Notes under the pieces: generated by a model
What the model saw: only the letters and a program-made list of their open reading frames with translations
What the model was told of the DNA's origin: nothing
Database searches by the model: none
Translations under genes and position numbers: made by a program
Shown here: positions 1 through 64,000 of the stretch, piece after piece
Numbering within the stretch: position 1 is the first letter of the stretch
Layout: every line of letters begins with the position of its first letter
Virus record (IMG/VR): IMGVR_UViG_3300042691_044682
Coordinates: 28,322-92,321 of that record
DNA from: a virus
Length of the DNA stretch: 64,000 bases
Direction: 5' to 3' (one strand)

Positions 1-16
1 GGGCCCGGTAGATGGA

Positions 17-256
17 GTGATTTCCTGTCTCGACCGGCGCGCGGCCGAAAGCCTCGCGGCGGGCGGACAGGCCTGGATCGCCCACAAGGACACGATCCTG
101 CTCCCCATCACCGCCGCCCAGTACGACCGCATCCGTGTCGTAGCCGCGCGTGACAAGTCCGATCTCCTGTATTTGGACGAAGACGCGCCGAGCGACCTCA
201 AAGACGAAATCTACGACCTGGTGGCCAACCACGAAGCCCGCGAGCTGATTGGCTGA
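17..256 (+). CDS. small acidic hypothetical protein, possibly 5' partial
   Basis: This 79-residue protein from a GTG codon is the first complete frame in the window. I do not recognise a family. It has a mixed alpha/beta look and an acidic C-terminal half (LDEDAPSDLKDEIYDL). The frame stays open to base 1, so the true start may lie before the window. It belongs to the rightward accessory gene series and is followed directly by the first two-hairpin intergenic element. Confidence 0.55.
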   Translation: MISCLDRRAAESLAAGGQAWIAHKDTILLPITAAQYDRIRVVAARDKSDLLYLDEDAPSDLKDEIYDLVANHEARELIG

Positions 257-263
257 CCCCTGA

Positions 264-359
264 CCAAGCGCCCCCGGCTTCGGCCGGGGGCAGTCCCCAC
301 CCGCCGGATCGCCCGGCGGGTCCGTCGAGCCCGCCGGATCGCGGGCGAAGGGACACCCG
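264..359 (+). promoter_or_regulatory. two-hairpin intergenic element, copy 1
   Basis: The first hairpin pairs 270-278 with 283-291 around a TTCG loop, and a second pairs 300-307 with 313-320. The gene-proximal stem pairs 329-334 (GCCCGC) with 341-346 (GCGGGC). The motif CCGTCGAG comes just before this stem and GAAGGGACACC just after it, and the next gene starts at 360. See copies 2-12 for the same plan. Confidence 0.7.
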
Positions 360-521
360 ATGAACACCACCATCACCGTCCTGCAGGCCCTCGGCACCGC
401 CGGCGGCCTGCTCTTCCTGCTGAAGGTCGGCCTGGTCCTCGGAGAAGACATCTCCGAGTGGCTGCACCGCCGCCGCGCCGCCAGCCGCGCCATCATCACC
501 TACGATTCCCGGAGGCGCTGA
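360..521 (+). CDS. small single-pass membrane protein
   Basis: This 53-residue protein starts at an ATG 3-4 nt after GGGACACC, the Shine-Dalgarno end of the intergenic element. Residues about 7-27 form one hydrophobic segment (LQALGTAGGLLFLLKVGLVL), followed by a basic C-terminal tail rich in Arg and Ala. I recognise no family. The stop overlaps the next start as TGATG, so the pair is probably translationally coupled. A role at the inner membrane is inferred from topology only. Confidence 0.55.
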   Translation: MNTTITVLQALGTAGGLLFLLKVGLVLGEDISEWLHRRRAASRAIITYDSRRR

Positions 522-775
522 TGGTCCTGGGCTGGCTCGCCAGCGTCGCGGGCGCCTGCGCCCGCATGACGCTCACCCGGCCGGATCAGTGGTACCACCC
601 GAGCAACGAGCCGCCCGACACCTCGCGCGGCGTCTGGCTCCAGGGCCCCAGAGGGCTGTCCGCCTTCTGCCTGCCCGAGGACGCCTGCGCCTCGATCGTG
701 TCGGTGGTCTCGCCCACCGGGTCCATGATCCACCAGGAACGGCACATCGCCGACCTGGCCAACCAGCAGACCTGA
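521..775 (+). CDS. hypothetical protein, 84 aa
   Basis: The ATG at 521 shares bases with the stop of the preceding small membrane protein, which supports this start. The N-terminus (MVLGWLASVAGACARMTL) could be a weak signal or membrane segment. The rest contains two cysteines (AFCLPEDACA) and no motif I recognise. The next two-hairpin element begins ten bases after the stop. Confidence 0.5.
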   Translation: MVLGWLASVAGACARMTLTRPDQWYHPSNEPPDTSRGVWLQGPRGLSAFCLPEDACASIVSVVSPTGSMIHQERHIADLANQQT

Positions 776-784
776 CCGATGAGC

Positions 785-873
785 CATGGCCCGCCCAGCG
801 GGCCATGCGCTAACGGAACGCCGCACCCCGCCGGCACCGTCCTTCGAGACGCGGGGTCATGGAGACATCCCCC
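785..873 (+). promoter_or_regulatory. two-hairpin intergenic element, copy 2
   Basis: Hairpin A pairs 785-794 with 798-807 (10 bp, CCA loop). Hairpin B pairs 826-831 (CCCCGC) with 851-856 (GCGGGG), with an inner GG/CC pair (833-834 with 841-842) and a 3' bulge TTCGAGAC. GGAGAC at 861-866 is the Shine-Dalgarno sequence for the ATG at 874. Confidence 0.7.
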
Positions 874-1650
874 ATGCCCAACCACGTCACCAGCAAGATC
901 ACCGTCTCCGGCCCCGCCGAGGACGTCGCCGCCTTCAAGGCGCTGATGATCCGCGAGGAGCCGACGCTCTACGGCCAGTTCCACGCTGATCCCGCGCTGC
1001 GGGGCCAGCCGACGGGCGAAACCGAGACGATCTTTGACTTCGGCCGCATCATCCCCCGCCCCGAGATTCTCGAGCGGACGGAGGAGAGCGGCGATTCCGC
1101 CCTCGGGCTCTTTGCCCTCGGCGTGGAGAATTCGGAGACCACTTTCGGCTTCCCCGCCCCGAATCCGCTCACCTATCCGTGGGTGAAGGATCTCGGCATC
1201 GAGACGCGCGAGCAGATGCTCGCATGGCTCGAGAAGGAGCGGCCCGAGGCCATCGCGGCGGCCAAGACCGCCATCGAGGCCAAGAAGCTGACGGGGCACA
1301 CAAGCTGGTACCCCTGGTCCATCGCCAACTGGGGCACGAAGTGGAACGCCTACTCGTTCCAGCTTCACGAGGAAGCGCCGGGACGGCTCGTGTACACGCA
1401 CGACACCGCCTGGTCCTTCCCCGAGCCCGTCTACGACGCGCTCTCCGAGCGCTTCCCCACCCTCCGGATCTGCATCGCGTGCTTCGACGAATGCAGCTGC
1501 TTTGCCGGCCGCGGGGCTTACAACGCCGGGCCCGACGACCAGCCCTTCGAAATCGTCGACGCGACGGACAGCATCTACGAGGAGGTCTATGGCCACCCGC
1601 CCGAGCGCTTCGACGACGAAGAGCCCGAGGCGGGGCCGGCCACCGCCTGA
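874..1650 (+). CDS. Api92/DUF1281-like protein (YubB-type ferredoxin-like fold)
   Basis: The 258-residue protein begins MPNHVTSKITVSG, the usual opening of Api92-like plasmid and phage proteins. It carries the central signature NWGTKWNAY near residue 145 and a conserved Trp/Phe-rich stretch after it (HDTAWSFPEPVYDAL). Members of this family are common on conjugative plasmids and phages, but their biochemical role is not established to my knowledge. The ATG at 874 is preferred over an in-frame ATG at 859 because the 859 ATG lies inside the Shine-Dalgarno stretch. The C-terminus is acidic. It lies between two-hairpin elements, like its neighbours. Confidence 0.75.
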   Translation: MPNHVTSKITVSGPAEDVAAFKALMIREEPTLYGQFHADPALRGQPTGETETIFDFGRIIPRPEILERTEESGDSALGLFALGVENSETTFGFPAPNPLTYPWVKDLGIETREQMLAWLEKERPEAIAAAKTAIEAKKLTGHTSWYPWSIANWGTKWNAYSFQLHEEAPGRLVYTHDTAWSFPEPVYDALSERFPTLRICIACFDECSCFAGRGAYNAGPDDQPFEIVDATDSIYEEVYGHPPERFDDEEPEAGPATA

Positions 1651-1748
1651 CCTGCGCCCCCGGCTTCGGCCGGGGGCGTTCGTCCCTGTCGGCCCGTCCT
1701 GGGCCGGCCCGTCGAGCCCCGCCGGATCGCGGGGCGAAGGGACACCAC
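1651..1748 (+). promoter_or_regulatory. two-hairpin intergenic element, copy 3
   Basis: Hairpin A pairs 1656-1664 with 1669-1677 around TTCG, almost identical to copy 1. Hairpin B pairs 1716-1722 (GCCCCGC) with 1729-1735 (GCGGGGC). As in copy 1 the CCCGTCGAG motif lies on the 5' side. GAAGGGACACC then leads to the ATG at 1749. Confidence 0.7.
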
Positions 1749-2087
1749 ATGCCCCGCTTCCACGTCACCATCGAGCGCAAGCGCGCCGAGTACCTGACCG
1801 TGCGCGTCACGGCCGAGAACGAGGAGGAGGCCCGCAACCTCGCGCTCAAGCGCGACGGCGAGGGCCGCTACGACCTCCGCGACTGGGACGCCGGCGACGT
1901 GATCGAGGATTCGTCCGTGGTCACGCACGTCGAGCTCCCGAACTACGAGGAGCTCGCCGTGGAACTCGGCTTCGTCCTCGTCCAGAGCGCTGACAAGCAC
2001 GGCGACGAGGAGCACCTCTGGGAAAGCCCCAACGGGGTGGACCTCTATCGCACCGCCCGCGAGGCGGTGGAGAGCGCGAGCGCATGA
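1749..2087 (+). CDS. hypothetical protein, 112 aa
   Basis: This acidic protein begins MPRFHVTIERKRAEYLTVRVTAENEEEA, a beta-strand/helix opening that resembles small ferredoxin-fold proteins of mobile elements. No catalytic motif is visible. The start is fixed by the preceding two-hairpin element. The stop overlaps the next start (ATGA at 2084), so the two genes are probably co-translated. Confidence 0.6.
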   Translation: MPRFHVTIERKRAEYLTVRVTAENEEEARNLALKRDGEGRYDLRDWDAGDVIEDSSVVTHVELPNYEELAVELGFVLVQSADKHGDEEHLWESPNGVDLYRTAREAVESASA

Positions 2088-2317
2088 TCGGCTGGCACCC
2101 CTGCGAATGGATGCCCGCCATCGGGCGCTCCGCCAAGCGCCGCGCCATCGCCTGGTCCTGCCAGACCGATGCGCGGCTGCGGGTGCGCCACTGCGGCCAT
2201 CCGACCGCGCTCCGCCCCTACTACGTCGAGATCGACGGGACGTCGCAGCTCCACGAGCTCGGCACCTTCCGCCTTCTCGACGAGGCCCAGGCCGCCGCCA
2301 TGCGCGCGGTCGGCTGA
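2084..2317 (+). CDS. hypothetical protein, 77 aa
   Basis: The protein overlaps its upstream neighbour by an ATGA junction. It contains three Cys and two His residues (WHPCEW, SCQTD, RHCGHP), so a structural metal site is possible. I do not recognise a family. A GC-rich hairpin with a short T-run follows at 2324 and closes this small operon. Confidence 0.55.
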   Translation: MIGWHPCEWMPAIGRSAKRRAIAWSCQTDARLRVRHCGHPTALRPYYVEIDGTSQLHELGTFRLLDEAQAAAMRAVG

Positions 2318-2323
2318 CCGAAC

Positions 2324-2354
2324 CGCCCCGCTGGCTCCGGCCGGCGGGGCGTTT
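2324..2354 (+). terminator. Rho-independent terminator
   Basis: CGCCCCGC at 2324-2331 pairs with GCGGGGCG at 2344-2351, with a short inner CCGG/CCGG pairing possible, and is followed by TTTCTCG. It ends the 1749-2317 gene pair before the non-coding RNA region. Confidence 0.65.
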
Positions 2355-2432
2355 CTCGTGGCACCTTCATCGATTGCCCCGGCGCCTGACCCTCCGGGGT
2401 TCAGGAATTGTGCATCGGCCGAACCCGCCGCC

Positions 2433-2462
2433 TTGTTTATTCGTGATCCGTAACCATATAAG
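2433..2462 (+). promoter_or_regulatory. sigma70-type promoter of the structured RNA
   Basis: TTGTTT at 2433-2438 and TATAAG at 2457-2462 are separated by 18 bp. The stretch is markedly AT-richer than its surroundings. The predicted start is near 2469, just before the first hairpin of the candidate RNA. Confidence 0.6.
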
Positions 2463-2468
2463 CTTCAC

Positions 2469-3097
2469 GAGGGCAGCCCAGCCGGGCTGGTACCCTGCTC
2501 CCCCATTCAGCAACGTCAGTTTCGGGGGTGAGCAAAGGCCCGCCGCTTCTGCGCTGCGCCGTTTGGGCCGGCGCGCCGGCCGGGCAGTCCTCGAGGATCC
2601 ATCCTTCATTCCCGCGTCCCCTCCTCGTGAGGGGCCAGACCGCGAAGACCAGCCGCGCCGGGAGGCGCGGGGGAACGGGATCCGGCACGCTGCCCGCACG
2701 GCAGCGCTGCCGCCGAGCCTGCCGCGAGTGATGCCGCGGCGGGAGGAATCGGCCCACGCATCCGACCATTCTCCCCGCTGCTTCAGAGCCATGGGGTCTG
2801 GCCTGCTACGATATTCCCGAACGCCGCCCTTCGAGACGGCGCCCCCGAGGCAAGCTCCGCCGATCGGCGCTGACCAGCGCCACCGGGCGGAAAGCGCCGG
2901 CACGGTATGCCGGCCGGCTCGCCCGACGGGGTATTGGACCTGGAGCCCCGGCCGCAAGGCCGGCCCCCTGCTGAAGCGCATGGGGGGCAGTAGGACCAAT
3001 GGAACGCAAAGGTACCGCCGAACGACGCGCCTCCAGCGCGGCGGCCACCATGTGCAGAGAGAAACCCCCCACCGGCACGGTCCGGTGGGGGGTTTCG
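2469..3097 (+). ncRNA. candidate large structured non-coding RNA (about 630 nt)
   Basis: No credible protein gene lies here, yet the + strand is packed with helices. Examples are 2478-2482/2486-2490, 2618-2623/2629-2634, 2653-2659/2664-2670 with a GGGA tetraloop, 2689-2694/2700-2705, and 2741-2752 with 2762-2775 (bulged). Further along are 2866-2871/2876-2881, 2896-2901/2909-2914, and 2948-2953/2958-2963 with a GCAA tetraloop. A long-range helix pairs 2933-2941 with 2992-3000 (one A-A mismatch), and a three-way 3' element spans 3011-3049. Both tetraloops are GNRA only on the + strand, which fixes the orientation. A promoter stands at 2433 and a 14-bp terminator at 3062. Size, phage location and structure recall the GOLLD and ROOL classes of long phage-associated RNAs, but I cannot assign it to either; it may be a new class. 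Confidence 0.65.
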
Positions 3098-3098
3098 T
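3062..3098. terminator. strong bidirectional terminator
   Basis: A perfect 14-bp stem pairs 3062-3075 with 3082-3095 (AAACCCCCCACCGG arm), with T-rich sequence on both sides. It ends the structured RNA on the + strand. On the - strand it ends the gene that stops at 3103. Confidence 0.8.
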
Positions 3099-3102
3099 CG
3101 TT

Positions 3103-3894
3103 TCAGGGCGTCATCGCCGGCATGAGCTGCAGCTGGTCGGCGAGCAGGTCGAGCGCCTTGGGCACGCCCGCGAAGCGCGCCCGCCACTCGGCCTGGCGCC
3201 GCGGCAGGTCGGCCTGCACCCGCGCGCAGTGCGCCCGCCAGGCGCGCAGGTCGCTCTCGTGCGCCTCGGCCAGCCGCGCCAGGCGCCGCCCATACTCCTC
3301 CGCGCTCTCGTCGTGCCGCTGCGGCGGCGGCTCGCGCTCCGGCGGCGCCGGCGGCAGGCCCGGATAGGGCGCCACCTCAAGCTCGAACAGCACCAAGTCC
3401 AGCAACACGCCCAGCACCGGCCAGCTCAGCCGCCCGGCCAGGAGCGTGATGACCCGCCGTGCGCGCGTCACCCGCGGCGGCTCGAGCGCCTCATGGTTCC
3501 GGCCCGGCGCGCCGACGTCGTAGCGCCCCGACCAGCGCCGCTGCACGCCCGCCCGGGTGGCGTACTCGCGCAGGTCCGCCGCGGCCTGCAGGCGCCGGCG
3601 CAGCACGTCGCCCGTGTCGCCGAGCGCGCCACCAATCAGCAGCACCTCGATCGGACCGGGCAGCGCGGCATAGGCGGGGCCGAGGAGGGCGTAGATCTTG
3701 TCGCGGGCCAGCTGCAGGCCGCCGCGCTGGCGTTGCCGCTCCGGGGTGCCGCGATCGGCGCCCCATTTCTGCAGGATCAGGCCGGTGTCACGGTCCCGGT
3801 AGACCTCGACCTGCTCGCGCCGCCGGGTCGCCTCATGGCGAGTTCCCTTGGCCAGCCGCTTGAACCTGGACTTCCACCGCTTCGCCAACCGCAT
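3103..3894 (-). CDS. repressor-linked hypothetical protein, 263 aa
   Basis: This gene sits directly downstream of the CI-like repressor on the same strand, so it is probably expressed in the lysogen. The start is ATG 3894 with GGAGG four bases upstream; a GTG at 3918 is possible. The N-terminus is strongly basic, residues about 55-100 look globular, and a hydrophobic patch near residues 150-175 (RVITLLAGRLSWPVLGVLLDLVLFELEV) could be a membrane or buried helix. The C-terminal third is Arg/Glu/Ala-rich and likely coiled. I recognise no family. Position suggests a lysogenic-conversion or immunity role, but this is inference only. Confidence 0.6.
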   Translation of the reverse strand: MRLAKRWKSRFKRLAKGTRHEATRRREQVEVYRDRDTGLILQKWGADRGTPERQRQRGGLQLARDKIYALLGPAYAALPGPIEVLLIGGALGDTGDVLRRRLQAAADLREYATRAGVQRRWSGRYDVGAPGRNHEALEPPRVTRARRVITLLAGRLSWPVLGVLLDLVLFELEVAPYPGLPPAPPEREPPPQRHDESAEEYGRRLARLAEAHESDLRAWRAHCARVQADLPRRQAEWRARFAGVPKALDLLADQLQLMPAMTP

Positions 3895-3949
3895 CGCGCC
3901 TCCGCACAGGCGCCACACTTCTATGTGGTCCGGGCGAGGCTAGGCAAGG

Positions 3950-4681
3950 CTATACGTCGTCGGCCAGCAGCACCATGAGCGCGACCCGCCCGCGGATCTG
4001 GAAACTGTCGCCATCCACGCGCCAGACCTCGCCGCGATAGGGCCACGGCAGCTCGACCCGAACGCGCTGCATCGTGCCCGAATTGCGGAACACGAGAACC
4101 GCGCGCGCCGCCTCCCCCTCGCCCTCCACCGCCACGCTGCGGACGGTGACCTCATGGCGCCCCTCGCGGATCCGGTGCACGAGCACCAGGTCGCCATCGC
4201 GCAGCGGGCGGGTCATCGAAGCGAAGGCCTGCACGCCGATGTAGCTGCCGGCAGGGTAGATGGCGTTCGCATGGCCATCGAGCAGAACCGCCGCCTCGTC
4301 GGCCGCAAGGCCGGGCGGCAGCGCCAGGTGCTGCGGCGGGGCGATGTCGGCCTCATAGGTCGGCCGCCACATGCCGTCGGCCGCCGCAACCCGGACCGGC
4401 ACGGTCGCCGCCTTCACGCCGGTCGCCGGCGTCTCGCCGATGATCTCGGTCACCGTGGCGCCGGGGATTGCGCGCGCCAGCCGCTCGAGCGTCTCCTGGC
4501 TCAGCGTCTTCGAGTGGCCGTTCATGAAGTTGTAGATGGCATTGGCCGAGCGCAGGCCGGCCGCGCGCGCCCAGTCCGCCGCACGGAGGTCGTGCCGCTG
4601 CATGAAGGCCTCGAGGGCGCCGCGGCGGCGTCGGTACAGCCGATCGCCGCCCCGAGGCCCGTCTAATGGCTGCGTCATCAT
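3950..4681 (-). CDS. CI-like phage repressor with degenerate S24 domain
   Basis: The 243-residue protein has an N-terminal helix-turn-helix (about residues 20-75, RAADWARAAGLRSANAIYNF). The C-terminal half follows the S24/LexA peptidase layout (DGDLVLVHR, YPAGS). The usual GDSM motif reads GHAN and the lysine region reads TVRS, so the catalytic Ser and Lys appear replaced by Ala and Arg. It faces the Cro-like gene across a 41-bp space containing the palindrome CACAGAGTGCTGTG. It should be the lysogeny repressor. Loss of self-cleavage would mean induction by another route. Start: tandem ATGs at 4681/4678. Confidence 0.8.
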   Translation of the reverse strand: MMTQPLDGPRGGDRLYRRRRGALEAFMQRHDLRAADWARAAGLRSANAIYNFMNGHSKTLSQETLERLARAIPGATVTEIIGETPATGVKAATVPVRVAAADGMWRPTYEADIAPPQHLALPPGLAADEAAVLLDGHANAIYPAGSYIGVQAFASMTRPLRDGDLVLVHRIREGRHEVTVRSVAVEGEGEAARAVLVFRNSGTMQRVRVELPWPYRGEVWRVDGDSFQIRGRVALMVLLADDV

Positions 4682-4692
4682 AGGACTAGCAT

Positions 4693-4706
4693 CACAGAGT
4701 GCTGTG
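4693..4706. promoter_or_regulatory. repressor operator (CACAG-N4-CTGTG), switch region
   Basis: The perfect palindrome CACAGAGTGCTGTG lies between the divergent repressor and Cro-like genes. CATATT at 4710-4715 is a plausible -10 for the rightward promoter. That would place transcription start near 4722, making the cro message nearly leaderless. Confidence 0.7.
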
Positions 4707-4722
4707 GTTCATATTCCGCCCC

Positions 4723-4977
4723 ATGAATGGCACCCGCATCGAGGCGCTGCTCGACGAGCTCGAGAAGGCAGCTCGCAAGAAGCGCCTGACGAAGAAGCAG
4801 CTCGCCGAGATGGTCGGCCTGCATCAGAACACCCTCCGGAACTTCCGTGGCTACCGCGCTCGGGAGAAGCCCGACGACTGTCGCTGGACCCCATCGGTCG
4901 AGACCATCGCCCGACTGGAGCCCGTCCTGCTGCCACGCCGGGCACGCGACTCCGCGAAACCTCAGGTTTTCACATAA
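4723..4977 (+). CDS. Cro-like HTH regulator
   Basis: The 84-residue protein diverges from the repressor gene. Residues about 20-45 (KKRLTKKQLAEMVGLHQNTLRNF) form a clear helix-turn-helix. The ATG at 4723 is preferred over a GTG at 4699, which lies inside the operator palindrome. No strong Shine-Dalgarno sequence precedes it, consistent with a leaderless message. Its position makes it the likely Cro counterpart that starts the lytic programme. Confidence 0.75.
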   Translation: MNGTRIEALLDELEKAARKKRLTKKQLAEMVGLHQNTLRNFRGYRAREKPDDCRWTPSVETIARLEPVLLPRRARDSAKPQVFT

Positions 4978-4981
4978 CCCG

Positions 4982-5431
4982 GTGTTCGCGTCCTCTGTCA
5001 AGCGAAAGCGCCCCGCCTCACCGGAGCACAAGCTCCAGGCGTCGCTGGTGGCCTGGCATGAACAGTGCGTGGCGCGGAACAGCTGCGAGCTCATCGCCAT
5101 CCCGAATGGCGGCTTCCGCCGCAAGTCCGTGGCCGGGAAGATGAAGGCCGAGGGTCAGCGCAAGGGCGCCACCGACCTCGTCCTCGCCCTGCCGGAAGGC
5201 CGCAGCCTGTGGATCGAGGTGAAGCTCGACGACACCCCCACCACCAAGCGCACGGACCTCTCGGCCGAGCAGCGCGCGTTCCGGACGAAGATCCTATCCC
5301 TGGGGCATTCTCACCGGGTGGTGCGCTCGATCGAGCAGTACCGCGCCGTGATCGAGGAGTTCGGCGTCCCGCACCTCGAGCGCGCGCCGCTCAGGCGAGC
5401 GGGCGAGCCTCGGCGGTCAGCTCCCGAATGA
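4982..5431 (+). CDS. VRR-NUC domain nuclease
   Basis: The 149-residue protein matches the stand-alone VRR-NUC fold of the PD-(D/E)XK group: PNGGFRR, then KGATDLVLAL with the metal-binding Asp, then LWIEVK with the Glu and Lys. Phage members of this family are thought to act on branched DNA during recombination or packaging. The start is probably GTG 4982, five bases after the Cro-like stop, giving co-transcription from the same promoter. Its end overlaps the convergent gene 5391-5738 by about 40 bp. Confidence 0.8.
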   Translation: MFASSVKRKRPASPEHKLQASLVAWHEQCVARNSCELIAIPNGGFRRKSVAGKMKAEGQRKGATDLVLALPEGRSLWIEVKLDDTPTTKRTDLSAEQRAFRTKILSLGHSHRVVRSIEQYRAVIEEFGVPHLERAPLRRAGEPRRSAPE

Positions 5432-5738
5432 CGCGGCTGGCCTGGCGGAAGCTCTTCGCCGGCAGCTGACGCAGCTTCTCGACGAGCTCCCGGATCGCCT
5501 GGTCGCGCTCATGGGCCGGCGCCGCTGGCTCCGCGCCCGTCAGCCCCAGCGCCTCGTCGGCCGCCAGCCCCATCGCCTGGCACGCCCGCGCGAGCTGCTC
5601 GGCCGTGATGCGGTCCTCGTCGCGCTCGAACTTCGACCACTGCACGCCGCTCACGCCGATGACGGCGCCCGCCGCCGTCTGCGTCCACCCCAGCTCGACG
5701 CGCCGCCGGCGCAGCGCCGCCGCTATGCGCTCCCGCAT
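5391..5738 (-). CDS. XRE-family HTH regulator
   Basis: The 115-residue protein has a textbook XRE helix-turn-helix at residues about 2-60 (LGWTQTAAGAVIGVSGVQWSKFERD) and a charged C-terminal helix. It is the last gene of the leftward replication operon and is convergent with the VRR-NUC gene. A GTG at 5753 is an alternative start. A near-match to the phage operator lies just upstream at 5768. It is a third regulator next to the repressor and the Cro-like protein and may tune the early operon. Confidence 0.75.
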   Translation of the reverse strand: MRERIAAALRRRRVELGWTQTAAGAVIGVSGVQWSKFERDEDRITAEQLARACQAMGLAADEALGLTGAEPAAPAHERDQAIRELVEKLRQLPAKSFRQASRVIRELTAEARPLA

Positions 5739-5767
5739 GATCCCCCGTCCCACCGATCCGCCATCAT

Positions 5768-5781
5768 CACACGAAGCTGTG
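5768..5781. promoter_or_regulatory. operator-like palindrome upstream of XRE gene
   Basis: CACACGAAGCTGTG matches CACAG-N4-CTGTG at nine of ten defined positions. It sits in the 45-bp space between the replication partner gene and the XRE gene. The overlapping inverted repeat GAAGC-TGT-GCTTC could also be a short hairpin. Confidence 0.5.
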
Positions 5782-5783
5782 CT

Positions 5784-6338
5784 TCATGCCACTGCCTCGG
5801 CCAGCCGCGCCTCGATCTGCGCCACCCGCAGCCGCGCGGCCCCGGCCGCCGGCCCGCCGCTCGCCGCCAGCTTGCGGTAGTACTCGAGCAGCGCGCCGTC
5901 GCTGAGGTGGCCGGACGGTCGCGCCACCTTCGGCCCGGCCGCCTCCCGCTGGCGGGCCGGCGCGATGACCTCCTCCGCGTAGCGCGCCCGGAAGGCGGCC
6001 GCGATCGCGGCGCGCGCCTCCGGCGCCAGGGCATCGACGGGGTCGCGCGGCGGCGCCAGCAGGGGCGCGCCGCCGGCGTTCGCGATGGCGCGGCTGTGCG
6101 CCTGCGCGCGCCAGTCCTCGGCCACCAGGGCGCTGATTTCCTCGACCGAGGGCCAGAAGGCGAAGCGGCGGCAGGCCTCGCGCTGGAGCCGCTCGCTCAG
6201 CGCGGCCGTGGGGACGCTGAGCGCGAAGGCCAGCGCCCCGGCCCGGGCCTTGGCGTCGGCGGCGGTCGGCGGGTTCCGCACGGCGGCGGCGAGCGGGCGC
6301 AGGAAGCGCAGCCAGTCCTCGATGGCGGCGGGGGTCAT
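5784..6338 (-). CDS. probable replication accessory protein
   Basis: The 184-residue Ala/Arg-rich protein starts at an ATGA overlap with the DUF1376-like gene, so the two are translationally coupled. It resembles in size and position the helicase-loader or lambda P-like partner that follows an initiator gene in many phages. The segment RRFAFWPSVEEISALV is typical of such small phage replication partners, but no diagnostic motif is visible. The assignment rests on context. Confidence 0.5.
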   Translation of the reverse strand: MTPAAIEDWLRFLRPLAAAVRNPPTAADAKARAGALAFALSVPTAALSERLQREACRRFAFWPSVEEISALVAEDWRAQAHSRAIANAGGAPLLAPPRDPVDALAPEARAAIAAAFRARYAEEVIAPARQREAAGPKVARPSGHLSDGALLEYYRKLAASGGPAAGAARLRVAQIEARLAEAVA

Positions 6339-7465
6339 GAGATCCTCCTCGTTGCGAAGGTGACGTCTATCGGCTCGCCCGGGCCCTCGGCCTCGCGGCG
6401 CATGTCGTCCATCAGCCAGTCGAGCTTGCCCGGCCGGTCGCGGTAGACCTCGCCGCCGTGGCGGGTCGTCTCGGTCTTGTCGGGGAACAGCCCGGTCCAG
6501 CCGTTGGCGATGGATTGCTCGATGACGAGGCGCGGGTCCTGGCCCTTGGCGCGAAGGCGGTCGAGGGCCTTGAGCGACAACTCGGCCGCCCGCTGCGTCC
6601 AGCGCGCCTTGGCGACCTCGGCGCGGTAGCGCGACCAGTCGTCCCAGGCGTCGGCCGGCAGCCAGTCAGGCAGCGCTACGGCGATTTCCGGACGCGGCTT
6701 CGTGCGCCCCGCTCCCCCCCTGGGGGGGGACCCGTCCGAAGGACGGGGGGGGGATTCTTTCTTCTTCTCTACTACCTTCTCCTTCTCTATGGCATTTTCC
6801 GGCATGGCATCAGCATGGTTCGCGGAGTCCGAGGTTTTCTGCGGCTTTGCGGGAAAATGTAACGCGGCACTGGAAGTTACCGGCGGCGTTACAGGCGTTA
6901 CTGCGGGCGTTACGGTAACGCTGGTAACGGCGTTACGCGTTACACCCTCCGACGGCGTTACAGCCCCCGCCGCCGCACGACGGCGCGCCCGCAGCGCCGC
7001 CACCCGCTGGCGGGTCTTCTCGCGCCTCTCGTCCTCCTCGCTGACCCGCCCCCACCGCGCCGCCGCACCCGCATGCGCGCTCCGCCGCCGCGCCGATCGC
7101 CGCTCCCACGCATGCAGGACCGCCTCTGCCACGACCGGGTGGTACAGCCGCCCATCCGAGCATCGGACCCAATGTCGCAGCGCGACCCCCCGCACCTCCG
7201 GCCACAGCGCGCCCGCGCCCGAGAGGTGCTGCAGCACCCTGTCATCGTCCGGCAGGCTGCCCGCCGGCACCTGGTTCCACGACTTCGCCCACAGCGTCAC
7301 GCCAGCCTTGAACTCAGCCCCGTTCGCCAGCGCGTAGAAGTCGCTGTCCAGCAGGCGCATCACGTCGAGAGGCATGAAGCGCAGCCCGCGCAGGTCGGCC
7401 TCCGCCGGCACCAGGGGGTCCGGAAGGCCCTCCTCCCCATCCCGCAGGCGGACCACTCTTGCCAT
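6335..7465 (-). CDS. DUF1376/YdaU-like phage replication initiator
   Basis: The 376-residue protein begins (after ATG 7465, with GGAGGGG upstream) with a DUF1376-type domain: LRFMPLDVMRLLDSDFYALANGAEFKAGVTLWAKSWNQVPAGSLPDDD. This family occurs in phage replication modules next to helicase loaders. A basic linker and a Val-Thr-rich stretch (residues about 168-203) follow. The C-terminal part (ALPDWLPADAWDDWSRYR...GLFPDK) resembles the tail domain of phage replication proteins. The Val-Thr stretch is encoded by a cluster of GTAAC/GTTAC repeats that looks like an origin inside the gene, as in lambda O. Confidence 0.75.
   Translation of the reverse strand: MARVVRLRDGEEGLPDPLVPAEADLRGLRFMPLDVMRLLDSDFYALANGAEFKAGVTLWAKSWNQVPAGSLPDDDRVLQHLSGAGALWPEVRGVALRHWVRCSDGRLYHPVVAEAVLHAWERRSARRRSAHAGAAARWGRVSEEDERREKTRQRVAALRARRRAAAGAVTPSEGVTRNAVTSVTVTPAVTPVTPPVTSSAALHFPAKPQKTSDSANHADAMPENAIEKEKVVEKKKESPPRPSDGSPPRGGAGRTKPRPEIAVALPDWLPADAWDDWSRYRAEVAKARWTQRAAELSLKALDRLRAKGQDPRLVIEQSIANGWTGLFPDKTETTRHGGEVYRDRPGKLDWLMDDMRREAEGPGEPIDVTFATRRIS
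6714..6961. other. candidate replication origin (iterons plus AT-rich tract)
   Basis: Ten GTTAC/GTAAC pentamers occur in 103 bp, starting at 6859, 6876, 6888, 6897, 6909, 6915, 6924, 6932, 6939 and 6957, mostly as GGCGTTAC. Beside them lie an AT-rich polypyrimidine tract (about 6754-6800) and C/G homopolymer runs with a CCCGTCC/GGACGGG hairpin (6714-6753). This is the lambda-type layout of iterons plus unwinding element within an initiator gene. Confidence 0.6.
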
Positions 7466-7717
7466 ACGCCCCTCCGCACTTCCTGTGATCCTGAGCGATG
7501 CCGCAGCGCGCCCATTCGGCACGCGTGCGCATCAACCACACGGCAGGCTAATCCGCGATATGGTTCGGACGCAAGGCGAGTCTTTTCTCCTATCGTTCTG
7601 TGGTTGTCGGATTGATTTCCTTCCGTAGCATCCCCATATCCACCACATCACCCGTCGCTCGCGCCGGACGCACCGCGGATCCGCCGCGGCGCCGCCGCCG
7701 CCAGCCGAGGCACCATC
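7466..7717. promoter_or_regulatory. divergent control region between replication and accessory operons
   Basis: There is no gene in this 252-bp stretch. A partial operator (CTATCGTTCTGTG, 7590-7602) lies mid-region. A + strand promoter may use TTGTCG at about 7605 with TAGCAT at about 7627. The right part contains a CCGCGG/CCGCGG hairpin ahead of the gene at 7718. The - strand promoter for the replication operon must also be here, but I cannot place it. Confidence 0.4.
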
Positions 7718-8260
7718 ATGCCGAAAGCGACCATCACGATCGGCGGCCCCATGAATTCCGAGGGGTTCGCCATGCTTGCCGCCGCCATGGCCGACGACGG
7801 CCTGCCGACGCGCGATCCCGACGACGACGCGGGCCCGGGCCAGCAGCCCACCCTCACCGCCGCCGGCACCGCCGACCCGGCCTTCTACCGCCAGGCGCTC
7901 ATCGACGCCCAGGCCGCCAACGAGCCCATCTCGCTCGGCACCTGGGACAACGACGACGACGTCACCGACGCCGGCAAGTACACCCTGCGCTGCGCCGACC
8001 AGCTCGCCCTGGTCGTGCGCACCTACCAGCCCGGCGGCTTCGATCCCGACTATGGCGAAGACCGCGACGCCTACATCGCCATCTCAGGACGCCTCGCCCC
8101 CGTGCGCGGCTCCGCCTGGATCGGCAGCGACGGCGAGCCGATGCTCCCCATCGCGCGCGCCGACATCGCGTCCTCGGACGCATTCAGGGCCCGCTACGAC
8201 GACGCCAGGAAAGCCTGGGCCGTCATCGACGCCAAGGTCCCGCCGATCGACATCCTCTGA
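7718..8260 (+). CDS. hypothetical protein, 180 aa
   Basis: This acidic protein of unknown family is the first gene of the second accessory series. It has a low-complexity Asp-rich segment (RDPDDDAGPG, residues about 31-42). A globular part with conserved-looking Tyr/Gly residues follows (DAGKYTLRCADQLALVVRTYQPGGFD). The start is ATG 7718 after GAGGCACC. It is followed by a two-hairpin element. Confidence 0.6.
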   Translation: MPKATITIGGPMNSEGFAMLAAAMADDGLPTRDPDDDAGPGQQPTLTAAGTADPAFYRQALIDAQAANEPISLGTWDNDDDVTDAGKYTLRCADQLALVVRTYQPGGFDPDYGEDRDAYIAISGRLAPVRGSAWIGSDGEPMLPIARADIASSDAFRARYDDARKAWAVIDAKVPPIDIL

Positions 8261-8262
8261 CC

Positions 8263-8343
8263 GCAAGCACGGCGCCCCTCCCGGGGCGCCGGCGCTTGCC
8301 GCGGCACTCCCGCCGCGGCCCGTTGAGCAAGAGGAACCACCCC
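8263..8343 (+). promoter_or_regulatory. two-hairpin intergenic element, copy 4 (divergent)
   Basis: Hairpin A pairs 8271-8278 with 8283-8290 inside an outer GCAAGC/GCTTGC pairing. Hairpin B pairs 8298-8304 with 8313-8319. The sequence after it reads CCGTTGAGCAAGAGGAACC before the ATG at 8344. It fits the plan less well than the other copies. Confidence 0.5.
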
Positions 8344-8901
8344 ATGCCCGACTGCTTCGTGTGCCCGCTTGGCGGGAACGCGAAAGCCATGTCCTTCGCC
8401 GAGTTCTTCCGGCGCTTCCCCCACCGCCTCGTCCCCGAGGCATGGGAGGCGCTCGCAATCGCCGCCATGACCGACCAGATCATCGAGTTCCGCGACGATC
8501 GGCACGACCCCATGAAGGCCGTGTCGACCAACTTCGTCACCACGAACCCGACGGTGCCCGACGGCGCGCCGTACTGGTCGATATCCGCCAGGACGCTGAA
8601 GCTCGCCACCGCGCGCACGCTGCTTCACCAGCCGCAAGCGCGCGTCGTGACGCCGACGAAGCTCCTCACCGACGATCGTGGTCCGAAGACCACCTATCGC
8701 CTCGGCCTGCGTGCCTCGGTGACCGTGGACTCAGACGTCCTCGTCGACGCGCATTCGCCCGACGACGCGATCGCGCTCTTCGAAGCGTCCCCCGATCGCT
8801 ACCACGGCGAAGCCATGGACGTGCTCGAGAACTCCTGGGACTGGCACGAGCTGACGCCCATGCAATGGATCGTCGTCTCCGCCATCCCCACGGACGACTG
8901 A
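8344..8901 (+). CDS. hypothetical protein, 185 aa
   Basis: The protein starts MPDCFVCPLGGNAKAMSF, where CFVC could be a metal or redox motif, followed by an alpha/beta body. A late segment (DVLVDAHSPDDAIALFEASPDRY) is typical of small mobile-element proteins. No family is recognised. The start is set by the upstream element. The gene lies in the same orientation and spacing as its neighbours, so it is probably transcribed with them. Confidence 0.6.
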   Translation: MPDCFVCPLGGNAKAMSFAEFFRRFPHRLVPEAWEALAIAAMTDQIIEFRDDRHDPMKAVSTNFVTTNPTVPDGAPYWSISARTLKLATARTLLHQPQARVVTPTKLLTDDRGPKTTYRLGLRASVTVDSDVLVDAHSPDDAIALFEASPDRYHGEAMDVLENSWDWHELTPMQWIVVSAIPTDD

Positions 8902-8902
8902 C

Positions 8903-8999
8903 ATGCCGCATGCCGCCGGCGCCCCGTGCGCCGGCGTGCAAGCCGGCCCGCCCGCTGCCGGGCCTGCCCGTCGTGGCACTAGCAGCGCAGGAGACAGCC
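8903..8999 (+). promoter_or_regulatory. two-hairpin intergenic element, copy 5
   Basis: Hairpin A pairs 8914-8922 with 8928-8936. Hairpin B pairs 8953-8958 (CGCTGC) with 8982-8987 (GCAGCG), with an inner CGG/CCG pair and the bulge TCGTGGCACTA, followed by AGGAGACAGCC. The outer stem differs in sequence from the other copies yet keeps pairing. Confidence 0.65.
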
Positions 9000-9644
9000 A
9001 TGAGCTTCCCCTTGCCGAGCGTGCGCTCCGTCTCCGGAGTGGCGCTCAAGGCGGCACTCGATGTGATCGCGACCGTGGCCCGCTGGCGGGACGCCCTGCC
9101 GAACGACCCCGACACGATCCGCGACGCCGCCATCAAGGCTCTGGCCGCGCTCGAGCTCATCCGCGAAGCCCCCACCGCCACCGCGGCGCGGGGCTTCAAG
9201 ACCGACGCCCTTTCCGAAGACGAGATCCTCGCCCTCTACGCCGCCCGCAACGCCTGGTTTCGAGCCGGCTGGCGCGCAATCGACCGGGCGATGGCCGTCT
9301 ACGGCCCCGACTGGGGGAAGGTGCCCGGCAACCGTGTCTATGCCACGGTGCCGCGCAACCTGCGCTTCCGCTACAACCGGCACACCCGCAAGGTGACCCT
9401 CGATGCCGCCCAGCAGATCATCGCCGCCCCGGTCTTCTGGGTCGACGGCGACCTGCCGGCCGAGGTGACGATCGGCGGAGTGGTGCCGTCCCCCTGGCAA
9501 CCCGACCTCGCCAGGCTCTCCCGCGAGGGCGAGATCTGGTCGAGCGGGAAGTGGGCGAAGACCTTCGAGATGAGGGTCGACTACGAGCTCTGGCGCGCGA
9601 AGTACCCGGACCAGTACCGGAACACTTCGGCCACCAGGTCATAG
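9000..9644 (+). CDS. hypothetical protein, 214 aa
   Basis: The 214-residue protein is helical in the first third (ALKAALDVIATVARWRDAL). It then has an aromatic-rich segment (RNAWFRAGWRAIDRAMAVYGPDWGK) and a basic stretch (RFRYNRHTRKVTL). I do not recognise a family. The start follows AGGAGACAGCC of the intergenic element. Confidence 0.6.
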   Translation: MSFPLPSVRSVSGVALKAALDVIATVARWRDALPNDPDTIRDAAIKALAALELIREAPTATAARGFKTDALSEDEILALYAARNAWFRAGWRAIDRAMAVYGPDWGKVPGNRVYATVPRNLRFRYNRHTRKVTLDAAQQIIAAPVFWVDGDLPAEVTIGGVVPSPWQPDLARLSREGEIWSSGKWAKTFEMRVDYELWRAKYPDQYRNTSATRS

Positions 9645-9649
9645 CCGAT

Positions 9650-9741
9650 GGGCCATGCCACCCCTCGCGGGAGGCATGCGCCAACGGACCGCCGCGCCCC
9701 CCCGGCACCGTCCTCCGAGGCGGGGGGCCATGGAGACCACC
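9650..9741 (+). promoter_or_regulatory. two-hairpin intergenic element, copy 6
   Basis: Hairpin A pairs CATGCC at 9654-9659 with GGCATG at 9673-9678. Hairpin B pairs 9697-9702 (CCCCCC) with 9722-9727 (GGGGGG), inner GG/CC at 9704-9705/9712-9713, with bulge TCCGAGGC. GGAGAC at 9732 precedes the ATG at 9742. Confidence 0.7.
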
Positions 9742-10479
9742 ATGACCGACTTCACCCTCGCCGGCTCCGATGTCGGCGTGCGGCGCGTCGACTTCGCCGG
9801 GCTCGTCGCTGAGCTCGGCGACGACGCCGCGCTGGACGCCATCGCCGCCACCGAAAATGGCGGCGTGCATCGCGCGCCCGGCACGCCGGTTCGCCTGGTC
9901 CGCCGCTTCAAGAGCGGCGACGAGGCGCTCGGCTTCGACTACTTCGCCCGCAAGGCCGGCGTCTCCCCCGAGGAGCGCGCCACGCCGGAGGGCGAGCCCG
10001 CCGACGACGACAAAAACGACGAGACCAACCGCAACGCTCCCCTCGAAGGGGAGGCGCTCGCACCCTCGTATCAGCACCTCTACACGACGTTCCAGCAGGA
10101 CCCTGAGTCGGTCCAGCTGAAGCGCGTGACCGTGCGCTTCTCCCTAACGGTGCCCGTCAGCCTGGCTGTGCGGGCGCCCGACGAGAAGGCCGCGCGCGAG
10201 GTGGTTCGCCGCTACATCACCGGCGAGGAATTCGACACCGACACGGCCATCCTGATGAGCCCGGTGGACATCCTCGCCGCCGCGGCGCGCCGCCTGGAGA
10301 ATGCCGAGAACCTGGCCGAGGCCGAATGGTCGGCCTCCACCTTGCGCGTCGAAGACGTGACCAAGGAGGAGGTCGAGAAGCTGCTGCGGCGCCTGCTCGC
10401 GGAGGAACTCCGCGCCTACCAGGAGACCGTCGTCAGCAACGTCGACGCACTCGCCGCCATCTTCGAGCGCGGTGGTTGA
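9742..10479 (+). CDS. hypothetical protein, 245 aa
   Basis: The 245-residue acidic protein has a disordered middle (residues about 76-100, rich in Glu, Asp, Asn). A helical C-terminal third follows (EVEKLLRRLLAEELRAYQETVVSNVDAL). A segment RVTVRFSLTVPVSLAVRAPDEKAAREVV looks like a small beta-alpha domain. No known family is recognised. The start is fixed by the GGAGACCACC Shine-Dalgarno sequence. Confidence 0.6.
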   Translation: MTDFTLAGSDVGVRRVDFAGLVAELGDDAALDAIAATENGGVHRAPGTPVRLVRRFKSGDEALGFDYFARKAGVSPEERATPEGEPADDDKNDETNRNAPLEGEALAPSYQHLYTTFQQDPESVQLKRVTVRFSLTVPVSLAVRAPDEKAAREVVRRYITGEEFDTDTAILMSPVDILAAAARRLENAENLAEAEWSASTLRVEDVTKEEVEKLLRRLLAEELRAYQETVVSNVDALAAIFERGG

Positions 10480-10569
10480 TCGCATGCCCGCCCGGCCCCG
10501 CGTCGGGCGGGACATGCGATGCCTCGCCCCCGGGCATCGCCCGTCGCGAATGGGGGCCGGAGACACCAT
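10479..10569 (+). promoter_or_regulatory. two-hairpin intergenic element, copy 7 (best formed)
   Basis: Hairpin A is a 16-bp perfect stem, 10479-10494 with 10504-10511 plus 10513-10520 and one bulged base. Hairpin B pairs GCCCCC 10526-10531 with GGGGGC 10552-10557, inner GGGC/GCCC at 10532-10535/10539-10542, with bulge GTCGCGAAT. GGAGAC at 10559 leads to ATG 10570. Confidence 0.75.
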
Positions 10570-11187
10570 ATGTCCTCCATCCAGATGCCGCCCCCCAATC
10601 GCGGGGACCGGCGCCGCCTCGAGCGCAAGCAGCGCAAGAGGAACCGGAAGTATCCCATCTTCGGAATGATGGCCCACGGGACCTCCCGTGACCACGAAGA
10701 GCTCGCCCGCACCCCCGAACAGTCCGCCGATCACCACATGAAGATGATGAAGGACCTGTTCGAGAAGGCTGGCGCCAACTCGACGCCGCACCTGATCACA
10801 TTCGGCCCGTCGGGCTCGATGTTCATCCTCGGCGACCCCGAGGAACACGACAACGCGACCTCGGTCGCGCCTTCGCAAGCGAAGGTGGTCGCCTGGACGG
10901 CGGCCTGGGCCAAGCGCCGCAACGCCGACAGGTACGTCCTCGGCGTCGGTGCCTGGGTCATGCCGAACGCCCTGGCGAACGACCGGCAGCCGCGCCGTTG
11001 CATCCTCGTCGTCGTGGACGATCGCGAAGCCGGCCTAACCATCAAGGCCAGCGAGGTGGTGCACGATCCGAAGACGGACTCCATCGTCGGGTTCAACGAC
11101 CACGCCCCGATCGACCTGGGGATCCAGAAGGTCCTCTTCCGCAACCTGCTGCCGGCCAAGTCGGTCGGCGCAGAACTCGCCGCATGA
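10570..11187 (+). CDS. hypothetical protein, 205 aa
   Basis: The N-terminus is strongly basic (RGDRRRLERKQRKRNRKY). An alpha/beta body follows with a central hydrophobic strand (RCILVVVDD) and AWTAAWAKRRNADRYVLGVGAWVM. The basic start suggests nucleic-acid contact, but no family is recognised. The start is set by copy 7 of the intergenic element. Confidence 0.6.
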   Translation: MSSIQMPPPNRGDRRRLERKQRKRNRKYPIFGMMAHGTSRDHEELARTPEQSADHHMKMMKDLFEKAGANSTPHLITFGPSGSMFILGDPEEHDNATSVAPSQAKVVAWTAAWAKRRNADRYVLGVGAWVMPNALANDRQPRRCILVVVDDREAGLTIKASEVVHDPKTDSIVGFNDHAPIDLGIQKVLFRNLLPAKSVGAELAA

Positions 11188-11191
11188 GAGT

Positions 11192-11280
11192 CCGGCGCCC
11201 CTTCCCGGGGCGCCGGCGCTAGCGGCGTCTCCCCCCGGGCGCCGCCCTTCGATCACGGGGGATCATGGAGAACCACTACC
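11192..11280 (+). promoter_or_regulatory. two-hairpin intergenic element, copy 8
   Basis: Hairpin A pairs 11192-11201 with 11207-11216. Hairpin B pairs CCCCC 11232-11236 with GGGGG 11257-11261, inner GGGC/GCCC at 11237-11240/11244-11247, with bulge TTCGATCAC. GGAG at 11267 precedes ATG 11281. Confidence 0.7.
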
Positions 11281-11580
11281 ATGACGACCAACGCTGCGCG
11301 CCGCGACCCGGCGCGCATCGAGCAGGCCATCGAGTGCCTGCGCCACGCCCGCCGCCTCCTCCGCAAGGCGGGCTGCAAGCGCGCCGCCCAGCGCGTCCGC
11401 GGCGCCCTCAAGAGCGCCGAGGGCGCGCACCGGCACGCCGAGAACCTGGTGGTCCGGCACGGCGACTACGGCCCGCCGGCGCCCGCCATCACCACCGACC
11501 TACTGCAGCCGCCGCCCGACCTCGCCCAGAAGTGGGAGGCCGAGGCGCGCCGGCTGACCGCGGCGGCGGGAGCCTCGTGA
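11281..11580 (+). CDS. hypothetical helical protein, 99 aa
   Basis: This basic, Ala/Arg-rich helical protein (ECLRHARRLLRKAGCKRAAQRVRGALKSAEG) may bind nucleic acid. No family is recognised. Its stop overlaps the next start (TGATG), unlike most neighbours, which are separated by the two-hairpin element. The two genes therefore act as one unit. Confidence 0.55.
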   Translation: MTTNAARRDPARIEQAIECLRHARRLLRKAGCKRAAQRVRGALKSAEGAHRHAENLVVRHGDYGPPAPAITTDLLQPPPDLAQKWEAEARRLTAAAGAS

Positions 11581-11876
11581 TGAACACGCCGCTCCCGCCG
11601 CCGGTCGGCTTCGTCGTCTACCGCAGCGCCGCGAAAGCGGCGGTGCAGTGGAGCCGCACCGTGAAGCTCGCCGAGACCAAGACCTTCGTCGAGGCCTGCA
11701 TCAAGGCCGTCGCGCACTCCAAGAAGATCAACGGGGAGACCCGCGTCTTCCCGGTCGGTGCCGACCCCCGCAATGGCGCAAATGCCTGGGCGGTGGCCTG
11801 GTACGGCGAGACCATCCACCTGCGGCACGGCCCGTCGATGCGCGACATCATCGCGCGCGCCGCGGCCGCGACCTGA
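11580..11876 (+). CDS. hypothetical protein, 98 aa
   Basis: The protein is translationally coupled to its upstream neighbour by TGATG. It has a beta-rich start (PVGFVVYRSAAKAAVQWSRTVKLAETKTF) and a Gly/Asn-containing turn region. I do not recognise a family. Confidence 0.55.
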   Translation: MNTPLPPPVGFVVYRSAAKAAVQWSRTVKLAETKTFVEACIKAVAHSKKINGETRVFPVGADPRNGANAWAVAWYGETIHLRHGPSMRDIIARAAAAT

Positions 11877-11884
11877 TCGTCTGC

Positions 11885-11969
11885 CACCGCCGGCTTCGGC
11901 CGGCGGTGCGCAAGCGATGCCACGCCCCCGGGCATTGCCCGTCGCGAACAGGGGGCCATGGAGACCACC
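11885..11969 (+). promoter_or_regulatory. two-hairpin intergenic element, copy 9
   Basis: Hairpin A pairs 11885-11894 with 11899-11908 around TTCG. Hairpin B pairs GCCCCC 11924-11929 with GGGGGC 11951-11956, inner GGGC/GCCC, with bulge GTCGCGAACA. GGAGAC at 11960 leads to ATG 11970. It is nearly superimposable on copy 7. Confidence 0.75.
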
Positions 11970-12296
11970 ATGACCATCTCACTCGAATTCCAGCGCGTCG
12001 TGATGCTCAGCACCGGGCACATCACGAAGGACGACAACGAGCGCCTGCACGAAATGGCGCTCGCCGACCTTGAGGACGGCGCGCAGCCGTTCCTGGTCGC
12101 GTCCTATTATGGGGGCTTCCTCATCCGAGTGCTCGGGGAGCCCATCTTCCCCGAAACGCTTCATCAGCGCGAGAATGCCGGCCTGTCCGATGCCTTCCTT
12201 GCCCTGATGAAGTTGGCGGCCGAGCACAAGGCGGACTGGCTTCGCCTCGACACGGACGGCCTCACCTCCGATGAGTTGCCCACTTTCGAGTGGTGA
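11970..12296 (+). CDS. small protein, possibly DUF5983-like
   Basis: The 108-residue protein has the opening SLEFQRVVMLSTGHITKDDNERLHEMA. This resembles the STGHI/STAHIT motif of DUF5983-type small proteins from plasmids and phages; the match is from memory and not certain. The rest is beta-rich and ends in an acidic tail. The function of that family is not known to me. Confidence 0.55.
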   Translation: MTISLEFQRVVMLSTGHITKDDNERLHEMALADLEDGAQPFLVASYYGGFLIRVLGEPIFPETLHQRENAGLSDAFLALMKLAAEHKADWLRLDTDGLTSDELPTFEW

Positions 12297-12400
12297 CCAA
12301 GCCGCATGCCGCCACCGGCCCGTCCGGTGGTGCGCATGCCTTCCGTCCCGCCCGCGCGGGAGGCCCGTCGTGGCCATAGCGGGCGAGGAGACCTCCCCCC
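12297..12400 (+). promoter_or_regulatory. two-hairpin intergenic element, copy 10
   Basis: Hairpin A pairs GCATGC 12304-12309 with 12334-12339 and CCACCGG 12312-12318 with CCGGTGG 12324-12330. Hairpin B pairs GCCCGC 12350-12355 with GCGGGC 12379-12384, inner GGG/CCC, with bulge GTCGTGGCCATA. GAGGAGACC precedes ATG 12401. Confidence 0.7.
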
Positions 12401-13792
12401 ATGGGGAAGAACCCTTTTCCTCCGGCGACGCCAGACGACCTGGCGCGCGTCGCGCCCATGCTCAGCTTCATGTCGAGCATGGAAGGCAGCTCGCGCTTCG
12501 CATCGGCGCTCCTCGAGGCCTTCAACCTCGTGAAGCTCGATGCGGAGACGCGCGCCTGGCTCGAAGGCCCCGTGGTGGTGCATTCCACCTCGACCTGGCC
12601 GATCGAGCACGGCGATACCCCCCGCTGGATGCTGGACCGGATCCCGGCCGAGAGGCTGGAGATCGTCATGGGCCAGCATCCGGGGATGATCGTCGGCCCG
12701 TGCGAGATCGCAGCGGTGATGCAAAGCGCCATCCATACGGCGCCCCTCACCATGCAAGGCAATGGCCTGTATCTCTGGGCCACGGCCCGCGCGCTGCAGC
12801 ATCGCACGCACGAAGACGGCACCCCGAATCCGCTGTCGGTGGAGGAAGCCGAGCGCATGCTCGGATCCCGGCTCCCACAGGACGCCGAGATCCTCAGCGC
12901 GGCCGGCATGTACCACCAGGACTACCGCTCCCTCTGCGCCGAGATCCGGCGCAAGGTGGCGGCAGGCGGGGGCAAGCGCATCGCGCCTGGTCTCAGGCCG
13001 CGGCCTGCTCCCCTGACGGCGCCCATCGCGGCGCCGCCCAAGACCGTCCCGGTCCCTTCCGAGGTCGCGGCCGTCCTGGCCACGTCGACCTGCGAGGGGA
13101 ACGTCCTCAAGCTCCCGCAGCAGCTCGATCGCCCGACCTACGAGGCGACCGATGCGGTGCTGAAGGCGCTGGGAGGGAAGTGGAATCGCCACAAGGGCGG
13201 GCACGTCTTCGCCGAAGACCCCGCCCCGCTGATCGCCAATGCCCTTGGCGACGGCGCGGTCATCGACCGCAAGAAGACCTTCGAGATCTTCGAGACGCCG
13301 CCCGAGGTGGCCGCGCGCATGGTGGGGATGCTCCCCGCCAGCGAGCGGCTCCTCGAGCCATCGGCCGGTACGGGCCGACTGGTGAAGGCAGCACTCCTCG
13401 CGGGCACGGCGCAGTCCATCCACGCCATCGAGGTTGACCCGCGCAACGTGGGCGAGCTGCGAGCGATCGCAGATCCCCGCGTCGCGGTGATCCATGGCGA
13501 CTTCCTTTCCATCGCCGGAGACACCACATATGACGCCTGCGCGATGAACCCGCCGTTCCGAAACGGCGCCGACATTGCGCATGTGCGTCGTGCCTACGAG
13601 CTGCTTCGGCCAGGCGGCACCCTCGTCGCCATCATGAGCGAGGGCGCGTTCCACCAGCAGCAGCGCCGGGCCAAGGAGTTCCGCTCCTGGCTCCGCGACC
13701 TCAAGACCGAGACGGAGAAACTGCCCGCCGGGACCTTCCGCCAGGAAGGCACCGACGTGGTTACGCGGCTCATCCAGATCCGGAAGCCGTGA
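12401..13792 (+). CDS. N6-adenine-type DNA methyltransferase with novel N-terminal domain
   Basis: In the C-terminal half of this 463-residue protein, LEPSAGTGRLVKAALL (about residues 318-333) is the SAM-binding motif and CAMNPPF (about 378-384) is the NPPY/F catalytic motif of amino-methyltransferases. A long N-terminal region (about residues 1-210) has no motif I recognise. An acidic segment (LPQQLDRPTYEATDAVLKALGGKWNRHKGGHVF) links them and matches regions found in plasmid and phage methyltransferases. It probably protects phage DNA from host restriction or alters gene control. No restriction partner is seen. Confidence 0.75.
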   Translation: MGKNPFPPATPDDLARVAPMLSFMSSMEGSSRFASALLEAFNLVKLDAETRAWLEGPVVVHSTSTWPIEHGDTPRWMLDRIPAERLEIVMGQHPGMIVGPCEIAAVMQSAIHTAPLTMQGNGLYLWATARALQHRTHEDGTPNPLSVEEAERMLGSRLPQDAEILSAAGMYHQDYRSLCAEIRRKVAAGGGKRIAPGLRPRPAPLTAPIAAPPKTVPVPSEVAAVLATSTCEGNVLKLPQQLDRPTYEATDAVLKALGGKWNRHKGGHVFAEDPAPLIANALGDGAVIDRKKTFEIFETPPEVAARMVGMLPASERLLEPSAGTGRLVKAALLAGTAQSIHAIEVDPRNVGELRAIADPRVAVIHGDFLSIAGDTTYDACAMNPPFRNGADIAHVRRAYELLRPGGTLVAIMSEGAFHQQQRRAKEFRSWLRDLKTETEKLPAGTFRQEGTDVVTRLIQIRKP

Positions 13793-13800
13793 TCGCATGC

Positions 13801-13885
13801 CGCCGCCTGGGCAACCGGGCGGCGCGCAAGCGTCTCAGCCGCCCCCCATGGGACGCCCGTCGTGAACGGGGGGAAGGAGATACCC
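13801..13885 (+). promoter_or_regulatory. two-hairpin intergenic element, copy 11
   Basis: Hairpin A pairs 13801-13807 with 13818-13824. Hairpin B pairs CCCCCC 13842-13847 with GGGGGG 13868-13873, inner GGG/CCC at 13850-13852/13856-13858, with bulge GTCGTGAAC. AAGGAGA precedes ATG 13886. Confidence 0.7.
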
Positions 13886-14014
13886 ATGATCGCTCAGCTG
13901 CTCGAACTCGTCGGGAAATTCATGCTGGCGATGGCGAACACGGTCGCCGCCTTGATGGTGGTGGTCGATATGATTCGCCGTCGCAGCGCCCCGGCGCAGG
14001 TCGGGAGCTACTGA
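13886..14014 (+). CDS. 42-residue membrane peptide
   Basis: This very short gene is supported by its two-hairpin leader and AAGGAGA Shine-Dalgarno sequence. Residues about 4-30 are hydrophobic (LLELVGKFMLAMANTVAALMVVVDMI), followed by a basic tail. It should be a single-pass inner-membrane peptide. No family is recognised. Confidence 0.5.
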   Translation: MIAQLLELVGKFMLAMANTVAALMVVVDMIRRRSAPAQVGSY

Positions 14015-14022
14015 CCGCGTGC

Positions 14023-14112
14023 CGCCGGCCTCCGCTCAGGGGGCCGGCGTGCAAGCCGGTCCGCGCCCCAGGGACCGGCCCTTCGAGGAAATGGGGCGAA
14101 GGAAGAGAGAGC
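14023..14112 (+). promoter_or_regulatory. two-hairpin intergenic element, copy 12
   Basis: Hairpin A pairs 14023-14030 with 14042-14049. Hairpin B pairs GCCCC 14065-14069 with GGGGC 14093-14097, inner GGG/CCC at 14071-14073/14079-14081, with bulge TTCGAGGAAAT. GAAGGAAGAGAG precedes ATG 14113. Confidence 0.7.
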
Positions 14113-14268
14113 ATGACCGGAACATTCGCGTTGGACCTCAGGACCATCGCGCACGCCCTCCTGCCGGAGGGGCTGCGCCGCTGGCTGGCCCACCTCCTCG
14201 AGCGCTTCGGGGAGGTGGCCGCCTTCGGCACGGCGATCATCGCTCTGGTGGTCGGCATTCTGCGCTGA
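14113..14268 (+). CDS. 51-residue membrane peptide
   Basis: This is the last gene of the accessory series. An amphipathic N-terminal half (LRRWLAHLLERFG) is followed by a hydrophobic C-terminal helix (VAAFGTAIIALVVGIL). It is a probable single-pass membrane peptide of unknown role. A strong terminator follows 25 bases after the stop. Confidence 0.55.
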   Translation: MTGTFALDLRTIAHALLPEGLRRWLAHLLERFGEVAAFGTAIIALVVGILR

Positions 14269-14292
14269 CCACCGCACTGGCCCATCTGGGCG

Positions 14293-14326
14293 ACGCCGCT
14301 TCGGGAGACCGGGGCGGCGTTTTTTC
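14293..14326 (+). terminator. Rho-independent terminator of accessory operon
   Basis: ACGCCGC at 14293-14299 pairs with GCGGCGT at 14314-14320, followed by TTTTTTC. It ends the 7.7-14.3 kb series. Confidence 0.75.
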
Positions 14327-14328
14327 TG

Positions 14329-14357
14329 TTGCGCCGCGAATCGCAGTATGCTGTGAA
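14329..14357 (+). promoter_or_regulatory. putative promoter with operator (leader RNA)
   Basis: TTGCGC at 14329-14334 and TGTGAA at 14352-14357 are 17 bp apart. The operator-like palindrome CGCAGTATGCTGTG spans 14342-14355. Transcription would yield a short RNA holding a 9-bp hairpin (14364-14372/14378-14386) that ends at the terminator at 14416. Confidence 0.45.
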
Positions 14358-14415
14358 CCACATCGAGCCGCCTCCCCGGCGGCTCGACATTCTTGGACGT
14401 TTCCTCCCTAGACTC

Positions 14416-14454
14416 GGCCGCTGGCGGACCACCCGCCGGCGGCCTTTCTTTTTT
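14416..14454 (+). terminator. attenuator-like terminator before recombination operon
   Basis: GGCCGCTGGCGG at 14416-14427 pairs with CCGCCGGCGGCC at 14433-14444 (one G-T wobble) and is followed by TTTCTTTTTT. It stands just upstream of the next promoter and has no gene of its own in front of it. Confidence 0.75.
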
Positions 14455-14458
14455 CCGC

Positions 14459-14487
14459 TTGACGCAAACCACAGGATCGTGTTGTTT
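14459..14487 (+). promoter_or_regulatory. promoter/operator of the recombination operon
   Basis: TTGACG at 14459-14464 is followed 17 bp later by a weak -10 (TTGTTT, 14482-14487). The operator CACAGGATCGTGTT (14470-14483, eight of ten defined positions) starts at the sixth base of the spacer. The promoter at 38.4 kb has the same offset. It probably drives the 14.5-24.7 kb operon under repressor control. Confidence 0.55.
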
Positions 14488-14515
14488 TCCTCTCGTCGTT
14501 ATGACGGAGGCGAGA

Positions 14516-15379
14516 GTGAGCGACGCGATAGATGTGGCCGAGGCCCCGGCGGTTCCGGCGAGGCCCACACCCCGGGAGCCGGGGCTCCATTTCAATGTGC
14601 CGGAGGCCGAGTACCACTCGGGGCCGGAAGTCTCCGTCTCGAAGCTCAAGCGCCTGGCCGTCGCGCCCGCGAAGGTCCTGGTGCCGCAGAAGGAGACCGA
14701 GGCCCTCGCCGCCGGGACCCTGCGCCACATGGCGCTGCTCCAGCCCCATCTGCTCGAGGCGACCTACTTCGTGACCGACCTCGAGCGGATCTCCGCCCGC
14801 GAGAAGGCCACCCAGGCCGAGATCGAGCGCGCCGGCGGCCGCGAGCTGGTGAAGCGCGCGGAGTGGGAGGCCGCCCTGCGCCTGCGCGACGCCGTCCACA
14901 CCCACCCCACGCTGCGCGACATGCTCGCCCCCGAGGGCCTCGCCTGCGAGGCCAGCTTCTACTGGATCGACGCCGTGACGGGCCTGCGCTGCCGCGGCCG
15001 CGCCGACGCGCTGCGGCTCGACTGGGGGGTGGCGATCGACCTCAAGACCACCGAGGACGCCAGCCCCGCCGGCTTCGCGCGGGCCGTCGCGAACTACAAG
15101 TGGCACTGGCAGAACGCCTTCTATGCCCAGGGCCTGACCGCGACGTGGCAGGACCCGCAGGCGTTCTTCTTCGTCGCGGTCGAGAAGGAGCCGCCCTTCC
15201 TGCCGGCGATCTACGAGCTCGACCAGCGCGCCGTGGATCTCGGCCGGCGCGATGTCGCCGCCCAGCTCGAAATCTGGGCCCGCTGCGAGCGGGCCGGGAT
15301 CTGGCCCGGATACGACGAGCGGCCCGTGCGCCTCGATCTGCCCGGTTGGGCCTACGCGCAGGCCGGGGAGTACGCCTGA
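14516..15379 (+). CDS. RecE-like exonuclease (PDDEXK, DUF3799-type)
   Basis: The 287-residue protein degrades duplex DNA ends for RecT-driven annealing. It shows the family layout: GLHFNVPEAEYHSG near the start, GTLRHMALLQP, then RCRGRADALRL with the metal-binding Asp and VAIDLKTTEDA with the D-x-K pair. NYKWHWQNAFYAQGL completes the fold. GTG 14516 is the best start because GGAGG lies five bases upstream; ATG 14501 is in frame. It is the first gene of a long operon and RecT is two genes downstream. Confidence 0.85.
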   Translation: MSDAIDVAEAPAVPARPTPREPGLHFNVPEAEYHSGPEVSVSKLKRLAVAPAKVLVPQKETEALAAGTLRHMALLQPHLLEATYFVTDLERISAREKATQAEIERAGGRELVKRAEWEAALRLRDAVHTHPTLRDMLAPEGLACEASFYWIDAVTGLRCRGRADALRLDWGVAIDLKTTEDASPAGFARAVANYKWHWQNAFYAQGLTATWQDPQAFFFVAVEKEPPFLPAIYELDQRAVDLGRRDVAAQLEIWARCERAGIWPGYDERPVRLDLPGWAYAQAGEYA

Positions 15380-15783
15380 TGTCCAGCGCCGCCACCATTC
15401 CCGCCGGCCTGGTCGCGCTCGGCCTGACCGACGGCCAGCGCCCCTTCGTGCTGGCCCAGGCCGAGATCGCCCAGTGCATGCATGACCTCGGGCTGGTCAT
15501 GCTGGCCCCGCCCTCCGAGGCGGCCGTCGCCCGCCTCGCCGGCGTCGCCGCCGGCCTGGACCGGGCCGCGAACAGGCTGCGCCGGGAGATCCTGCGCCAG
15601 GCGCCCGAGGCGGCGCCCGAACCCGCCGTCGTGACCCAGGAGATGTGCGAGGCCGCACATGCGGCCCTCGAGCAGCAGGCCAAGGGCGAGCTCTGGGACG
15701 ACGCCGATGAGGTCCTCGAGGGCATCGAATGGCCGCCCATCCTGAGCGCCGCGCTCGCCGCCCCCACCCAGCAGAAGGCATGA
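15379..15783 (+). CDS. hypothetical protein between exonuclease and RecT
   Basis: The 134-residue helical, Ala-rich protein is coupled to the exonuclease by TGATG and lies four bases before RecT. It contains LGLTDGQRPFVLAQAEIAQCMHDLGLVM and an acidic C-terminal third. I do not recognise a family. The tight position between exonuclease and annealing protein suggests a part in the same recombination complex, by context only. Confidence 0.6.
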   Translation: MSSAATIPAGLVALGLTDGQRPFVLAQAEIAQCMHDLGLVMLAPPSEAAVARLAGVAAGLDRAANRLRREILRQAPEAAPEPAVVTQEMCEAAHAALEQQAKGELWDDADEVLEGIEWPPILSAALAAPTQQKA

Positions 15784-15787
15784 CGCC

Positions 15788-16990
15788 ATGAGCCAGAACA
15801 GCAAGCCCCCCACGGGCGCCCCCACCCGCGATCTCGCCACCATCCGCGCCGCCGGCAAGCAGGTGGCCAAGGACGCCGGCGGCGACCTCGTGAAGAGCTT
15901 CTTCGAGGCCCACAAGGACACCATCGCCGCCGTGCTGCCCCGGCACATGACGCCGGAGCGCATGCTCAACCTCGGGCTGCGCGCCCTGCGAGTCACGCCC
16001 CGCCTCATGGAGGCGAACCTCGCCAGCCTGTTCGGCGCGACCGTGACGGTCGCGCAGATGGGCCTCGAGCCGAACACCCCGCTGCGCCACGTCCACCTCA
16101 TCCCCTACCGGAACACCAAGGCGAACCGGACGGACGTGCAGGTCATCATCGGCTACCAGGGCTACATCGAGCTCGCCCGCCGCTCGGGCCAGATCGAGAC
16201 GCTGGCCGCGCGCGCCGTCTTCGCCCGCGACAAGTTCCGGATCAGCTACGGCATCGAGGACACCATCGAGCACGAGCCGGCGCTGAACGGCGAGCGCGGC
16301 GAGTTCATCGGCGCCTACGCCGTCGCGAAGATGAAGGGCGGCGGCTACCAATTCGAGTGGATGGCGAAGGGCGAGATCGACCGCATCCGGGACGGCTCCT
16401 CGAACGTGAAGGAGGCGCTCCGGGCGGCCGAGAAGTACAAGCGGGCGCCCCAGGGCCCCTGGTTCGAGCACTACGACGAGATGGCCCGCAAGACCGTCAT
16501 CCGGCGGCTGGCCAAGTACCTGCCGCTCTCGGTCGAGCTCGCCTCGGCCATCGAGCTGGACGAGAAGGCCGAGCGCGGCGCCCCCGTGAACTTCGGCAAG
16601 GTCCTCGACAACGTCGACTACGCCGAGGTCGTGGCGGCGGAGGAGGAGGACGGCGAGCCGGAGGCCACGGAGCAGGCGGAACGGGCGGAGCCGGCCGCGG
16701 CCGTGCTCCCCCTGCGCGGGGCGCGCCAGGTGGATGGCGAGGCGGGCCGGCCCCCTGTCGCCCAGGAGGGCGTGGTGGAGCTCGCGGCAGCCTACCGCTC
16801 GACCGTCGAGGCCATCCTGGGCGACGAGCCGCGCTTCACGGTCAGGGTCCTGGTCATGCCGAACGGCGCCAAGCCGGCCTGCTTCCTCGACCACAAGGGG
16901 CACGTCCATGCCTACCTCGAGGAGGCCCAGGCCCGGGCGGCGGCGGCGCGCATGGTCGACGCCGATGACTTTCCCGGGGCGGGCGCCTGA
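15788..16990 (+). CDS. recT: RecT-family single-strand annealing protein
   Basis: The 400-residue protein pairs complementary strands during phage recombination. Family features are clear: HMTPERMLNLGLRALRVTPRLMEAN, VAQMGLEPNTPLRHVHLIPY, VIIGYQGYIELARRSG, and EMARKTVIRRLAKYLPLS. It is longer than most RecT proteins because of an acidic linker (about residues 275-325) and an extra C-terminal domain. It works with the exonuclease at 14516. No single-strand binding protein gene is recognised nearby. Confidence 0.92.
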   Translation: MSQNSKPPTGAPTRDLATIRAAGKQVAKDAGGDLVKSFFEAHKDTIAAVLPRHMTPERMLNLGLRALRVTPRLMEANLASLFGATVTVAQMGLEPNTPLRHVHLIPYRNTKANRTDVQVIIGYQGYIELARRSGQIETLAARAVFARDKFRISYGIEDTIEHEPALNGERGEFIGAYAVAKMKGGGYQFEWMAKGEIDRIRDGSSNVKEALRAAEKYKRAPQGPWFEHYDEMARKTVIRRLAKYLPLSVELASAIELDEKAERGAPVNFGKVLDNVDYAEVVAAEEEDGEPEATEQAERAEPAAAVLPLRGARQVDGEAGRPPVAQEGVVELAAAYRSTVEAILGDEPRFTVRVLVMPNGAKPACFLDHKGHVHAYLEEAQARAAAARMVDADDFPGAGA

Positions 16991-17032
16991 CCAAACGCCC
17001 GCTCCATTCACCCCAGCACAAGGTAGATCCCA

Positions 17033-17332
17033 ATGAGCCAGTCCCATCTGCTGCCCGACGAGGCCGAGATCGCCCGCGCCCAGGCGCAGGTGACCGAGGA
17101 GGCGCGTGAGGGCGAGCAGACCTTCGCCACCCTCGTCGCCTCCGCCTCCGGCGCCGTGGTGTCGGTCGAGGTGTTCCAGACGAAGCGCGGCCCGCAGCTG
17201 CACGTCGTCGCGACCGGCAACGGCCGCCGCATGCAGCCCCTCATCTTCGACCGCTTCCAGATGGCCGCCCTGCTCGGCGCCATGGAGGGCGCTCGCCAGA
17301 CGGCGATCAACGGGGCGGCGGATCCCTTCTGA
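17033..17332 (+). CDS. hypothetical protein, 99 aa
   Basis: The protein has an acidic helical N-terminal part (DEAEIARAQAQVTEEAREGE) and a beta-rich middle (GAVVSVEVFQTKRGPQLHVV). The stop overlaps the next start by one base. No family is recognised. It belongs to the recombination operon. Confidence 0.6.
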   Translation: MSQSHLLPDEAEIARAQAQVTEEAREGEQTFATLVASASGAVVSVEVFQTKRGPQLHVVATGNGRRMQPLIFDRFQMAALLGAMEGARQTAINGAADPF

Positions 17333-17694
17333 TGATCCCCCTCAACGGCATGCGGGTCCGTCACGATGGCCCCTGGCTGTGCCACGACGCACGGCTGAAG
17401 ACGCTCTACCCGGCGGACCACCCGGCCCGCCGGCCGACCAAGCTGACGCACTTCGCCGATGCCGTGAGCGCCACCAATGCTCTCAGCATCGACCACGGCC
17501 ACCTGCTCGACCTGGTGTGGAAGATCCGCTCGGCCGAGTCGTTGGCGATGCATGTGCGCGAGCACACCGGCTGCGAGAGGACCCGGGCGATCGCCATCGA
17601 GCTGTCGACCGGCTTCTTCGCGGACGTGCTGTCCGACATCGACGCCCTCCTCGCCCGCAAGGCCGAGGCGGAGCTCTGGGCCGAGGGGGACTGA
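17332..17694 (+). CDS. hypothetical protein, 120 aa
   Basis: The protein has a basic N-terminal half (VRHDGPWLCHDARLKTLYPADHPARRPTKLT) and a helical C-terminal half. I recognise no family. The start at 17332 overlaps the previous stop and its own stop is three bases before the MarR-type gene. Confidence 0.6.
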   Translation: MIPLNGMRVRHDGPWLCHDARLKTLYPADHPARRPTKLTHFADAVSATNALSIDHGHLLDLVWKIRSAESLAMHVREHTGCERTRAIAIELSTGFFADVLSDIDALLARKAEAELWAEGD

Positions 17695-17697
17695 GCC

Positions 17698-18063
17698 ATG
17701 ACCGACCTGCTGCCGCTCTTCCTGCGGCTGGTGCGCCAGGAGGAGCGCGAGCGCGACTTCACCGTGCGCCAGCTCTCGGTGCTGCTGCTGATCAACGCCC
17801 GCGGCGCCATGACCGTGCGGGCCATGGCGGCCGAGATGGGCATCCCGAAGCCTTCGGTGGTGCGCGCGATCGACGCGCTCCAGCGCATCGAGTTCGTCCG
17901 CCGGCGGGAGGATCCGAACGACCGGCGTAGCGTCCTGGTCTCGCTGCGCGCCGCCGGCCAGCGGTTCGTGGACGGCATCCGGCAAGAACCGGAGGGCAGG
18001 ACCGTTCGCGTCGCCGAGCCCGTGGGGCTCAAGCTCGCGCGCCCGACAGCCGCCCAGGCATAA
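17698..18063 (+). CDS. MarR-family transcriptional regulator
   Basis: The 121-residue protein has the winged-helix core with RQLSVLLLINARGAMTVRAMAAEMGIPKPSVVRAIDALQ as the recognition region. The wing ends in DPNDRRSVLVSL, the usual MarR signature. It lacks the long dimerisation helices of chromosomal MarR proteins, so it is a compact phage form. An inverted repeat follows its stop and precedes the next regulator. Confidence 0.8.
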   Translation: MTDLLPLFLRLVRQEERERDFTVRQLSVLLLINARGAMTVRAMAAEMGIPKPSVVRAIDALQRIEFVRRREDPNDRRSVLVSLRAAGQRFVDGIRQEPEGRTVRVAEPVGLKLARPTAAQA

Positions 18064-18072
18064 GCCGGTAAT

Positions 18073-18106
18073 CACATTTTCCTGTTGTTATGCGCGGGAA
18101 AATGTG
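18073..18106. promoter_or_regulatory. 10-bp inverted repeat, candidate operator
   Basis: CACATTTTCC at 18073-18082 pairs perfectly with GGAAAATGTG at 18097-18106 across 14 bp. It is AT-rich against its surroundings and lies 25 bp before an HTH gene. It differs from the CACAG-N4-CTGTG operator, so it is probably the site of one of the neighbouring regulators. Confidence 0.55.
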
Positions 18107-18130
18107 CTGACTTCTGGGAGGGAGAAGCGG

Positions 18131-18352
18131 ATGAGCCAATTGCTGAAAGCGGTCGACGTCTATGGGCTGCTGCGCGAGCGGATCGCCGCCGCAGGCAGCC
18201 AGCGGGCCTACGCCACGCGCGTCGGCATCAGCCCTCAGTTCCTCTCCGACGTCCTCATGGCGCGCTCCGAGCCCTCGGCCGCCATCCTGGCCGACCTCGG
18301 CCTGCAGCGGGTGGTCCGCTACATCAGGAAGGATACGGTGAATGCCGGATAA
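18131..18352 (+). CDS. small Cro/C1-type HTH protein
   Basis: Most of the 73-residue protein is a helix-turn-helix (AGSQRAYATRVGISPQFLSDVLMARSEPSAAILADLGLQ). GGGAGGGAGAAG upstream supports ATG 18131. It overlaps the GapR-like gene by 11 bp. It may bind the 18073 inverted repeat and control the regulator group that follows. Confidence 0.75.
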   Translation: MSQLLKAVDVYGLLRERIAAAGSQRAYATRVGISPQFLSDVLMARSEPSAAILADLGLQRVVRYIRKDTVNAG

Positions 18353-18620
18353 CAAGGCGACCAAGCAGACATCCGACGAGGCCGAGGTCGGCGGCATCGC
18401 CGCCGAGCGGCTTCGTTCGATCATTGAGCGCATCGAACGCCTCGAGGAGGAGAAGAAGGCGCTCTCGTCCGACATCAAGGACATCATGGCCGAGGCCAAG
18501 TCCGCCGCCTTCGACGTGAAGGTCCTGCGCCAGATCCTCAAGATCCGGAAGGCCGAGCCCGCCGAGGTGGAGGAGCAAGAAACCTTGCTCGACCTCTACC
18601 GCCGCGCGCTCGGGATGTGA
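18342..18620 (+). CDS. GapR-family (DUF2312) nucleoid protein
   Basis: The 92-residue protein matches the family closely: LRSIIERIERLEEEKKALSSDIKDIMAEAKSAAFDVKVLRQILKIRK. In Caulobacter, GapR clamps overtwisted DNA and supports chromosome replication. Here it lies between an HTH gene and a GcrA-like gene, overlapping both. A phage copy could help phage replication or compete with host GapR; that part is inference. Confidence 0.88.
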   Translation: MPDNKATKQTSDEAEVGGIAAERLRSIIERIERLEEEKKALSSDIKDIMAEAKSAAFDVKVLRQILKIRKAEPAEVEEQETLLDLYRRALGM

Positions 18621-19201
18621 GCGCCATGGCCTTCAGGGATCCTCCCCAGGATTGGCCGCCCGAGGACATCGCGCGGCTGCGCGAGCTCTGGGCGACCGGC
18701 ATGTCCACGGCGAAGATCGGCCAGGCGATGGGCCGCACGAAAAGCGCGGTCGTGGGCAAGGCGCACCGCCTCGATCTGCCCGGGCGGAAGTCGCCGATCA
18801 AGAAGGCCGCCGCGCCGGCGCCGAAGCCGGCAACCAGGCCGGCCGCCGCGGCCCCCAAGATCCAGCCCGAGAAGGCTCCTCTTCAACGCATCCCCCTTCT
18901 GCGGGGCGGGGCCGCGGCGTTCCAGCACATCATGGCGCGCAACGCGCAGGCCCGCGCCGCTGACCAGGCCCCGACGCCGGAGCCGCAACGCGAGCTCCGC
19001 GAGGCTCCTCCGCCCGCCGTCTCCGCCGCGGTGCGGGAGTCGGGGCGCGCGTGCCGCTACTGCCTGCCCTCGGGCCAGGACTTCCCGCGCTGGCGCTACT
19101 GCGACGCCCCGATCCAGGCCGACGGGCGCCGCTACCCCTACTGCGACGAGCACTATTACCGCTGCATCCAGCAGCGGGCCGAGAAGCAGGATGCGGCGTG
19201 A
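18617..19201 (+). CDS. GcrA-like cell-cycle regulator
   Basis: The 194-residue protein has an N-terminal GcrA-type domain: DIARLRELWATGMSTAKIGQAMGRTKSAVVGKAHRLDLPGR. A Pro/Ala linker and a C-terminal Cys/His segment (CRYCLPSGQDFPRWRYCDAPI, YPYCDEHYYRC) typical of the family follow. GcrA binds sigma70 and methylated promoter sites in Caulobacter. The GTG at 18617 overlaps the GapR-like stop; ATG 18626 is an alternative. A phage copy could redirect host promoters. Confidence 0.85.
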   Translation: MSAMAFRDPPQDWPPEDIARLRELWATGMSTAKIGQAMGRTKSAVVGKAHRLDLPGRKSPIKKAAAPAPKPATRPAAAAPKIQPEKAPLQRIPLLRGGAAAFQHIMARNAQARAADQAPTPEPQRELREAPPPAVSAAVRESGRACRYCLPSGQDFPRWRYCDAPIQADGRRYPYCDEHYYRCIQQRAEKQDAA

Positions 19202-19392
19202 TGGGCGACCTGTTCGGCGGCTCTCTCCCCATCCCGCTCGAAGCGCAGATCAAGGAGGTCGAGCGGGAGATCGCGCAGCGCGAGCGCGTCTACCCCCGGT
19301 GGGTCGAGGCTGGAAAGCTCCCGCGCGCCACGGCCGACCGGCAGATCGCAGTCATGCGCGCCGTCCTCCACACACTGAAAGGGCTTTGCTGA
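19201..19392 (+). CDS. hypothetical coiled protein, 63 aa
   Basis: This short helical protein (LEAQIKEVEREIAQRERVYPRWVEAGKLP) has a pattern seen in small phage proteins that start with a coiled coil and contain a YPRWV element. It overlaps both neighbours by one base. The family is not named with confidence. Confidence 0.6.
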   Translation: MGDLFGGSLPIPLEAQIKEVEREIAQRERVYPRWVEAGKLPRATADRQIAVMRAVLHTLKGLC

Positions 19393-19862
19393 TGCGCCCC
19401 GCCCCCTGGCTGCACCTCGAGCCGCATCGCCTGGGCGGGCTGTATGCCTCGCCCTACGGCTCGCCCTACGGCGCCTTCGAGGTCCTGCACAAGCCGACCG
19501 CGACGACGCTCCGCATCATCGCCTCCTCCGATGTCTTTGAGCACGTCTCGGTCAGCACGGCCCGCCGCACGCCAAACTGGGCGGAAATGGAGTTCGCCTG
19601 CCGCCTGTTCTGGGACGAGGAGGAGGCGGTGATGCAGCTGCACCCGCCGCGCAGCCAGTGGGTGAGCAACCACCCCTACGTGCTGCACCTCTGGAAGCCG
19701 GCCGACCCGGCGACGCCGATCCCGCTGCCGCCGCAGCTGATGGTTGGCATCCCTGGGGTGGAATTCGACCCGAACAACCCGAGGGACCGCGACGCGGCAG
19801 CGGCCGTGCATGCCGCCCTCTCCCAGAAGCTCGATGCGCACCTGCGCTCGGGAGGCCGCTGA
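19392..19862 (+). CDS. DUF7694-like phage protein
   Basis: The 156-residue protein has the aromatic-rich core HVSVSTARRTPNWAEMEFACRLFWDEEEAVMQLHPP and HPYVLHLWKP. I associate this core with a widespread family of phage early proteins (DUF7694). The role is unknown. The gene is translationally coupled on both sides within the early operon. Confidence 0.65.
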   Translation: MRPAPWLHLEPHRLGGLYASPYGSPYGAFEVLHKPTATTLRIIASSDVFEHVSVSTARRTPNWAEMEFACRLFWDEEEAVMQLHPPRSQWVSNHPYVLHLWKPADPATPIPLPPQLMVGIPGVEFDPNNPRDRDAAAAVHAALSQKLDAHLRSGGR

Positions 19863-20116
19863 TGCCGCTGTTCATCTCGGTCGCGATGCTCCGCGACCCC
19901 GTGCGGAATCGCGTCTTCAACCACACCCTGGTGACCATCGCCCCCAACGAGGCGAAGGCCATCGAGGCCGCCAAGGCGGACCTGGCGCGCATCCATCCCA
20001 CGATGGAGCTGCGGGACGGTTCCATTCTCATGGTCGAGCCGGCCGCGATCCGCGCCGCCTATGCCGAGCTTGCCGGCACCAAGCCCGCCGCGTCCGGCGA
20101 AGGCCGGATGCAATGA
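19862..20116 (+). CDS. hypothetical protein, 84 aa
   Basis: The protein opens with beta strands (MPLFISVAMLRDPVRNRVFNHTLVTIAP) and continues with a helix (NEAKAIEAAKADLARI), a simple ferredoxin-like plan. No family is recognised. It is followed by an overlapping zinc-ribbon-like gene. Confidence 0.55.
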   Translation: MPLFISVAMLRDPVRNRVFNHTLVTIAPNEAKAIEAAKADLARIHPTMELRDGSILMVEPAAIRAAYAELAGTKPAASGEGRMQ

Positions 20117-20292
20117 GCGCGCCCGGGGCCGACCGCAAACCGATGGTCGTGCATTGCGGCGACTGCAAGCACGTCTGGACGGCCTGTTGGCTGCCGATGG
20201 ACGCGCTCAAGGTCGCGCGTCTGGTGAAAGGGCTCTGCTGCCCGTCCTGCGGCGCGACGCCGAAGCGGATCTTCATGGGAGACGGCACATGA
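20113..20292 (+). CDS. zinc-ribbon-like protein, 59 aa
   Basis: Two Cys pairs (VHCGDCKHVW and GLCCPSCGATPKR) define a small zinc ribbon with a hydrophobic helix between them. It is probably a nucleic-acid or protein adaptor. It overlaps both neighbours by four bases. Confidence 0.65.
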   Translation: MSAPGADRKPMVVHCGDCKHVWTACWLPMDALKVARLVKGLCCPSCGATPKRIFMGDGT

Positions 20293-20528
20293 CCCGCGCC
20301 CCCAAGCGCGTGCGCGAGATCCTCGGCGCCCTGGGCGATGCGTGGGTGTGGGACGGCTTCACCGGCGGCCACCACCTCCGGTTCCGCCACAGGGCCAGCG
20401 GTGCAGCCCTGTTCGCCGCCAGCACATGCAGCGGTCATCCCCGCCGCGATCTGCAGAACACCCTGGCCATGGCCCGGCGCCTCGAGCGCCAGACGACGCC
20501 AGACGGAGTGCGCGCATGCAAACGTTGA
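20289..20528 (+). CDS. small protein with HicA-like pattern
   Basis: The 79-residue protein has GGHHLRFRHRASGAALFAASTCSGHPRRDLQNTLAMARRL. This recalls the HicA double-stranded-RNA-binding fold (GSHH...P...L..I), including the conserved His. No HicB-like partner is adjacent, so a toxin role is doubtful; phage HicA-like proteins without partners are common. Confidence 0.5.
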   Translation: MTRAPKRVREILGALGDAWVWDGFTGGHHLRFRHRASGAALFAASTCSGHPRRDLQNTLAMARRLERQTTPDGVRACKR

Positions 20529-20749
20529 GCCTCGCGATCATCGTGCTCGCCGGCGCGGTCATCCCTTCGTTCTTCCTGTACGCCGTCGTCTATGAGCTGC
20601 GGACCGGGAAGAGCTTTGCCCTGGGCGGCCCATCCACGCCGCTCTCCGAGAAGGGCCCGTTCGCGGCGGCGATGGTCGTCCTCATGGTGCTGAGCAATCT
20701 CATCCTGGTGATCGCCGGCATCGCCCTCTTCGCGGAGAAGAACCTGTGA
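20516..20749 (+). CDS. two-pass membrane protein, 77 aa
   Basis: Two hydrophobic segments (residues about 4-26 and 50-72) flank a short polar loop with KGPF. It is a probable inner-membrane protein. The early-operon position makes a superinfection-exclusion role possible, but there is no motif to support one. Confidence 0.6.
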   Translation: MQTLSLAIIVLAGAVIPSFFLYAVVYELRTGKSFALGGPSTPLSEKGPFAAAMVVLMVLSNLILVIAGIALFAEKNL

Positions 20750-21105
20750 CCAAGCAACCCAGTCTCGACATGCCGGCGGCCGTACCGGCGGACGGGCGCG
20801 TCGTTCCCATCGCCGACCCGAAGTTGCGCGTCCTCGTGCTCGCGATGCTGGGCCTCCGGGCGGCGAGGAGCGTGCTCGAGCAGGAAGGCAAGTTCGCCCA
20901 CGGCCTCGCGGGCATGCAGGTCGCCAGGACGCTCATCGAGCGCGAGTACTTCCAGACGGAGGCGGAGGTGCACCGCCGCCTGCCCAAGGTGATGGCGGCC
21001 GCCGGCGTCGACCTGAGCGCGTGGCAGGCCTGGGCGTTCAAGGATGGCGGCGAGGCCGTTGTGTGCCGCCCGTTCGCGGACGCGATCGAGGAGGTGAAGG
21101 GATGA
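20746..21105 (+). CDS. hypothetical protein, 119 aa
   Basis: The protein starts at GTG 20746 in a four-base overlap with the membrane protein gene. It is mainly helical (KLRVLVLAMLGLRAARSVLEQEGKFAHGLAGMQVARTLIEREYF). No family is recognised. Confidence 0.55.
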   Translation: MTKQPSLDMPAAVPADGRVVPIADPKLRVLVLAMLGLRAARSVLEQEGKFAHGLAGMQVARTLIEREYFQTEAEVHRRLPKVMAAAGVDLSAWQAWAFKDGGEAVVCRPFADAIEEVKG

Positions 21106-21629
21106 CCGACGCCCCCGACATGCAAGCTGCCGTGCCGGGTCCGGCTGCCGAAGCATGGATCCCCACCGACTATTCGGACGAGATCATCTACCACACCACC
21201 GACCACCCCTCGGAATGGCTCATCCCCCGCGGCTCCGGGCATGTCCTCGGCGATGAGCACGGAGAGGAGCCGCATGACGACGTGCCGCTACTCAAGGACG
21301 GCGACATCATCAGCTTCGATCGGCGGACGCAGCACGGCACCGGCACCCTCACCGTGCATCACCTCCCCGACGAGGACGAGGATGATAGCGGCTGGAGCCG
21401 CTGGACGATCGACCCGCCGATGCCGGCGGCCCCGTCAGGGGCGGACATGCATCTCTGCCTGGCCGACGACCCGGAAATCTACGGCGTCGAGCCCGGCGAG
21501 GTGGCTGACGAGCTGGACCCCGGCACCTACACGGTGCGCTTCTACGCCTGGGTCTCCGTGCCGTTCCGCTACGACGCCAAGGCCGGCGAACTGGTGCGCC
21601 TGGTCGCGGGCAAAAGGGCGCCGGCATGA
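21102..21629 (+). CDS. hypothetical acidic protein, 175 aa
   Basis: This strongly acidic protein has many His and Asp residues (DEIIYHTTDHPSEW, DEHGEEPHDDVPLLKDGDIISF). A beta-rich C-terminal half ends in YTVRFYAWVSVPFRYD. The acidity could mimic DNA, as in some anti-defence proteins, but that is speculation. It is coupled to the next gene by an overlap. Confidence 0.55.
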   Translation: MTDAPDMQAAVPGPAAEAWIPTDYSDEIIYHTTDHPSEWLIPRGSGHVLGDEHGEEPHDDVPLLKDGDIISFDRRTQHGTGTLTVHHLPDEDEDDSGWSRWTIDPPMPAAPSGADMHLCLADDPEIYGVEPGEVADELDPGTYTVRFYAWVSVPFRYDAKAGELVRLVAGKRAPA

Positions 21630-22288
21630 CCGACCGCCCCATAATCTTTTCAGGCAGCATGGTCAGGGCGCTGCTCGACGGACGCAAGACCCAGACGCGG
21701 CGGATCCTGAAGCCGCAGCCGAAGACCTTCCGCATCACTGAGGACGGGGTCGAGCAGGACGCCCCGGTGATCCTGCATCATACCGAGAGCGAGCCCTGGC
21801 CCAAGGTAGCGATCGGGCGCGTCATCACCCGCCAGGAGGTGCGTTACCGCCCCGGCATGCGCCTGTGGGTGCGGGAGGCGCACGCGACCAGCGCGAATCC
21901 AGATCTCAAGCCGTGGTATCGCCTCGATCATCCTGAGGCCACGGCCGCAGGCCCCCGGGTGGACGTCAAATGGCGCCCCTCCATCCACATGCCGCGCTGG
22001 GCCAGCCGCTTCACCCTGAACGTGACCGCGGTGCGCGTGGAGCGGCTGCAGCAGATCAGCGAGGCGGATGCGATGGCGGAGGGGATGATCAATCTCGGCG
22101 GCCGCGGTGTGCCTGACTGCTGGTGGCACAGCCACGACGGCCTCTCTCGCGCAGGCGCCACGGCGCGAGCTGCGTTCGGGATGCTCTGGGATGATCTCCA
22201 CGGCGCCGGCGCCTGGGACGCGAACCCCTGGGTGGTCGCCATCACCTTCGGCGTGGCCAAGAGGAACATCGACGAGGCTGCGCCATGA
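21626..22288 (+). CDS. ASCH-like phage protein (DGRKTQTRR family)
   Basis: The 220-residue protein starts PIIFSGSMVRALLDGRKTQTRRILKPQP, the hallmark of a phage family often annotated as morphogenetic or ASCH-domain protein. PGMRLWVREAHA and WRPSIHMPRWASRFTLNVTAVRVERLQQISEADAMAEG complete the match. ASCH domains are RNA-binding beta barrels. The phage role is not established; the gene sits in the early operon rather than among virion genes. Confidence 0.8.
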   Translation: MTDRPIIFSGSMVRALLDGRKTQTRRILKPQPKTFRITEDGVEQDAPVILHHTESEPWPKVAIGRVITRQEVRYRPGMRLWVREAHATSANPDLKPWYRLDHPEATAAGPRVDVKWRPSIHMPRWASRFTLNVTAVRVERLQQISEADAMAEGMINLGGRGVPDCWWHSHDGLSRAGATARAAFGMLWDDLHGAGAWDANPWVVAITFGVAKRNIDEAAP

Positions 22289-22443
22289 CCGGGCACTACG
22301 AGCGGCACGCCGCCTATCAGATCCTCGCTGGCTGGATCCGCCTCGAGCACGCCGGCGCGCGGCGCCGCGAGGCGGTCAGCTTCCGCGCCGCCGACGACAT
22401 GCAGGACCTCTGGACCTGGATCCTGCGGGAGGGGCTGGCATGA
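22285..22443 (+). CDS. hypothetical protein, 52 aa
   Basis: This short gene has four-base overlaps with both neighbours, which supports it despite its size. The product is one Arg/Ala-rich helical unit (YQILAGWIRLEHAGARRREAV). No family is recognised. Confidence 0.5.
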   Translation: MTGHYERHAAYQILAGWIRLEHAGARRREAVSFRAADDMQDLWTWILREGLA

Positions 22444-22832
22444 CCGCCCGCGCCCTCCGCATGCTCTACCGCGAGGTCCCCGAGGTGAAAGGCTGCCTGA
22501 CCGGCTGCGGCAAGTGCTGCGGCCCGGTGCCCTGGTCGCCGGCGGAGCTCGAGCGGGTGGCATCGCGCATCCCGCCGGGAACGCTGTCGAGGCCGGCGCC
22601 ATCCGGCCCCACCGAGATGGTGATGCTCATCAACCCCGTGACGGGCGGCTGCGCCATGCTCGACGCCGAGAAGCGCTGCACGGTCTACGAGGCGCGCCCG
22701 CTGATGTGCCGCATGTTCGGCGCCGTGGCCGGTCCTGGGCTCGAATGTCCCTTCGGCGCCCGTGCCGGCCGCCCGCTGTCCGATCGGAAGGCCGGCGCCC
22801 TGGCGCAGCGCTACAAGCGCGAGGCGCCATGA
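22440..22832 (+). CDS. YkgJ-type cysteine-cluster protein
   Basis: The 130-residue protein carries the cluster CLTGCGKCCG near the N-terminus. GGCAMLDAEKRCTVYEARPLMCRMFG follows, the standard pattern of the YkgJ/Fe-S or zinc-chelating family. Members are thought to bind a metal cluster; the phage role is unknown. Confidence 0.8.
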   Translation: MTARALRMLYREVPEVKGCLTGCGKCCGPVPWSPAELERVASRIPPGTLSRPAPSGPTEMVMLINPVTGGCAMLDAEKRCTVYEARPLMCRMFGAVAGPGLECPFGARAGRPLSDRKAGALAQRYKREAP

Positions 22833-23221
22833 CGCAGCTCGGGCTGTTCGACACGGCCGACGGCTCCGACCGGCACGGCGGCATGGCCATGCCGGACTGG
22901 CTGCACGACGAGCTATGGGGCGAACGGAAGGTCGCTGCCACCGTGTCGCGCGGCAAGGGCGCCCAATGGGTGATCGAGGTGGTGCAGGCGCCCGACCGCT
23001 CCTGCTGGTTCGCCGCCTACGCCTACGACTTCTGGGACGCGCCGGACGGCACGGCCTGCGGCGGCGGCACGCCCCTGTGCCACCGCGGGGAGACGCGCGA
23101 GGCGGCGATCGCCGCGGCGGCGCGCGCGCTCATGGCCCGGTTGCCCGACCCCGACAAGCTCAAGGGCAAGGCCCGGGCGCACGTCCGCGCCTTCCTCGAG
23201 GGCCTGGAGCGCGTCGCATGA
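22829..23221 (+). CDS. hypothetical protein, 130 aa
   Basis: The protein begins MTQLGLFDTADGS, an opening seen in several phage early proteins. It has an aromatic-rich middle (CWFAAYAYDFWDAP) and a helical end. The family is not recognised. It overlaps the excisionase candidate by four bases. Confidence 0.55.
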   Translation: MTQLGLFDTADGSDRHGGMAMPDWLHDELWGERKVAATVSRGKGAQWVIEVVQAPDRSCWFAAYAYDFWDAPDGTACGGGTPLCHRGETREAAIAAAARALMARLPDPDKLKGKARAHVRAFLEGLERVA

Positions 23222-23577
23222 CGGCGCTCCGCCTGCCCGACTGGCCGCTCCTGATGGACCAGCCGACGCTGCAGCGCTACCTGAGCCTGACGCGTCGCCA
23301 GCTGAAGGCCTATCTGGCCGCCGGCCTGGTTCCCCCGGCGCGCGAGCACCTGCCCGGCCAGCTGCGCTGGCACCGCGGCGAGGTGGATGCTTCGATCGCC
23401 CGCGCATGGGGGATGCGCCAGGCGGAGGAGCCAGGGGATGCGATCAGGGAAGCGAAGCAGCGCCTTGAGGGGCTCGCCGGCCCGGCCCGCCTACGTCCAG
23501 GCCGTGCAGGCGGCCAGCGGCGCGACCTACCTCTACTACCGCCGCAACGGCCGGCGAATCCCCCTTCCCGGCCCTGA
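23218..23577 (+). CDS. putative excisionase / AlpA-type DNA-binding protein
   Basis: The 119-residue protein has a winged-helix-like start: LPDWPLLMDQPTLQRYLSLTRRQLKAYLAAGLVPPAREHLPGQLRWHRGEVDASI. This is the layout of AlpA/Xis proteins. It overlaps the integrase gene by about 140 bp in another frame, an arrangement seen for xis-int pairs. The last 40 residues lie wholly in the overlap and are Pro/Arg-rich, so they may not be functionally important. Confidence 0.65.
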   Translation: MTALRLPDWPLLMDQPTLQRYLSLTRRQLKAYLAAGLVPPAREHLPGQLRWHRGEVDASIARAWGMRQAEEPGDAIREAKQRLEGLAGPARLRPGRAGGQRRDLPLLPPQRPANPPSRP

Positions 23578-24661
23578 GGGGTCGGAAGCCTTCCGGATCG
23601 CCTACCAGCAGGCTGAGAGGTTCTTCGAGGGCGCCTTCGCTCCCCCTGGCTCTGGGCGCCACACCGTCGAGGACGTCATCACCGCCTACCTCGACAGCGC
23701 CGACTATCGCCAGCTCGCGCCCAAGACCCGCGCCGACTACCGCCGTGTGCTGGACGGCTTCCGGACCCACTTCGGCGACCTCCCGGCGGCTGCGCTCACC
23801 GAGCCCTGGATCGAGGAACTGCGGGCCAGGTACGCTCCCGACCACAGCCGCGGCGATGCCGGCCACGCGATCGAGTGGAACGCGCTGCGCGCGCGCATGA
23901 TCAGCGCCATGCGCCACTACCGGCGGGTTCACCCCGAGGCCGGTCTGGCGAACCCATGGGAGGCGTCCCGCCGCCTCAAGCCGCCGGTCAGCACCGCGCA
24001 CCGGCCCTGGCCGCCGGAGGTGCTCCTGGCCGCGCTGCGCGCGGCGACGCCGGAGTTCCGCGCGCTGCTGGTCGGCTACCTCCTCACGGCGCAGCGCGGC
24101 GGCGACGTGACCCGCTTCGGGCCGGAGCAGTACGACGCCGCCAGCCGGACGCTCACGCTGAGCCAGGGCAAGACCGAGGTGCCGCTGCGGATCCATGTGC
24201 CGGCGCCACTGGCGACCGCGATCGAGGCGATGCGCGGCCGCGGCGCGACCAGGCTATTCGTCACCCCGCGCGGCCGACCATGGACGACAGCCAACGCGCA
24301 GGAGACGCTGGCGCGGCTGCTCGAGCAACTCGGCCTGGCGCGCTACACGCTGCACGGGCTCCGGGCGACAGGCCCGGTGGCGCTGAAGATGCTCGGCTTC
24401 GAGAACCGCGCCATCCGGGCGCTGACCGGGCACACCTCCGACCGCAACCTCGAGGTCTACCTGCGCGGCGTGGAGCACTACCCGCTCGCGCGCGAGGCGC
24501 AGGAAGCGCTCGCCGGCGTCTTCGGGCCAGTGATCGAGGACGCGCTCGCCGGATCCAACGAGCGCCGATTCAGCGGTGTGACCGGGCGCGCGGCCCGCGC
24601 AGGTGGCAAATCAGTGGCAAATGACAAATCTGGGCGGCGGGAGAAGGCTCTAAGTGATTGA
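23438..24661 (+). CDS. int: tyrosine-type phage integrase
   Basis: The 407-residue protein has an arm/core-binding region (HTVEDVITAYLDSADYRQLAPKTRADYRRVLDGF) and a catalytic domain with a full set of residues. These are Arg in AQRGGDV, Lys in QGKTEVPLRI, HGLR, His in GHTS and the nucleophile Tyr in LEVYLRGV. ATG 23438 follows GGAGGAG; ATG 23387 is possible. The stop lies nine bases from a tRNA 3'-end sequence, the presumed attachment site. Confidence 0.93.
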   Translation: MRSGKRSSALRGSPARPAYVQAVQAASGATYLYYRRNGRRIPLPGPEGSEAFRIAYQQAERFFEGAFAPPGSGRHTVEDVITAYLDSADYRQLAPKTRADYRRVLDGFRTHFGDLPAAALTEPWIEELRARYAPDHSRGDAGHAIEWNALRARMISAMRHYRRVHPEAGLANPWEASRRLKPPVSTAHRPWPPEVLLAALRAATPEFRALLVGYLLTAQRGGDVTRFGPEQYDAASRTLTLSQGKTEVPLRIHVPAPLATAIEAMRGRGATRLFVTPRGRPWTTANAQETLARLLEQLGLARYTLHGLRATGPVALKMLGFENRAIRALTGHTSDRNLEVYLRGVEHYPLAREAQEALAGVFGPVIEDALAGSNERRFSGVTGRAARAGGKSVANDKSGRREKALSD

Positions 24662-24669
24662 TTTTACTC

Positions 24670-24705
24670 TGGCATCCCGTACGGGATTCGAACCCGTGTT
24701 ACCAA
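24670..24705 (-). other. attP core: 3' end of a tRNA gene
   Basis: Read on the - strand, this is a T-arm (24697-24681, ACGGG TTCGAAT CCCGT), the acceptor strand ACGGGAT, G and CCA (24672-24670). No 5' acceptor half (ATCCCGT) or normal anticodon arm follows upstream, so it is not an intact tRNA. The site abuts the integrase and phage genes lie on both sides, as expected of an unrecombined phage attachment site. Confidence 0.7.
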
Positions 24706-24830
24706 CGTGGACACCACGATTTGCGCTAGATCAATGCCTTGAACCGGCAAATTTTCCAGGGCGCCGCCTGGTGCACCACATCGCCAGCACATCACTTCAC
24801 ATCGGCTTCATACGATCGGTAGGTTTTTTT

Positions 24831-24848
24831 CCTATTCTCCTGTGATAC
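24831..24848 (+). promoter_or_regulatory. possible operator/promoter beyond attP
   Basis: CCTATTCTCCTGTG (24831-24844) shares the CTGTG half and the CCTAT half with the partial site at 7589. It is followed by GATACG, like CTGTGATAAA at the 38.4-kb promoter. It lies ten bases before ATG 24858. The upstream 196 bp back to the integrase hold only the att site. Confidence 0.35.
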
Positions 24849-24857
24849 GGTGGAGCG

Positions 24858-24920
24858 ATGACAACCACCTCGGCGGCGCTGGTCCGCCTGCCCTCCTGCA
24901 TTGCCGTCGAGACCGCATGA
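24858..24920 (+). CDS. 20-codon reading frame coupled to next gene
   Basis: A short frame with ATG 24858 and GGAG just upstream ends in TGA overlapping ATG 24917. It may act as a leader peptide that couples translation of the next gene. The support is spacing only. Confidence 0.3.
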   Translation: MTTTSAALVRLPSCIAVETA

Positions 24921-25330
24921 GCGAATCGCCGGCGAGCGACACGCCCATCCTGTCGCCGGACGCGGTCTTCCGGATCTGGAACGCCTGCTTCTTCGTCGAC
25001 GCGATGGACCGCCCCGAGGACCTGGTGCGCGTCGACGGCATCATCACCAGCGTGCCCTTCAGCCGCACGCGCGTGGGCAACCATGCCGCCGAGATCAAGG
25101 TCCTTCTGCTGGAATTACCGGAGCAGTTTCGACGCAGCGCCGGTGGCGGGTGGACCTTCCTCAACGCCTGCACGGACCGCCGCGGCCGGTTCTGGACGGG
25201 CGAGCACACGGCCATGGAGCAGCTGGTGCTCCTGGGCGTGGCGGCGGGGCTGGTGAGCTGGACGCTGCCGCGGGACCTCTGGTCGATCCTGCCCGGCGGG
25301 ATGCCCTACCTGCGGGTGGAGGACCAATGA
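24917..25330 (+). CDS. conserved phage protein of unknown function, 137 aa
   Basis: The C-terminal half reads FLNACTDRRGRFWTGEHTAMEQLVLLGVAAGL...LPRDLWSILPGGMPYL, which I recall as a conserved phage protein in alphaproteobacterial prophages. No function is known. ATG 24917 overlaps the 20-codon frame; an upstream in-frame GTG at 24842 is possible. It is coupled by ATGA to the next gene. Confidence 0.65.
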   Translation: MSESPASDTPILSPDAVFRIWNACFFVDAMDRPEDLVRVDGIITSVPFSRTRVGNHAAEIKVLLLELPEQFRRSAGGGWTFLNACTDRRGRFWTGEHTAMEQLVLLGVAAGLVSWTLPRDLWSILPGGMPYLRVEDQ

Positions 25331-25539
25331 CCGACGCCGAGCTGCTGAGCGCGATGAATGCGATCTGCCACCACCAGGTGGCGCGAAGCGTCCATCCGCT
25401 CACCTGCGGGAACGACAGCAACCACCCTCCCCTGTTCCCGCTCGTGCATGCGCAGCGCATCGTGCTGCGCTGCGCGCATTGCGACTACCGCCAGACCTAC
25501 CTGCCCGACATCGTCAGACCTACCTGCCCGACATCGTGA
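25327..25539 (+). CDS. zinc-ribbon-like protein altered by a tandem duplication
   Basis: The 70-residue protein contains AICHHQ, LTCGND and LRCAHCDYRQTY, a likely zinc ribbon. A 23-bp tandem duplication (25494-25516 and 25517-25539) shifts the frame and ends the gene at 25539. Without it the frame would read on to KSAAACTRA and stop at the ATGA that starts the next gene. The duplication is therefore probably recent, or an assembly error. Confidence 0.65.
   Translation: MTDAELLSAMNAICHHQVARSVHPLTCGNDSNHPPLFPLVHAQRIVLRCAHCDYRQTYLPDIVRPTCPTS
25494..25539 (+). repeat. 23-bp perfect tandem duplication
   Basis: The unit begins CAGACCTACCTGCCC and is present twice in a row. Its length is not a multiple of three, so it changes the reading frame of the host gene. 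Confidence 0.9.
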
Positions 25540-25564
25540 AGAGCGCTGCCGCCTGCACCCGGGC

Positions 25565-25783
25565 ATGAGCCAAGAGGACGTCGGCCACAGGTTTGACGTG
25601 AAGGGCGGCCGGGTGTCGGAGGTCTTGCACGGCCACTACGACCCGGGCGGATCGAAGTGGGACAAGATGATGACCAGGGTGAGGCGGGATATCGGGAGAC
25701 GGTCCGCGCCGCGGGCGTCTACACCGGCATCGAGTTCATCTGATCCACGAACGACGAAAGGCCCGCCGGGCCCCAGGGAGTGA
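25565..25783 (+). CDS. small HTH-like protein, C-terminus probably frameshifted
   Basis: The N-terminus MSQEDVGHRFDVKGGRVSEVLHGHY looks like a helix-turn-helix (VSEVL motif). The frame then runs into the terminator stem, ending KGPPGPRE, which is odd. A neighbouring frame reads YRETVRAAGVYTGIEFI and stops at 25743, before the terminator. The original C-terminus was probably in that frame. Confidence 0.45.
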   Translation: MSQEDVGHRFDVKGGRVSEVLHGHYDPGGSKWDKMMTRVRRDIGRRSAPRASTPASSSSDPRTTKGPPGPRE

Positions 25784-25805
25784 TCCCCAGGGCCCGGCGG
25801 GCCTT
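25758..25805. terminator. bidirectional terminator between early and late regions
   Basis: A 16-bp perfect stem pairs 25758-25773 with 25790-25805 and has AAGG/CCTT ends. It separates the rightward early genes from the leftward late operon. The 118 bp from here to 25923 hold no gene that I can support. Confidence 0.85.
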
Positions 25806-25923
25806 CGTGCGTCACAATTCGACGGCCGGGGGACCACCCCCCGGCCGCCCTCGCCTGTCCAGACGGCGCTGGATCCTCTCGATTGGGGATGAGTGGTTCC
25901 GCCAGGCGCGCCGCCCGGCGAGC

Positions 25924-26241
25924 TCAGACGTAGCGGATGAGCAGGATCGCCGCCGCCTGGGCGTGCGCTACCAGCGCCGGCCAGCCAGCTTGGCGGATGA
26001 GCCGCTGGCGCTCCTCGACGGAGGCGCGCAGCCGCCAGGTCTTCCAGCCCCAGTGCGGCTCGATCTGCGCGATCTCGCGTGCCAGGAACCACACCGAGGC
26101 GATGCCGGCGCCGTAGAAGGCGCCGATCGCGCCGTCGCGCAGCAGGTAGCCGGAGGCCAGCGCGCCGAGCCCGGTCACCAGCATCGCGCCGGCCACATGC
26201 AGCAGGGAGGGGCCGAGGCCCCGCTTGGTCGCCATGTCCAT
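25924..26241 (-). CDS. small membrane protein, last gene of late operon
   Basis: The 105-residue protein has two clear hydrophobic segments (residues about 14-34 and 38-56) and a weaker C-terminal one (ALVAHAQAAAILLIRYV). A basic amphipathic stretch lies between the second and third. It follows the endolysin, so it may be a second holin or spanin-like partner. It lacks a lipobox or the long coiled coil of a spanin. Confidence 0.6.
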   Translation of the reverse strand: MDMATKRGLGPSLLHVAGAMLVTGLGALASGYLLRDGAIGAFYGAGIASVWFLAREIAQIEPHWGWKTWRLRASVEERQRLIRQAGWPALVAHAQAAAILLIRYV

Positions 26242-26258
26242 GGATATCTCCCTTTCGT

Positions 26259-26924
26259 TCAACGCAGCGCGGCGCGCAGCTTCGTGATGATGTCCTCGAG
26301 CGCGGCAACGCGCGCCGCGAGAGCGGGATCTGCGCCGCCGGGAACGACGGCAGGGGCGACCGGCGCCGTCGGGCGCGGCACGGCCGGCACGGCCGGCTGG
26401 CCCGCCACGGCCGCGCAGGCGGCGGCCCAGTAGCCGCCCCAGGTCTGGCGGTGCGGCTTCCCGGGCCGCCAGTTGCGCAGATAGTACTGCCAGGCCTCCT
26501 CCTCGTTCACGGCCTCCGGAGCCGGCAACGGCCGCGGGTCGGTCAGCAGCAGCAGCCGCGCGAAGGCGGCGGCGAGCTCGTCGCCCTCGATGGTGGCGAA
26601 GTGCCGCCAGATGGCGTCCGCGTCGAACGGGACGCCGCCGGCGGCGGCGAGGTCCTGCGCGGCGGACCGGGACGCGGGGTGCCGCATGACCCCGGCCACG
26701 CCACCACCCCGCTCGAACTGCCAGAAACCCGTGGCCGGGCCGATCGCGCCCGGCACCAGGCGGCCGTTCTGCACCTCGAGCTGGTCGCGCGCCTCGAAGC
26801 CGCTCTCCTGCAGGCCGATCGCGGCCATCATGGCCATCGCCGGCGCGCCCCCGGAGGCGCCGTAGGTCGTGGCGATGTGGTCCACCGCCGGGCGGATGAG
26901 GGTGTTGAGCGGGATCGCCGCCAT
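26259..26924 (-). CDS. phage endolysin, lysozyme-like
   Basis: The first 100 residues of this 221-residue protein match a phage lysozyme-like family. AAIGLQESGFEARDQ holds the likely catalytic Glu, then PATGFWQFERGGGVAGVMRHPAS. RNWRPGKPHRQTWGGYWAA is also typical. A Pro/Ala linker and a short C-terminal helix follow. No signal peptide is visible, consistent with release through the adjacent holin. Confidence 0.75.
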   Translation of the reverse strand: MAAIPLNTLIRPAVDHIATTYGASGGAPAMAMMAAIGLQESGFEARDQLEVQNGRLVPGAIGPATGFWQFERGGGVAGVMRHPASRSAAQDLAAAGGVPFDADAIWRHFATIEGDELAAAFARLLLLTDPRPLPAPEAVNEEEAWQYYLRNWRPGKPHRQTWGGYWAAACAAVAGQPAVPAVPRPTAPVAPAVVPGGADPALAARVAALEDIITKLRAALR

Positions 26925-26926
26925 GG

Positions 26927-27622
26927 TCAGTGCCCCCTGCCGAAAATGGAGGAGCGCGGCGATCGCTCCCCCGCGGCCATCGCGCTGCTCGCGGCCACGG
27001 AGCGCTGCACCGCCGCCGTCGCAGCCAGCCCGCCGGCACGGCTGCCACCGACCCAGTACTGGCAGACCCCCCTGAATTCCACGACGAGAGCACCCACCAG
27101 CGCCATCAGGATGTCGCGAAAGCCGTCCTGCAGCCGCGCGACCCCGCCGATGTTCAGCAGGAGCACCGCGAGCGTCATCGTGAAGAGCGATGTGACGGCC
27201 ACCGTCTGGAATGCCGGCATCCAGGCGAGGTTCGATCCGATCTTTGCCAACTCCACGGTCTGCCCCCGCGCGTTCGCGACGTCGGCCAGTGCGACGCGCA
27301 GCTCCTCGAGGTCGGCCTGGCGCTTCCGATCCTCGGCCGCGGCGACGATCTCGGCCAGCCGCACCCGCGCCTCGAGGGCCTTCTGCGGGTCGGCGCCGAA
27401 CACCGCGGCCGCCTGGACGGGGTCATCGGTGCCGGCGACCGCCTGCACGACCGTCGCCGCCTGCTGAGCCGCCTGCCCGGCGGTCTCGCCGGCCAGGGTG
27501 CGGACCAGCTCTGGCACGAGCGTGGTGGCGACACCGACGAGCGCGCCAAGCGGCCCGGCGGTGACGAACCCCGTGGCCCCGGCCGCGATGGTGCGACCGG
27601 CCACGTCTCCGATATCGGTCAT
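26927..27622 (-). CDS. holin, 3TM (gene-transfer-release) type
   Basis: The 231-residue protein resembles the 3TM holin family known from gene transfer agents. It has a Gly/Ala-rich N-terminal segment, a long charged helix (KALEARVRLAEIVAAAEDRKRQADLEELRVAL), and C-terminal membrane segments (FQTVAVTSLFTMTLAVLLLNIGG and ILMALVGALVVEF). The family-like end YWVGGSRAG follows. It would form membrane lesions that release the endolysin at 26259. Confidence 0.72.
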   Translation of the reverse strand: MTDIGDVAGRTIAAGATGFVTAGPLGALVGVATTLVPELVRTLAGETAGQAAQQAATVVQAVAGTDDPVQAAAVFGADPQKALEARVRLAEIVAAAEDRKRQADLEELRVALADVANARGQTVELAKIGSNLAWMPAFQTVAVTSLFTMTLAVLLLNIGGVARLQDGFRDILMALVGALVVEFRGVCQYWVGGSRAGGLAATAAVQRSVAASSAMAAGERSPRSSIFGRGH

Positions 27623-27810
27623 GGGGGATCTCCGTGCGCGAGCCTCTCGAAGGCGGGCAGCTCGCGGGCCCGCACATGCATCCTGGAGCCGTCCGGCAGC
27701 ACCAGCTGGACCCACTGACCGTCCTCGACCCGGCGCACCCCGGGGTGCAGCAGGTAGGGCGTCACGCGCTTTGCGCGGACCCGCAGCCAGGCCTCGTCGT
27801 CGGCGCTCAG
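27619..27810 (-). CDS. hypothetical protein, about 63 aa, start uncertain
   Basis: The frame encodes ADDEAWLRVRAKRVTPYLLHPG and a short beta-rich end (WVQLVLPDGSRMHV). It ends in overlap with the holin gene. No ATG, GTG or TTG lies near the upstream overlap; a CTG at 27810 overlapping the previous stop, or a GTG inside, are the choices. No family is recognised. Confidence 0.4.
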   Translation of the reverse strand: MSADDEAWLRVRAKRVTPYLLHPGVRRVEDGQWVQLVLPDGSRMHVRARELPAFERLAHGDPP

Positions 27811-28328
27811 GCCGAGACCAGGGCCGCCTGGCGGAACATCTCGTCCAGGTTCGCGTCCGTCAGGCCGAACTGGGCCGCCATCTGCTGCACCAGCACCCCG
27901 TTCCGGGTGATCGTGTTCGCGTATTCCCACGCCTGCCATGCCGTCCCGCCCATCGCCCGCAGCGTGTCGTCGACGTCCTCGAAGAGCGTCCTGCCCTCGG
28001 CGCTGCCGGGCATGCCCATCAGCACCGCTCGAGCCTGGAAGTTCGTGATCTCCGGCGGCACGGTGCTGCCCGGCGGCAGCGGCGGCGTCGACGGCGTCCA
28101 GGCGCTCCAGGCGTCGATCGCGCTCTGAAAGCGCCCGATGTCGGTGAACCGCTCGTTCGGCGGGCGGGAGATCGGGCCGTCGCCATCATGGTCGACGAAT
28201 TCGATCTCGCCCTTGGCCCCATACCACTGCACTGCATGGATGTTGGCCGCGACGTCGAGCAGCAGCGGCCCGCGCGCCTGGCCATCGATGATGACGATGC
28301 GCTGCGCGGGCAGGATGGTCATCCGCAT
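27807..28328 (-). CDS. tail-fibre-associated hypothetical protein, 173 aa
   Basis: The C-terminal part reads NFQARAVLMGMPG...LFEDVDDTLRAMGGTAWQAWEYANTITRNGVLVQQMAAQFGLTDANLDEMFRQA. This helical pattern is very common in small proteins next to phage tail fibres. The N-terminal half contains a beta-rich segment. The role is unknown and the context suggests fibre assembly. Confidence 0.6.
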   Translation of the reverse strand: MRMTILPAQRIVIIDGQARGPLLLDVAANIHAVQWYGAKGEIEFVDHDGDGPISRPPNERFTDIGRFQSAIDAWSAWTPSTPPLPPGSTVPPEITNFQARAVLMGMPGSAEGRTLFEDVDDTLRAMGGTAWQAWEYANTITRNGVLVQQMAAQFGLTDANLDEMFRQAALVSA

Positions 28329-28331
28329 GGG

Positions 28332-28658
28332 TCAGTTCTCCTGGGGGGGAAGCCGCCGCGGTGCGCCGACCAGCGGGCCCAGCAGGGAGGCGAGCGGCAG
28401 CATGGGTGCGTGGGCGGCGGCCTCGTTGGCGCGGACCATCTCGTTGCGGAAGCTCTCGATCGCGGCGCCGGTCTGGCGCGACTGCTGCGCGTTCTCGATC
28501 AGCAGCATCGGCAGCCAGGCCACCGCGCAGCCCCACTCGTCCACCTCCGCGCCCGTGTTCGGATTGGTGCCGCGGATCTGGGTGAACCAGGCGCAGTCGA
28601 GCTTGCGGCACGGCTCGAAGCCCGCCAGCGGGCAATTCGCCTTCGGCTCGATCTTCAT
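28332..28658 (-). CDS. conserved phage protein with Cys motif, 108 aa
   Basis: The motif CPLAGFEPCRKLDCAWFTQIRGTNPNTGAEVDEWGCAVAWLPMLLIENAQQSRQTGAAIESFRNEM is a highly conserved phage family found between fibre and lysis genes. Four cysteines suggest a metal site. Its function is not known to me. Confidence 0.7.
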   Translation of the reverse strand: MKIEPKANCPLAGFEPCRKLDCAWFTQIRGTNPNTGAEVDEWGCAVAWLPMLLIENAQQSRQTGAAIESFRNEMVRANEAAAHAPMLPLASLLGPLVGAPRRLPPQEN

Positions 28659-28706
28659 GCGGCATCCTTCGTCGAAAGGGCCTCGCTGCGAAGTTGCGAC
28701 ATTTCA

Positions 28707-29471
28707 CTAATCCCGGGCGGCGATGATCGCGTCGACGTACTTCACGGCCATGTCGAGGTTGTCCATCGCAAGAATGTGGTTGTGGGGCTGACTGCCACCG
28801 GTGGCGCCCGTAGTCGACGACCCAGCCGGGTATGGCGCCGCGCCACCGGGGCCGAACGAACCATCGCCCGCGATCCCGACGACGGAGTGCCAATGGGTAG
28901 GCATCTGGCTCTCGGTCAGCGTCGTATTTTCCACCGTGCCGCTCAGCCCCCGGGCCGCAGCGAAGGCGGCGCTGAAGTCGAGCGTCCCGCCCGAGCTCAC
29001 CGACCCGCTCACCACGCGCAGGGCCTTGTCGTTGTGCGCCGTGCTCTTGGTCCAGCCGGTCGGCGCCGCGCTCTGCACGAACAGCATCGTCGTGCCAGAG
29101 GGGTAGTAGGTGCCGACCTTCGCGTCGACGTAGGCCTTCCGCGCGAAGGCGTCGTCCGTCGCCGGGTCGGACGACGGACCGACCGGCGTCTGGGTGAAGG
29201 TGCCGCCCCGCACATAGAGGTCCCACACCCCGGTCGTCGGATTGATCTCGCCGAGCTTCAGGTCGCCCAGCGCGACCGAGATGAAGATCATCAGGTCCCA
29301 GCGCGTGCCGGACACCTCCTGGATCCACATCATGCCCGGCTGCACATAGGTCGGCCTGGTGGCGCCGCGGTGCAGCGTGTGCAGCGCGTCGCGCTGGTCC
29401 ATGAGGTCGTCGGCCAGCGACGGGCCCGACTTCGTGTCGGGGTCGATCGTGCCGAAGTCGAACTGCGTCAT
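28707..29471 (-). CDS. tail collar/tail fibre protein
   Basis: The C-terminal domain of this 254-residue protein has the collar pattern: GTTMLFVQSAAPTGWTKS, then SQMPTHWHS and SQPHNHILAMDNLDMAVKYVDAIIAA. The His motifs (HWH, HNH) match trimeric fibre tips that bind metal ions. The N-terminal third probably attaches to the tail. It likely contributes to receptor contact. Confidence 0.82.
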   Translation of the reverse strand: MTQFDFGTIDPDTKSGPSLADDLMDQRDALHTLHRGATRPTYVQPGMMWIQEVSGTRWDLMIFISVALGDLKLGEINPTTGVWDLYVRGGTFTQTPVGPSSDPATDDAFARKAYVDAKVGTYYPSGTTMLFVQSAAPTGWTKSTAHNDKALRVVSGSVSSGGTLDFSAAFAAARGLSGTVENTTLTESQMPTHWHSVVGIAGDGSFGPGGAAPYPAGSSTTGATGGSQPHNHILAMDNLDMAVKYVDAIIAARD

Positions 29472-29481
29472 GGTGCGCTCC

Positions 29482-29850
29482 TCAATTCGGCGGCGTGCGG
29501 CTGTTGCTGCCCTGCTGCACCGCCAAGCGCCCTTCTAGCACCCGCACCGCGCCGCGCAGGTCGGCCACCGTCTCGCGCAGCGCCTTCACGGCGCCGTCGA
29601 GCTCGGTCATCACACGCACCTGGGCGATCTCGCGCGCCGCCTGGTCGCGCATGTCGGCCCGGTCGCGATCTTCGAGCGTCTTCACCCGGTCGGCAATCTC
29701 GCCGAGGCGGTAGTAGGCGATGGCCCCCCCGGAGATCAGCACGAGGGCCTGGATGGTGAGGGTGGCGATCAGGGCCAGCGGGATCCTCTTGTCGAACGAC
29801 CAGTGGTTGTTCGGGTCTTCGGGCAGCGGCCGGGCGGGAATGAGCGACAT
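29482..29850 (-). CDS. single-pass membrane protein with coiled coil
   Basis: In this 122-residue protein one membrane segment (residues about 23-45, LALIATLTIQALVLISGGAIAYY) is followed by a heptad-rich coiled coil (VKTLEDRDRADMRDQAAREIAQVRV...ALRETVADLRGAVRVLEGRL). The topology resembles holin-associated or inner-membrane spanin-like proteins. No outer-membrane partner is recognised. Confidence 0.62.
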   Translation of the reverse strand: MSLIPARPLPEDPNNHWSFDKRIPLALIATLTIQALVLISGGAIAYYRLGEIADRVKTLEDRDRADMRDQAAREIAQVRVMTELDGAVKALRETVADLRGAVRVLEGRLAVQQGSNSRTPPN

Positions 29851-29858
29851 GGAGGTTC

Positions 29859-30152
29859 TCACGCCGGCGGTGGGACGGTGCGCGCGACGACCTGGAAGGC
29901 TCCCTCGCGGGCCGCCTTGGTGCCGCTGGGGACCTCCCACCGCCAGCGCCAGACACCCGCGGTGGAGGGCGAGACCTCCGCGTAGAGCAGGTTGGCGTCG
30001 TCGGGATCGGGATTGGTCGAGATGATCTGGCCGACGTTGTCGGCCGGACCGAACAGCAACAGCCGCATGCCGGTCGGCTCGATCACGGCGTCGTCCTCGT
30101 CACGCAGCGAGGCGTCGAGCCGGATCGTCTGGCCGAGCGTGTAAATCTTCAT
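29859..30152 (-). CDS. hypothetical beta-rich tail protein, 97 aa
   Basis: This small beta-rich protein (IRLDASLRDEDDAVIEPTGMRLLLF, GVWRWRWEVPSGT) fits an Ig-like or bacterial-pili-like fold seen in phage tail adaptors. No family is recognised. It lies between the repeat fibre and the coiled-coil membrane protein. Confidence 0.55.
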   Translation of the reverse strand: MKIYTLGQTIRLDASLRDEDDAVIEPTGMRLLLFGPADNVGQIISTNPDPDDANLLYAEVSPSTAGVWRWRWEVPSGTKAAREGAFQVVARTVPPPA

Positions 30153-30155
30153 GGC

Positions 30156-32801
30156 TCAGATCTCCCGCACCACGATGTTCTGCCGAGGCTGGTCTTCGGC
30201 CGCAGGCACCGAAACGACGCGCTCGCGCGCAGCGATCGTGGGGGAGCGCAGCCACACTACCGTCCCCGGCACCGGATAAGTCCCGGCCCGGATATTTTTC
30301 ACGAGGAATTCACGCGCGAGCACCCGCGCGAAGCGCAGGTTGAAGATGACCTCGAGGCCCGCCTCGCCGGCCAGCAGGGCCTCGGCGAAGGCGGTCCGGT
30401 AGGCCTCGGCGAGCAGATCACCCTGGCCCAGCAGCAGCGCCTCGGCGCCGAGCAGGATGCGCGGCTCCGGCGCGACCAGGCCGCCCTGGCCGGCCAGTGC
30501 CGCAAGGGCGGCCAGATCCAGCCGGGCCAGCCCCGAGAGCCCGCCCTGCCCCGCCAGCGCCGCCGCGGCGAGCCGCTGCGCCTGGGGCGTCGCCGCAAGA
30601 GTGCCAGCGCCGGTGAGGGAGGCCAGCGCGCGCGCCCAGAGGCCCGCCTCAGCAGCCAGGGTGCCAGCGCCGGACAGCGCCACCGCGATCGAGGCGCCGC
30701 CCGTCGTGCTGGCGGCGAGGTTGCCTATACCGGAGAGGGCCGCCGCGATAGACAAACGAGCTTGTGGCTCGGCCGTGAGAGACAACGCCCCGGCCAGCGC
30801 CGCCTCGGCCAGCGCGATCCGCCGCGCGTCGGTGGCGAGGGTGCCGGCGCCGGCAAGCGCCTGGGTGGCGAACGAGGTCCGGCGAGCGTCTGCCGCGGCG
30901 GTGCCGGCGCCGGAGAAGGCGACGGCCAGGCGCAGGAGCGCGCGGGCGTCGGCTGCGAGCGTCCCGGTGCCGGTGAGGCTCGCGGTGCCGAGCTGCGTGC
31001 CTTCGGCGACGATGTAGAGGCTGCCGGCGCCCGAGAGGGAGGCGGCGAGCCGCAGCAGCGCCTTGGCGTCGGCCGAGACCGCGCCTGCGCCGCTCAGCAG
31101 CTCCGCGACGAGCGCGATGCGGCGGCTGTCGGCGGTGGCGGTGCCGCTGCCGGCCAGCGTGGCGGCGGCGCGTACCAGGGCGACCGGGTCGGCGTAGAGC
31201 CCACCGGCGCCCGCCAGGGCAGCCAGCGCGGCGGCCCGCATCCCCGCATCGACGGCGAGGGTGCCCTGCCCCGACAGGGCGGCCGAGGCGAACTGGGTGC
31301 CTTCGGCGGTGACAGAGATGGAGCCCGCGCCGGCCAGGCTGGCGGCGAGGCGCAGATGGGCCCGGGCATCGGCCGAGAGGCCGGCGACGGCGGCCAGGGC
31401 TGCGGCGTCGCGCAGCAGAACGCCGGCGTCGGCGGCGAGCGTCCCGACCCCCGAGAGGCTCGCGGCGGCGAAGGCGGCCCTGGTGCCGTCCACCGACACC
31501 GCGCCGGAGCCGGACAGCGCGGCGGTGACCCGGATCTGTGCGGCGGGATCCGCGGCGACCGCGCCGACACCCGTGAGGGCGGCCGAGGCGCTGACGGTCG
31601 AGCCCCCGATGTCCGGCAGGATGAGGGCGGCGAAGGCGAGGCGGACCCGGCTGCCGGCGCCGCTCTGCACCGTGGCGTCGGCGGCCAGGCTGCCGGCGCC
31701 TGCGAGCGCGGCCGTGAAGCGGATCGTGGCGGCGGCATCGGTGGCGAGGGCGCCGGCGCCGGCGAGCGCCGCCGCGGCGAGAGCCTGGTTCTGCCCGGTG
31801 GCGGCCAGGGTGCCCGCCCCGGTCAGGGCGGCGGTCCCGGTAGTGATGACCCCGGCGCTCGCGACAAGGGTGCCGGCGCCCGTCAGCGCAGCGGCGGCGA
31901 GAAGCTGGTTCTGGCCCGCGCCGACGAGGCTACCCGCCCCCGTGAGCGCCGCGGTGCCGGACTGAATGCGGCGCGCCTCGCCCGCCAGCAAACCGGCGCC
32001 GGTGAGGGATGCCTCCCCCTGGTAGGTCGTACCGCCGCCCTGGACGGTGGCGTCGGCGGCCAGGCTGCCGGCGCCCGAGAGCGCCACCGCCAGGCTCAGG
32101 GACGCCTTGGCGTCGGAGGACGCGGTGCCGGCGCCGGTGAGCGAAGCCGTCGCCTGCAGCGGGATCGGCGGGCTGATCGCCAGCGTCCACGACACCCACT
32201 GCTCGGAGGCGCTGGTGAAGGTGCCGGGGTCGAGCGACGAGGCGTTGGCCTGGTACTCGGCCGTGTTGGTCGAGGCGCCGCCCGTGCCCGCCGCCGCCTG
32301 GGTCTGGAGGTCGGTGAAGGTGCCCGGCGTGGTCGGCGCGACGGTGGCGACCGTCGTGCTGTCGCCCGAGCGGGTGACGATCCAGAGGTAGTCCTGCGCG
32401 CCGCTCGGGCCCGTGTGCTGAGGCGGGTTCGAGTTGGTCGACGAGTTGTTCGCGCTCGTGCCGGTGACCGGGTTGGTGCTGGCGTGCCCGGTGATGCGAA
32501 GCGAGGTGTGCGACGACTGCTCGGAGGCGCTGGTCGTCAGCGTGAGGGCGTCGGAGCCCTCAGCGATCTTCCAGATGATCGCGCCCGTGACGATGGTGCC
32601 GTTCGAGGCTTGCCCGAGGATGCTCCAGTTGTCGCCCGAGACGCCCGTGTTGATTGAGACGGTCGGGTTGCCGTCCACCGAGAAGACCACCACCAGCAGG
32701 TCGCCGGCCGAGATGCTGGCGGGCAGCGTGATGGCGTGCGACGTGGTGTTCGTTGCGGTGGTGCGGTTGTTCGCCCGGGTCTGGACGCTCGGAAAGGCCA
32801 T
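30156..32801 (-). CDS. large fibre-like protein with about 29 twenty-residue repeats
   Basis: Residues about 1-215 of this 881-residue protein form a beta-rich, Ser/Thr-rich head (jelly-roll-like). Residues about 218-815 are tandem repeats of near-constant 20-residue length, consensus AALsGAGtLaAdArarlrla, for example SLTGTGTLAADARALLRLA. The C-terminal 65 residues are different (AREFLVKNIRAGTYPVPGTVVW). The repeats should form an elongated solenoid or helical fibre. The same repeat occurs in the next gene upstream and in the central fibre J. Confidence 0.75.
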   Translation of the reverse strand: MAFPSVQTRANNRTTATNTTSHAITLPASISAGDLLVVVFSVDGNPTVSINTGVSGDNWSILGQASNGTIVTGAIIWKIAEGSDALTLTTSASEQSSHTSLRITGHASTNPVTGTSANNSSTNSNPPQHTGPSGAQDYLWIVTRSGDSTTVATVAPTTPGTFTDLQTQAAAGTGGASTNTAEYQANASSLDPGTFTSASEQWVSWTLAISPPIPLQATASLTGAGTASSDAKASLSLAVALSGAGSLAADATVQGGGTTYQGEASLTGAGLLAGEARRIQSGTAALTGAGSLVGAGQNQLLAAAALTGAGTLVASAGVITTGTAALTGAGTLAATGQNQALAAAALAGAGALATDAAATIRFTAALAGAGSLAADATVQSGAGSRVRLAFAALILPDIGGSTVSASAALTGVGAVAADPAAQIRVTAALSGSGAVSVDGTRAAFAAASLSGVGTLAADAGVLLRDAAALAAVAGLSADARAHLRLAASLAGAGSISVTAEGTQFASAALSGQGTLAVDAGMRAAALAALAGAGGLYADPVALVRAAATLAGSGTATADSRRIALVAELLSGAGAVSADAKALLRLAASLSGAGSLYIVAEGTQLGTASLTGTGTLAADARALLRLAVAFSGAGTAAADARRTSFATQALAGAGTLATDARRIALAEAALAGALSLTAEPQARLSIAAALSGIGNLAASTTGGASIAVALSGAGTLAAEAGLWARALASLTGAGTLAATPQAQRLAAAALAGQGGLSGLARLDLAALAALAGQGGLVAPEPRILLGAEALLLGQGDLLAEAYRTAFAEALLAGEAGLEVIFNLRFARVLAREFLVKNIRAGTYPVPGTVVWLRSPTIAARERVVSVPAAEDQPRQNIVVREI

Positions 32802-34290
32802 GGCTTACGGCACCGGCACAAAGCGAAGCCTGAGGTCGGTGTAGTCCGTGATCGCGGCGCGCTCGCCCGCGCTGATCTCCTGCGTGTAGAGGGTCTCGGT
32901 GTCCGCCAGCGCCGGGTGCGACCACTCGGCGATGACGGTGGTGCCCTGCCGCAGCTGCACCGTCGCGCCAATCGTGCTGCCGTCGCGCCGCAGGGCGTAG
33001 TGCGCCTTGATCACCCCCGCCCCCGGCGCGCCGGGCAGCCCCAGTAGCATCTCGAAGGGATCCGACCCGCCGGGCGCCGACTGCGCATAGTCGGCCCAAT
33101 CGGGCGGCGGGGTCTCATCGACGCGGGACCACAGGTCCGTCGTGCCCCCGAGCTGATCCGTCCAGCCGGTCGAGGCGGTGTCGGAGGTGGGGAACATCCA
33201 CGTCTCCTTCACGTTCGCGCTGTCGACCGTCCCGACGCCGGCGAGCGCGGCGCGCGCGGCGGCGATGAGCCCCGCTTCGGTCAGCGCCGTCCCCTGCCCC
33301 GCCAGCGCGGCCAGGGCATTCGCTACCATCCCCCCTTCGGCGGCGACCGCGCCAGCGCCGGACATCGCGATGGCGGCGAGCGCCGTGCGCTGCGCGGCCG
33401 CGGCGGCGGTGCCCGCGCCGGCCAGGGCCGTGGCGAGGCGGATCTCCGCGCGCGGCTCGATGATAGCGGCGCCTGCCCCGGCGAGGGCGGCATTGGCCAG
33501 GCTGGTGCGGGTTGCCGCGGCGGCCGCGCTGCCCGCGCCCGTCAGCGAGACATTCTGTCGGACCTCGGCGCGCGGCTCGGCCGCCAGGGTGCCGGCGCCC
33601 GCCAGTGCGGCGGCGGCGAACTGTGTCGAGATGCTCGAGACGGCCAGCGCGCCTTCACCGGCCAGGGCGACACTCGCCTGCAGCAGGGCGGACGGTTCCG
33701 CCGCCAGGGCGCCCGCGCCGGCCAGGGCAGCGCTGTCGCGCAGCACAACCCCGGCCTGGGCCGCGAGGGTACCGGCACCCGTCAGCGCCGCCGTGGCGGT
33801 GTAGGTCGCCGCGGTCGAGGCCTCGGCGGCAAGGGTGCCGACGCCCGAAAACGCGGCGGTGGCGAGCAGATGGTTCTGCGCAGCCGCCGCCTGGGTGCCG
33901 ACCCCGGCCAGGGCAACGGTCGGACGAACATCAGCCCTCGGCTCGACCGTCAGAGTGCCTGCGCCGGAGAGCGCCGCCGCGGTGAGCAGCTGGTTCTGCC
34001 CGGCCGCAGCGAGCGAGCCCGCGCCGGCCAGGGCGATGTCGCCCGAGACGGACCGGCTGGCCGCGGCGGCTACGGTGCCGACGCCGACGAAGGCGACGGC
34101 GATGGACAGCGCGGCGCGCGGCTCGGCGGCGACCGTGCCGGCGCCCGTAAGGGCCGCCTCGGCGAACTGGACGCGCCTGGCGTCGGCGGCGAGCGCGCCC
34201 GCGCCGGAGAGAACCGCCGGGAGGCTAAGCTGCGCGGACGAACCGGCCGTCGCGACGCCAGCGCCGGTGAGCGACGCGGTGCCTTGGTAA
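30200..34290 (-). repeat. 60-bp coding repeat array across two fibre genes
   Basis: About 47 copies of a degenerate 60-bp unit encode the 20-residue repeat. A shared core (GCGCCGGCG around the GAG codons) recurs every 60 bases. Non-repeat domains of both genes interrupt the array at about 32.15-33.23 kb. Confidence 0.75.
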
Positions 34291-34352
34291 GTCGTGCCGC
34301 CCGTCGCGTGTAGTTCGGCGCCACCTGGGACGAGAACGCCGAACGGCATCAT
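32805..34352 (-). CDS. fibre-like protein with about 18 twenty-residue repeats
   Basis: Residues about 25-395 of this 515-residue protein hold some 18 copies of the repeat (for example ALAGAGTLAAEPRAEVRQ). A beta-rich C-terminal domain (about 400-515) follows, with FPTSDTASTGWTDQLGG and a carbohydrate-binding look. The motif GTTYQG-ASLTGAG is shared with the 30156 protein, pointing to repeat exchange between the two genes. Confidence 0.72.
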   Translation of the reverse strand: MMPFGVLVPGGAELHATGGTTYQGTASLTGAGVATAGSSAQLSLPAVLSGAGALAADARRVQFAEAALTGAGTVAAEPRAALSIAVAFVGVGTVAAAASRSVSGDIALAGAGSLAAAGQNQLLTAAALSGAGTLTVEPRADVRPTVALAGVGTQAAAAQNHLLATAAFSGVGTLAAEASTAATYTATAALTGAGTLAAQAGVVLRDSAALAGAGALAAEPSALLQASVALAGEGALAVSSISTQFAAAALAGAGTLAAEPRAEVRQNVSLTGAGSAAAAATRTSLANAALAGAGAAIIEPRAEIRLATALAGAGTAAAAAQRTALAAIAMSGAGAVAAEGGMVANALAALAGQGTALTEAGLIAAARAALAGVGTVDSANVKETWMFPTSDTASTGWTDQLGGTTDLWSRVDETPPPDWADYAQSAPGGSDPFEMLLGLPGAPGAGVIKAHYALRRDGSTIGATVQLRQGTTVIAEWSHPALADTETLYTQEISAGERAAITDYTDLRLRFVPVP

Positions 34353-34356
34353 GGCG

Positions 34357-34602
34357 TTACTCCGGCGTCAGTCCGAGATGTTGTTCCATGGTCAAGTCGA
34401 GCCGGTCGCTCATCGTCACCACCAACCAGTTGACGCCGCTGAAACGCTTGATCGTGATGCCAGTAGGCTCTTGAGGCAGATTGTGACTGTGCAGAATGAT
34501 TGACTGCAACAGCGCCAGCCCGTCCGTCACCACGGGCGCGATCACGTTCCAGCCGGCTTTCCAATTGGGCACCTGCATGACGCGATAATCCGTCGCGGGC
34601 AT
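34357..34602 (-). CDS. hypothetical tail-region protein, 81 aa
   Basis: The protein contains WKAGWNVIAPVVTDGLALLQSIILHSHN and GVNWLVVTMSDRLDLTMEQHLGLTPE. No known family is recognised. It stands four bases before the repeat fibre gene and is probably co-translated. Confidence 0.55.
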   Translation of the reverse strand: MPATDYRVMQVPNWKAGWNVIAPVVTDGLALLQSIILHSHNLPQEPTGITIKRFSGVNWLVVTMSDRLDLTMEQHLGLTPE

Positions 34603-34603
34603 G

Positions 34604-34942
34604 TCAGCTAATCCGCCGGATCGACCACGGGAAGGATCGCACCGTCCCCGTCGTCTGGCGCGCGCTCAGAGACCAGTTGTGCAGCAGGATCAGCGACGGG
34701 GAGACGATCATCGCCTCCGCCTGCGCGTTCGCCGCGGACGCCACCCAGCACACGCGATCCGTCCCGCCCGACAGCGCGCGCTCCTCGAGGCGCAGCTCGA
34801 CCACGTCGCCGGCCGCCAGCGCGCCGATGTCGAAGAACACCTGGTAGATGCCGTCGTCGGCGTTGTCGGCGTCCAAGTCCGTCCATGTGGTGGACGTAGC
34901 ACCCGGCGAGAACGTGCCGCTGTTGTGTTCCGTGATCGCCAT
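34604..34942 (-). CDS. hypothetical virion-region protein, 112 aa
   Basis: This beta-rich protein begins MAITEHNSGTFSPGATSTTWTDLDADNADDG, reminiscent of small phage fibre or decoration proteins. It has ELRLEERAL in the middle and a basic end. No family is recognised. It overlaps nothing and lies between two fibre-type genes. Confidence 0.55.
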   Translation of the reverse strand: MAITEHNSGTFSPGATSTTWTDLDADNADDGIYQVFFDIGALAAGDVVELRLEERALSGGTDRVCWVASAANAQAEAMIVSPSLILLHNWSLSARQTTGTVRSFPWSIRRIS

Positions 34943-34945
34943 GCC

Positions 34946-35803
34946 TCACCCCGCCACGCTGTAGATTGCCCAATACGTCTCGACCGCCGTGCCGCTGCAC
35001 TTGCCGCGCACCTGAAGCTGCGTGCCCTCCGGCACGTCCGCGAAGATCGGGACGCTGGTATGGAACCCCAGAAGCTCGTTCGTCGTGGTATTGACGTTGG
35101 CGTGCGCCGCATCTGTGTCGCCAAGCGTCAAGGGATTATTGCCCGCTCCGATCTGGCCGTAATAGGCGAGAGAGGTCCATGAGCCGGAATTTGGACCGGT
35201 AAACAAAAGGTTGTGGCAGAACAGGTTGGTTGGCGTCGTGCTGCCGACGGCCGTCCACGATCCCGCCCATGCGCCGGAGTTGCCCGCCGTGTGCGCCGTG
35301 CCGGAGTAGTTCGCCTCGTCCACCCCGGTCGAGACCACGCGCGACCCGCAGCGCCACGTCCCAGGCCCCTTGTAGCCGCCATAGACCGAGATCACGCCGC
35401 GATGCGTCCGGCCCGTCGTCAGGCTGCGCGCCTGAAGCCCGAGATTAGCGCCGGAAGGGATGCGAACGGGCAGCCATAGGTCTCTGGTGGCCGGATAACT
35501 GCCGCCGTGGCCAACGATAATGCCGCTAACCAAGGGGGCCGCTGCCCATGATGTCCCGCCAGCCGGGTCAATCAAGATGTCGGCAAGGCTCCGCGTGTCT
35601 GTGTTTGCCACATTTCCGCCGTAGATGCGGGCAACCAAAAGCTGCCCCTCGAACCCCAGCGCGCCGCCCCCCCAGGCGACCGGCGTGCCGTTTGTGCTGT
35701 TGCCGCCCGTGAAGCTGGTTCCGACCGTCGTGACGCCAGTGGTCGGCGTCGCCGCAAGGTTGTCGGTCAGGTAGGCGAAGGCGTGCGCGAAGGGCTTCAG
35801 CAC
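34946..35803 (-). CDS. putative minor structural/fibre protein, 285 aa
   Basis: This beta-rich, Gly/Ser/Thr-rich protein of jelly-roll or lectin-like type has WGGGALGFEGQLLVARIYG, WLPVRIPSGANLGLQARSL and VPEGTQLQVRGKCSG. It probably lies on the virion surface. The start is GTG 35803. A 10-bp hairpin without a T-run (35849-35858/35870-35879) lies in the 131-bp gap upstream, which holds no supported gene. Confidence 0.6.
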   Translation of the reverse strand: MLKPFAHAFAYLTDNLAATPTTGVTTVGTSFTGGNSTNGTPVAWGGGALGFEGQLLVARIYGGNVANTDTRSLADILIDPAGGTSWAAAPLVSGIIVGHGGSYPATRDLWLPVRIPSGANLGLQARSLTTGRTHRGVISVYGGYKGPGTWRCGSRVVSTGVDEANYSGTAHTAGNSGAWAGSWTAVGSTTPTNLFCHNLLFTGPNSGSWTSLAYYGQIGAGNNPLTLGDTDAAHANVNTTTNELLGFHTSVPIFADVPEGTQLQVRGKCSGTAVETYWAIYSVAG

Positions 35804-35934
35804 GAGCGCACCTCTTCATCGGCCACGATGGCGAATGACGGCAGACGAATGGAGGCCGACCTTCTTCGCCGGCCTCCATCCTGTGCCGCCGGAGCGATGA
35901 TCGCGCGCGGCATGGCCCGCCCCCGTCGTCGCGC

Positions 35935-36330
35935 TCAGGCCATCGACAGATCGAGCGCGCCGGCGGCGATGGTGAGCTGGTCGTTGATGTTGATGGTGCG
36001 CGCGGTGGCGAACGTCCCCTGAAAGAGGCAGTTGCCGGCCGTCGTGGCATCCCACACCGAGACGCCGGAAACGACACCCCAGTTCGAGGTCGTCGCCGGG
36101 CCGAAGGTGATGTCGGCCGTGTTGTCGGACGTGCCCGTGCCGGCCACCGCCGAGGCGAAGGTCGCCGTCTTGCGGACATAGCCCGAGGTGGTCCCGAGCT
36201 CGCCGGTGCCGGTCTCGCCCGGGTTGGCGGTGTGGATTGCGACGAACCACGCCGTCGGTCGCGTGACCGCCTGCGCGTTCATCAGCCAGTTCAGGGTGGC
36301 GGCCTCGGCGTAGTCGCTGAGGTTGGACAT
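35935..36330 (-). CDS. Gp80-like tail fibre protein
   Basis: The 131-residue protein matches a widespread small fibre family. Its opening, LSDYAEAATLNWLMNAQAVTRPTAWFVAIHTANPGETGTGEL, and the segment YVRKTATFASAVAGTGTSDNTADITFGPAT are diagnostic. It ends in a beta domain. Its start overlaps the end of the glycosyltransferase gene by 40 bp. Confidence 0.75.
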   Translation of the reverse strand: MSNLSDYAEAATLNWLMNAQAVTRPTAWFVAIHTANPGETGTGELGTTSGYVRKTATFASAVAGTGTSDNTADITFGPATTSNWGVVSGVSVWDATTAGNCLFQGTFATARTININDQLTIAAGALDLSMA

Positions 36331-37346
36331 GCGGAGATCTCCTGTGTCGTGGTCAGAACCGACCGCAACAGCGTCTCGGGGGAGATCGACGCGATGCAGC
36401 TAGCAGCGCCGGTGTCCTTCTGGACCCGGCAGGTCGCCGGCTCCTTGTGGAGCCGGTGGCATGGCCAGCACGGCACTTCCTGCGGATCAGCGTGCAGGGT
36501 TGCCGTGTTGCGCCAGTGCTTCGTGATGTTGGTCGGGCTCGCATGGCTGAGCAGCAGCACCTTGCGGATGCGCTCTTCCATCGAGGCCGCCCACATGAGC
36601 CCGGTATCCGGGCCGATCAGCACGTCGAGCTGCTGCACCATCGTGAGCGCCTGACGGATGGACCAGCCCGAGGTGTGCTTGATGCGCGAGGTCCCGTCCG
36701 GGACGGTGTCGTGCGCCAGCTTCAGCACCTCCTCCACGATCTCGCGATCGCGCGGGAAGGTGCCAGCGAAAAAGACCAGCCGGGACCGCGGGAACGTCAT
36801 CAGCAGACGCGCCACCGCATGCGGCATCTTCGGATAGACCTTGTCGAGGTTGCTGCCGGCGCAGACCACGCCGATCAGCGGCTTCGCATCCCACCCCTCG
36901 ACCATGTCGGCCGCCCAGGCCTTCTCTTCGTCGGCGGGGAAGAAGCCCGGGGCGAAGTCGTGCGGCACGCCGGCCAGGTCGTGCAAGCGCTCCAGGTAGT
37001 TCACGTCCGCCAGCGCGCGCCGCGCCGTGTCGTCCCACCAGAACTGCATCTGGTCGGGAAAGAAGACGCAGGTGCGCTCAATGCTCTCGCTGAGGTGGAT
37101 GACCCTGTCATACGCCGGCGCCACCCGCTTGAAGAACTCCACGAAATCGTCGTGCTTCGGCCCGAAGGCGCCCTGGTCGAGCTCGCGCAGCACGTCGATG
37201 TGCGGGTTGTTCCGGTGGATCTCGGAGTAGGGCCGGTAGGCCATGAATGTGACGTGGTAACCCTGGGCCTTGAGCCCCGGGAGGATCGAGGAGGCGATGA
37301 GCTGATCGCCGATCACGCCCAGGCGGGCGACAAGGCAGGTCTTCAA
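36291..37346 (-). CDS. GT9-like glycosyltransferase (ADP-heptosyltransferase family)
   Basis: The 351-residue protein starts at TTG 37346 with AGGAG four bases upstream. The N-terminus (KTCLVARLGVIGDQLIASSILPGLKAQGYHVTFM) and the C-terminal site (IGPDTGLMWAASM, preceded by VFFAGTFPRDREI) match the GT9 fold. Host GT9 enzymes add heptose to the LPS core. In a phage late region it probably alters surface glycans. It lies beside a methyltransferase and a nuclease. Confidence 0.75.
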   Translation of the reverse strand: MKTCLVARLGVIGDQLIASSILPGLKAQGYHVTFMAYRPYSEIHRNNPHIDVLRELDQGAFGPKHDDFVEFFKRVAPAYDRVIHLSESIERTCVFFPDQMQFWWDDTARRALADVNYLERLHDLAGVPHDFAPGFFPADEEKAWAADMVEGWDAKPLIGVVCAGSNLDKVYPKMPHAVARLLMTFPRSRLVFFAGTFPRDREIVEEVLKLAHDTVPDGTSRIKHTSGWSIRQALTMVQQLDVLIGPDTGLMWAASMEERIRKVLLLSHASPTNITKHWRNTATLHADPQEVPCWPCHRLHKEPATCRVQKDTGAASCIASISPETLLRSVLTTTQEISACPTSATTPRPPP

Positions 37347-37738
37347 CGCGCTCCTCCGGAATAGGTGTGGCCGTGGCCCTCCTGCAGGAGCGTCGCCACG
37401 ACGTCCTGGCCCGCCTCGGTCCAGACCTCGGTCAGGTAGCGGCCGTACTTCTCCTGGCGGTCGCGATGGGTGCGGAGCAGCACCCGCGTCCCGGCGCCCG
37501 CCAGCTCGATCAGCCGGTTGCGCGCATGGAGCGCCCGCTGCCGTTCGTCCGGATCGCGGCTGTTGAGCTCGGGGGTGTCGATCCCCTGCAGGCGGAAGCG
37601 GTCGCGCCGGTAGACCCCGAAGCCGAGGTCCACCTCGGCGTCGATGGTGTCGCCGTCCACCACGCGCAGGATGGTGGCGCGGTAGACCCACAGATCCGTG
37701 GGCGGCGGGCAGACGAAGATGGCGGATGCGCTGCTCAC
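37343..37738 (-). CDS. SNase-like thermonuclease
   Basis: The 131-residue protein has the staphylococcal-nuclease core. RVVDGDTIDAEVDLGFGVYRRDRFRLQGIDTPEL holds the Ca-binding Asp and the first Arg, then the Glu of TPEL. KYGRYLTEVW carries the second Arg region. It starts at GTG 37738 in overlap with the methyltransferase stop. No clear signal peptide is seen. A virion or host-DNA-degrading role is open. Confidence 0.8.
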   Translation of the reverse strand: MSSASAIFVCPPPTDLWVYRATILRVVDGDTIDAEVDLGFGVYRRDRFRLQGIDTPELNSRDPDERQRALHARNRLIELAGAGTRVLLRTHRDRQEKYGRYLTEVWTEAGQDVVATLLQEGHGHTYSGGAR

Positions 37739-38379
37739 GCTGCCCTCCACACCGACCAGACCGACCCCGCGGCGTAGAGCGGCGGGCCGAGCTGCTCCTC
37801 CTCCTCGAGCTTGAACCCCGCCGCCCGCAGCGCCGTGGGCACGTCCTTGCCGTCCGGCATCCAGCCGCCCACCACCGGGATCACCCGCTCCACCCGGTTG
37901 AGCAGGAAGAGCGGCGCCCGGGGCTTCAGGGTTCGCCGGATCGCCGCGATCGCCCGCTCGAGCTTCGGGATGTGCTGGAGCGACCAGGTCGCCACCGCCG
38001 CGTCGAAGCAGGCGTAGGTGCTGCTGCCCGCCCCCTCCTCGTAGACGGCCGGCGCCACAACCCGGAAGCGCTCCTCGTCCCCGACGTAGTACCGCGCCAG
38101 GCGCCGCATGTCGGGCGAGATGTCCACCCCGACCACATGGACGCCCCACTCGCACAGCGGCTTGGCCAGGCGGCCGATCCCGCACCCCCAGTCGAGGATG
38201 ACGCTCGGGGCGTCAGTCGGCGGCTCGAGGAACCCGACCATCCGCTGGAAGACGTCGGGGGTCTCCTTCTCCCACCGCTCGTCCGGGGTCATCCCGGCCT
38301 CCGGGGTCAGGATGATGTCCTTGGCCTGCCGCTCGGAGGCCACATTGAAGACCGTCGGGTCATAGGTTGGGGAAGCCAT
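37735..38379 (-). CDS. class I SAM-dependent methyltransferase
   Basis: The 214-residue protein carries VILDWGCGIGRLAKPLCEWGVHVVGVDIS (SAM-binding motif I and II) and FDAAVATWSLQHIPKLERAIAAIRRTLKPRAPLFLLNR. The N-terminus is of a sugar- or small-molecule-methylase type rather than a DNA methylase, since there is no NPPY or PC motif. Together with the GT9-like enzyme it may modify O-antigen. A promoter with a perfect repressor operator lies just upstream. Confidence 0.8.
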   Translation of the reverse strand: MASPTYDPTVFNVASERQAKDIILTPEAGMTPDERWEKETPDVFQRMVGFLEPPTDAPSVILDWGCGIGRLAKPLCEWGVHVVGVDISPDMRRLARYYVGDEERFRVVAPAVYEEGAGSSTYACFDAAVATWSLQHIPKLERAIAAIRRTLKPRAPLFLLNRVERVIPVVGGWMPDGKDVPTALRAAGFKLEEEEQLGPPLYAAGSVWSVWRAA

Positions 38380-38385
38380 GCCCCG

Positions 38386-38416
38386 CGGTTTATCACAGCC
38401 CTCTGTGCTTCGCCAC
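38386..38416 (-). promoter_or_regulatory. promoter with repressor operator for accessory cluster
   Basis: On the - strand TTGTGG and TGATAA are 17 bp apart. The perfect operator CACAGAGGGCTGTG (38394-38407) starts at the sixth spacer base. It lies between the J stop and the methyltransferase start, so this cluster can be switched separately from the late operon. Confidence 0.6.
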
Positions 38417-38418
38417 AA

Positions 38419-41400
38419 TCAGCCGGGCAGCTTGTCGATGACCCCGCCGACCCCGTAGCCCATGGTGTAGAACCCGACCCGGCGCATCCAGCCATTGATC
38501 TGGCGGTGGTCGGAACCGCCGGTGCCGGTGCCGGTCGTAAAGCCGCCCGCCACGATGACCGTCCCTTCCAGGGCCGGCAGGCCGCCGCCCTGGGCCGCGT
38601 CGTACTCGGTCGAGACGTTGCGCAGCGAGCGGCGCACCCGCGACGACGACCAGCTGGCCGCGCCGCGCAGGGTCGGCGAGACACCATGAGCCGTCTGCAC
38701 CGAGGACAGCGGGACATTGTAGAAAACGCCCCCGCTGATCTTCACCGGGTTGAAGGGGTTCGCGGTACCATTGTCGGACAGGGTCAACCCGAAGCCGTCG
38801 TTGTTGTTGTGGGTCCCGAAGGCCAGCACGTCCGAATTGCCGCTCTGGCGGCGCGTGCCCCGCATCAGCTCCCACTCGGCCGAAAGCGTGATCCCGTTCG
38901 TGCTGTCGTAGGGCACGTTGCTGATCGCGGTGGACACGATGTCGCGCTCGACGGTGGAGACGTCCGGCGAGGCCGCCGTCGGCAGGGAGATCGGGCCCGG
39001 ATAGTTGGTCTTGGTGACCTGGGGCACGCCGACCAGCAGGGAGAAGTCCAGCGCCGTGGTCGCGCTCCCGTTCGCCACCTCGAGGCCGACCACGAAGGTC
39101 GTGGTCCCGCTCTGGGCGAGAGTGAAGACCTCCCACAGCCGCAGGCGCCCAAAACCGTCCTCGGCATTGGCCGAACGCACCCGCGAGAGGGTCTGCCAGG
39201 CGCCTACCGCGGTCGAGCCGAGCTTGTTCCCGGCGCCGTCGTACTCGTCGACGACAAACCGCGCCTTCACCGCCGGCAGGGCGTCAAGGATCCCGATGAA
39301 GGCCGAGACGCAGACCTGCTCGCCGGTCGTGCCGGTGTGGCGGCCATAGGTGCCGGTGGTCGCATCGCCCCAGGCATAGACGGTGCCGATCTGGGTGCCG
39401 TCGCCGCCGCTGGCGGTGCCGTAGAGCCGGACCCGGCTGCGCGGGATGCCGTCCAGGTTCGCGGTGGCGAAGGTCTCCTTGGACAGCCCGCCAGCGGCGC
39501 TGATGATCCAGCCGGTCGGGTCGGTGCCCGGCGTGCCGGCCGAGGCGCCCTCGGCACGGGGGTTCTTGTTGAGCACGTCCGTCTTGCGGCGGATCATCAG
39601 GCCCTTGAGGCCGTGCAGCGGCACGCTGGAGCCGTTGCGGGCGGCATAGGCCGCCGCCGTCGCGGCCGTCATCAGCGCCGCCGAGTTCCGGCTCAGGTGC
39701 GGGAAATAGACCCGGAGCGTGATGTCGCACGCCGTGCTGGTCGTCGTCGCCACATGCAGATGCGGGGAGACCCGGGTGGTATCGGGGTCCGACAGCGTGC
39801 GCGTGTAGCTCGCCCAATAGATCGAACTGCCGCTGAGCGACCCCATGAAGCTCGAGGTGCCACCCTGCGTCTGCAGGGTCCCGGCGTCATTGTACTCCGC
39901 CATCCACAGGCGGATGTAGTTAAGGCCGGTCGTGCTACCCGCGACGATCCTGAGACCGACCTCGAAGGTCCAGGCTTCATTCTGGGCCGCCACGCAGTAG
40001 GTCGTGCTCGGCAGGGGATTGATGGCGTAGTTATTGCCGGCCGGGCTGGTGGCGTAGATGCGGATTTCGAGATACGGAATGCCGTTCTCGACGCCATTGC
40101 CGATGATCTCGCGGCTGACGCCGGACACCCCCGTCACGGTCCAGTTCGTGGGCAAGGTGCCGGGCGTGCCGGCGACGGCCCCATCGGCCCACGGGTTCGG
40201 ATTGCTCGGGTACTTCGCCGCCGGATCCCAATCCCAGGTGGCGACGTCGATCGCCGCCTCGGTCAGCGCCGGCCGCCCGCCACCCGCCGGCGCCGCGAAG
40301 TACCAGCCCTTCGTGGACCGGGCATGCGTCAGCACGGGGTCGCCCGGCATGGTCGCCTGCATGAAGTCCCAGGTGACCGTCTCGCCCGCCGCGTAGGCAA
40401 TCGCGCTGCCTGCCCCGGTAATCGCCGCCGGGGTGGGCCTCACCACCGACTTCGGCGTCGAGGCCAGCGTGCCGGCACCCGCCAGCGCCCGGCTCATCTT
40501 CACCACCGCACGCGGCGACGCCGCCACGCCGCCGGCGCCCGCAATAGCGCCGCTCACCTTCACGATCGACTTCGCCTGCGCGGCGACACTCCCGGACCCG
40601 GTCAGAGACGCATTGCCCATCCTCGCGTTGGCCCACGCGGAAAGACCGCCCGCGCCAGCGACCATCGCCGAGGCGGCGGCCTTGACGCGCGGCGTCGCGG
40701 CGTTGACGCCACCAGCGCCGGTCAGCGACGCCGTCATGGCGTGCGTCTGCCGCGGCATGGCCGCCACACTGCCGCCGCCGCCGGCCAGAGACGCCTGCGC
40801 GCCATAGGCCTGGATCGGCTGCCCGGCCGCCATGGCGCCAGCGCCGGTAAGCGTCGCCCGACCGTGCTTGCGCGACGTGAAGGCCCGCTCGCGGCCATAC
40901 CCCTTGGCAATCCAGTCCGCGGTGCGCTCCACCCCGGTCCCGGCCGCGTTGAAAAACCGCACCGTGAACCCGGTCCGGCTGATGCTGGTGATGGACCAGT
41001 AGTCGCCCGTGGCGAGATCCTGCCCCGTCACCGCCAGCGCCGGCGTCTCGTGGAACCGCTCGGTGAAGGTGATGGCAGTCCCGGCCGCAGCGATGGTGAC
41101 GTCGTTCGCCGCCTCCACCCGGTCCGGCACATCGATGGCGATGGACAGGTCGGACACCTCGACCCCCGTCACGCCGCCGTCGAGGCTCGCGATGGTCAGG
41201 CGGAACTGCAGGGCGCGCGCCTCGATCTCGGCGGTGGTGAAGGGCTTCCACAGCCCCCAGCCTTCCTCCGCCGGGTCATCGATGGTGGCGCGGTACTCGA
41301 GCGAAGCCGACCAGTCCTCCCCGCCGCCGGAGGCCATCTGCGTGACGTCCGACAGCGTCGTCCACGAGCCGATGATGTCGCTGTCGACGACCCCGTAGGC

Positions 41401-44094
41401 CACGATGGACGGCATGACCCGGACGCGGGAGGGCTCGCCGATGTCGGCGGTCTGGAAGGTGTAGGTGCCGGAGGTCTGCCCCTCTGCCAAGGTCAGACCG
41501 TCGCCGGTGACCGTGGTGGAGACCTTCGTGCCGGTCCAGTCCGGGTGCTCGTCCTGGGTGGCGATGACGTTGAGGGTCGCCAGCTCAAAGGCGGTCGAAA
41601 TCACAACGATCGCGGTCTCGCTCTCCACCCCGGCCAGGCTGACCGCCTTGAGCAGGTAGGTCCCGTCGCGCGGCGGCCCGTCGAACAGCAGCGCATCCAC
41701 CCGGTCGACCAGCACCACCGAGGCCGGCCAGGACGCGGAGGACAGGCTCGGGCTGTACTTGATCCGGTAGAAGACCGACTTGTGCTGCCGCACCGCGCCC
41801 CAGGTCAGCCGCAGCCGGCCATCGACCATCTCGGCGTTGAAGTCCGTCACGTTGTCGGGGACCCAGGCCAGCCCCTTCACCGTGAGGCCGGTGCGCTCCA
41901 GCCAGATCGAGCTGCGGCCGAGCGCGTCCACGGCGCGCACCCGGATCGAGATGGCGCCCTCGGTGATGTCGCCGACGTCGATCGAGTTGCCGAAGGCGTC
42001 CCCGATGCGGGTGTAGGCCGGGTCCACCGAGCGCTTCACCTCGACCGTGTAGGAGCGCACGCGGGCGTCGGTGCTGTGCTTCCAGGACACCGTCGCCATG
42101 GCGCGCACGGCGCCGCTGGCGAAGCTCTGGAACTCCTCGAGGCTGATCTCGCTCGGCGGCTGGATCGCCCCGGTCGGGAACATCGAGAAGGACGGCGGGT
42201 CGCGGTTGATGCCCTGCTCAACCCGGTCGTACTTCGTCTCGTCGTGGAAGAGCGCGGAGATCTCGTAGATGTGCTTGTCCACCTCGGCGATGGAGATGAC
42301 CCGATGCGGCCGCGGCGCGGCGGCAGAGGTCGTCATCATCCACACGCTCTCGGTGCCCGGCACCTGGCTGAAAGGCGCTGCCAGGGTGAGGACGGTATGG
42401 CTCCCGAGCCCGTTGGTGACCGCGCGCTCTTCCAGCGCACCGTCGGGCAGCGTGACCCGCAGATAGGCGGTCGAGCCATCGATGGTGACCGGGCTGTCCA
42501 CCGTCACGGACCAGAGCGAGGCCGAGACCACCCGCCCGCCGAACCGCGCGCCGGCCCACCAGCGATCCGAGATGAGCACGATGTCGCCAGGGCGAACGTC
42601 GATCTGATCGAAGCCGCCGCGGTAGGTGCAGAGCTGCGTCTCGTTCTCCTCGGCGTCGAGTGCCCACCGGCCGATCCGGCGTGCCTGGGTGCGGCTCGAC
42701 ACGCCCATGCCGGCGATCTCGATGGGAACGCTGCCGCGCGTGCCGAGGCCCTTTCCCTGGATGAGTTCGATGTCCGGCCGGTAGCCATTGAGCGGGTCGG
42801 AGAACATGACCGCGGCGACGGTATGCCGGGCGCGCAAACCAGAGCCCTCGTAGTTGAAGGTTCCTTCGAGGACATTGGCATTGGTGACCAGCTTCACAGG
42901 CGAGGCCGGGCGGTCCTGCGTCGCGGTGATAGTGCCGGCGCCCCAGTAGACCATGCCGCGGAAGGTGGCGGCGATGGACTGCAGGACGGAATAGGCTTCG
43001 GACCTGGTGTTGATGACGCCGTTGAAGGCGAAGCGCGGCTCCATGCCGCCCTGGCCGTCCGGTACCAGCTGGTCGCAGTACTGGGCAATCTCGTAGATCG
43101 CCCACTTGTCGACCATGGCCGGCTTGATCTGCGCGCCGAGCCCGTAGCGGGTGTTCGTCAGCAGGTCGTAGAAGACCCAGGCCGGATTGTCGGTCCAGGC
43201 GATCTTCGACAGCGAGCCGTTCCAGACGCCGCCCGTCGTGCCCGGGCCTGAGGTGGCATAGGCGCGCGTCACCGGGTCATAGTTCTCCGGGACCGCGATC
43301 TTGAGGCCCTTGATCTCGTAGGTGCGCTGCGGAACCGAGGAGCCGAAGGTCTCGGCATCGAGCGCGAGCCCGATGTAGGCCGTGTTCGGGTAGGACAGCT
43401 TCCAGTCGAGGATCTCGGTGAAGCTGCCCCAGTAGATCTTGTCCTGGATGGTGGTGTCGTCGTCGTTGTCGGCCGGGTCGAGGCGCTTCACGCGGATCTG
43501 CCACGGCCCCGTGCCATGGACTGGGAAGGTCCAGGACTTCTCGTAGGGCGAGGTACACTTCCCGCTGATGACGTCGTTGACCATCAGCGCCCAGTCGCCG
43601 GTCGAGGCCTTGAGCTCGATGCCGATGCGAACGGCGACCGCGGTGACGTCGCCGGTCGTGCGGTCCTGGATGAACAGGGCCGGGAAGCGCAGCGTCACCC
43701 GCAGGTGGGTGAGCGGCCCGAGCGCGGTGCTCTTGGTGACACCGCCCATCTTCATCGAGACGAGCTGGCCGACCGGCACCTCGCGCGCCGCGGTCTCGGA
43801 CACCGCGGCGGCCATCGCGTCCTGGTCGGGCAGGCCGGCCATGAGCGCGAGGTTCACGCCCTGGAAGTTGTAGGACCCGTCGGCGTTCTGCAGCGGCGTG
43901 TCGTCGAAGAAGACGCTCTTGAGCCCGTCCGCGAAGCCCTCGATCGGCCCTTCGGACAGGATATCCATGACGTAGGCTGTCGATTTCGAGCGCAGGGTAT
44001 TGGGCGCCTCGTAGGGCGCGCGCTGCCGGCCGCCGCCACCGCCCTTGCCGCCGCCGGCGCCGCGCACGCTCATCGCCGAGGCCTCGGCGGTCAT
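38419..44094 (-). CDS. J: tail tip/central fibre protein J (host specificity)
   Basis: The first 700 residues of this 1891-residue protein are J-like (RSKSTAYVMDILSEGPIEGFADG, NPAWVFYDLLTNTRYGLG, RTQARRIGRWALDAEENETQLCTYRGGFD). Fibronectin-like domains follow. Residues about 1075-1225 hold eight 20-residue repeats (for example SLTGSGSVAAQAKSIVKV). The end contains two related beta modules, each opening with a GTPGT-P-W segment, likely to bind carbohydrate. ATG 44094 overlaps the I stop. It should determine receptor binding. Confidence 0.88.
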   Translation of the reverse strand: MTAEASAMSVRGAGGGKGGGGGRQRAPYEAPNTLRSKSTAYVMDILSEGPIEGFADGLKSVFFDDTPLQNADGSYNFQGVNLALMAGLPDQDAMAAAVSETAAREVPVGQLVSMKMGGVTKSTALGPLTHLRVTLRFPALFIQDRTTGDVTAVAVRIGIELKASTGDWALMVNDVISGKCTSPYEKSWTFPVHGTGPWQIRVKRLDPADNDDDTTIQDKIYWGSFTEILDWKLSYPNTAYIGLALDAETFGSSVPQRTYEIKGLKIAVPENYDPVTRAYATSGPGTTGGVWNGSLSKIAWTDNPAWVFYDLLTNTRYGLGAQIKPAMVDKWAIYEIAQYCDQLVPDGQGGMEPRFAFNGVINTRSEAYSVLQSIAATFRGMVYWGAGTITATQDRPASPVKLVTNANVLEGTFNYEGSGLRARHTVAAVMFSDPLNGYRPDIELIQGKGLGTRGSVPIEIAGMGVSSRTQARRIGRWALDAEENETQLCTYRGGFDQIDVRPGDIVLISDRWWAGARFGGRVVSASLWSVTVDSPVTIDGSTAYLRVTLPDGALEERAVTNGLGSHTVLTLAAPFSQVPGTESVWMMTTSAAAPRPHRVISIAEVDKHIYEISALFHDETKYDRVEQGINRDPPSFSMFPTGAIQPPSEISLEEFQSFASGAVRAMATVSWKHSTDARVRSYTVEVKRSVDPAYTRIGDAFGNSIDVGDITEGAISIRVRAVDALGRSSIWLERTGLTVKGLAWVPDNVTDFNAEMVDGRLRLTWGAVRQHKSVFYRIKYSPSLSSASWPASVVLVDRVDALLFDGPPRDGTYLLKAVSLAGVESETAIVVISTAFELATLNVIATQDEHPDWTGTKVSTTVTGDGLTLAEGQTSGTYTFQTADIGEPSRVRVMPSIVAYGVVDSDIIGSWTTLSDVTQMASGGGEDWSASLEYRATIDDPAEEGWGLWKPFTTAEIEARALQFRLTIASLDGGVTGVEVSDLSIAIDVPDRVEAANDVTIAAAGTAITFTERFHETPALAVTGQDLATGDYWSITSISRTGFTVRFFNAAGTGVERTADWIAKGYGRERAFTSRKHGRATLTGAGAMAAGQPIQAYGAQASLAGGGGSVAAMPRQTHAMTASLTGAGGVNAATPRVKAAASAMVAGAGGLSAWANARMGNASLTGSGSVAAQAKSIVKVSGAIAGAGGVAASPRAVVKMSRALAGAGTLASTPKSVVRPTPAAITGAGSAIAYAAGETVTWDFMQATMPGDPVLTHARSTKGWYFAAPAGGGRPALTEAAIDVATWDWDPAAKYPSNPNPWADGAVAGTPGTLPTNWTVTGVSGVSREIIGNGVENGIPYLEIRIYATSPAGNNYAINPLPSTTYCVAAQNEAWTFEVGLRIVAGSTTGLNYIRLWMAEYNDAGTLQTQGGTSSFMGSLSGSSIYWASYTRTLSDPDTTRVSPHLHVATTTSTACDITLRVYFPHLSRNSAALMTAATAAAYAARNGSSVPLHGLKGLMIRRKTDVLNKNPRAEGASAGTPGTDPTGWIISAAGGLSKETFATANLDGIPRSRVRLYGTASGGDGTQIGTVYAWGDATTGTYGRHTGTTGEQVCVSAFIGILDALPAVKARFVVDEYDGAGNKLGSTAVGAWQTLSRVRSANAEDGFGRLRLWEVFTLAQSGTTTFVVGLEVANGSATTALDFSLLVGVPQVTKTNYPGPISLPTAASPDVSTVERDIVSTAISNVPYDSTNGITLSAEWELMRGTRRQSGNSDVLAFGTHNNNDGFGLTLSDNGTANPFNPVKISGGVFYNVPLSSVQTAHGVSPTLRGAASWSSSRVRRSLRNVSTEYDAAQGGGLPALEGTVIVAGGFTTGTGTGGSDHRQINGWMRRVGFYTMGYGVGGVIDKLPG

Positions 44095-44834
44095 CAGGTG
44101 CGCCCCACCACGGCCGCGGTGATCTTGCCCGTCTGGCCGGCGGTCGTGATCACGGAGTTGGCGACGTAGTCCTCGGCCTTGAGCGAGGCCGCGCCAACCA
44201 CCGTTCCCGCGCGCACCTTGCCGTAGACCAGCGGCACCGGGCCGCCCTGGACGTAGGTATTCACCGGCCCGGTGAAGAGGAACGAGGGGTTCTGGTCGAC
44301 GGTCAGCGGTCCCTGCGTCTTCGGCTGCGGAGCGAGCATCATGGTCACCCCGGTGAAGACCAGGCCCAGGCCCATCATGCCGACGGTGCTCGCCGACAAG
44401 ACGCCGCTCACGCCGATAACCGAAGTGCCCCAGGCCGCCGCCGAGGCCGCCGAAGCGCCGCCCGCCGCGCCCGCCGCCGTCACAGATGCCGAAGCCGCGC
44501 CGAACCAACCGATTGCCGCGCCATAGGTGACCACCGCGGCGACGATCATCACCACTCCGGCGATGATCTTGCCCGCCCCGCTGTTCTTCGCGCCCGCGGC
44601 CGCGGGGACGATGTGCAACTCGGTCTCGGCCCCGAAGCGCAGCCCGAGCCCCTCCGGCGTCAGCCCCATGCGGCCGCGCACTACCCGGTAGGCCCCGTCG
44701 GCCACCGCCTGCCGGAAGCCGCGCAGCATGCTGCACAGGGCCCGGATCGCCTCGGCGGGGGTGTCCACCGCCAAGTCGAAGCGGGGCCCGAAGCGCCGCC
44801 CCAGGCCGCCATGCAGATGGATGGATCGGATCAT
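44094..44834 (-). CDS. I: tail assembly protein I-like
   Basis: The 246-residue protein begins MIRSIHLHGGLGRRFGPRFDLAVDTPAEAIRALC, typical of lambda I. It has membrane-like Gly/Ala-rich segments (IIAGVVMIVAAVVTYGAAIGW, VLSASTVGMMGLGLVFTGVTMML). The end NTYVQGGPVPLVYGKVRAGTVV is also typical. It is coupled to K and J by ATGA overlaps, the canonical K-I-J order. Confidence 0.85.
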   Translation of the reverse strand: MIRSIHLHGGLGRRFGPRFDLAVDTPAEAIRALCSMLRGFRQAVADGAYRVVRGRMGLTPEGLGLRFGAETELHIVPAAAGAKNSGAGKIIAGVVMIVAAVVTYGAAIGWFGAASASVTAAGAAGGASAASAAAWGTSVIGVSGVLSASTVGMMGLGLVFTGVTMMLAPQPKTQGPLTVDQNPSFLFTGPVNTYVQGGPVPLVYGKVRAGTVVGAASLKAEDYVANSVITTAGQTGKITAAVVGRT

Positions 44835-45556
44835 GCCTGGCTCTCGTGCCGCAGCGCATGTGTCACGAAGGACAGCCAGCGCGACAGGGGTTCTTCCCGG
44901 CTGAGCCGGTTCGACAGGTGATGCAGGATCAACCCGTTCCCGAGCACGATGGCGGCGTGGTTCGCCACCTGGCTCTGGATCTGCATCAGCAGGACGTCGC
45001 CGCGCCGCGCGCCCTCGATAGAGACCACCCGGAAGCCCGCCGCGGCGAAGTTCTCGCGATAGAGGTCGCCACCGGCACGCCACCACTCATGGCTGCGCGG
45101 CCCCTCGACCAACTCCACGCCGAGCTCCACCGCGTACCAGTCCTTGATCAGCGCGTAGCAGTCGCCCTTGCCGTCCGATCCGCTCGGGCCATGGCGGAAA
45201 TCCCGCCCGACCAGCGGCGGCGTCTCGATGCCCGGCCCCCACCAAAGAATGCCGGTCGCGTCCGTCCCGTCGGTCGAGACCAGGCCCCAGAGCAGGCCCG
45301 TCGCCATCTGCTGGCGCATATCGTCGGCCGAGGGCCATGGCGCCTGGTCGGGGTGGCTGTGGACGATGGCCTGGATGCCCTCGCGCAGCATCTCCACGGG
45401 AGCGATCTCGAATTCGTCGCGCGGGTTCGCGGCGATGTTCTCCAGCGGCACGTAGGACCCGTTCACCACCAGGCCGCATGCCTCGTTCGGATAGGCGGCC
45501 AAGGCGTGCTCCCGGATCGCCGCGTCGACAGCGAAGCCGAATGGCCTGAGCGGCAT
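44831..45556 (-). CDS. K: tail assembly protein K-like (JAMM plus NlpC/P60)
   Basis: The N-terminal half of this 241-residue protein is a JAB1/MPN domain with the motif HSHPDQAPWPSADD (His, His, Asp ligands). The C-terminal half is NlpC/P60-like with KGDCYALIKDWY (nucleophile Cys) and NHAAIVLG (His). Both activities are known in lambda-like tail tips. The start is ATG 45556. Confidence 0.88.
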   Translation of the reverse strand: MPLRPFGFAVDAAIREHALAAYPNEACGLVVNGSYVPLENIAANPRDEFEIAPVEMLREGIQAIVHSHPDQAPWPSADDMRQQMATGLLWGLVSTDGTDATGILWWGPGIETPPLVGRDFRHGPSGSDGKGDCYALIKDWYAVELGVELVEGPRSHEWWRAGGDLYRENFAAAGFRVVSIEGARRGDVLLMQIQSQVANHAAIVLGNGLILHHLSNRLSREEPLSRWLSFVTHALRHESQA

Positions 45557-45567
45557 CTTGTTCTCCC

Positions 45568-46317
45568 TCAGCGCGCTCTGCCGAGCCCTGGGAACCCCCA
45601 GGTCGGCAGCGCGCTCCACCCGGAGGCGTCGGCGCGGAGCTTGCAGCTTGTCAGGCGCTTGCCGCACCGGTCGCGGGTCGCGTCCGTCGGCAGGTCGTCC
45701 TCGCTCCAGTAGGACGTGCCCACATAGGGGCAAGTCACCCCCTCGTAGCTGAAGGCACCCGTAGCGTTGTTCCACTCTCGATAGACCTGGGTGCAGACAT
45801 CGCGAAGCAGCTGCCTCGAAGGCAGGTAGCGCCCCTGCTGATCGAGGATCGAGGAGAGCTCCCACTCAATGATCGTGGGGTTGTGCTGCACCTTTCGCTC
45901 GACATACCAGATATCGGGCTCGATGTAGGCGTTTGGGTCGGCAGAGGGCATGCCGTCGAGGAACTTCGCGTAGGTGCGGGTGCGGGTGATTTTCGCTCCG
46001 ACGAGATCGCCAGACACGACGACCAGGCTGCCGGCGATGTTCTCGATGTTGCTCACGCGGATCCGTGGCCGCGGCGCCGGCCCCTTGCCGCGCCACTCGA
46101 AGCCCTCGGCCTCGATCGGGTAGGGCGTGTATTCCTGCCCGCCGAAGGCGATGCGCACGGGCGCGGCCGGGTTCGACGCATCCACCGAGGGCGTCCAGAA
46201 GAGTTCCAGCGTGCCACCGATCACCGTGGTGTCGAGGTGATAGAGGTGGATCAGCGCGTCGGGAGAGGATAGCTTCTGGGTTTCGACCGCGACGGCGGCG
46301 GGGAGGGTCCCGCTCAT
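45568..46317 (-). CDS. L: minor tail protein L-like
   Basis: The 249-residue protein follows lambda L: ALIHLYHLDTTVIGG near the start, RPRIRVSNIENIAGSLVV, and a C-terminal Cys cluster (CPYVGTSYW..., CGKRLTSCKLR) that in lambda holds an iron-sulphur cluster. It lies between M and K in the usual order. Confidence 0.87.
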   Translation of the reverse strand: MSGTLPAAVAVETQKLSSPDALIHLYHLDTTVIGGTLELFWTPSVDASNPAAPVRIAFGGQEYTPYPIEAEGFEWRGKGPAPRPRIRVSNIENIAGSLVVVSGDLVGAKITRTRTYAKFLDGMPSADPNAYIEPDIWYVERKVQHNPTIIEWELSSILDQQGRYLPSRQLLRDVCTQVYREWNNATGAFSYEGVTCPYVGTSYWSEDDLPTDATRDRCGKRLTSCKLRADASGWSALPTWGFPGLGRAR

Positions 46318-46318
46318 C

Positions 46319-46675
46319 TCAGACCGCCAGGCCGAAGTCTTCGACGAAGGTCGCGCTGACCCCCGAGGCGTTCCACTGCGGCTCCGTCCTCTCCCACTCG
46401 GGGCAGGTGTACTTCCGCGGCGAGCCGTCGCGCGGCGAGGTCCACCAGAACGGCGTTACGCCGCCGTGCGTCTCGAAGAAGCCGATGATGTAGTCGGCCT
46501 CGGCCGGGGTGCAGGGCGCCCACTCCAGCCGGTAGGAGCGCGGCATGGTGTTGAGCCCGTCCGCCGTGCGCTGGACATACCCGTCGCCGAAGGCCGCCGA
46601 CAGCACGCGCGGGCGCTGCTGGTAGGCCATGCCAAGGTTCGGGTTGCGGCCGGGGGAGAAGGTCTGCAGCGCCAT
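46319..46675 (-). CDS. M: minor tail protein M-like
   Basis: The 118-residue protein has the M-family pattern RPRVLSAAFGDGYVQRTADGLNTMPRSYRLEW and FFETHGGVTPFWWTSPRDGSPRKYTCPEW. Spacing to L is one base and to the tape measure gene three bases. It is part of the tail tip. Confidence 0.85.
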   Translation of the reverse strand: MALQTFSPGRNPNLGMAYQQRPRVLSAAFGDGYVQRTADGLNTMPRSYRLEWAPCTPAEADYIIGFFETHGGVTPFWWTSPRDGSPRKYTCPEWERTEPQWNASGVSATFVEDFGLAV

Positions 46676-46678
46676 GCG

Positions 46679-49600
46679 TCACCTCATCGTCGGCTGGCCG
46701 GCGTCGTTGAGCACACCGCCGGGGGCGAGCTGGCGGACCATCACCGAGGTCACCATGCCTTCCAGGGCGCGGGCGATGTCGTTGCCCATGCGCTGGCCAC
46801 CTCCCTGGCCGCCGCCGCCGCCGCCGCCGCCGTTCACGGTGACGTTGAAGTTGTTGCTGATCGCCGGCCCGCCGCCGCCGCCGGTGCGGACGCCGAGGTT
46901 GCCAGATGGCATGCGCACCAGAGGGACAGCGGCCTCGGGGCCGGCCTCGGCGACCAGCGCGGTGCCGCCGTTCGCCATGGGGACGTACTGGGCGTGGCTG
47001 AAGATCCCGCCGCCGCCCTGGGCAAGGGGGGTGTAGAAGGACCGGCTGTCGAGGACGCCACCAAGGGCCATTGGGCCCAGCACGCTCCCTTCCAGAACGC
47101 CTCCAGACGCCCAGGCAGCCTCAGTCGCGCCCTTTGCAACCGTGCCGGCGCTTCCAGTACCGAAAAGCCAGTTGAAGCCGCCCTGAAGCAGATCACCGCC
47201 CTGCTGCATCAGGATCCGGCTGCCGAGACGGGTGTAGTAGGCCGCCATCTCGGCCATCATCGCCCGCAGCACGTCAGTCGCCTTGCCGCCCTGCAGGATG
47301 ATGCGCTCGAGCGCCTGTCCGGCCGAGTTGCCAAGCTGGTACCAGCCGTCGCGCATCATCCCCACCAGGCGGTCCTGCTCGCGGAGCTGGGCGAGCTGCC
47401 CGGCGCGCTGGACGCGCTCATCCACCTCGTTCGACGACAGGTCGCCGCGATTCCGCTCAAGCGACCGCCGAAGCTGCCGCTCGGCCAGGTCGCGCTGCGC
47501 GAGCCGCGACGAGAAAAAGTAGCCCGAGGTGAACTGAAGATCCCCGATCTCGTCTTCCTGGCGCTGGCGCTCCTCCGGATCGCGGGCGCGCAGCTGCGCG
47601 ATGTAGGAATCGCGCTGCTGGTCCTCGAGCGTCTGTGCCTGGCCAAGCAGGGCCAGGCGCTGCTCGGGCGTCGTCTCCGGCCGGGCGGCCAGGCGGCGCA
47701 GGTTCTCGGTCAGCGGACGCACCTGGTCGATGGCCTGGGCCAGCCCCTGCTGGAACGGCGTCAGGCCCGAGCGGGACAGCGTCTCCATCTGGACGGTGTT
47801 GCGGTCCACTTCGGTGCGGAACCGCTCCATGCTTTCTTCGACGCGCTGCTGCACGTCGGCGGTCGTGAAGCCCCGGACGTCCACACCGGGGTTGTCCTGG
47901 GCGTAGGCCCGCGCCGCGCCGGCGATCGCGGCGTCCGGCCCGTAGAGCCGCCCGCGCGCCGCGCCGACATCCGCCCCGTCCGGCGCGGTGAGGAATCGCG
48001 AGCCGCCGAGGTCCACTCCGGCGCGTGGCGAGCCGTCCGGGTTGACCGCCCAGCGGTGGTTCTGGAGCGTGCCGCGGCGCGCCATCTCGTCGCGGCCATA
48101 GAAGAACGTCGCCCCGCCCGTCGGGTCGCCGACCATGCCCTGCACCAGGTCCATGAGCATCTGGCGCGCTTGCTGGAGCGCGGGATCGTTCGGACGGACC
48201 GCCTGCGCCTGGCCGCGCTGCCAGACCTCGAACTGCCCCGGCGCCCGGACCACGTCGGACACCGTCGAGCCGCCATAGTTGCCGGCGAGGACCCGGTTGA
48301 GGATGGTCGCGGCAACGCCCAGCCGGGCGTCAGGGTTGTTCTCCTCCGTCACGATGGTCCGGGCGCCGTCGTCGAGGTCGGCCGGGGTCATCCGAATGCC
48401 GCCGTAGCGCGCCCCGGCGCGCGCGGCCGCGACCTCCGTCCGGCGCCGTGCCGACACGATCGGGGCATTGGCGCGGTCGGCGTCCTCGCTCGCCCACTGG
48501 GCGCGCCGGATCTGTTCCTCGAGCGCCCGGCCGGGGTCATCCCCCATCCGATTCCGGAGCTCCTCAAGCTCGAGGTCGCGCGCCCTCTGGCGCTGCACCA
48601 CCGGATCGCCCGACCCGCCGACCCGGGTGGCGCGCAGCCGCTCCTCGCGCGCCAGGCGCTCGCGCTCGGCCTGCTCGCGCTGGCGCTGGCGGTAGGCGTC
48701 CTCGACGCGGGTGGCGAGCTCGCTGTCGCTCTGAAGCTGCCGATCGGCCCACTCGTTCGGGTCTTCGCCATCCGGGGCCGGGCGCTCGCGCAGCGCCAGG
48801 GTGCGCCGCGCGTCGCGCTCGGAGCGCTGGGCGTAGGTGCGGTCGCGCTGGAGGATGGACTCCTCGAGGCCGGAACGCTGCGTGGCGAGAATGGTGTTCT
48901 GGGCGCCGATCTCGCGGGTGCGCTCCCGCTCGGCGATCAGCTGCGCCCGGATCGAGGTCTCGATCTCCTTGATCTTGTCGAGCATGCGGCCGTACTCGGC
49001 CGTGCCCTCCTGGCCTGCCCGGGCCATGGCAGCGGCAGCCTCGCGCAGCGGCGCGAGCTGCTGGTTGACCTGCATGCTGTCGCGGGTGGCGACGGGGTCG
49101 TCGCCGCGGCGCAGCGCCCCGAGCAGGTACTCCTGCTGCTCGCCCTGGCGCCGGGCGGCGAAGAGCGTCTGCTGGGCGCGCTGGACCTCCTGCGCGAAGT
49201 CGCCTTGCAGGATCTGCGCCTGGCCGGCCGCGCCCGGCTGCTGGCTCGCCCGCAGCGCCCGCCGCGCGCGCAGGGCGGCGCCGGTGCCTTCCGTGGCCCC
49301 GCCGCGCCCCAGGATGTCGCCCTCCTCCTCGGCGTCGGCGATCCGGCGCGCTAGGTCGTCGGAAGCGCGGGCCCGGCGCTCGTCGATCTGGCGGTCGAGC
49401 TCGGCAACCTCCTGGCGGATGCGGATGCCGCGACGGCGGGCGTCGCCGATGGTGGTCTCGGCCCGGACGATGATCTCGGCGATGCGCTGCGCGCGGTCCG
49501 CCTCGGCCTCGGTGCCCCCGGCATTGCCAGCGAAGGCCTCGAGGCCGTAGTCATCCCCGACCTGGCCGGAGCCACCCCGCCCGATCGCCGCCATCCGCTG

Positions 49601-51055
49601 CCGCCGCTCGCCGCCCCGGATGAGGTCGGACATATCGTTGGCGAATAGCGTCTCCTCGCGCCGCTCGATGGCGTAGCGCTGGTTCGGGCTCAGCCGCGCC
49701 ATGATGTCCTGCGGCATGAGCTGGTCGAAGCCCGCCGTCTCGACGCCGAACTGGTTGGCAGCCTCGATCATCATGCGCTGACGCTGCCGGTTGAACGGCA
49801 GCAGCGAGCCCTGGAACGACATCGCGTCCGTGGCCGAGTTGAAGCCCCCCACGCGCTCGTTCACCGGGCGGGTGTCCTGGCGCGGCGTCACCTCGCCGGT
49901 GCCGAACGCGTTCAGCGCGTGGCGATAGAGCGCCCGGCCGCCGACAGCGAAGGTCCCCCAGAAGCCCGTCTGCTGCGCCTCATTGAGCGCGTCCTCTTCG
50001 ATCGTCTGCGCACGGAGGCTGAATTCGTCGGATCCCAGCCAACGCAGCGCGCGCTCGGAGGCGCGGTAGTTGGTAACGGCGCCGCCCATGATCATGCCGG
50101 GCAAGGTGCCGGTGGCATAGCCACGGGCCATCGGATCGGCGATGTAGCCGGGGCTCCGCTCGTAGGTGCTGCGGCTTTGCGCCCCGGTGTCGCGCAAGCG
50201 CTCCAGTTCCCGGCGCCGCGAAGCGTCGCTCTGGAACCATCCCTGCCCCCGGTCGTGCCAGCCGTATTCCCGCTCGAGGTCGGCATCCTCGGTGTTCCGG
50301 AGCTCGCGCTCCCGGCGGGACGCCACCAGGCCGTTGCGCAGCTCGGCGATGCGCCGGGCCTCGGCGTCGGCCGTCATGTCGCGCTGGCGCTGGCCGATGG
50401 TGCGGTACTCGGGATCCAGCAGCGCCGCGATGCCGGCCGTCGTCATCGGGCCCAGGAGCGCCTGGATGTCGGACCCGGTCCTCGCATCCATCCGCTGGGC
50501 GCGCAGGCGCTCGGTGAACTCGCGCAGGACCGCCGCGGGGTCGCCTCCCCGGCCCTCGGTCGACACCCCGTAGTCACGCAGGATGCGGCGCGCCCGCTCG
50601 CCCTCCTCGGAGACGTCGCGCAGCGCGCTCGAGATGCGGGCGAGGCCCTGGGACGTCTCGGCCGACGAGATGCCGATGTTCCGGCTCGTCCGGACGAACA
50701 TCTCCATCCCGACGGCGGTCGTGTTGAAGGCCGTCGCCGCGGCCTCGATCTGCCCCACCATCTGGCGGAGCTCGCGCATGTTGCCCGAGCCCGCGGCGAG
50801 CGACTGGGTCAGCTCGTTGAGGCGGCCGACGAGGCCCTCGATGCTGCGCTGCGCGTTGGTCGTGTCGCGCTGGAACAGCTCCAGCTCGGCGCGCAGCGCG
50901 CGCATGGGGTCGCGCCCCTCGGCGATGGCGCGGTTGACCTTGACCTGCGCCTCCGCGACCTCGGATGCCGACAGCTTCAGGGCGTCGAGGTCGGTCTTGG
51001 CGCGGCGCGAATCCGAGCTGTCGATCGCGAACGAGAGGGCGGCGACATCAACCAT
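46679..51055 (-). CDS. tape measure protein with embedded SleB-like hydrolase
   Basis: The 1458-residue protein opens with a coiled N-terminus (SFAIDSSDSRRAKTDLDALKLSASEV). Long Arg/Glu-rich helical stretches follow. Residues about 890-1030 resemble a SleB cell-wall hydrolase (DDGARTIVTEENNPDARLGVAATILNRV...SDVVRAPGQFEVWQ), with Glu as the likely catalytic residue. The C-terminus (GEAGPEAAVPL-type VAEAGPEAAVPLVRM, then Gly-rich) is usual for tape measures. Length predicts a tail of roughly 200 nm by the standard 0.15 nm per residue rule. Confidence 0.88.
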   Translation of the reverse strand: MVDVAALSFAIDSSDSRRAKTDLDALKLSASEVAEAQVKVNRAIAEGRDPMRALRAELELFQRDTTNAQRSIEGLVGRLNELTQSLAAGSGNMRELRQMVGQIEAAATAFNTTAVGMEMFVRTSRNIGISSAETSQGLARISSALRDVSEEGERARRILRDYGVSTEGRGGDPAAVLREFTERLRAQRMDARTGSDIQALLGPMTTAGIAALLDPEYRTIGQRQRDMTADAEARRIAELRNGLVASRRERELRNTEDADLEREYGWHDRGQGWFQSDASRRRELERLRDTGAQSRSTYERSPGYIADPMARGYATGTLPGMIMGGAVTNYRASERALRWLGSDEFSLRAQTIEEDALNEAQQTGFWGTFAVGGRALYRHALNAFGTGEVTPRQDTRPVNERVGGFNSATDAMSFQGSLLPFNRQRQRMMIEAANQFGVETAGFDQLMPQDIMARLSPNQRYAIERREETLFANDMSDLIRGGERRQRMAAIGRGGSGQVGDDYGLEAFAGNAGGTEAEADRAQRIAEIIVRAETTIGDARRRGIRIRQEVAELDRQIDERRARASDDLARRIADAEEEGDILGRGGATEGTGAALRARRALRASQQPGAAGQAQILQGDFAQEVQRAQQTLFAARRQGEQQEYLLGALRRGDDPVATRDSMQVNQQLAPLREAAAAMARAGQEGTAEYGRMLDKIKEIETSIRAQLIAERERTREIGAQNTILATQRSGLEESILQRDRTYAQRSERDARRTLALRERPAPDGEDPNEWADRQLQSDSELATRVEDAYRQRQREQAERERLAREERLRATRVGGSGDPVVQRQRARDLELEELRNRMGDDPGRALEEQIRRAQWASEDADRANAPIVSARRRTEVAAARAGARYGGIRMTPADLDDGARTIVTEENNPDARLGVAATILNRVLAGNYGGSTVSDVVRAPGQFEVWQRGQAQAVRPNDPALQQARQMLMDLVQGMVGDPTGGATFFYGRDEMARRGTLQNHRWAVNPDGSPRAGVDLGGSRFLTAPDGADVGAARGRLYGPDAAIAGAARAYAQDNPGVDVRGFTTADVQQRVEESMERFRTEVDRNTVQMETLSRSGLTPFQQGLAQAIDQVRPLTENLRRLAARPETTPEQRLALLGQAQTLEDQQRDSYIAQLRARDPEERQRQEDEIGDLQFTSGYFFSSRLAQRDLAERQLRRSLERNRGDLSSNEVDERVQRAGQLAQLREQDRLVGMMRDGWYQLGNSAGQALERIILQGGKATDVLRAMMAEMAAYYTRLGSRILMQQGGDLLQGGFNWLFGTGSAGTVAKGATEAAWASGGVLEGSVLGPMALGGVLDSRSFYTPLAQGGGGIFSHAQYVPMANGGTALVAEAGPEAAVPLVRMPSGNLGVRTGGGGGPAISNNFNVTVNGGGGGGGGQGGGQRMGNDIARALEGMVTSVMVRQLAPGGVLNDAGQPTMR

Positions 51056-51440
51056 CCTCGGGTGCTCCCTTCGTCCGCATCACGTGCAGCCAGGTCTGGT
51101 CGAGCAGGTCGAGCATGAAGAGCTCGACCTGGTTGAGCGGCTCACCCCGAAGCTGCGACCAGGCGAGGATCTCGCTGTCGCGCAGCGGCGCCGGAACGCC
51201 GCCGTCGAGGTAGGAGCGTGTGCCGCACAGCCGGTAGAACACCGGGAGAATCCGATGCAGTTCCGGCGGCGGGGGCGGCGGCTCGGATGGCAGCCCGAAG
51301 GATGCCATCTGCTCCGCCGTCATGCCCTGGCGCTTCGCGCTGGCGAGGTGGTCGCGCAGCGATGACCCGTCAGGCTGCGGTACGTCGAGGCGAAACGCGG
51401 CCTTGGCCCAGGCCTCGATGCGCCGCCTCAGCCGGCCAAA
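51048..51440 (-). CDS. tail assembly chaperone T part (-1 frame extension)
   Basis: This open frame has no good start of its own before 51323 and is reached by a -1 shift at 51437-51443. It adds about 129 residues (RLRRRIEAWAKAAFRLD... ending TKGAPEDG). The fusion product would be about 265 residues. The end overlaps the tape measure start by eight bases. The arrangement equals lambda G-T. Confidence 0.75.
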   Translation of the reverse strand, partial: FGRLRRRIEAWAKAAFRLDVPQPDGSSLRDHLASAKRQGMTAEQMASFGLPSEPPPPPPELHRILPVFYRLCGTRSYLDGGVPAPLRDSEILAWSQLRGEPLNQVELFMLDLLDQTWLHVMRTKGAPEDG

Positions 51441-51844
51441 AAATTGCCGGTCTCGTTGATGAAGCCGTAGGCCCGCGGGCGCAGCCAGAGGAACCGCTTG
51501 TCGGCCCAGAACTTCTGGGCGTTCGCCGCGTTGAAGTCGAAGGGGCCGCCGTCGAGCTGGTCGAAGTTCCAGCCGCGCGTCGCCTCCACCAGGAAGCGGA
51601 CGTCCCAGGCCTCCATCTGCTCCGGCGTCGGGGTCCGGCCGTCCGCCTCGAGGGCGTTGCGCTCGTCGGTGATGCTGCGCTGGCAGGCGCGCAGCACGGC
51701 GCTCGCCTGGCCGAGGAGGACGATGTGCACGGCCTCCTTGTCGGCCCGCAGGAAGGGCTGGCCGGTGGTCGGGTGGTACAGCTTCATGGGCCTGCCCTGC
51801 TCGGCGGCGGTCAGGGCGTCGAGGCGGCCGATATCGAACTGCAT
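51428..51844 (-). CDS. tail assembly chaperone G-like
   Basis: The 138-residue protein lies between the tail tube and the tape measure. Notable segments are TTGQPFLRADKEAVHIVLLGQASAV, WDVRFLVEATRGWNFDQL and FWADKRFLWLRPRAYGFINETGNF. Position, size and the frameshift site at its end mark it as the G-type chaperone that guides tube assembly on the tape measure. Confidence 0.75.
   Translation of the reverse strand: MQFDIGRLDALTAAEQGRPMKLYHPTTGQPFLRADKEAVHIVLLGQASAVLRACQRSITDERNALEADGRTPTPEQMEAWDVRFLVEATRGWNFDQLDGGPFDFNAANAQKFWADKRFLWLRPRAYGFINETGNFLAG
51437..51443 (-). other. slippery heptamer for -1 frameshift
   Basis: The heptamer T TTT TTG spans the last codons of the chaperone gene, seven codons or fewer before the zero-frame stop at 51428. 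A -1 shift reads straight into the downstream frame with no stop until 51048. The X-XXY-YYZ form is met exactly. Confidence 0.75.
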
Positions 51845-51890
51845 GGATCCTCCGGGGGAATGGGGGAGTGGGGGTGGGGGGAAGCCAGGA

Positions 51891-53111
51891 TCAGGCGAGG
51901 CTGTCCTGCATGATGATCGTCGAGGCGTCGTACTTGGTGCCGGAGCCGGCGCCCGTGACGTGCTCGAAGGCCTGGAACGAGAGCATCTGCATCAGGCTGC
52001 GGTCGCCGTCGTTCCGCTGGTTCGACATCATCTTCACGCGGTTCATGACGATGGTGGCGAAGTCGGCGTTCGCGGTGCTGCCCGTGGTCAGCCACAGGTG
52101 CAGGTCCACCTCGGTCTCCTGGTCGAACAGCGTCAGGAGGGAGTTGTCCTTGAGCAGGGCGTTGAGCTGGCCCTGGGCGGTGATGACGCCCGCGAAGACC
52201 TCCGGGACGATGTTCGAGCCGACGACCGGCGGGGCATCGACGGGCGCGGCGATGGTGATCTGCGCGCCCGTGATGTAGGCGACGTCGGCGCCGTTGAAGC
52301 GCACGCGCCCGTTCACCGCGGCGAGGCTGTTGGCGCTGTTCGGCGCCGTCGCCGCCGGATAGGCCTGGGTGGCCGTGAAGGCCATGTCCTGGCCGACCAT
52401 CTGGAAGTCGACGGTGGCGAAGCCGGTGGCGGGCAGGTTCAGGCGCGCCGCCTGCATGGTCATGCCGAGCCCGCGGTTGGAGGTGGCCGTTGCACCGTCC
52501 GGCATCCACTCCTCGATCGAGTGCGACATGAATTCGTGGCCGCTGACCGGCACGAAGCTCTTCTTGCCGACGACCGAGCAGGTGATCGAGGTCTGCTGCG
52601 CGACCGTCGTCACGTTCTCGGGCGCCACGTTGTAGACGGTCATCACCGTCGCATCGAGGTCCTTGATGCGGAAGTTCCGGGCGTTGTTGTCCACGCCTCC
52701 GGAGATGAAGCCGGAGAAGCGCACCACGTCGCCGACCTTGAACCCGTCGGTCAGCCAGGAGCCGGAGGCGCGGGTGAAGGTGCCGGCGGTGCCGTTCGGC
52801 GTGATCGAGAGCGAGCTGACGCTGACGCCGGCCGCGAAGGGCTTGCGCAGCATGTTCTCGAAGAACGCCACGTAGGAGCCGGGGCTCCACTGGCCGTTCA
52901 TGTTCGCGGTGACGCGGCGCACGCCATGGCGGCCGTCACGGACCTGCTGGCTCGGCAGGATCTCCTGGGACTGGTAGGCGTCCTTGTTCAGGTTCATCAC
53001 GAAGTTGACGCGGCGGAGCTGCTGCGCCGTGGCCGCGGAGAGCGTCCCGAAGGTCGTCTCCTTGGCGATCGCGATGACCTTGTTCACGCCCTTCTTGTAG
53101 GAACCGGACAT
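51891..53111 (-). CDS. major tail tube protein
   Basis: The 406-residue protein begins MSGSYKKGVNKVIAIAKETTFGTLSAATAQQLRRVNF, typical of tail tube proteins, and is beta-rich throughout with NMNGQWSPGSYVAFFENMLRK. It is longer than lambda V, perhaps from extra surface domains (residues about 100-190). A terminator lies directly upstream on the same strand, so it probably has its own promoter. Confidence 0.8.
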   Translation of the reverse strand: MSGSYKKGVNKVIAIAKETTFGTLSAATAQQLRRVNFVMNLNKDAYQSQEILPSQQVRDGRHGVRRVTANMNGQWSPGSYVAFFENMLRKPFAAGVSVSSLSITPNGTAGTFTRASGSWLTDGFKVGDVVRFSGFISGGVDNNARNFRIKDLDATVMTVYNVAPENVTTVAQQTSITCSVVGKKSFVPVSGHEFMSHSIEEWMPDGATATSNRGLGMTMQAARLNLPATGFATVDFQMVGQDMAFTATQAYPAATAPNSANSLAAVNGRVRFNGADVAYITGAQITIAAPVDAPPVVGSNIVPEVFAGVITAQGQLNALLKDNSLLTLFDQETEVDLHLWLTTGSTANADFATIVMNRVKMMSNQRNDGDRSLMQMLSFQAFEHVTGAGSGTKYDASTIIMQDSLA

Positions 53112-53132
53112 GCGGGGTGGCCCTCAACGAAA

Positions 53133-53154
53133 AAGGGCGCCCGAAGGCGCCCTT
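53133..53154 (-). terminator. terminator upstream of tail tube gene
   Basis: AAGGGCGCC pairs with GGCGCCCTT around TTCG on the - strand, followed by TTTTTCG. It sits between the head-completion genes and the tail tube gene. Confidence 0.75.
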
Positions 53155-53200
53155 GTGGGTGGATGGATGGGCCTGCCCGCTGGCGGCCCGGCTCGGTGGA

Positions 53201-53404
53201 TCAGCCCTCGTCGGGCTCGGGGGCGGGGGAAAGCTCGTCCTCGGCGGCCGGCGCCTGATCCTGCGCCAGCAGGCTGCGCCGCAGCGCCCAGTCGCGATGC
53301 TCTGGCGTGGCGCCGCGCGCGGCGAGCTCCTCGTCGGTGAAGGTCTCGCCGGGCCGGTAGGTCCAGCCCGCCATGTCGAACTGGTGGACGACGCGATAGG
53401 TCAT
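53201..53404 (-). CDS. small head-tail region protein, 67 aa
   Basis: The protein reads MTYRVVHQFDMAGWTYRPGETFTDEELAARGATPEHRDWALR, with a Pro/Glu-rich acidic end. It overlaps the tail terminator gene by ATGA. Its small size and composition are common for phage proteins beside the tail tube; the function is unknown. Confidence 0.6.
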   Translation of the reverse strand: MTYRVVHQFDMAGWTYRPGETFTDEELAARGATPEHRDWALRRSLLAQDQAPAAEDELSPAPEPDEG

Positions 53405-53805
53405 GCGGGGATCTCCTCGGCGAACCATCCGATGAGGACCGGATAGTTGTTCCAGTCGATCGCGGCGTAGGCCGGCTGGATCGAGCGGGTCTCGATGATC
53501 ACGCGCGCCGCGCCCTGCACCAGCGTCAGGCCGCGCGGGAAATGGTCGCGGACTGCCTCGGCGCGGATCCGGGCGGGCTTGGGGCCCTCGTTCATCGGGT
53601 GCGCCACCAGCAGCTGCAGCGTGCCCTGCCAGAGCTCCGGTGAGGACGCACCGACGCCCATGGGCGAGGCTGCGCGCGCGGCGATCTGGGCGGTGATGTA
53701 GGCCTGCCCCTTGGTGGGGCTGAAGGGCCGCCCCCACCAGGCGATGGTCTCGCCCGACAGGGTGAGCAGCCGCGCCTCGAGGGCGGCCTCGATGTCGGTG
53801 ATCAT
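53401..53805 (-). CDS. tail terminator (DUF4128/U-like)
   Basis: The 134-residue protein fits tail terminators. MITDIEAALEARLLTLSGETIAWWGRPFSPTKGQAYITAQI is the characteristic opening of the DUF4128 group, and VIIETRSIQPAYAAIDWNNYPVLIG ends it. It stops tube growth and joins the tail to the head. It overlaps the homing endonuclease stop by ATGA. Confidence 0.72.
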   Translation of the reverse strand: MITDIEAALEARLLTLSGETIAWWGRPFSPTKGQAYITAQIAARAASPMGVGASSPELWQGTLQLLVAHPMNEGPKPARIRAEAVRDHFPRGLTLVQGAARVIIETRSIQPAYAAIDWNNYPVLIGWFAEEIPA

Positions 53806-54605
53806 GCGCCGGCCCTCCTCTTTTCCCACATGCGCCGGCTGGCATCGCCAATCCCTCGGCGGTGTTCGGGGGAGAGGGTCTTGCCCAGCTTCGCCGCCCG
53901 CATCTTCGCTTTGGCCTCAGCGCTGTGGGTCTTCGGTGCGACCGATCGGAGCTGCGCCGCTTTGGCCGCCCGCGCCTCGTCCGTCATGGTCTCCTTGCGC
54001 GTTTCCGCACCCCGTCGATTGCCTTCGATCATCGCCGGGGACATGCCGTTCGGCCACATGGCCTTTCGGCGGACCCAAGCGGCGCGGAGCTTCTCCTTCT
54101 GCGCCTCGCTCATCGGCTTCCCGGCGTTGGCCGGCCCGCCATTCGTGGCCCGCCACTCCGCCAGGGTCTTCACTGCCTGTTCGCGCCGCTCTGGCGGCAG
54201 GCAGCGGCCACGATGGCCTGCCCCGATCTTCGCGCAGACGTCTGCCGGGCGCCGCTTGCCTCGGTGGAATGCGCCGATCCGCGCCTTGGCCTCGTCCGAC
54301 ATGACGTTGCCGAAGGCGCCGTCACCGCCCTTGGTCAGGTTGTAGCCGGAGGCGGAGCGATAGGTGCCGCACTGATCGATGAGGATGCGCTCCAAGGCGC
54401 ACAGGTCATCCCAGGTTCGCGCGCTGGCGATCTGCTCGACCGTGAACGCCTCCGGCCCGTGCTTGCGGATCGCCGCGTAGAGCGCGCCCTTCCGCCCCGC
54501 CTGGGCGTTGCGCAGATGCATCTTCCAGCGCTCCTCGACGGAGCCCTTGGTGATGCCGATGTAGCTGCGCCCGGTGCGGTCGTGCCGCACCACGTAGGCC
54601 GGCAT
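53802..54605 (-). CDS. GIY-YIG homing endonuclease
   Basis: The N-terminus of this 267-residue protein is a GIY-YIG nuclease: YVVRHDRTGRSYIGITKGSVEERWKMHL with Tyr, Gly and Arg, then LCALERILI with the metal-binding Glu. Residues about 100-267 are NUMOD3-like repeats (SDEAKARIGAFHRGK; SEAQKEKLRAAW; SAEAKAKMRAAKLGK) that contact DNA. It stands between the neck and terminator genes with ATGA junctions on both sides. No intron is seen. Confidence 0.88.
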   Translation of the reverse strand: MPAYVVRHDRTGRSYIGITKGSVEERWKMHLRNAQAGRKGALYAAIRKHGPEAFTVEQIASARTWDDLCALERILIDQCGTYRSASGYNLTKGGDGAFGNVMSDEAKARIGAFHRGKRRPADVCAKIGAGHRGRCLPPERREQAVKTLAEWRATNGGPANAGKPMSEAQKEKLRAAWVRRKAMWPNGMSPAMIEGNRRGAETRKETMTDEARAAKAAQLRSVAPKTHSAEAKAKMRAAKLGKTLSPEHRRGIGDASRRMWEKRRAGA

Positions 54606-55189
54606 CAGCCCTGCCCGATGACGCGGCGAACCGCCTTCTGCGCAATGGACGGGATCTCGGCCACGGTCTGCTGGACCATGCCTCGCCCGTGCACGTGAGT
54701 TATCGATCCGTCAGCCCTCTGAACCTGCCTTCCGGCTTCGATGCTTCTAGCATACCGCACCGGATTGACGATGCGGATCTTCTCGCCGAGCTGCGCCTGC
54801 GTGAATGGAACGAGGGTCGGATCCTCCAGGCTGCGCACGAAGCCCTCGGCGGCCTCCTGGGCTGCCATGCCGCCGGCGATGCTGCCCGCGATGCCGCCGA
54901 CCGGGCCGCCCAGCGCGGTCCCCGCCGCGGCGCCAGCCGCGCCGCCCGCGAAGCCGGCGGCGATGCCGGCGGCGATCTCGGCGGTGCTCTTGATGCCCTC
55001 GCGGCGCTCCACCGGGAGGTCGGAACTGTCGGTGACCGCCTGCCAGTTCGACCGGAGCCAGCCGGTGCGGACCGGGGTGAGCTCCTTCACGCGGGTCAGC
55101 GCATCCCAGGCGATGGCGATGAAGGCTTCGCGCGCCCGCCCCTCGGCCTTGTCGCACCACCGCCCGACCTGAGTGGCGAAGTCGTCCAT
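54605..55189 (-). CDS. HK97 gp10-like neck protein with glycine-zipper insertion
   Basis: The 194-residue protein has the gp10 opening (DDFATQVGRWCDKAEGRAREAFIAIAWDALTRVKELTPVRTGWLRSNW). An uncommon hydrophobic Gly/Ala block (residues about 67-112, AAGIAAGFAGGAAGAAAGTA...) splits the usual domain. The C-terminal half (IVNPVRYARSIEAGRQVQ...HGRGMVQQTV) is standard. Confidence 0.72.
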   Translation of the reverse strand: MDDFATQVGRWCDKAEGRAREAFIAIAWDALTRVKELTPVRTGWLRSNWQAVTDSSDLPVERREGIKSTAEIAAGIAAGFAGGAAGAAAGTALGGPVGGIAGSIAGGMAAQEAAEGFVRSLEDPTLVPFTQAQLGEKIRIVNPVRYARSIEAGRQVQRADGSITHVHGRGMVQQTVAEIPSIAQKAVRRVIGQG

Positions 55190-55782
55190 CAGCGCACCTG
55201 CACGCGCCAGGTGACGGCGATGCCCTCCTCCATGATCGGCTGCGCCACCACGACCGACCGGATGTCGCCGCCGGGCAGCGCCACCTCGTCGCCGGATGCC
55301 GGCGGCCAGGGAAGGTTGCCGGCGGCGATGGTGAGGAAGAGGTCACGCATCTCAACCAGCGTACCGTCCGGGATGCGCTCGCCCAGGCCCTGGATCTCGG
55401 CCGGGACGTCCGCACGCACGTTGAGCCATTCGACCGCCACCGCGGCGCCGTCGGCCAAGCCGACCGGCAGGCCGGCGGTGATGGTCACCGTGGCGGCGTT
55501 GTTGTCCGCGACGGCGTCGGCGGCGACGGCCAGGATGGCATCCCCGATGCGCAGCAGGTCGCCGGCGATGAAGCGGCCGACCATGGCGGTGCCGCGCAGG
55601 CCGAAGGTGGTCGCGCCGGCGAGCGGGTTGCCATTCACCACCAGGCCGGCGATGCGCGCGGGGTTCGGCGCGGGATCGGGGCCGGCGAGGCGGGTGATGT
55701 GGCGGTAGGTCACGCGGCCGCCCTGGCGCCGCTGGTCGCGGCGCGCGACGCGGGCGAGGAGGCGGTCGGTGCGGCGGCTCAC
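55189..55782 (-). CDS. head closure/adaptor-like protein, 197 aa
   Basis: A basic start (MSRRTDRLLARVARRDQRRQGGRVTYRHITR) is followed by a beta barrel (PLAGATTFGLRGTAMVGRFIAGDLLRIGDAIL). It fits head-tail closure proteins of siphoviruses by position and fold. It overlaps both neighbours by ATGA. Confidence 0.62.
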   Translation of the reverse strand: MSRRTDRLLARVARRDQRRQGGRVTYRHITRLAGPDPAPNPARIAGLVVNGNPLAGATTFGLRGTAMVGRFIAGDLLRIGDAILAVAADAVADNNAATVTITAGLPVGLADGAAVAVEWLNVRADVPAEIQGLGERIPDGTLVEMRDLFLTIAAGNLPWPPASGDEVALPGGDIRSVVVAQPIMEEGIAVTWRVQVR

Positions 55783-56309
55783 TGGTGCATCCAGGAGCGC
55801 CGGTAGGGCGCGAGGATGGTCTGGGCGGCGCGCGGCAGCGAACCGGGACCGCCGGGCTGGTAGGAGCCGCCGAAGTTGCCGCCCTCGGCGAGCAGGTTGG
55901 CGTCGAGGTCGCCGGCGTCGAAGACGGCCTGGGCGGTGATCATGATGGCGGTCTTCACGTCGGCCGGCGCGGCGGCGAGGCCACCGGTGTAGGTCAGGGT
56001 AATGACCTGGCTCCGCGCGAAGTAGGCGCCGTTCGACCGCCGCACCCAGATGTCCGAATGCGTGACGTCCACGCTGGTGCCGTCGACCAGGCAGGAGGCG
56101 ACGGCGGTGATCGGCGTGCGGCGCGGGTAGATGGTCGGCGCGTCGGTCGGGCGCACCGATTCCGTCACCTGCTGGGAGAGGAGGCTGCGGCCCATGAAGG
56201 CGTCGGCCATGGCCTCGGCGGCCGCGATGGCGGCGCGCAGCTGGTTGTCATGGTCGCCCGTCGTCACCCCGAGGAAGTCCTTGAGCTCATCGAGCGTGAC
56301 GTAGGGCAT
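55779..56309 (-). CDS. head-tail connector, gp6-like
   Basis: The 176-residue protein starts YVTLDELKDFLGVTTGDHDNQLRAAIAAAEAMADAFMGR, the typical opening of gp6/YqbG connectors. YPRRTPITAVASCLVDG and a short beta end complete it. It follows the capsid gene as expected. Confidence 0.78.
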   Translation of the reverse strand: MPYVTLDELKDFLGVTTGDHDNQLRAAIAAAEAMADAFMGRSLLSQQVTESVRPTDAPTIYPRRTPITAVASCLVDGTSVDVTHSDIWVRRSNGAYFARSQVITLTYTGGLAAAPADVKTAIMITAQAVFDAGDLDANLLAEGGNFGGSYQPGGPGSLPRAAQTILAPYRRSWMHQ

Positions 56310-56315
56310 GGCGGA

Positions 56316-56576
56316 TCAGCCTTCGGTCTTCTTGCTGCGACCGGCCTTGGGCGCCGGCGGCTGCTCGGGCGGCTGCTCGGGCGGCTGCTCGGGCTCGGAC
56401 GGGGGCTCGGGCGGGGGCTCGGGGACCATCTCGAGCTTCACGCCGTGATTCTGGAACGCGGCGAGATACAGGGCATTGAGATCGATCTCGAACACGCCGT
56501 TCTCGTCGGCCGTGAACGCAGTGCCGTCCGGCATGGTGAGCCCGGTGATCGGCGGGCTGCTCTGGAAGCGGGGCAT
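56316..56576 (-). CDS. small virion-region protein with Pro/Glu repeats, 86 aa
   Basis: The first 50 residues are beta-rich (SPPITGLTMPDGTAFTADENGVFEIDL). The rest repeats PEQPP and EPPSEP and ends in basic residues. It could decorate the capsid. No family is recognised. It lies between capsid and connector genes. Confidence 0.55.
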   Translation of the reverse strand: MPRFQSSPPITGLTMPDGTAFTADENGVFEIDLNALYLAAFQNHGVKLEMVPEPPPEPPSEPEQPPEQPPEQPPAPKAGRSKKTEG

Positions 56577-56613
56577 CGGGGGGGTTTCCTGTGCCAGGAG
56601 TTGCGGAGCGAAA

Positions 56614-56635
56614 CGGGGAGGGTCACCCCTCCCCG
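56614..56635 (-). terminator. hairpin after capsid gene
   Basis: A 9-bp stem (CGGGGAGGG/CCCTCCCCG) with a four-base loop is followed on the - strand by TTTCGC. It may weaken read-through after the capsid gene. Confidence 0.5.
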
Positions 56636-56655
56636 CCCGCAGGCTCGCCGCGGCC

Positions 56656-58209
56656 TCAGCCGGCGGCGATGTTGCTGATGACCGCCTGGCCCGGCAGGAA
56701 GTAGCACTGCAGGACCTGGTCGGTGTAGACGCCGTACTCGTAGCTGCGAGTCCGGAGCGGCCACTCCATCTGGTAGTAGTCCTGACGGCACAGGACCCGG
56801 TTCACCTCGCCGACGCCCGACAGCGGATACGGGATCTCGTGCGTCAGGAAGAGGATGGTCCCCGGCGGCACGTTCGGGTGCAGCTTGATCGGGATCTCCT
56901 GCGCCCCATCCATCGAGTACTGGTTGATGTACCCGCGGATCATGCCGCCCGCACGGATGCCATCCTGCGCCGCCATGTAGGTGAAGCGCTGCATGGAGGT
57001 GGAGGCGCCCGTGGTGGCCTTGGCGCGCATCGAGCCGAGCTCGCGCGCGTTCACCCAGATCTCGGACGGCGAGATCTTCAGGTTGTCCCAGTACCAGCGC
57101 AGCACGTAGTCGATCTCGACGATGCCGCCGGCATTGTCCGAGGTCAGCGGCGTGCCCGTGCCGGCCGTGCCGGTGGCGAGGTTGTGCCACAGCGCGCCCG
57201 AGCCCGACTTGGCCACCATCGACATGAAGCCATCGTGCACCAGCGCGTTCTGGCTCCGGTCGTTCGACACCAGGTCCGCCGGAAGCGCCTGGTTGCCGCC
57301 GGCCGGAAGCGCGGTGATGACCGTGGAGTTGATCGTGGTGATCGCGTGGAGCTTCAGGTTCGCCGCGGTGCCGTCCGTCGAGCCCGCGTACCAGGCGTAG
57401 GCGACCGCGCCCTTCACCGGAGCGACGGAAGCGCTGACCACGTGCACCGAGCCGCCGGAGCCCGCCGTCGCCTGCGAGGCGGCGTCGGACGCCTGGCTGG
57501 AGCCGCCGCCGAAGGCCTGCGAGGTGCCGTCCGCGTTGGTGCGGGACACCTCGGCACGGATGCCGGTCGCGAGCGACTGCGCCGCGCCGTGCATGTAGCC
57601 CTCGAGGGTCAGCGCCACGACGCGGACATAGACCGTCGTCGCCTGCGCGATGGTGCCGCCGGATGCCGCGGTGGCGAGCGTCGGCGTCGGCGCCTTGCCG
57701 AGGCCGAAGGTGCCCAGGCCGCCGAGGATGACCTTCTCCTCGCCGATCATGAGCGCGCGCAGGTTGGACTGCACCGCGCGGGCCTTCGCATCGTCGAAGC
57801 CCTGCGCCGCCAGCTGCGCCTCGAAGGTCACGTCGCCCTCGATGCCCAGCGTGCGGAACTGCGCGAAGTAGTCCGCGGTGGTGACGGCCTGCACGCCGCC
57901 ACGACGGCCCTCGCCGACACCGACACCGATGTTCGAGGTGTCGATTCCGGTGATCGCACGCCAGTTCGCCTGGATGCCGGCGCCGCCCGTCGCGCGGGAC
58001 AACTTGTTCCGCAGCGGCGTGATGACGGGCATGAGGAGCTTGGCGGGCGCCTCGAGCGAATACGCCGTCAGCCCGGAGGTGGCCGAGCCGGACTGCGCGA
58101 AGGTGGCCTTGGCGAGCTGGCCAGGGTCCATCGCCTTGGCGAGCGCTTCCTTCACGACCGACAGCGACCGCGCGCTGTCGACCGGGTTTCCGTACTGGTC
58201 GAAGTTCAT
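56656..58209 (-). CDS. major capsid protein with Ig-like insertion
   Basis: In this 517-residue protein, segments such as ITPLRNKLSRATGGAGIQANWRAITGID, DYFAQFRTLGIEGDVTFEAQLAAQGFDDAKA, and the C-terminal IPIKLHPNVPPGTILFLTHEIPYPLSGVGEVNRVLCRQDYYQMEWPLRTRSYEYGVYTDQVLQC identify a phage major capsid protein. Residues about 185-305 look like a fibronectin/Ig-type domain inserted in a surface loop (VTVYVRVVAL-like strand, YAWYAGSTDGTAANLKL). ATG 58209 follows the gap after the scaffold gene. Confidence 0.82.
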   Translation of the reverse strand: MNFDQYGNPVDSARSLSVVKEALAKAMDPGQLAKATFAQSGSATSGLTAYSLEAPAKLLMPVITPLRNKLSRATGGAGIQANWRAITGIDTSNIGVGVGEGRRGGVQAVTTADYFAQFRTLGIEGDVTFEAQLAAQGFDDAKARAVQSNLRALMIGEEKVILGGLGTFGLGKAPTPTLATAASGGTIAQATTVYVRVVALTLEGYMHGAAQSLATGIRAEVSRTNADGTSQAFGGGSSQASDAASQATAGSGGSVHVVSASVAPVKGAVAYAWYAGSTDGTAANLKLHAITTINSTVITALPAGGNQALPADLVSNDRSQNALVHDGFMSMVAKSGSGALWHNLATGTAGTGTPLTSDNAGGIVEIDYVLRWYWDNLKISPSEIWVNARELGSMRAKATTGASTSMQRFTYMAAQDGIRAGGMIRGYINQYSMDGAQEIPIKLHPNVPPGTILFLTHEIPYPLSGVGEVNRVLCRQDYYQMEWPLRTRSYEYGVYTDQVLQCYFLPGQAVISNIAAG

Positions 58210-58445
58210 GGGTGTGGGTTCCCGGCTCCCTCGGGGAGCCGCGCGTCGCCGCGCCCCAGCGGCGTCGTGCACGGGGCTGGACAGCGCTCAGCCGCGCCCG
58301 CACCCGCGCGCTGCGCGCCGGGCGTGGCCGTGTCGTCGTGCTGTCAGAGGTGCCGGTTGCTCAGGCCGGCGATTTGCGAGCGGCGCCGCGCGAGGCGACG
58401 CGAGGCGGAACCGGCACGAGGCCGGACCGCGAACCTGGAATCAGA

Positions 58446-58476
58446 AAGGGCCCGCGGCGGTTGCCAGCGGGCCCTT
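58446..58476 (-). terminator. terminator between scaffold and capsid genes
   Basis: AAGGGCCCGC (58446-58455) pairs with GCGGGCCCTT (58467-58476), followed on the - strand by TCTG. The 287-bp gap to the capsid start is GC-rich, holds several further hairpins and no gene I can support, and probably contains the capsid promoter. Confidence 0.6.
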
Positions 58477-58496
58477 CTGTCGTTGCGCCGAACGCC

Positions 58497-59903
58497 TCAG
58501 CGGATCGGCGGCAGCGCGCTGATCGGCTTGCTCAGCGCCATCTTGGTGAGCACCAGCGCGGCCTTCTCGGGGTCGTGCTCGTACTGCTTCGCGAGGTCGT
58601 TGACGTTGATCTCGCCGGGGTCGCCGCCGGTCTCCGCCGCCTTCGACAGGGCCGGCGCCAGCATCGCCTTGGGCGGGGCCGCGGCCTTGCCCAGGGCGGT
58701 CATCTGGCTCGTCACCTCGGCCAGCTGCTTCTTGAGGGCGTCGATCTCGGCCACCGTGGCAGGGTCGGGGCCGGCCGCCTTGGCGAGGTCCGTCGTCTTG
58801 CGGCTCTTCTCGAACTCGTCGGCGCCCACCGGCTCGGGCTCGCCGCCCTCGACCGGCGGGCCCTCACCCACCTGCGGCTCGGCATAGCCCTCGTCGCCCT
58901 CGCCGTTCGCCGCGTCGAGCAGCGCATCGGCGGTGGCCGTCAGGAGCGCGGCGTGCTGGCCCATGGCATCGAGCATCGAGAGCTCGCCGCCGCCCTGGTC
59001 GCCGCCCTGCAGCGCTTCCGGCGGCAGGCCGGCGCGGATGTTCTCGATCTCGACCAGCATCATCGAGCCGAGGCGCGAGAGGTTGTCGAGCGGGTTGTCG
59101 GAGGCCTCGGCGCCCTCGCCCTCCTCGAACTCCCCGCCTTCCTCGTCGCCGAACTCCCCGCCTTCCTCGCCCTCGTCGAGCTCCTCGTCTTCCTCGCCCT
59201 CGGCGCCCTCGGCATCGAGCTCCTCGTCGTCTTCCTCGTCGTCTTCCTCGGCCCGCGCCTGGGGCGGGAAGGGCGCCTTCTTCGCCAGGCGCTTCGCCAG
59301 GTTCACGCGCGCGGACTTGCCGAGCGCGTCGAAGCCCGTCTCCACCAGGGCGCGCGGCGCCACCCCAGCCATGCTCAGCAGGTCGAAGCCGAGCAGCGCC
59401 AGCGCCTCGGCCGTGTCCGCCGGATCGGCGAGCAGCTGCGCGGACGCCTCCGGCAGCACCGTCTTCACCAGGATCTCGCCCCCGGCGGCATTGGACGCCA
59501 CCTTGACCAGGGACAGCCCATCCTCGACCCCCTCGCCCTGCTCGACCGGCGCGGCGAAGTCCGTCGCCGCGGTGCGGACGACGATCTCGCCCATGTCGCA
59601 CCAGGCCTTGGCCAGCGTCAGGGCCTCGTCGCTCACGGCGCCGGCGGGCAGATCGAGGCACGCGCCGTTCTCGATCATGTCCACCGCGCGCTCGATGCCG
59701 GCGAGGCTGTCCGCGAGGACGGAGACCGGGTCGGCCTCCCCGGGGCCGAGCGGCAGCTCGGCATCGAGCTTCTTCGCCAGGTGGTCGCTGAAGGCGTCGA
59801 ACGACTTCTTCAGCATCTCCTCCCGGTTGTCGGGGTTCGCATTGATGATCTCGGACACGCTGGTGCGCAGCGCGTCGACCATCTCCAGAAAGGCCTTCGC
59901 CAT
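58497..59903 (-). CDS. acidic scaffold-like protein, 468 aa
   Basis: The protein lies directly upstream of the capsid gene. It is mostly helical with a long acidic run (residues about 210-265, nearly all Glu, Asp, Gly) and helices at both ends. The end (NDLAKQYEHDPEKAALVLTKMALSKP) is a likely capsid-binding helix. ATG 59903 follows GGAGACCACC. An ATGA overlap at 60074 gives an alternative with 57 more residues. Size and place suggest scaffolding. Confidence 0.65.
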   Translation of the reverse strand: MAKAFLEMVDALRTSVSEIINANPDNREEMLKKSFDAFSDHLAKKLDAELPLGPGEADPVSVLADSLAGIERAVDMIENGACLDLPAGAVSDEALTLAKAWCDMGEIVVRTAATDFAAPVEQGEGVEDGLSLVKVASNAAGGEILVKTVLPEASAQLLADPADTAEALALLGFDLLSMAGVAPRALVETGFDALGKSARVNLAKRLAKKAPFPPQARAEEDDEEDDEELDAEGAEGEEDEELDEGEEGGEFGDEEGGEFEEGEGAEASDNPLDNLSRLGSMMLVEIENIRAGLPPEALQGGDQGGGELSMLDAMGQHAALLTATADALLDAANGEGDEGYAEPQVGEGPPVEGGEPEPVGADEFEKSRKTTDLAKAAGPDPATVAEIDALKKQLAEVTSQMTALGKAAAPPKAMLAPALSKAAETGGDPGEINVNDLAKQYEHDPEKAALVLTKMALSKPISALPPIR

Positions 59904-60070
59904 GGTGGTCTCCTGCTGATCGTCCCGGAACCGCCGCCGCCGGCGGTGGCTGCGCACCACGCCGGGTCGGACGGAACCCCGGGCGGCGTTGCGGATGGCG
60001 CGGTCGGAACCGACCAAGCCGTAGGGAGCCAGGCCGGTCGTCGGACCGGTCGGCTGGGTGAAGGTCGCGC

Positions 60071-63000
60071 TCATTGGTAGGTCGGCGTCGGCATCGCGCC
60101 GCGCGCCACGCGCGCCGCGACCTCGGGGCCGTAGCGCTTCTCGGCGGCGGCATAGGCACGCGCCGCCACTTCCTCGACGCCCAGGCTGGCGATCGCGCCG
60201 TAGATCGTGCCGCGCATCGCGGTCTTGGCCGCGGCGCTCACCACCGCCTGGGTGCCGATGCCGGCCCCGGCGCGGGTCAGCTCCTCGCCCGCTTCGCGCT
60301 CCGGCGGATCCCAGCCGGGCGGGGCCTCCTTGCCGCGCATGCGGTAGGTCGCCGCGCCCACCTCCTCGCCGCCCATCTGCCCCCCGAGGCCGCCAGCGAT
60401 GGCGCCAGCGAGCACGGCGGGCCCGCGGATGCCGATGGCAGCCGTCTTGCCGGCCGCACGGGCGGCGAAGCGCGCGGTGCGCGGCCCGATCGCGCCACCG
60501 AGGCGCGAAGCCAGGCGGGCGACGGTGCCGGCGGTGCGCAGCGGCTTCGGCAAATAGCGGCTCGCCACCTCGAAGGCTGCCGCGCCACCCAGCGCGCCGC
60601 CGAGCATGCCGCCCATCCGGACGGGCTCGAAGAAGCTGCGCTCGGGCGGCGCGGGCGGCGCTTGGCGCTCAGCGCGCGGGCGCGCCGGACCGCTGCCGCC
60701 GGCCTTCGGGGCGAACTCGCCGCCGCGGTCGTCGCCACGCGGGTTGCGCCGGATCTTCTGCTCGTCGAACTCACGCCGACGGCCGGGGATGCCCTCCTCC
60801 GCTGCCTTGCGCAGCAGGGCATGCGAGGCCTTGCGGAGATCGCCGGCCGACCAGGAGGCCTCCTTCCTCTTGGCGGGGCGGATCCTGCCCATGGTGCGCC
60901 GCTCGGCCTCGGCCTGGACCTCCGCCCACCAATCCTCGGCCGAACGCTCGGGCGTCCGCTTGCTCGCGAGATCCTGCTCCACCGCGCGAACCGCGGCATC
61001 GAACATCTGCTCCACCCGCGCGCGCCCGGCCATGCTGAGCACCTTGACGCCGTAGCCGCCATCCGAGACCGGGCGGGTGAGTTTGCCCACGCCGTCGACG
61101 ATGGCGCCCTTCCGGGCTTCCTCGTCGTCGAAGGACTCCACCGTCGTCGCCCCTTGTGGCGAGGTGCGCACGGTCGCCGCCGGCGGCGGGCCTGCGACGG
61201 GCGCGGGCTTGGGCGCCGGGGCCGGGGAGGCGGCACGCTTGCTCTCGATCTCGCCGATCAGCCGCGTCGCCTCGTCCGAGGTCAGCCGCATGCCCTGCGC
61301 CGGCACGATGTGCTGGTAGAAGCCGACGATCCGGCGCACGGCCTGCATCTGCGCGTCGTCGCGCGGCGGGGCGAGGCCGGTGAGCGAGTTCCTCAGCGCG
61401 CCCGCGAACTTCGCCTTCTCGGTGCCGGTGCCATAGGATTCGCGGACACCCGGCAGCAGCAGGCCGGCCTGCTTGTCGGTGCCGGCGAGCACCTGGTGGA
61501 TGAAGTTCGGGTTGAGCAGGTTGGTCTCATCCGCCTCGAACACCCGCGCCGCCGTCTCATACCAGGCCCCGGTGTTGAACTTGCCGCCCGCCCGGACCTT
61601 GTCGGAGACTTCCTTGAGCAGCGCATCGCGGACCTGCAGGCCGGGCTGCTGCACCTCGGCATCGCCGCTGGAATCCTGCTTGCGGTACGAGAAGGCGTCG
61701 TCGCCGAGCTCGTCGGCGCGAACGACGTAGCCCTTGGCGTTTGCCACCCCGAGCGCCTTGGCCCAGGCCTCGTGCTGCTCCTGGCTGCCCTCGACGCGCG
61801 GCTTGGCGCCGCCCTGGCCGGGCTTCTGCTGCTGCGCCTGGCGGCGGTTGCGGGCCATCTCGTTCGTGTCGGCGACAACGTCCTTCACCCGCGAGCCCGC
61901 GGGGATGTCCTGCACGACCTGCTTGCCGTCCTTGTCCTTCACGATGCGGACGCCACTCACCACGATGCGCTCGCCGGAAAGGTTCGGGGCGGCGATCAGG
62001 CTGAGGCGCACCTCGCTGTCGAGGCCCGGGTTGCGGATGAAGTTCACCGGCCGCGGGCGGGTCTCCGCGGCGACGAGGTGCGCCGGGATGTCTTTCACGC
62101 GGTCGAAGCGGAAGTTCACCTCCCCGTCGTCGGCCTGGTCGGCGAGGCCGAGGGTGGTGGCGATCGCCGTGCCGGTCGCCCCGGCGACGAGCAGCTCCTT
62201 CGCGTTCCGGTTGGCCCAGCGCGCGCCGCTCATGACACCTGTGCCGGCGTCTTGCGCCTTCGTCTTCAGCGTCTCGATCGACGGCAGGCGCGCCGCCACC
62301 GCGTCCTTCACCTCGCGGCCGAGCCGTGCCGCGTCCTGCCCGAAGGAGCGCAGCGGCGGGCCGAGGCGGTTCATCAGGTCGCGCGCCCGCTGGAAGCCCA
62401 CGGGCACGTTGTCGCTCTCCCGCACGCCGCGCAGGGCGCGCTGGTAGACCGCCTGGGCCGCGTTGGCGGCGCGGTCGAGGTCGGCCACCGAGCGGGACGC
62501 CGCCTGGGCGATCTCGTCGGTAAGGCCCTTGAGCTCGTTGGTCGAGACGGCCGAGATGAGGGCGTTCAACTCCTTGTCGTCGACCGGGCGCGAGGTGAGG
62601 AAGGTGGTGCGCGCCCACGGGTTCTCGATCGGCGGCGCCTTCGCGGGCTTCAGCGCGTCAGCCGCCTCAGCCACCCGCTTCATGGCGGCCTCGGCGCTGG
62701 TGTTGAGGTCGGCGACCTCGGCCTCGAGCTTGGCGATGTCGTCGCGGTACTTCGGGAGGTTCTTGATCGGCGACTCGCCGCCGTCCTTCACGATCTGCTC
62801 GACCTCCTCGAGGCGCTGCTGGCGCCGCGTGAGGTCGCTCTGCTTGAGGGCATGGGCGGTCTTCAGATCGACGGCTTCCTTGCGGATGGCCTGGTTCGCC
62901 TGCGCCAACGCATCGATCCGCGCCTTGTAGGCGGCCTTGGCGTCGGACGCCTCGCTCCGGATCTTGTCGATGATGGTCTTCTGGCGATCGGTGAGCGGGA

Positions 63001-64000
63001 AGCCGTCGTAGTTCCCGTTCATCAGGTCGCTGAGCGCGTCGGGCTTCGCGACCTTGCCGTCCTTGCCGACCAGCACCTTGCTGGTCAGGGCGGACTTGAG
63101 GCGCTTCCAGTCCTCGGGCTTCTGGCCCTTCTCGTAGAAGCCGGCCTTCGCCCCGGCGAGGCCGCGCAGGCGATCGCGCAGCTGGAGGTCCACCTGCAGG
63201 TTCGCCCAGTCGGTGGGGTCGGAGGAGTTCCAGGCCGCCTTGAGGGCGTCCGTGGTCGCCTTGCTGCGCCGCGTGGCGGCTTCCAGCGCCGGGCCCTTCG
63301 CGCGCTCGAGGTTGACCATGGCGCGCTCGCGCGCGCGGTCGCGCAGCAGCTTCAGGCGCTCGTCGGCGGGGAGCGCCTGGTAGTCGGGAGTGCCGGGCTT
63401 CGGCGGGTAGGCGGTGAAGGGCGAGCGGGTGGTGGTGGCCTTGCTGCCGTCGGTCAGGGTCTGCTCGGCCGAAATGGTGGGCTCAGCGCCGGAGCGGCGC
63501 GCGGTGGCCTGGGTGCCGAGCTTGAGGTCCGGGCGCTTGGTGTCCGGGCCGCGCGACGCCATGAACGATGCCGGGACGCTGACCGAGACTTCGCCGGTCG
63601 TGTCGGGGCGGATGACGCGCGTGCCCGGGACGCCTTCGAGGATGCGGCGCGCCACGGCGGCGTTGCGGCCGCGGATGAACTGGGCGCCGGCGATGGCGCC
63701 GCCGACGACGCCGGCACCGGCCAGGCCGGCGATCACGCCGCGCTCGTGCGCGCTGAGCCCTTCCGCCTTCGGACCGCGATCGCCGACGTCGCGCTCCTTC
63801 GACGTGAAGCGGCCGTTCTCGTCGCGGTAGTAGCGCCGGTTGGCCATGACGCCGCCGTAACCCGCAGCCGCGCCCGCGCCGCCACCCAGCGCAGCGCCGC
63901 CCAGGGCGGTAAGGCCGAGGCCGCCGAGGCCATAGGCGCCGGCCTGGCGCATGCGGGTGCGCGCGGCCAGACGGCCGATGCGCTCGTACTTGGCCGAGCG
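60071..64000 (-). CDS. giant internal virion-like protein, 5' partial
   Basis: At least 1309 residues are present and the gene runs past the window end. Gly/Ala-rich membrane-like segments occur near both ends (YGLGGLGLTALGGAALGGGAG; GGMLGGALGGAAAF; AVLAGAIAGGLGG). The middle is long coiled helix (residues about 300-480). Motifs YRDENGRFTSK and RRNPRGDDRGGEFAPK resemble the GRF-type tags seen at the ends of phage peptidase and morphogenesis proteins. It may be an ejected internal protein or a fusion with a portal or protease encoded beyond the window. Confidence 0.55.
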   Translation of the reverse strand, partial: RSAKYERIGRLAARTRMRQAGAYGLGGLGLTALGGAALGGGAGAAAGYGGVMANRRYYRDENGRFTSKERDVGDRGPKAEGLSAHERGVIAGLAGAGVVGGAIAGAQFIRGRNAAVARRILEGVPGTRVIRPDTTGEVSVSVPASFMASRGPDTKRPDLKLGTQATARRSGAEPTISAEQTLTDGSKATTTRSPFTAYPPKPGTPDYQALPADERLKLLRDRARERAMVNLERAKGPALEAATRRSKATTDALKAAWNSSDPTDWANLQVDLQLRDRLRGLAGAKAGFYEKGQKPEDWKRLKSALTSKVLVGKDGKVAKPDALSDLMNGNYDGFPLTDRQKTIIDKIRSEASDAKAAYKARIDALAQANQAIRKEAVDLKTAHALKQSDLTRRQQRLEEVEQIVKDGGESPIKNLPKYRDDIAKLEAEVADLNTSAEAAMKRVAEAADALKPAKAPPIENPWARTTFLTSRPVDDKELNALISAVSTNELKGLTDEIAQAASRSVADLDRAANAAQAVYQRALRGVRESDNVPVGFQRARDLMNRLGPPLRSFGQDAARLGREVKDAVAARLPSIETLKTKAQDAGTGVMSGARWANRNAKELLVAGATGTAIATTLGLADQADDGEVNFRFDRVKDIPAHLVAAETRPRPVNFIRNPGLDSEVRLSLIAAPNLSGERIVVSGVRIVKDKDGKQVVQDIPAGSRVKDVVADTNEMARNRRQAQQQKPGQGGAKPRVEGSQEQHEAWAKALGVANAKGYVVRADELGDDAFSYRKQDSSGDAEVQQPGLQVRDALLKEVSDKVRAGGKFNTGAWYETAARVFEADETNLLNPNFIHQVLAGTDKQAGLLLPGVRESYGTGTEKAKFAGALRNSLTGLAPPRDDAQMQAVRRIVGFYQHIVPAQGMRLTSDEATRLIGEIESKRAASPAPAPKPAPVAGPPPAATVRTSPQGATTVESFDDEEARKGAIVDGVGKLTRPVSDGGYGVKVLSMAGRARVEQMFDAAVRAVEQDLASKRTPERSAEDWWAEVQAEAERRTMGRIRPAKRKEASWSAGDLRKASHALLRKAAEEGIPGRRREFDEQKIRRNPRGDDRGGEFAPKAGGSGPARPRAERQAPPAPPERSFFEPVRMGGMLGGALGGAAAFEVASRYLPKPLRTAGTVARLASRLGGAIGPRTARFAARAAGKTAAIGIRGPAVLAGAIAGGLGGQMGGEEVGAATYRMRGKEAPPGWDPPEREAGEELTRAGAGIGTQAVVSAAAKTAMRGTIYGAIASLGVEEVAARAYAAAEKRYGPEVAARVARGAMPTPTYQ

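Follow-up and report, generated by a model that had tools for sequence, protein, structure and literature searches.

A temperate siphovirus of 92 kb (IMG/VR record IMGVR_UViG_3300042691_044682) carries about 25 copies of an RNA leader, an H-type pseudoknot of about 50 nt that ends at the Shine–Dalgarno sequence (SD) of the gene downstream. It recurs in two related phages of 83 and 101 kb, so that the three genomes together contain about 62 copies, and in each of them about 20 mostly unrelated genes are led in this way. Comparison of the copies establishes, at the level of sequence, both helices and their crossing, a tight spacing to the start codon, a conserved loop and a restriction to one block in three related phages. 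The pattern is suggestive of a single switch or docking site that an entire block of genes has in common for its translation.

The window analysed here is a stretch of 64,000 nt (positions 28,322 to 92,321 of the record). Twelve gene boundaries between 257 and 14113 follow the common plan that the initial annotation had recognized, in which a gene-end hairpin (H1) is followed by a second structure, then by a purine-rich SD and the start codon. The second structure is a pseudoknot of two helices, P1 and P2, with a long loop, L3; nine of the twelve copies are clean pseudoknots, and the remainder comprise two variants and one degenerate copy. The array begins 13 copies upstream of the window. Model matches in the 92-kb phage are confined to a 22-kb block, and in the three phage records they fall on the coding strand only (21, 18 and 22 matches). 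Not all genes of the array are led by a pseudoknot, and other genes of the three phages lack the leader. The copies in the window, together with one protein of interest, are as follows.

264–360 (+): copy 1, variant C; H1 about 270–291, P1 299–304/316–321, P2 309–315/342–348, extra hairpin GCCCGC/GCGGGC within L3, SD GAAGGGA; gene start 360; near-identical match upstream of the window at L003:13699-13765
776–874 (+): copy 2, type B; H1, P1 813–823/832–840 (ACGG..GCCG/CGGC.CCGT), P2 825–831/851–857; gene 874–1650 (DUF1281_C)
1651–1749 (+): copy 3, variant C; P1 1688–1694/1702–1708, P2 1695–1701/1730–1736 (weak, with G-U pairs), L3 hairpin; gene 1749–2087
8261–8344 (+): copy 4, degenerate; H1 and strong hairpin CCGCGGC/GCCGCGG retained, no clear crossing P2, linker CCCGTTGAG; gene 8344–8901
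8902–9000 (+): copy 5; H1, P1 8945–8950/8959–8964, P2 8953–8958/8982–8987 (CGCTGC/GCAGCG); gene 9000–9644
9645–9742 (+): copy 6, type B; P1 9684–9694/9703–9711, P2 9696–9702/9722–9728; gene 9742–10479, of a family common to all three phages
10480–10570 (+): copy 7; H1, P1 10516–10523/10533–10540, P2 10526–10532/10551–10557; gene 10570–11187, likewise of a family common to all three phages
11188–11281 (+): copy 8; P1 11222–11229/11238–11245, P2 11232–11237/11256–11261; gene 11281–11580
11281–11580 (+): small arginine-rich protein (LRRARRLLRxAxAKRAA...SAEGAxRHA), pseudoknot-led, conserved among the three phages with about 52% identity
11877–11970 (+): copy 9; H1, P1 core GCGATGCC/GGCATTGC about 11914–11921/11931–11938, P2 11924–11929/11951–11956; gene 11970–12296 (DUF5983)
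12297–12401 (+): copy 10; H1, P1 core GCCTTCCG/CGGGAGGC about 12338–12345/12357–12364, P2 12349–12355/12379–12385; gene 12401–13792 (DNA methyltransferase)
13793–13886 (+): copy 11; H1, P1 core GCGTCTCA/TGGGACGC about 13830–13837/13849–13856, P2 13842–13847/13868–13873; gene 13886–14014
14015–14113 (+): copy 12; H1, P1 14055–14062/14072–14079, P2 14064–14070/14092–14098; gene 14113–14268

At most boundaries H1 is a bulged hairpin straight 3′ of the stop codon that directly adjoins the knot; P1 begins a median of 32 nt after the stop codon, the gap between H1 and P1 is only 0–5 nt, and hairpin and knot together take up the whole intergenic space. The C-rich arm of P2 sits in the loop of P1, and its 3′ partner arm lies directly against the SD. 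P2 typically ends 12–14 nt before the start codon, and the distance is 11–16 nt in 45 of the 49 copies that were fitted. P1 mostly comprises 7–8 bp, as in GCGATGCC/GGCATCGC at 10516–10540, and P2 6–7 bp; L1 measures 2–3 nt, L2 0–1 nt and L3 mostly 10–12 nt, a loop and stem geometry that is classical for an H-type knot. L3 reads GCCCGUCGA, also written CCCGUCGA, and its CCCGTCG is nearly invariant across 58 copies from the three phages; the conservation of what had been described as a 3′ bulge thus holds, but the sequence is a pseudoknot loop rather than a bulge. The structure does end at the SD, which follows the 3′ arm of P2 and lies outside the helix. An SD is present as claimed, but its tail varies (GGAGACACC, GAAGGGACACC, AGAGGAACC), and the exact nonamer that had been proposed as a fixed element is not in itself enriched in the window.

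The assignment to the H-type class is based on crossing helices, compensatory change in each of them and feasible loops. P2 corresponds to the outer stem of the initial annotation, whose quoted pairs (GCCCCC/GGGGGC, ACCCCGC/GCGGGGT, CGCTGC/GCAGCG and CGCCCGC/GCGGGCG) were recovered together with the covariation inside one genome. The nested, bulged-stem fold drawn from them fails: it overlooks P1, which crosses P2 and covaries strongly. As a candidate for the full structure, the nested fold was rejected because its inner stem GGGC/GCCC has 0 double changes in 58 copies against 47 for the crossing P1. The 47 double-changed cells of P1 compare with 18 after shuffling, and its covariation score of 0.424 (0.137 shuffled) was reached by 0 of 500 shuffles. 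Chance was also assessed by dealing the 3′ arms among the copies: all four distal P1 pairs are present in 43 of 55 copies, compared with 8.0 expected and a maximum of 17 in 2000 shuffles. P2 covaries too, and in the 92-kb phage averages 6.11 bp against 5.28 bp in shuffled arms (maximum 5.89 in 1000).

The genes behind the leaders are mostly unrelated (62 genes in 51 clusters), as had been noted for the twelve copies of the window. Families that recur in different phages retain the leader at 27–53% protein identity. The pseudoknot leader belongs to no listed RNA family: Rfam 15 returned no family at or above the gathering threshold in the window, and Rfam applied to 140 kb of related loci recovered one tRNA only. 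Megablast of window positions 1–14400 and short-query blastn against phages and plasmids gave no matches; overall, at the sensitivity used, the searches brought up no additional copy among 85,000 genomes, 385 alphaproteobacteria, plasmids or named phages. The model, run as a shallow first look on 385 alphaproteobacterial genomes gave 0 matches, a GTDB-wide pattern scan gave 65 scattered matches, 0 of them with SD and start codon in place, a looser viral scan gave chance-like matches only (one in L098), and a type-B pattern search found none. Protein-based searches from two leader-bearing genes led to the same two other phages only. The pseudoknot is absent from seventeen records with terminase relatives, save one weak match (E 0.06), and more distant relatives carry a different repeated leader, an SD-sequestering three-way junction. 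The initial annotation had asked for a search for copies elsewhere and for pairing controls, and would have given up the element had neither further copies nor excess pairing emerged; because copies occur in two other phages and pairing exceeds the controls, the element stands.

In the mechanism that we propose, each unit would serve as an RNA module at a gene boundary within a polycistronic early or accessory transcript; H1, following the stop codon, would close off the upstream gene, and the pseudoknot would be the 5′ leader of the gene behind it and would end at the SD, where the 30S binding site has its 5′ edge. The leader probably exerts its effect on translation initiation, as part of the mRNA. 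Since the SD lies outside P2, control would be exerted sterically or by recruitment next to the SD, and not through sequestration of the SD within the fold. It is important to point out that predicted SD accessibility is only slightly above that of shuffled leaders (0.50 versus 0.45), and an effect on initiation is therefore not implied by folding energies. With somewhat less than even confidence, we suggest that the near-invariant L3 is read by one common factor, which would unite about 20–25 unrelated genes in one post-transcriptional regulon; this factor could be an RNA-binding protein, from the phage or from its host, or else the ribosome. The shared regulator of the initial annotation remains plausible because the L3 sequence is near-invariant; the arginine-rich protein at 11281–11580 can be put forward as this trans factor on a speculative basis only. 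As a whole, a translation-initiation leader that defines a phage regulon with a trans factor is a reading to which we give about even chances. Tentatively, one phage-encoded RNA-binding factor may read the leaders of some 20 early genes, relatives having swapped the whole set for the SD-burying three-way junction, such that leader and cognate factor would be exchangeable phage-wide control systems.

H1 and pseudoknot could also be a passive insulator and stabilizer that isolates cistrons without a dedicated regulator, keeping the SD, in a GC-rich genome, free of upstream pairing, blocking readthrough or exonucleases and making initiation similar across genes. We regard this as possible but rather doubtful: an SD outside P2 and slightly more open than in shuffled leaders, an intergenic space entirely occupied by structure and largely unrelated downstream genes are all consistent with it, whereas insulation itself does not explain the near-invariance of an unpaired loop and leaves the absence of the leader from other genes of the same phages unaccounted for. 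Phage T7 splits its polycistronic RNA at RNase III sites; here, units with the knot at the 5′ end and H1 at the 3′ end would arise if H1 were cut by an RNase III-type enzyme, or if an endonuclease of the phage or its host recognized the knot. Such processing appears unlikely: the bulged H1 does adjoin the knot at most boundaries, but it falls short of the usual length of RNase III sites and leaves just 0–5 free nt before P1. Pseudoknots processed by an endoribonuclease are known from ToxI (PMC3475682), but PADLOC matched no ToxN/AbiQ-family endoribonuclease in the ten array proteins scanned.

Two further explanations are very improbable. An H-type fold with conserved loop bases beside the SD invites comparison with small-molecule riboswitches of the SAM-II or preQ1 kind, in which the pseudoknot would be the ligand-binding aptamer; against this, Rfam gave no match, the led genes have no common metabolic theme, P2 ends before the SD instead of including it, and we know of no phage with about 20 aptamers. 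A DNA-level repeat, either the border of an exchangeable cassette, as had been considered initially, or a protein-binding site with incidental RNA structure, would account for the clustering of many boundary copies within one block, but the paired bases covary while the sequence changes, the orientation relative to genes is single and the start-codon spacing is fixed. The cassette version is further disfavoured by the leaders' lack of an ortholog signal (similarity 0.646 for orthologous genes between phages versus 0.641 for random between-phage pairs); no mobility signature was seen.

Phage gene regulons are commonly regarded as transcriptional. About 62 covarying pseudoknots at start codons, along with the relatives' second repeated leader, point to genome-wide control of translation initiation. 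The internal replicates ease structure–function testing, the conserved loop can serve directly as bait for the putative factor, and the leader would supply a modular part for GC-rich bacteria.

Among known systems, the T7 intergenic RNase III sites resemble the present leaders in that hairpins mark the boundaries between genes of a phage operon; they differ in their long RNase III stems and in having no pseudoknot at the SD. The pseudoknot of E. coli rpsO overlaps the ribosome-binding site, unlike the present leaders. It is a translational operator for S15 (mentioned in PMC3014915) and shares with them the pseudoknot, but serves autoregulation of one gene. The leader of T4/T2 gene 32 is an H-type pseudoknot in a phage mRNA under protein-bound translational control (PMC3014915), the same fold class in the same kind of leader, but it is a single copy 67 nt upstream of one start codon with one target, compared with about 25 copies at typically 12–14 nt here. 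ToxI of type III toxin–antitoxin systems is a repeated short pseudoknot RNA of 36 nt (PMC3475682), whose antitoxin repeats stand in tandem next to a single toxin gene rather than being dispersed as leaders of many genes. The start-associated sequences SAS and ESAS of cluster K mycobacteriophages occur in 11–19 copies per phage at start codons of non-structural genes, with an overlap with the SD region and a consensus that differs by subcluster; SAS is a 13-bp linear sequence, and ESAS consists of inverted repeats with little RNA-hairpin support (PMC3203893). The likeness lies in many copies per phage beside start codons and SD. The copies read directly here have a different consensus, without the GGGATAGGAGCCC-type SD repeat and 17-bp inverted repeats of SAS, and, unlike SAS/ESAS, their helices covary into a pseudoknot of unrelated sequence, which may offer a precedent for these unexplained sequences of mycobacteriophages.

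All twelve gene boundaries of the window at which the initial annotation had proposed a two-hairpin element carry a structured leader in the place described, and they share one order: stop codon, a hairpin immediately after it (H1), a second structure, the Shine-Dalgarno (SD) sequence and the start codon. The second structure is an H-type pseudoknot. The annotated pairing of a C-rich with a G-rich arm (P2) holds, but a further stem, P1, had been overlooked. P1 is formed by nucleotides on both sides of the C-rich arm, which therefore sits in the P1 loop and pairs outward with the G-rich arm beside the SD; the 'asymmetric 3′ bulge' is in fact loop L3 of the pseudoknot.

Pseudoknot copies in the window:
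10516-10557, example pseudoknot, GCGATGCC-tc-GCCCCCG-GGCATCGC-ccgtcgcgaa-TGGGGGC
264-360 and 1651-1749, variant copies with an extra hairpin within L3, its 3′ arm competing with P2
8261-8344, degenerate copy

The variant occurs in three copies (264-360, 1651-1749 and, upstream of the window, L003:13699-13765), with GCCCGCCGGATCGCGGGC or GCCCCGCCGGATCGCGGGGC as the L3 hairpin; its 3′ arm overlaps P2, so hairpin and P2 are mutually exclusive. Several copies have an additional in- or out-of-frame ATG overlapping the SD (CATGGAGACC; 859, 9730, 11265, 11958), possibly an alternative start a few codons upstream.

The evidence for the pseudoknot comes from covariation. The four distal P1 pairs are complete in 43 of 55 copies, compared with a mean of 8.0 (maximum 17) when the 3′ arms are dealt among copies in 2000 shuffles and 11.9 (maximum 23) when shuffling is restricted to within phage, although these counts are not probabilities because the copies share some sequence kinship. 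Controls in which the P1 partner is slid by one to three columns argue in the same direction despite this relatedness, with pairing dropping from 87% to 24-53%. In a 58-row alignment the four P1 columns contain 47 double-changed cells versus 18 expected, and the covariation score (0.424 vs 0.137) was reached in none of 500 shuffles; P1 and P2 tested jointly behave as P1 does. P2 in the window phage averages 6.11 bp versus 5.28 in shuffles (maximum 5.89 of 1000). The previously proposed inner stem, by contrast, is paired in 91% of cells with zero double changes, and hence carries no evidence. Across 49 fitted copies, P1 spans 6-11 bp (mostly 7-8), P2 6-7, L1 mostly 2-3, L2 0-1 and L3 mostly 10-12 nt, and the end of P2 lies 11-16 nt from the start codon in 45 of them.

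The window (bases 28,322-92,321) belongs to a 92,321-base IMG/VR record that, judged from gene content, is a temperate siphovirus. It encodes a large terminase (PHROG 38), portal, tail tube, tape measure, a lambda-like tail-tip protein J, an integrase, RecT, an exonuclease VIII relative and a DUF1376-type replication protein; helix-turn-helix repressor matches are weak, and the nearest named terminases are just 35-37% identical. Thirteen more pseudoknots lie upstream of the window, giving ~25 copies between 20.1 and 42.4 kb, every one oriented as its gene. A specific pattern search retrieved two further IMG/VR phages, IMGVR_UViG_3300016482_000089 (82.9 kb, terminase identity 69%) and IMGVR_UViG_3300035683_000002 (100.7 kb, 61%), which are also kin by other structural proteins. 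The pseudoknot sample consists of three metagenomic phages with ~62 copies combined. A P2-based covariance model finds 21, 18 and 22 sites in the three phages, always on the coding strand, which is mainly a strand control since most were training copies; it does add copies such as 47,234-47,300 of IMGVR_UViG_3300016482_000089. In that phage, 47,146-47,300 (minus strand) holds a tandem pair of modules, ~90 nt apart, ahead of one gene. Scanning with a descriptor that includes the linker motif gives 22 coding-strand matches, one on the opposite strand and ~1 per shuffled genome strand. The wide searches took the commonest P2 (GCCCCC/GGGGGC) as their anchor and could therefore have missed relatives with another P2 pairing; the model search of 385 genomes covered a small number of candidates in each.

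The 62 genes with a leader fall into 51 clusters, and the distance from upstream stop codon to P1 (median 32 nt; automatic calling failed at a few boundaries) is almost entirely H1. Six led families occur in more than one phage, with proteins 27-53% identical, and retain the leader; all three phages encode a small arginine-rich protein (11281-11580), each time behind a knot leader. The suggestion that each unit is an exchangeable cassette gains no support, since the similarity between leaders of orthologs does not exceed that of random between-phage pairs (0.646 vs 0.641), and leaders do not follow their genes the way cassettes would.

At the sequence level, the leader is a covarying H-type knot in a fixed position beside the SD, within a single gene block and with a near-invariant L3. 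The knot probably acts in the mRNA on translation initiation and, more tentatively, one common factor may read L3. Simple masking or unmasking of the SD does not account for this, because calculated SD openness gains little (0.50 vs 0.45 with shuffled leaders). The strongest alternative is that the module serves as a passive insulator or stabiliser, and RNA processing ranks third; the fact that two unrelated repeated leaders recur within one assemblage of phages speaks for a phage-wide control function.

The pseudoknot is absent from the terminase relatives at 44-48% identity. Four of the large ones, however, have another repeated leader at a comparable site; in three of these, and in a further record, IMGVR_UViG_3300036833_000307, it follows the plan given here.

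Second leader, plan and loci:
GCCUUUC - hairpin (P2) - GGCAGAGAGC - hairpin with CUG loop (P3) - GAAAGGC - start codon
IMGVR_UViG_3300027821_000007 (G005), L181 and L182
IMGVR_UViG_3300037231_000129 (G006), L187:7350-9834
3300036846_001176 (G010), L189 and L190
IMGVR_UViG_3300036833_000307, L208 and L210

In ~40 aligned copies the two hairpins covary strongly (double changes at 10 of 15 predicted pairs), and the closing helix between CCUUUC and the SD (GAAAGG) averages 6.0 bp versus 5.39 shuffled (maximum 5.79 of 1000). The fold is a three-way junction, and the SD would lie buried in its closing stem. It has no Rfam entry, and a non-exhaustive co-occurrence search found no phage among those examined with both leaders.

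A third leader (CCTT-variable hairpin-GCGATCAGCCGGCGCTnnCCGGCAGAAAGG-start codon) has ~9 minus-strand copies at 41.9-42.4 and 69.4-74.6 kb of IMGVR_UViG_3300047462_000185 (G011), its sole carrier within IMG/VR. In G006, a small leader, GCCGGCGATCAAGCCGGCACTGATGAGGA, precedes start codons in four copies (59,459; 63,477; 64,744; 71,981), and its AUCA loop could pair with UGAU next to the SD. IMGVR_UViG_3300027821_000007 also contains an array (L181:11555-15320) of ~100 37-nt units, each combining a pair of alternating 10-nt repeats with two spacers of 8-9 nt. Its plan is that of TIGR arrays but it is far longer, as these usually have 5-15 units (PMC12045711); Pfam finds no Nop domain in six neighbouring proteins.

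The pseudoknot leader has no match in Rfam. Its layout finds its closest precedent in the SAS/ESAS set of cluster K mycobacteriophages, which has no established function and whose RNA hairpins are little supported (PMC3203893; PMC12699233). In fold and placement it comes nearest to the pseudoknot in the leader of T4 gene 32, which a 2010 account called possibly the sole viral pseudoknot serving translational autoregulation (PMC3014915). With these as nearest precedents, the pseudoknot leader constitutes a new RNA family whose kind is recognisable and whose copy number is unusual.

Follow-up and report, generated by a model that had tools for sequence, protein, structure and literature searches.

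A candidate non-coding RNA unit beside the immunity operon of a GC-rich, probably temperate phage

The window analysed here is a 64 kb stretch with a G+C content of 71%, taken from positions 28322-92321 of a virus record that is 92,321 bp long. Its genes include an integrase (23387-24661; Pfam Phage_integrase), a repressor-like gene (3950-4681), a replication O-like gene (6335-7522), RecT and exonuclease VIII, and a temperate phage is the natural reading of this gene content. Just past the integrase gene, the - strand of 24660-24740 looks like the 3' portion of a tRNA gene, and this stretch is a likely attP core. ARAGORN found no tRNA in the record, including this partial one, which was read directly from the sequence. 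The capsid protein (56656-58272) shows 50% identity to the capsid proteins of two Brevundimonas phages, and its relatives in viral contigs and bacterial genomes are many, most of them at 44-57% identity. No relative of the replication protein (6338-7522) was found in viral contigs, and two large ORFs, of 1293 aa (60071-63952) and 881 aa (30156-32801), had no PHROG match.

The region under study is bordered on one side by the end of a small-gene cluster that runs rightward and on the other by the end of the immunity operon (3950-4681 and 3103-3918), which runs leftward. Within the small-gene cluster, an inter-gene cassette is repeated at 268-357 and 1654-1745; it consists of an identical hairpin, GCGCCCCCGGCTTCGGCCGGGGGC, followed about 30 nt on by a similar leader hairpin (GTCGAGCCC..GGATCGC..GGGCGAAGGGACACC) and then by the start codon. 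The features of the region and its flanks are as follows.

2084-2317, + strand: rightward gene upstream of the region
2324-2351, + strand: terminator-like hairpin of 12 bp with the tail TTTCTC, ending gene 2084-2317
2433-2462, + strand: putative sigma70-type promoter, TTGTTT-18-TATAAG, agreeing with the consensus at 8/12 positions
2469-3062, + strand: body of the candidate non-coding RNA, some 594 nt, or some 628 nt if the terminator is included
2469-2592, + strand: predicted 5' domain, with 2469-2484/2577-2592 as its closing helix of 14 bp
2653-2670, + strand: hairpin CCGCGCC-GGGA-GGCGCGG, with a 7-bp stem and the GNRA loop GGGA at 2660-2663
2688-2706 and 2718-2743, + strand: two tandem GC-rich hairpins, from the perfect-hairpin count
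2866-2881 and 2896-2914, + strand: two tandem perfect hairpins, from the same count
2933-3000, + strand: predicted three-way junction, with outer helix 2933-2941/2992-3000, the GCAA hairpin 2948-2963 and a hairpin at 2963-2988
2948-2963, + strand: GCAA (GNRA) hairpin, with a 6-bp stem and the loop at 2954-2957
3061-3096, both strands: bidirectional terminator-like perfect hairpin of 15 bp (3061-3075 with 3082-3096)
3103-3918, - strand: convergent gene, downstream of the repressor-like gene, with its stop codon at 3103-3105
3950-4681, - strand: repressor-like gene, the first of the leftward operon, with a weak PHROG match to a transcriptional repressor (phrog_4, E 7e-4)

Codon periodicity is lost from about 2300 to 3060, and nowhere else in the 92-kb record does a sub-threshold, non-coding run reach the roughly 810 nt seen here. 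Under a codon model trained on 30 genes of the same phage, the seven ORFs tested inside the region scored from -0.20 to -0.55 bits per codon; the 30 genes, each left out in turn, scored from 0.15 to 0.88. Two frames of the region are open over about 210 codons, a length that is expected at 71% GC. None of the ORFs tested had a Pfam match, the 210-aa frame of the - strand had no PHROG match, and a tblastn search of phages with the two longest frames (210 aa each) found nothing. The region truly lacks coding content, and the view of an earlier, sequence-only reading that it holds no credible protein gene was borne out by the negative codon log-odds of the ORFs tested and the loss of periodicity.

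The promoter proposed in that reading was found at 2433-2462, but its -35 box is poor (3/6) and its total score occurs at the shuffled frequency, with 24 sites scoring at least 8/12 on the + strand of the record versus 23.9 in shuffles. The sequence TATAA is present only once on both strands of the 92,321-bp record, within this putative -10 box (TATAAG), versus an expectation of 3.5 +/- 2.3 in shuffles, and the A+T content of the promoter area lies at the 99.6th percentile of the record. At the other end of the region, a perfect terminator-like hairpin is indeed present, although it has 15 bp rather than the 14 bp first given. Its fold z is -5.3 on the + strand and -6.4 on the - strand. It has no long T run on the + strand, and it adjoins the stop codon of the convergent gene, directly 3' of it. 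This hairpin may be the terminator of 3103-3918, since its T-rich tail, read from the sequence, is better on the - strand. The distance between the two flanking terminators is 711 bp, which is unusually long for this phage.

Perfect hairpins of at least 6 bp number 10 in the region versus 2.83 +/- 1.68 in shuffles (p 0.0015), and in a separate test 10 were reached in 0/500 shuffles, with 2.8-2.9 expected; only 1.3% of phage windows reach this number. Stems capped by GNRA loops number two on the + strand and none on the - strand, as had been noted for the loops GGGA (2660) and GCAA (2954). With stems of at least 6 bp, 0.011 such structures are expected, and two were reached in 0/2000 shuffles and in 0.3% of phage windows; these hairpin and GNRA tests were run on a region picked for looking hairpin-rich, and the p values are somewhat flattered. 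Among 11 other low-coding runs examined, 10 have 0-3.6 hairpins per 590 nt. The 11th run, at 6689-7229 within the replication O-like gene, loses codon periodicity and has 10.9 hairpins per 590 nt. The local hairpin excess of the region is real as compared with chance; hairpins are palindromic, and hence it is no proof of an RNA.

The fold as a whole is ordinary. Without the terminator, the MFE z is -1.36 on the + strand and -1.78 on the - strand, and the two halves of the + strand give -1.56 and -0.50. The 100-nt windows of the region have a mean z of -0.36 versus -0.47 for the other windows of the phage, and windows from coding parts of this phage fold to a similar degree. When the base-pair span is limited to 50 nt, z is -2.46 on the + strand and -2.31 on the - strand, against a phage background of -0.99 +/- 1.53. 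The best long-range helix scores 50 versus 45.9 +/- 6.3 in shuffles (p 0.25). Thus, a structural excess over shuffled sequences, considered as a whole, was not found: the MFE z is ordinary, the windows are at background and long-range helices are at chance. In a genome of 71% GC, an ornate RNA cannot be argued from a large number of predicted helices, and the signal here lies in the counts of local hairpins and GNRA loops, not in the global fold energy.

The predicted 5' domain has a z of -2.3 on the + strand and -3.0 on the - strand; its signal is not strand-specific, and its closing helix begins at the predicted first nucleotide. In the most stable fold, a second large domain is closed by 2652-2668/3027-3042. 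The closing helices compete with local hairpins, and that of the second domain, as predicted, displaces the GGGA hairpin in the global fold. The long-range 8-bp pairing reported between 2933-2941 and 2992-3000 exists and closes the predicted three-way junction, but it consists of 5 bp, an A.A mismatch and 3 bp. The z of the junction is about -2.0 to -2.9 on the + strand and -2.1 to -2.4 on the - strand.

We then consider relatives. No Rfam family matched the record at its gathering score, and only chance-level matches with E up to 10 were obtained in 2300-3200. The covariance models of GOLLD and ROOL had no match at gathering score in the record, nor any with E up to 10 in 2300-3200. A blastn search of the region in phages and plasmids gave no match. 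Relatives of the capsid protein led to 80 viral loci and 53 genome loci. The region was searched in 50 capsid-related viral records, from which six stretches were fetched and compared, and in 50 capsid-related genomes; both searches gave only short matches (13-70 nt) of the kind expected by chance. Overall, the region was searched in about 800 genomes. These include 385 genomes of the class of a Methylobacterium genome (G067) and 369 of the class of a Rhodocyclaceae genome (G069); neither set yielded a relative among the candidates scored, at most two per genome, a negative result that says little in the absence of a positive control. Four patterns of 15-16 nt, found at 25, 24, 31 and 14 loci in viral contigs, showed nothing past the seed with blastn or nhmmer. 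The protein of the convergent gene (3106-3918) is also an orphan, unmatched in viral contigs, genome contigs, phages, plasmids and the 385 genomes of the G067 class.

Several candidate matches were rejected. A 40-nt match of 82%, seen in L159 and its relatives, has the look of coding sequence. A pair of matches in G049 looked collinear, and the stretch reads as phage genes without extended similarity. Single-sequence covariance models of the 3' junction and the 5' domain gave no credible match. Their single hit, in one of 289 genomes (L265; E 1.6e-5, 36.6 bits), falls within an ORF resembling a LysR-type regulator, a sign that these models may return E-values that are too low in GC-rich sequence. 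Separately, L003 has two intergenic arrays (12410-12800 and 14030-14310, record coordinates) made of degenerate short repeats of the GCCNNGCC type, such as CCTTGCC and CCATGCC, with overlapping periods of 10-54 nt according to Tandem Repeats Finder.

The lack of coding signal, the unique TATAA, the flanking terminators, the hairpin excess and the GNRA loops of the + strand moderately favour an RNA gene on the + strand. Our best reading, with a probability of roughly 0.45, is that the region is an orphan accessory unit, similar to a moron, that encodes a non-coding RNA beside the immunity operon. The layout resembles the moron type, in that promoter-like and terminator-like sites are present between phage operons, the terminator being shared and the promoter putative. 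According to this proposal, transcription would start near 2469 from the putative promoter of the host sigma70 type and would end at the bidirectional hairpin 3061-3096, giving an RNA of about 600-630 nt. This RNA would fold into short GC-rich hairpins arranged in a chain, with GNRA loops capping two of the hairpins. The transcript would act as an RNA, most likely accessory or regulatory and made in the lysogen. We infer the transcription of the candidate RNA, its timing and strand, and its function. The sequence signals listed above support a non-coding transcription unit on the + strand as part of what the sequence-only reading had called a new large structured non-coding RNA; the other part, a large structured RNA of the GOLLD or ROOL kind or of a new class, is unsupported.

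The chief rival, possible though on the doubtful side, is that the region is a plain GC-rich spacer between convergent units, in which the leftward immunity operon terminates at the hairpin 3061-3096 and the promoter-like and hairpin features are due to chance. The position of this hairpin directly after the stop codon of the convergent gene agrees with such a spacer, as do the near-background MFE and windowed z, the chance level of long-range pairing, the commonness of promoter scores of 8/12 and the absence of conservation in the searches. Against a spacer speak the unusual distance between the terminators and the unique TATAA, and the hairpin and GNRA counts exceed those of shuffles and of most other low-coding runs of the phage.

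Another possibility, which we consider improbable, is that the dyads work as double- or single-stranded DNA, in a replication origin or an array for protein binding. Perfect hairpins are by nature equal on both strands, the fold z is similar on both, and the replication O-like gene is a few kb off. However, the region contains no iteron-like direct repeats, only four two-copy families; the GC skew does not turn there, the hairpin sequences differ from one another, and the GNRA loops are specific to the + strand.

It is likewise improbable that the region represents a large structured phage RNA of a new class, separate from GOLLD and ROOL and made from its own promoter, in which long helices would close both a 5' domain (2469-2592) and a 3' domain (2652-3042). 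Comparison among homologues defines a class of structured non-coding RNA, by sequence blocks that are conserved and base pairs that covary (PMC2864571); as the searches found no relative, the region cannot be claimed as such a new class.

ROOL has multiple pseudoknots and is an RNA-only nanocage. A member or analogue of GOLLD or ROOL, or a new class of that kind, would be a folded and possibly multimeric RNA, and we regard this as distinctly improbable. The candidate resembles these RNAs in being phage-borne, in its length of hundreds of nt (about 600) and in the many helices of its predicted fold, with GNRA loops. It differs from them in having no covariance-model match even at E 10, no tRNA neighbours and no structural excess. 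GOLLD is often located near tRNA islands, and many of its members are longer than 800 nt (PMC12286853); here no tRNA was found in the record and the unit is about 630 nt, although such a context is not an absolute criterion. A large ornate RNA is therefore unsupported, since no Rfam match, tRNA, excess of fold energy or long-range pairing, or homologue was found. Least probable is a decayed former gene or insertion remnant, for which two frames open over some 210 codons might speak, but no residual codon periodicity and no protein match in the frames tested were found, and frames of such length are expected at this GC content.

If the proposed accessory unit is transcribed, its product would be a long orphan RNA that a temperate phage encodes next to its immunity genes, a neighbourhood in which RNAs can steer lysogeny or exclude rival phages. 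Prophage BTP1 produces the 786-nt non-coding RNA STnc6030, which was discovered by RNA-seq and is antisense to tail and injection genes, and other prophage non-coding RNAs exist (PMC7067206). The candidate is similar to STnc6030 and to prophage moron loci in belonging to a temperate phage, in the size of the RNA (0.6-0.8 kb, here only predicted), in having its own promoter (here putative) and in its expected expression in the lysogen. Unlike the antisense STnc6030, it is intergenic and known here from sequence alone. As for lambda OOP and other antisense RNAs of the immunity region, the candidate is also convergent to immunity-region genes, whereas it is much longer than OOP and ends before the convergent gene, with no overlap shown. 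As the layout suggests, transcription continuing beyond 3096 would yield RNA antisense to 3103-3918 and to the repressor-like gene.
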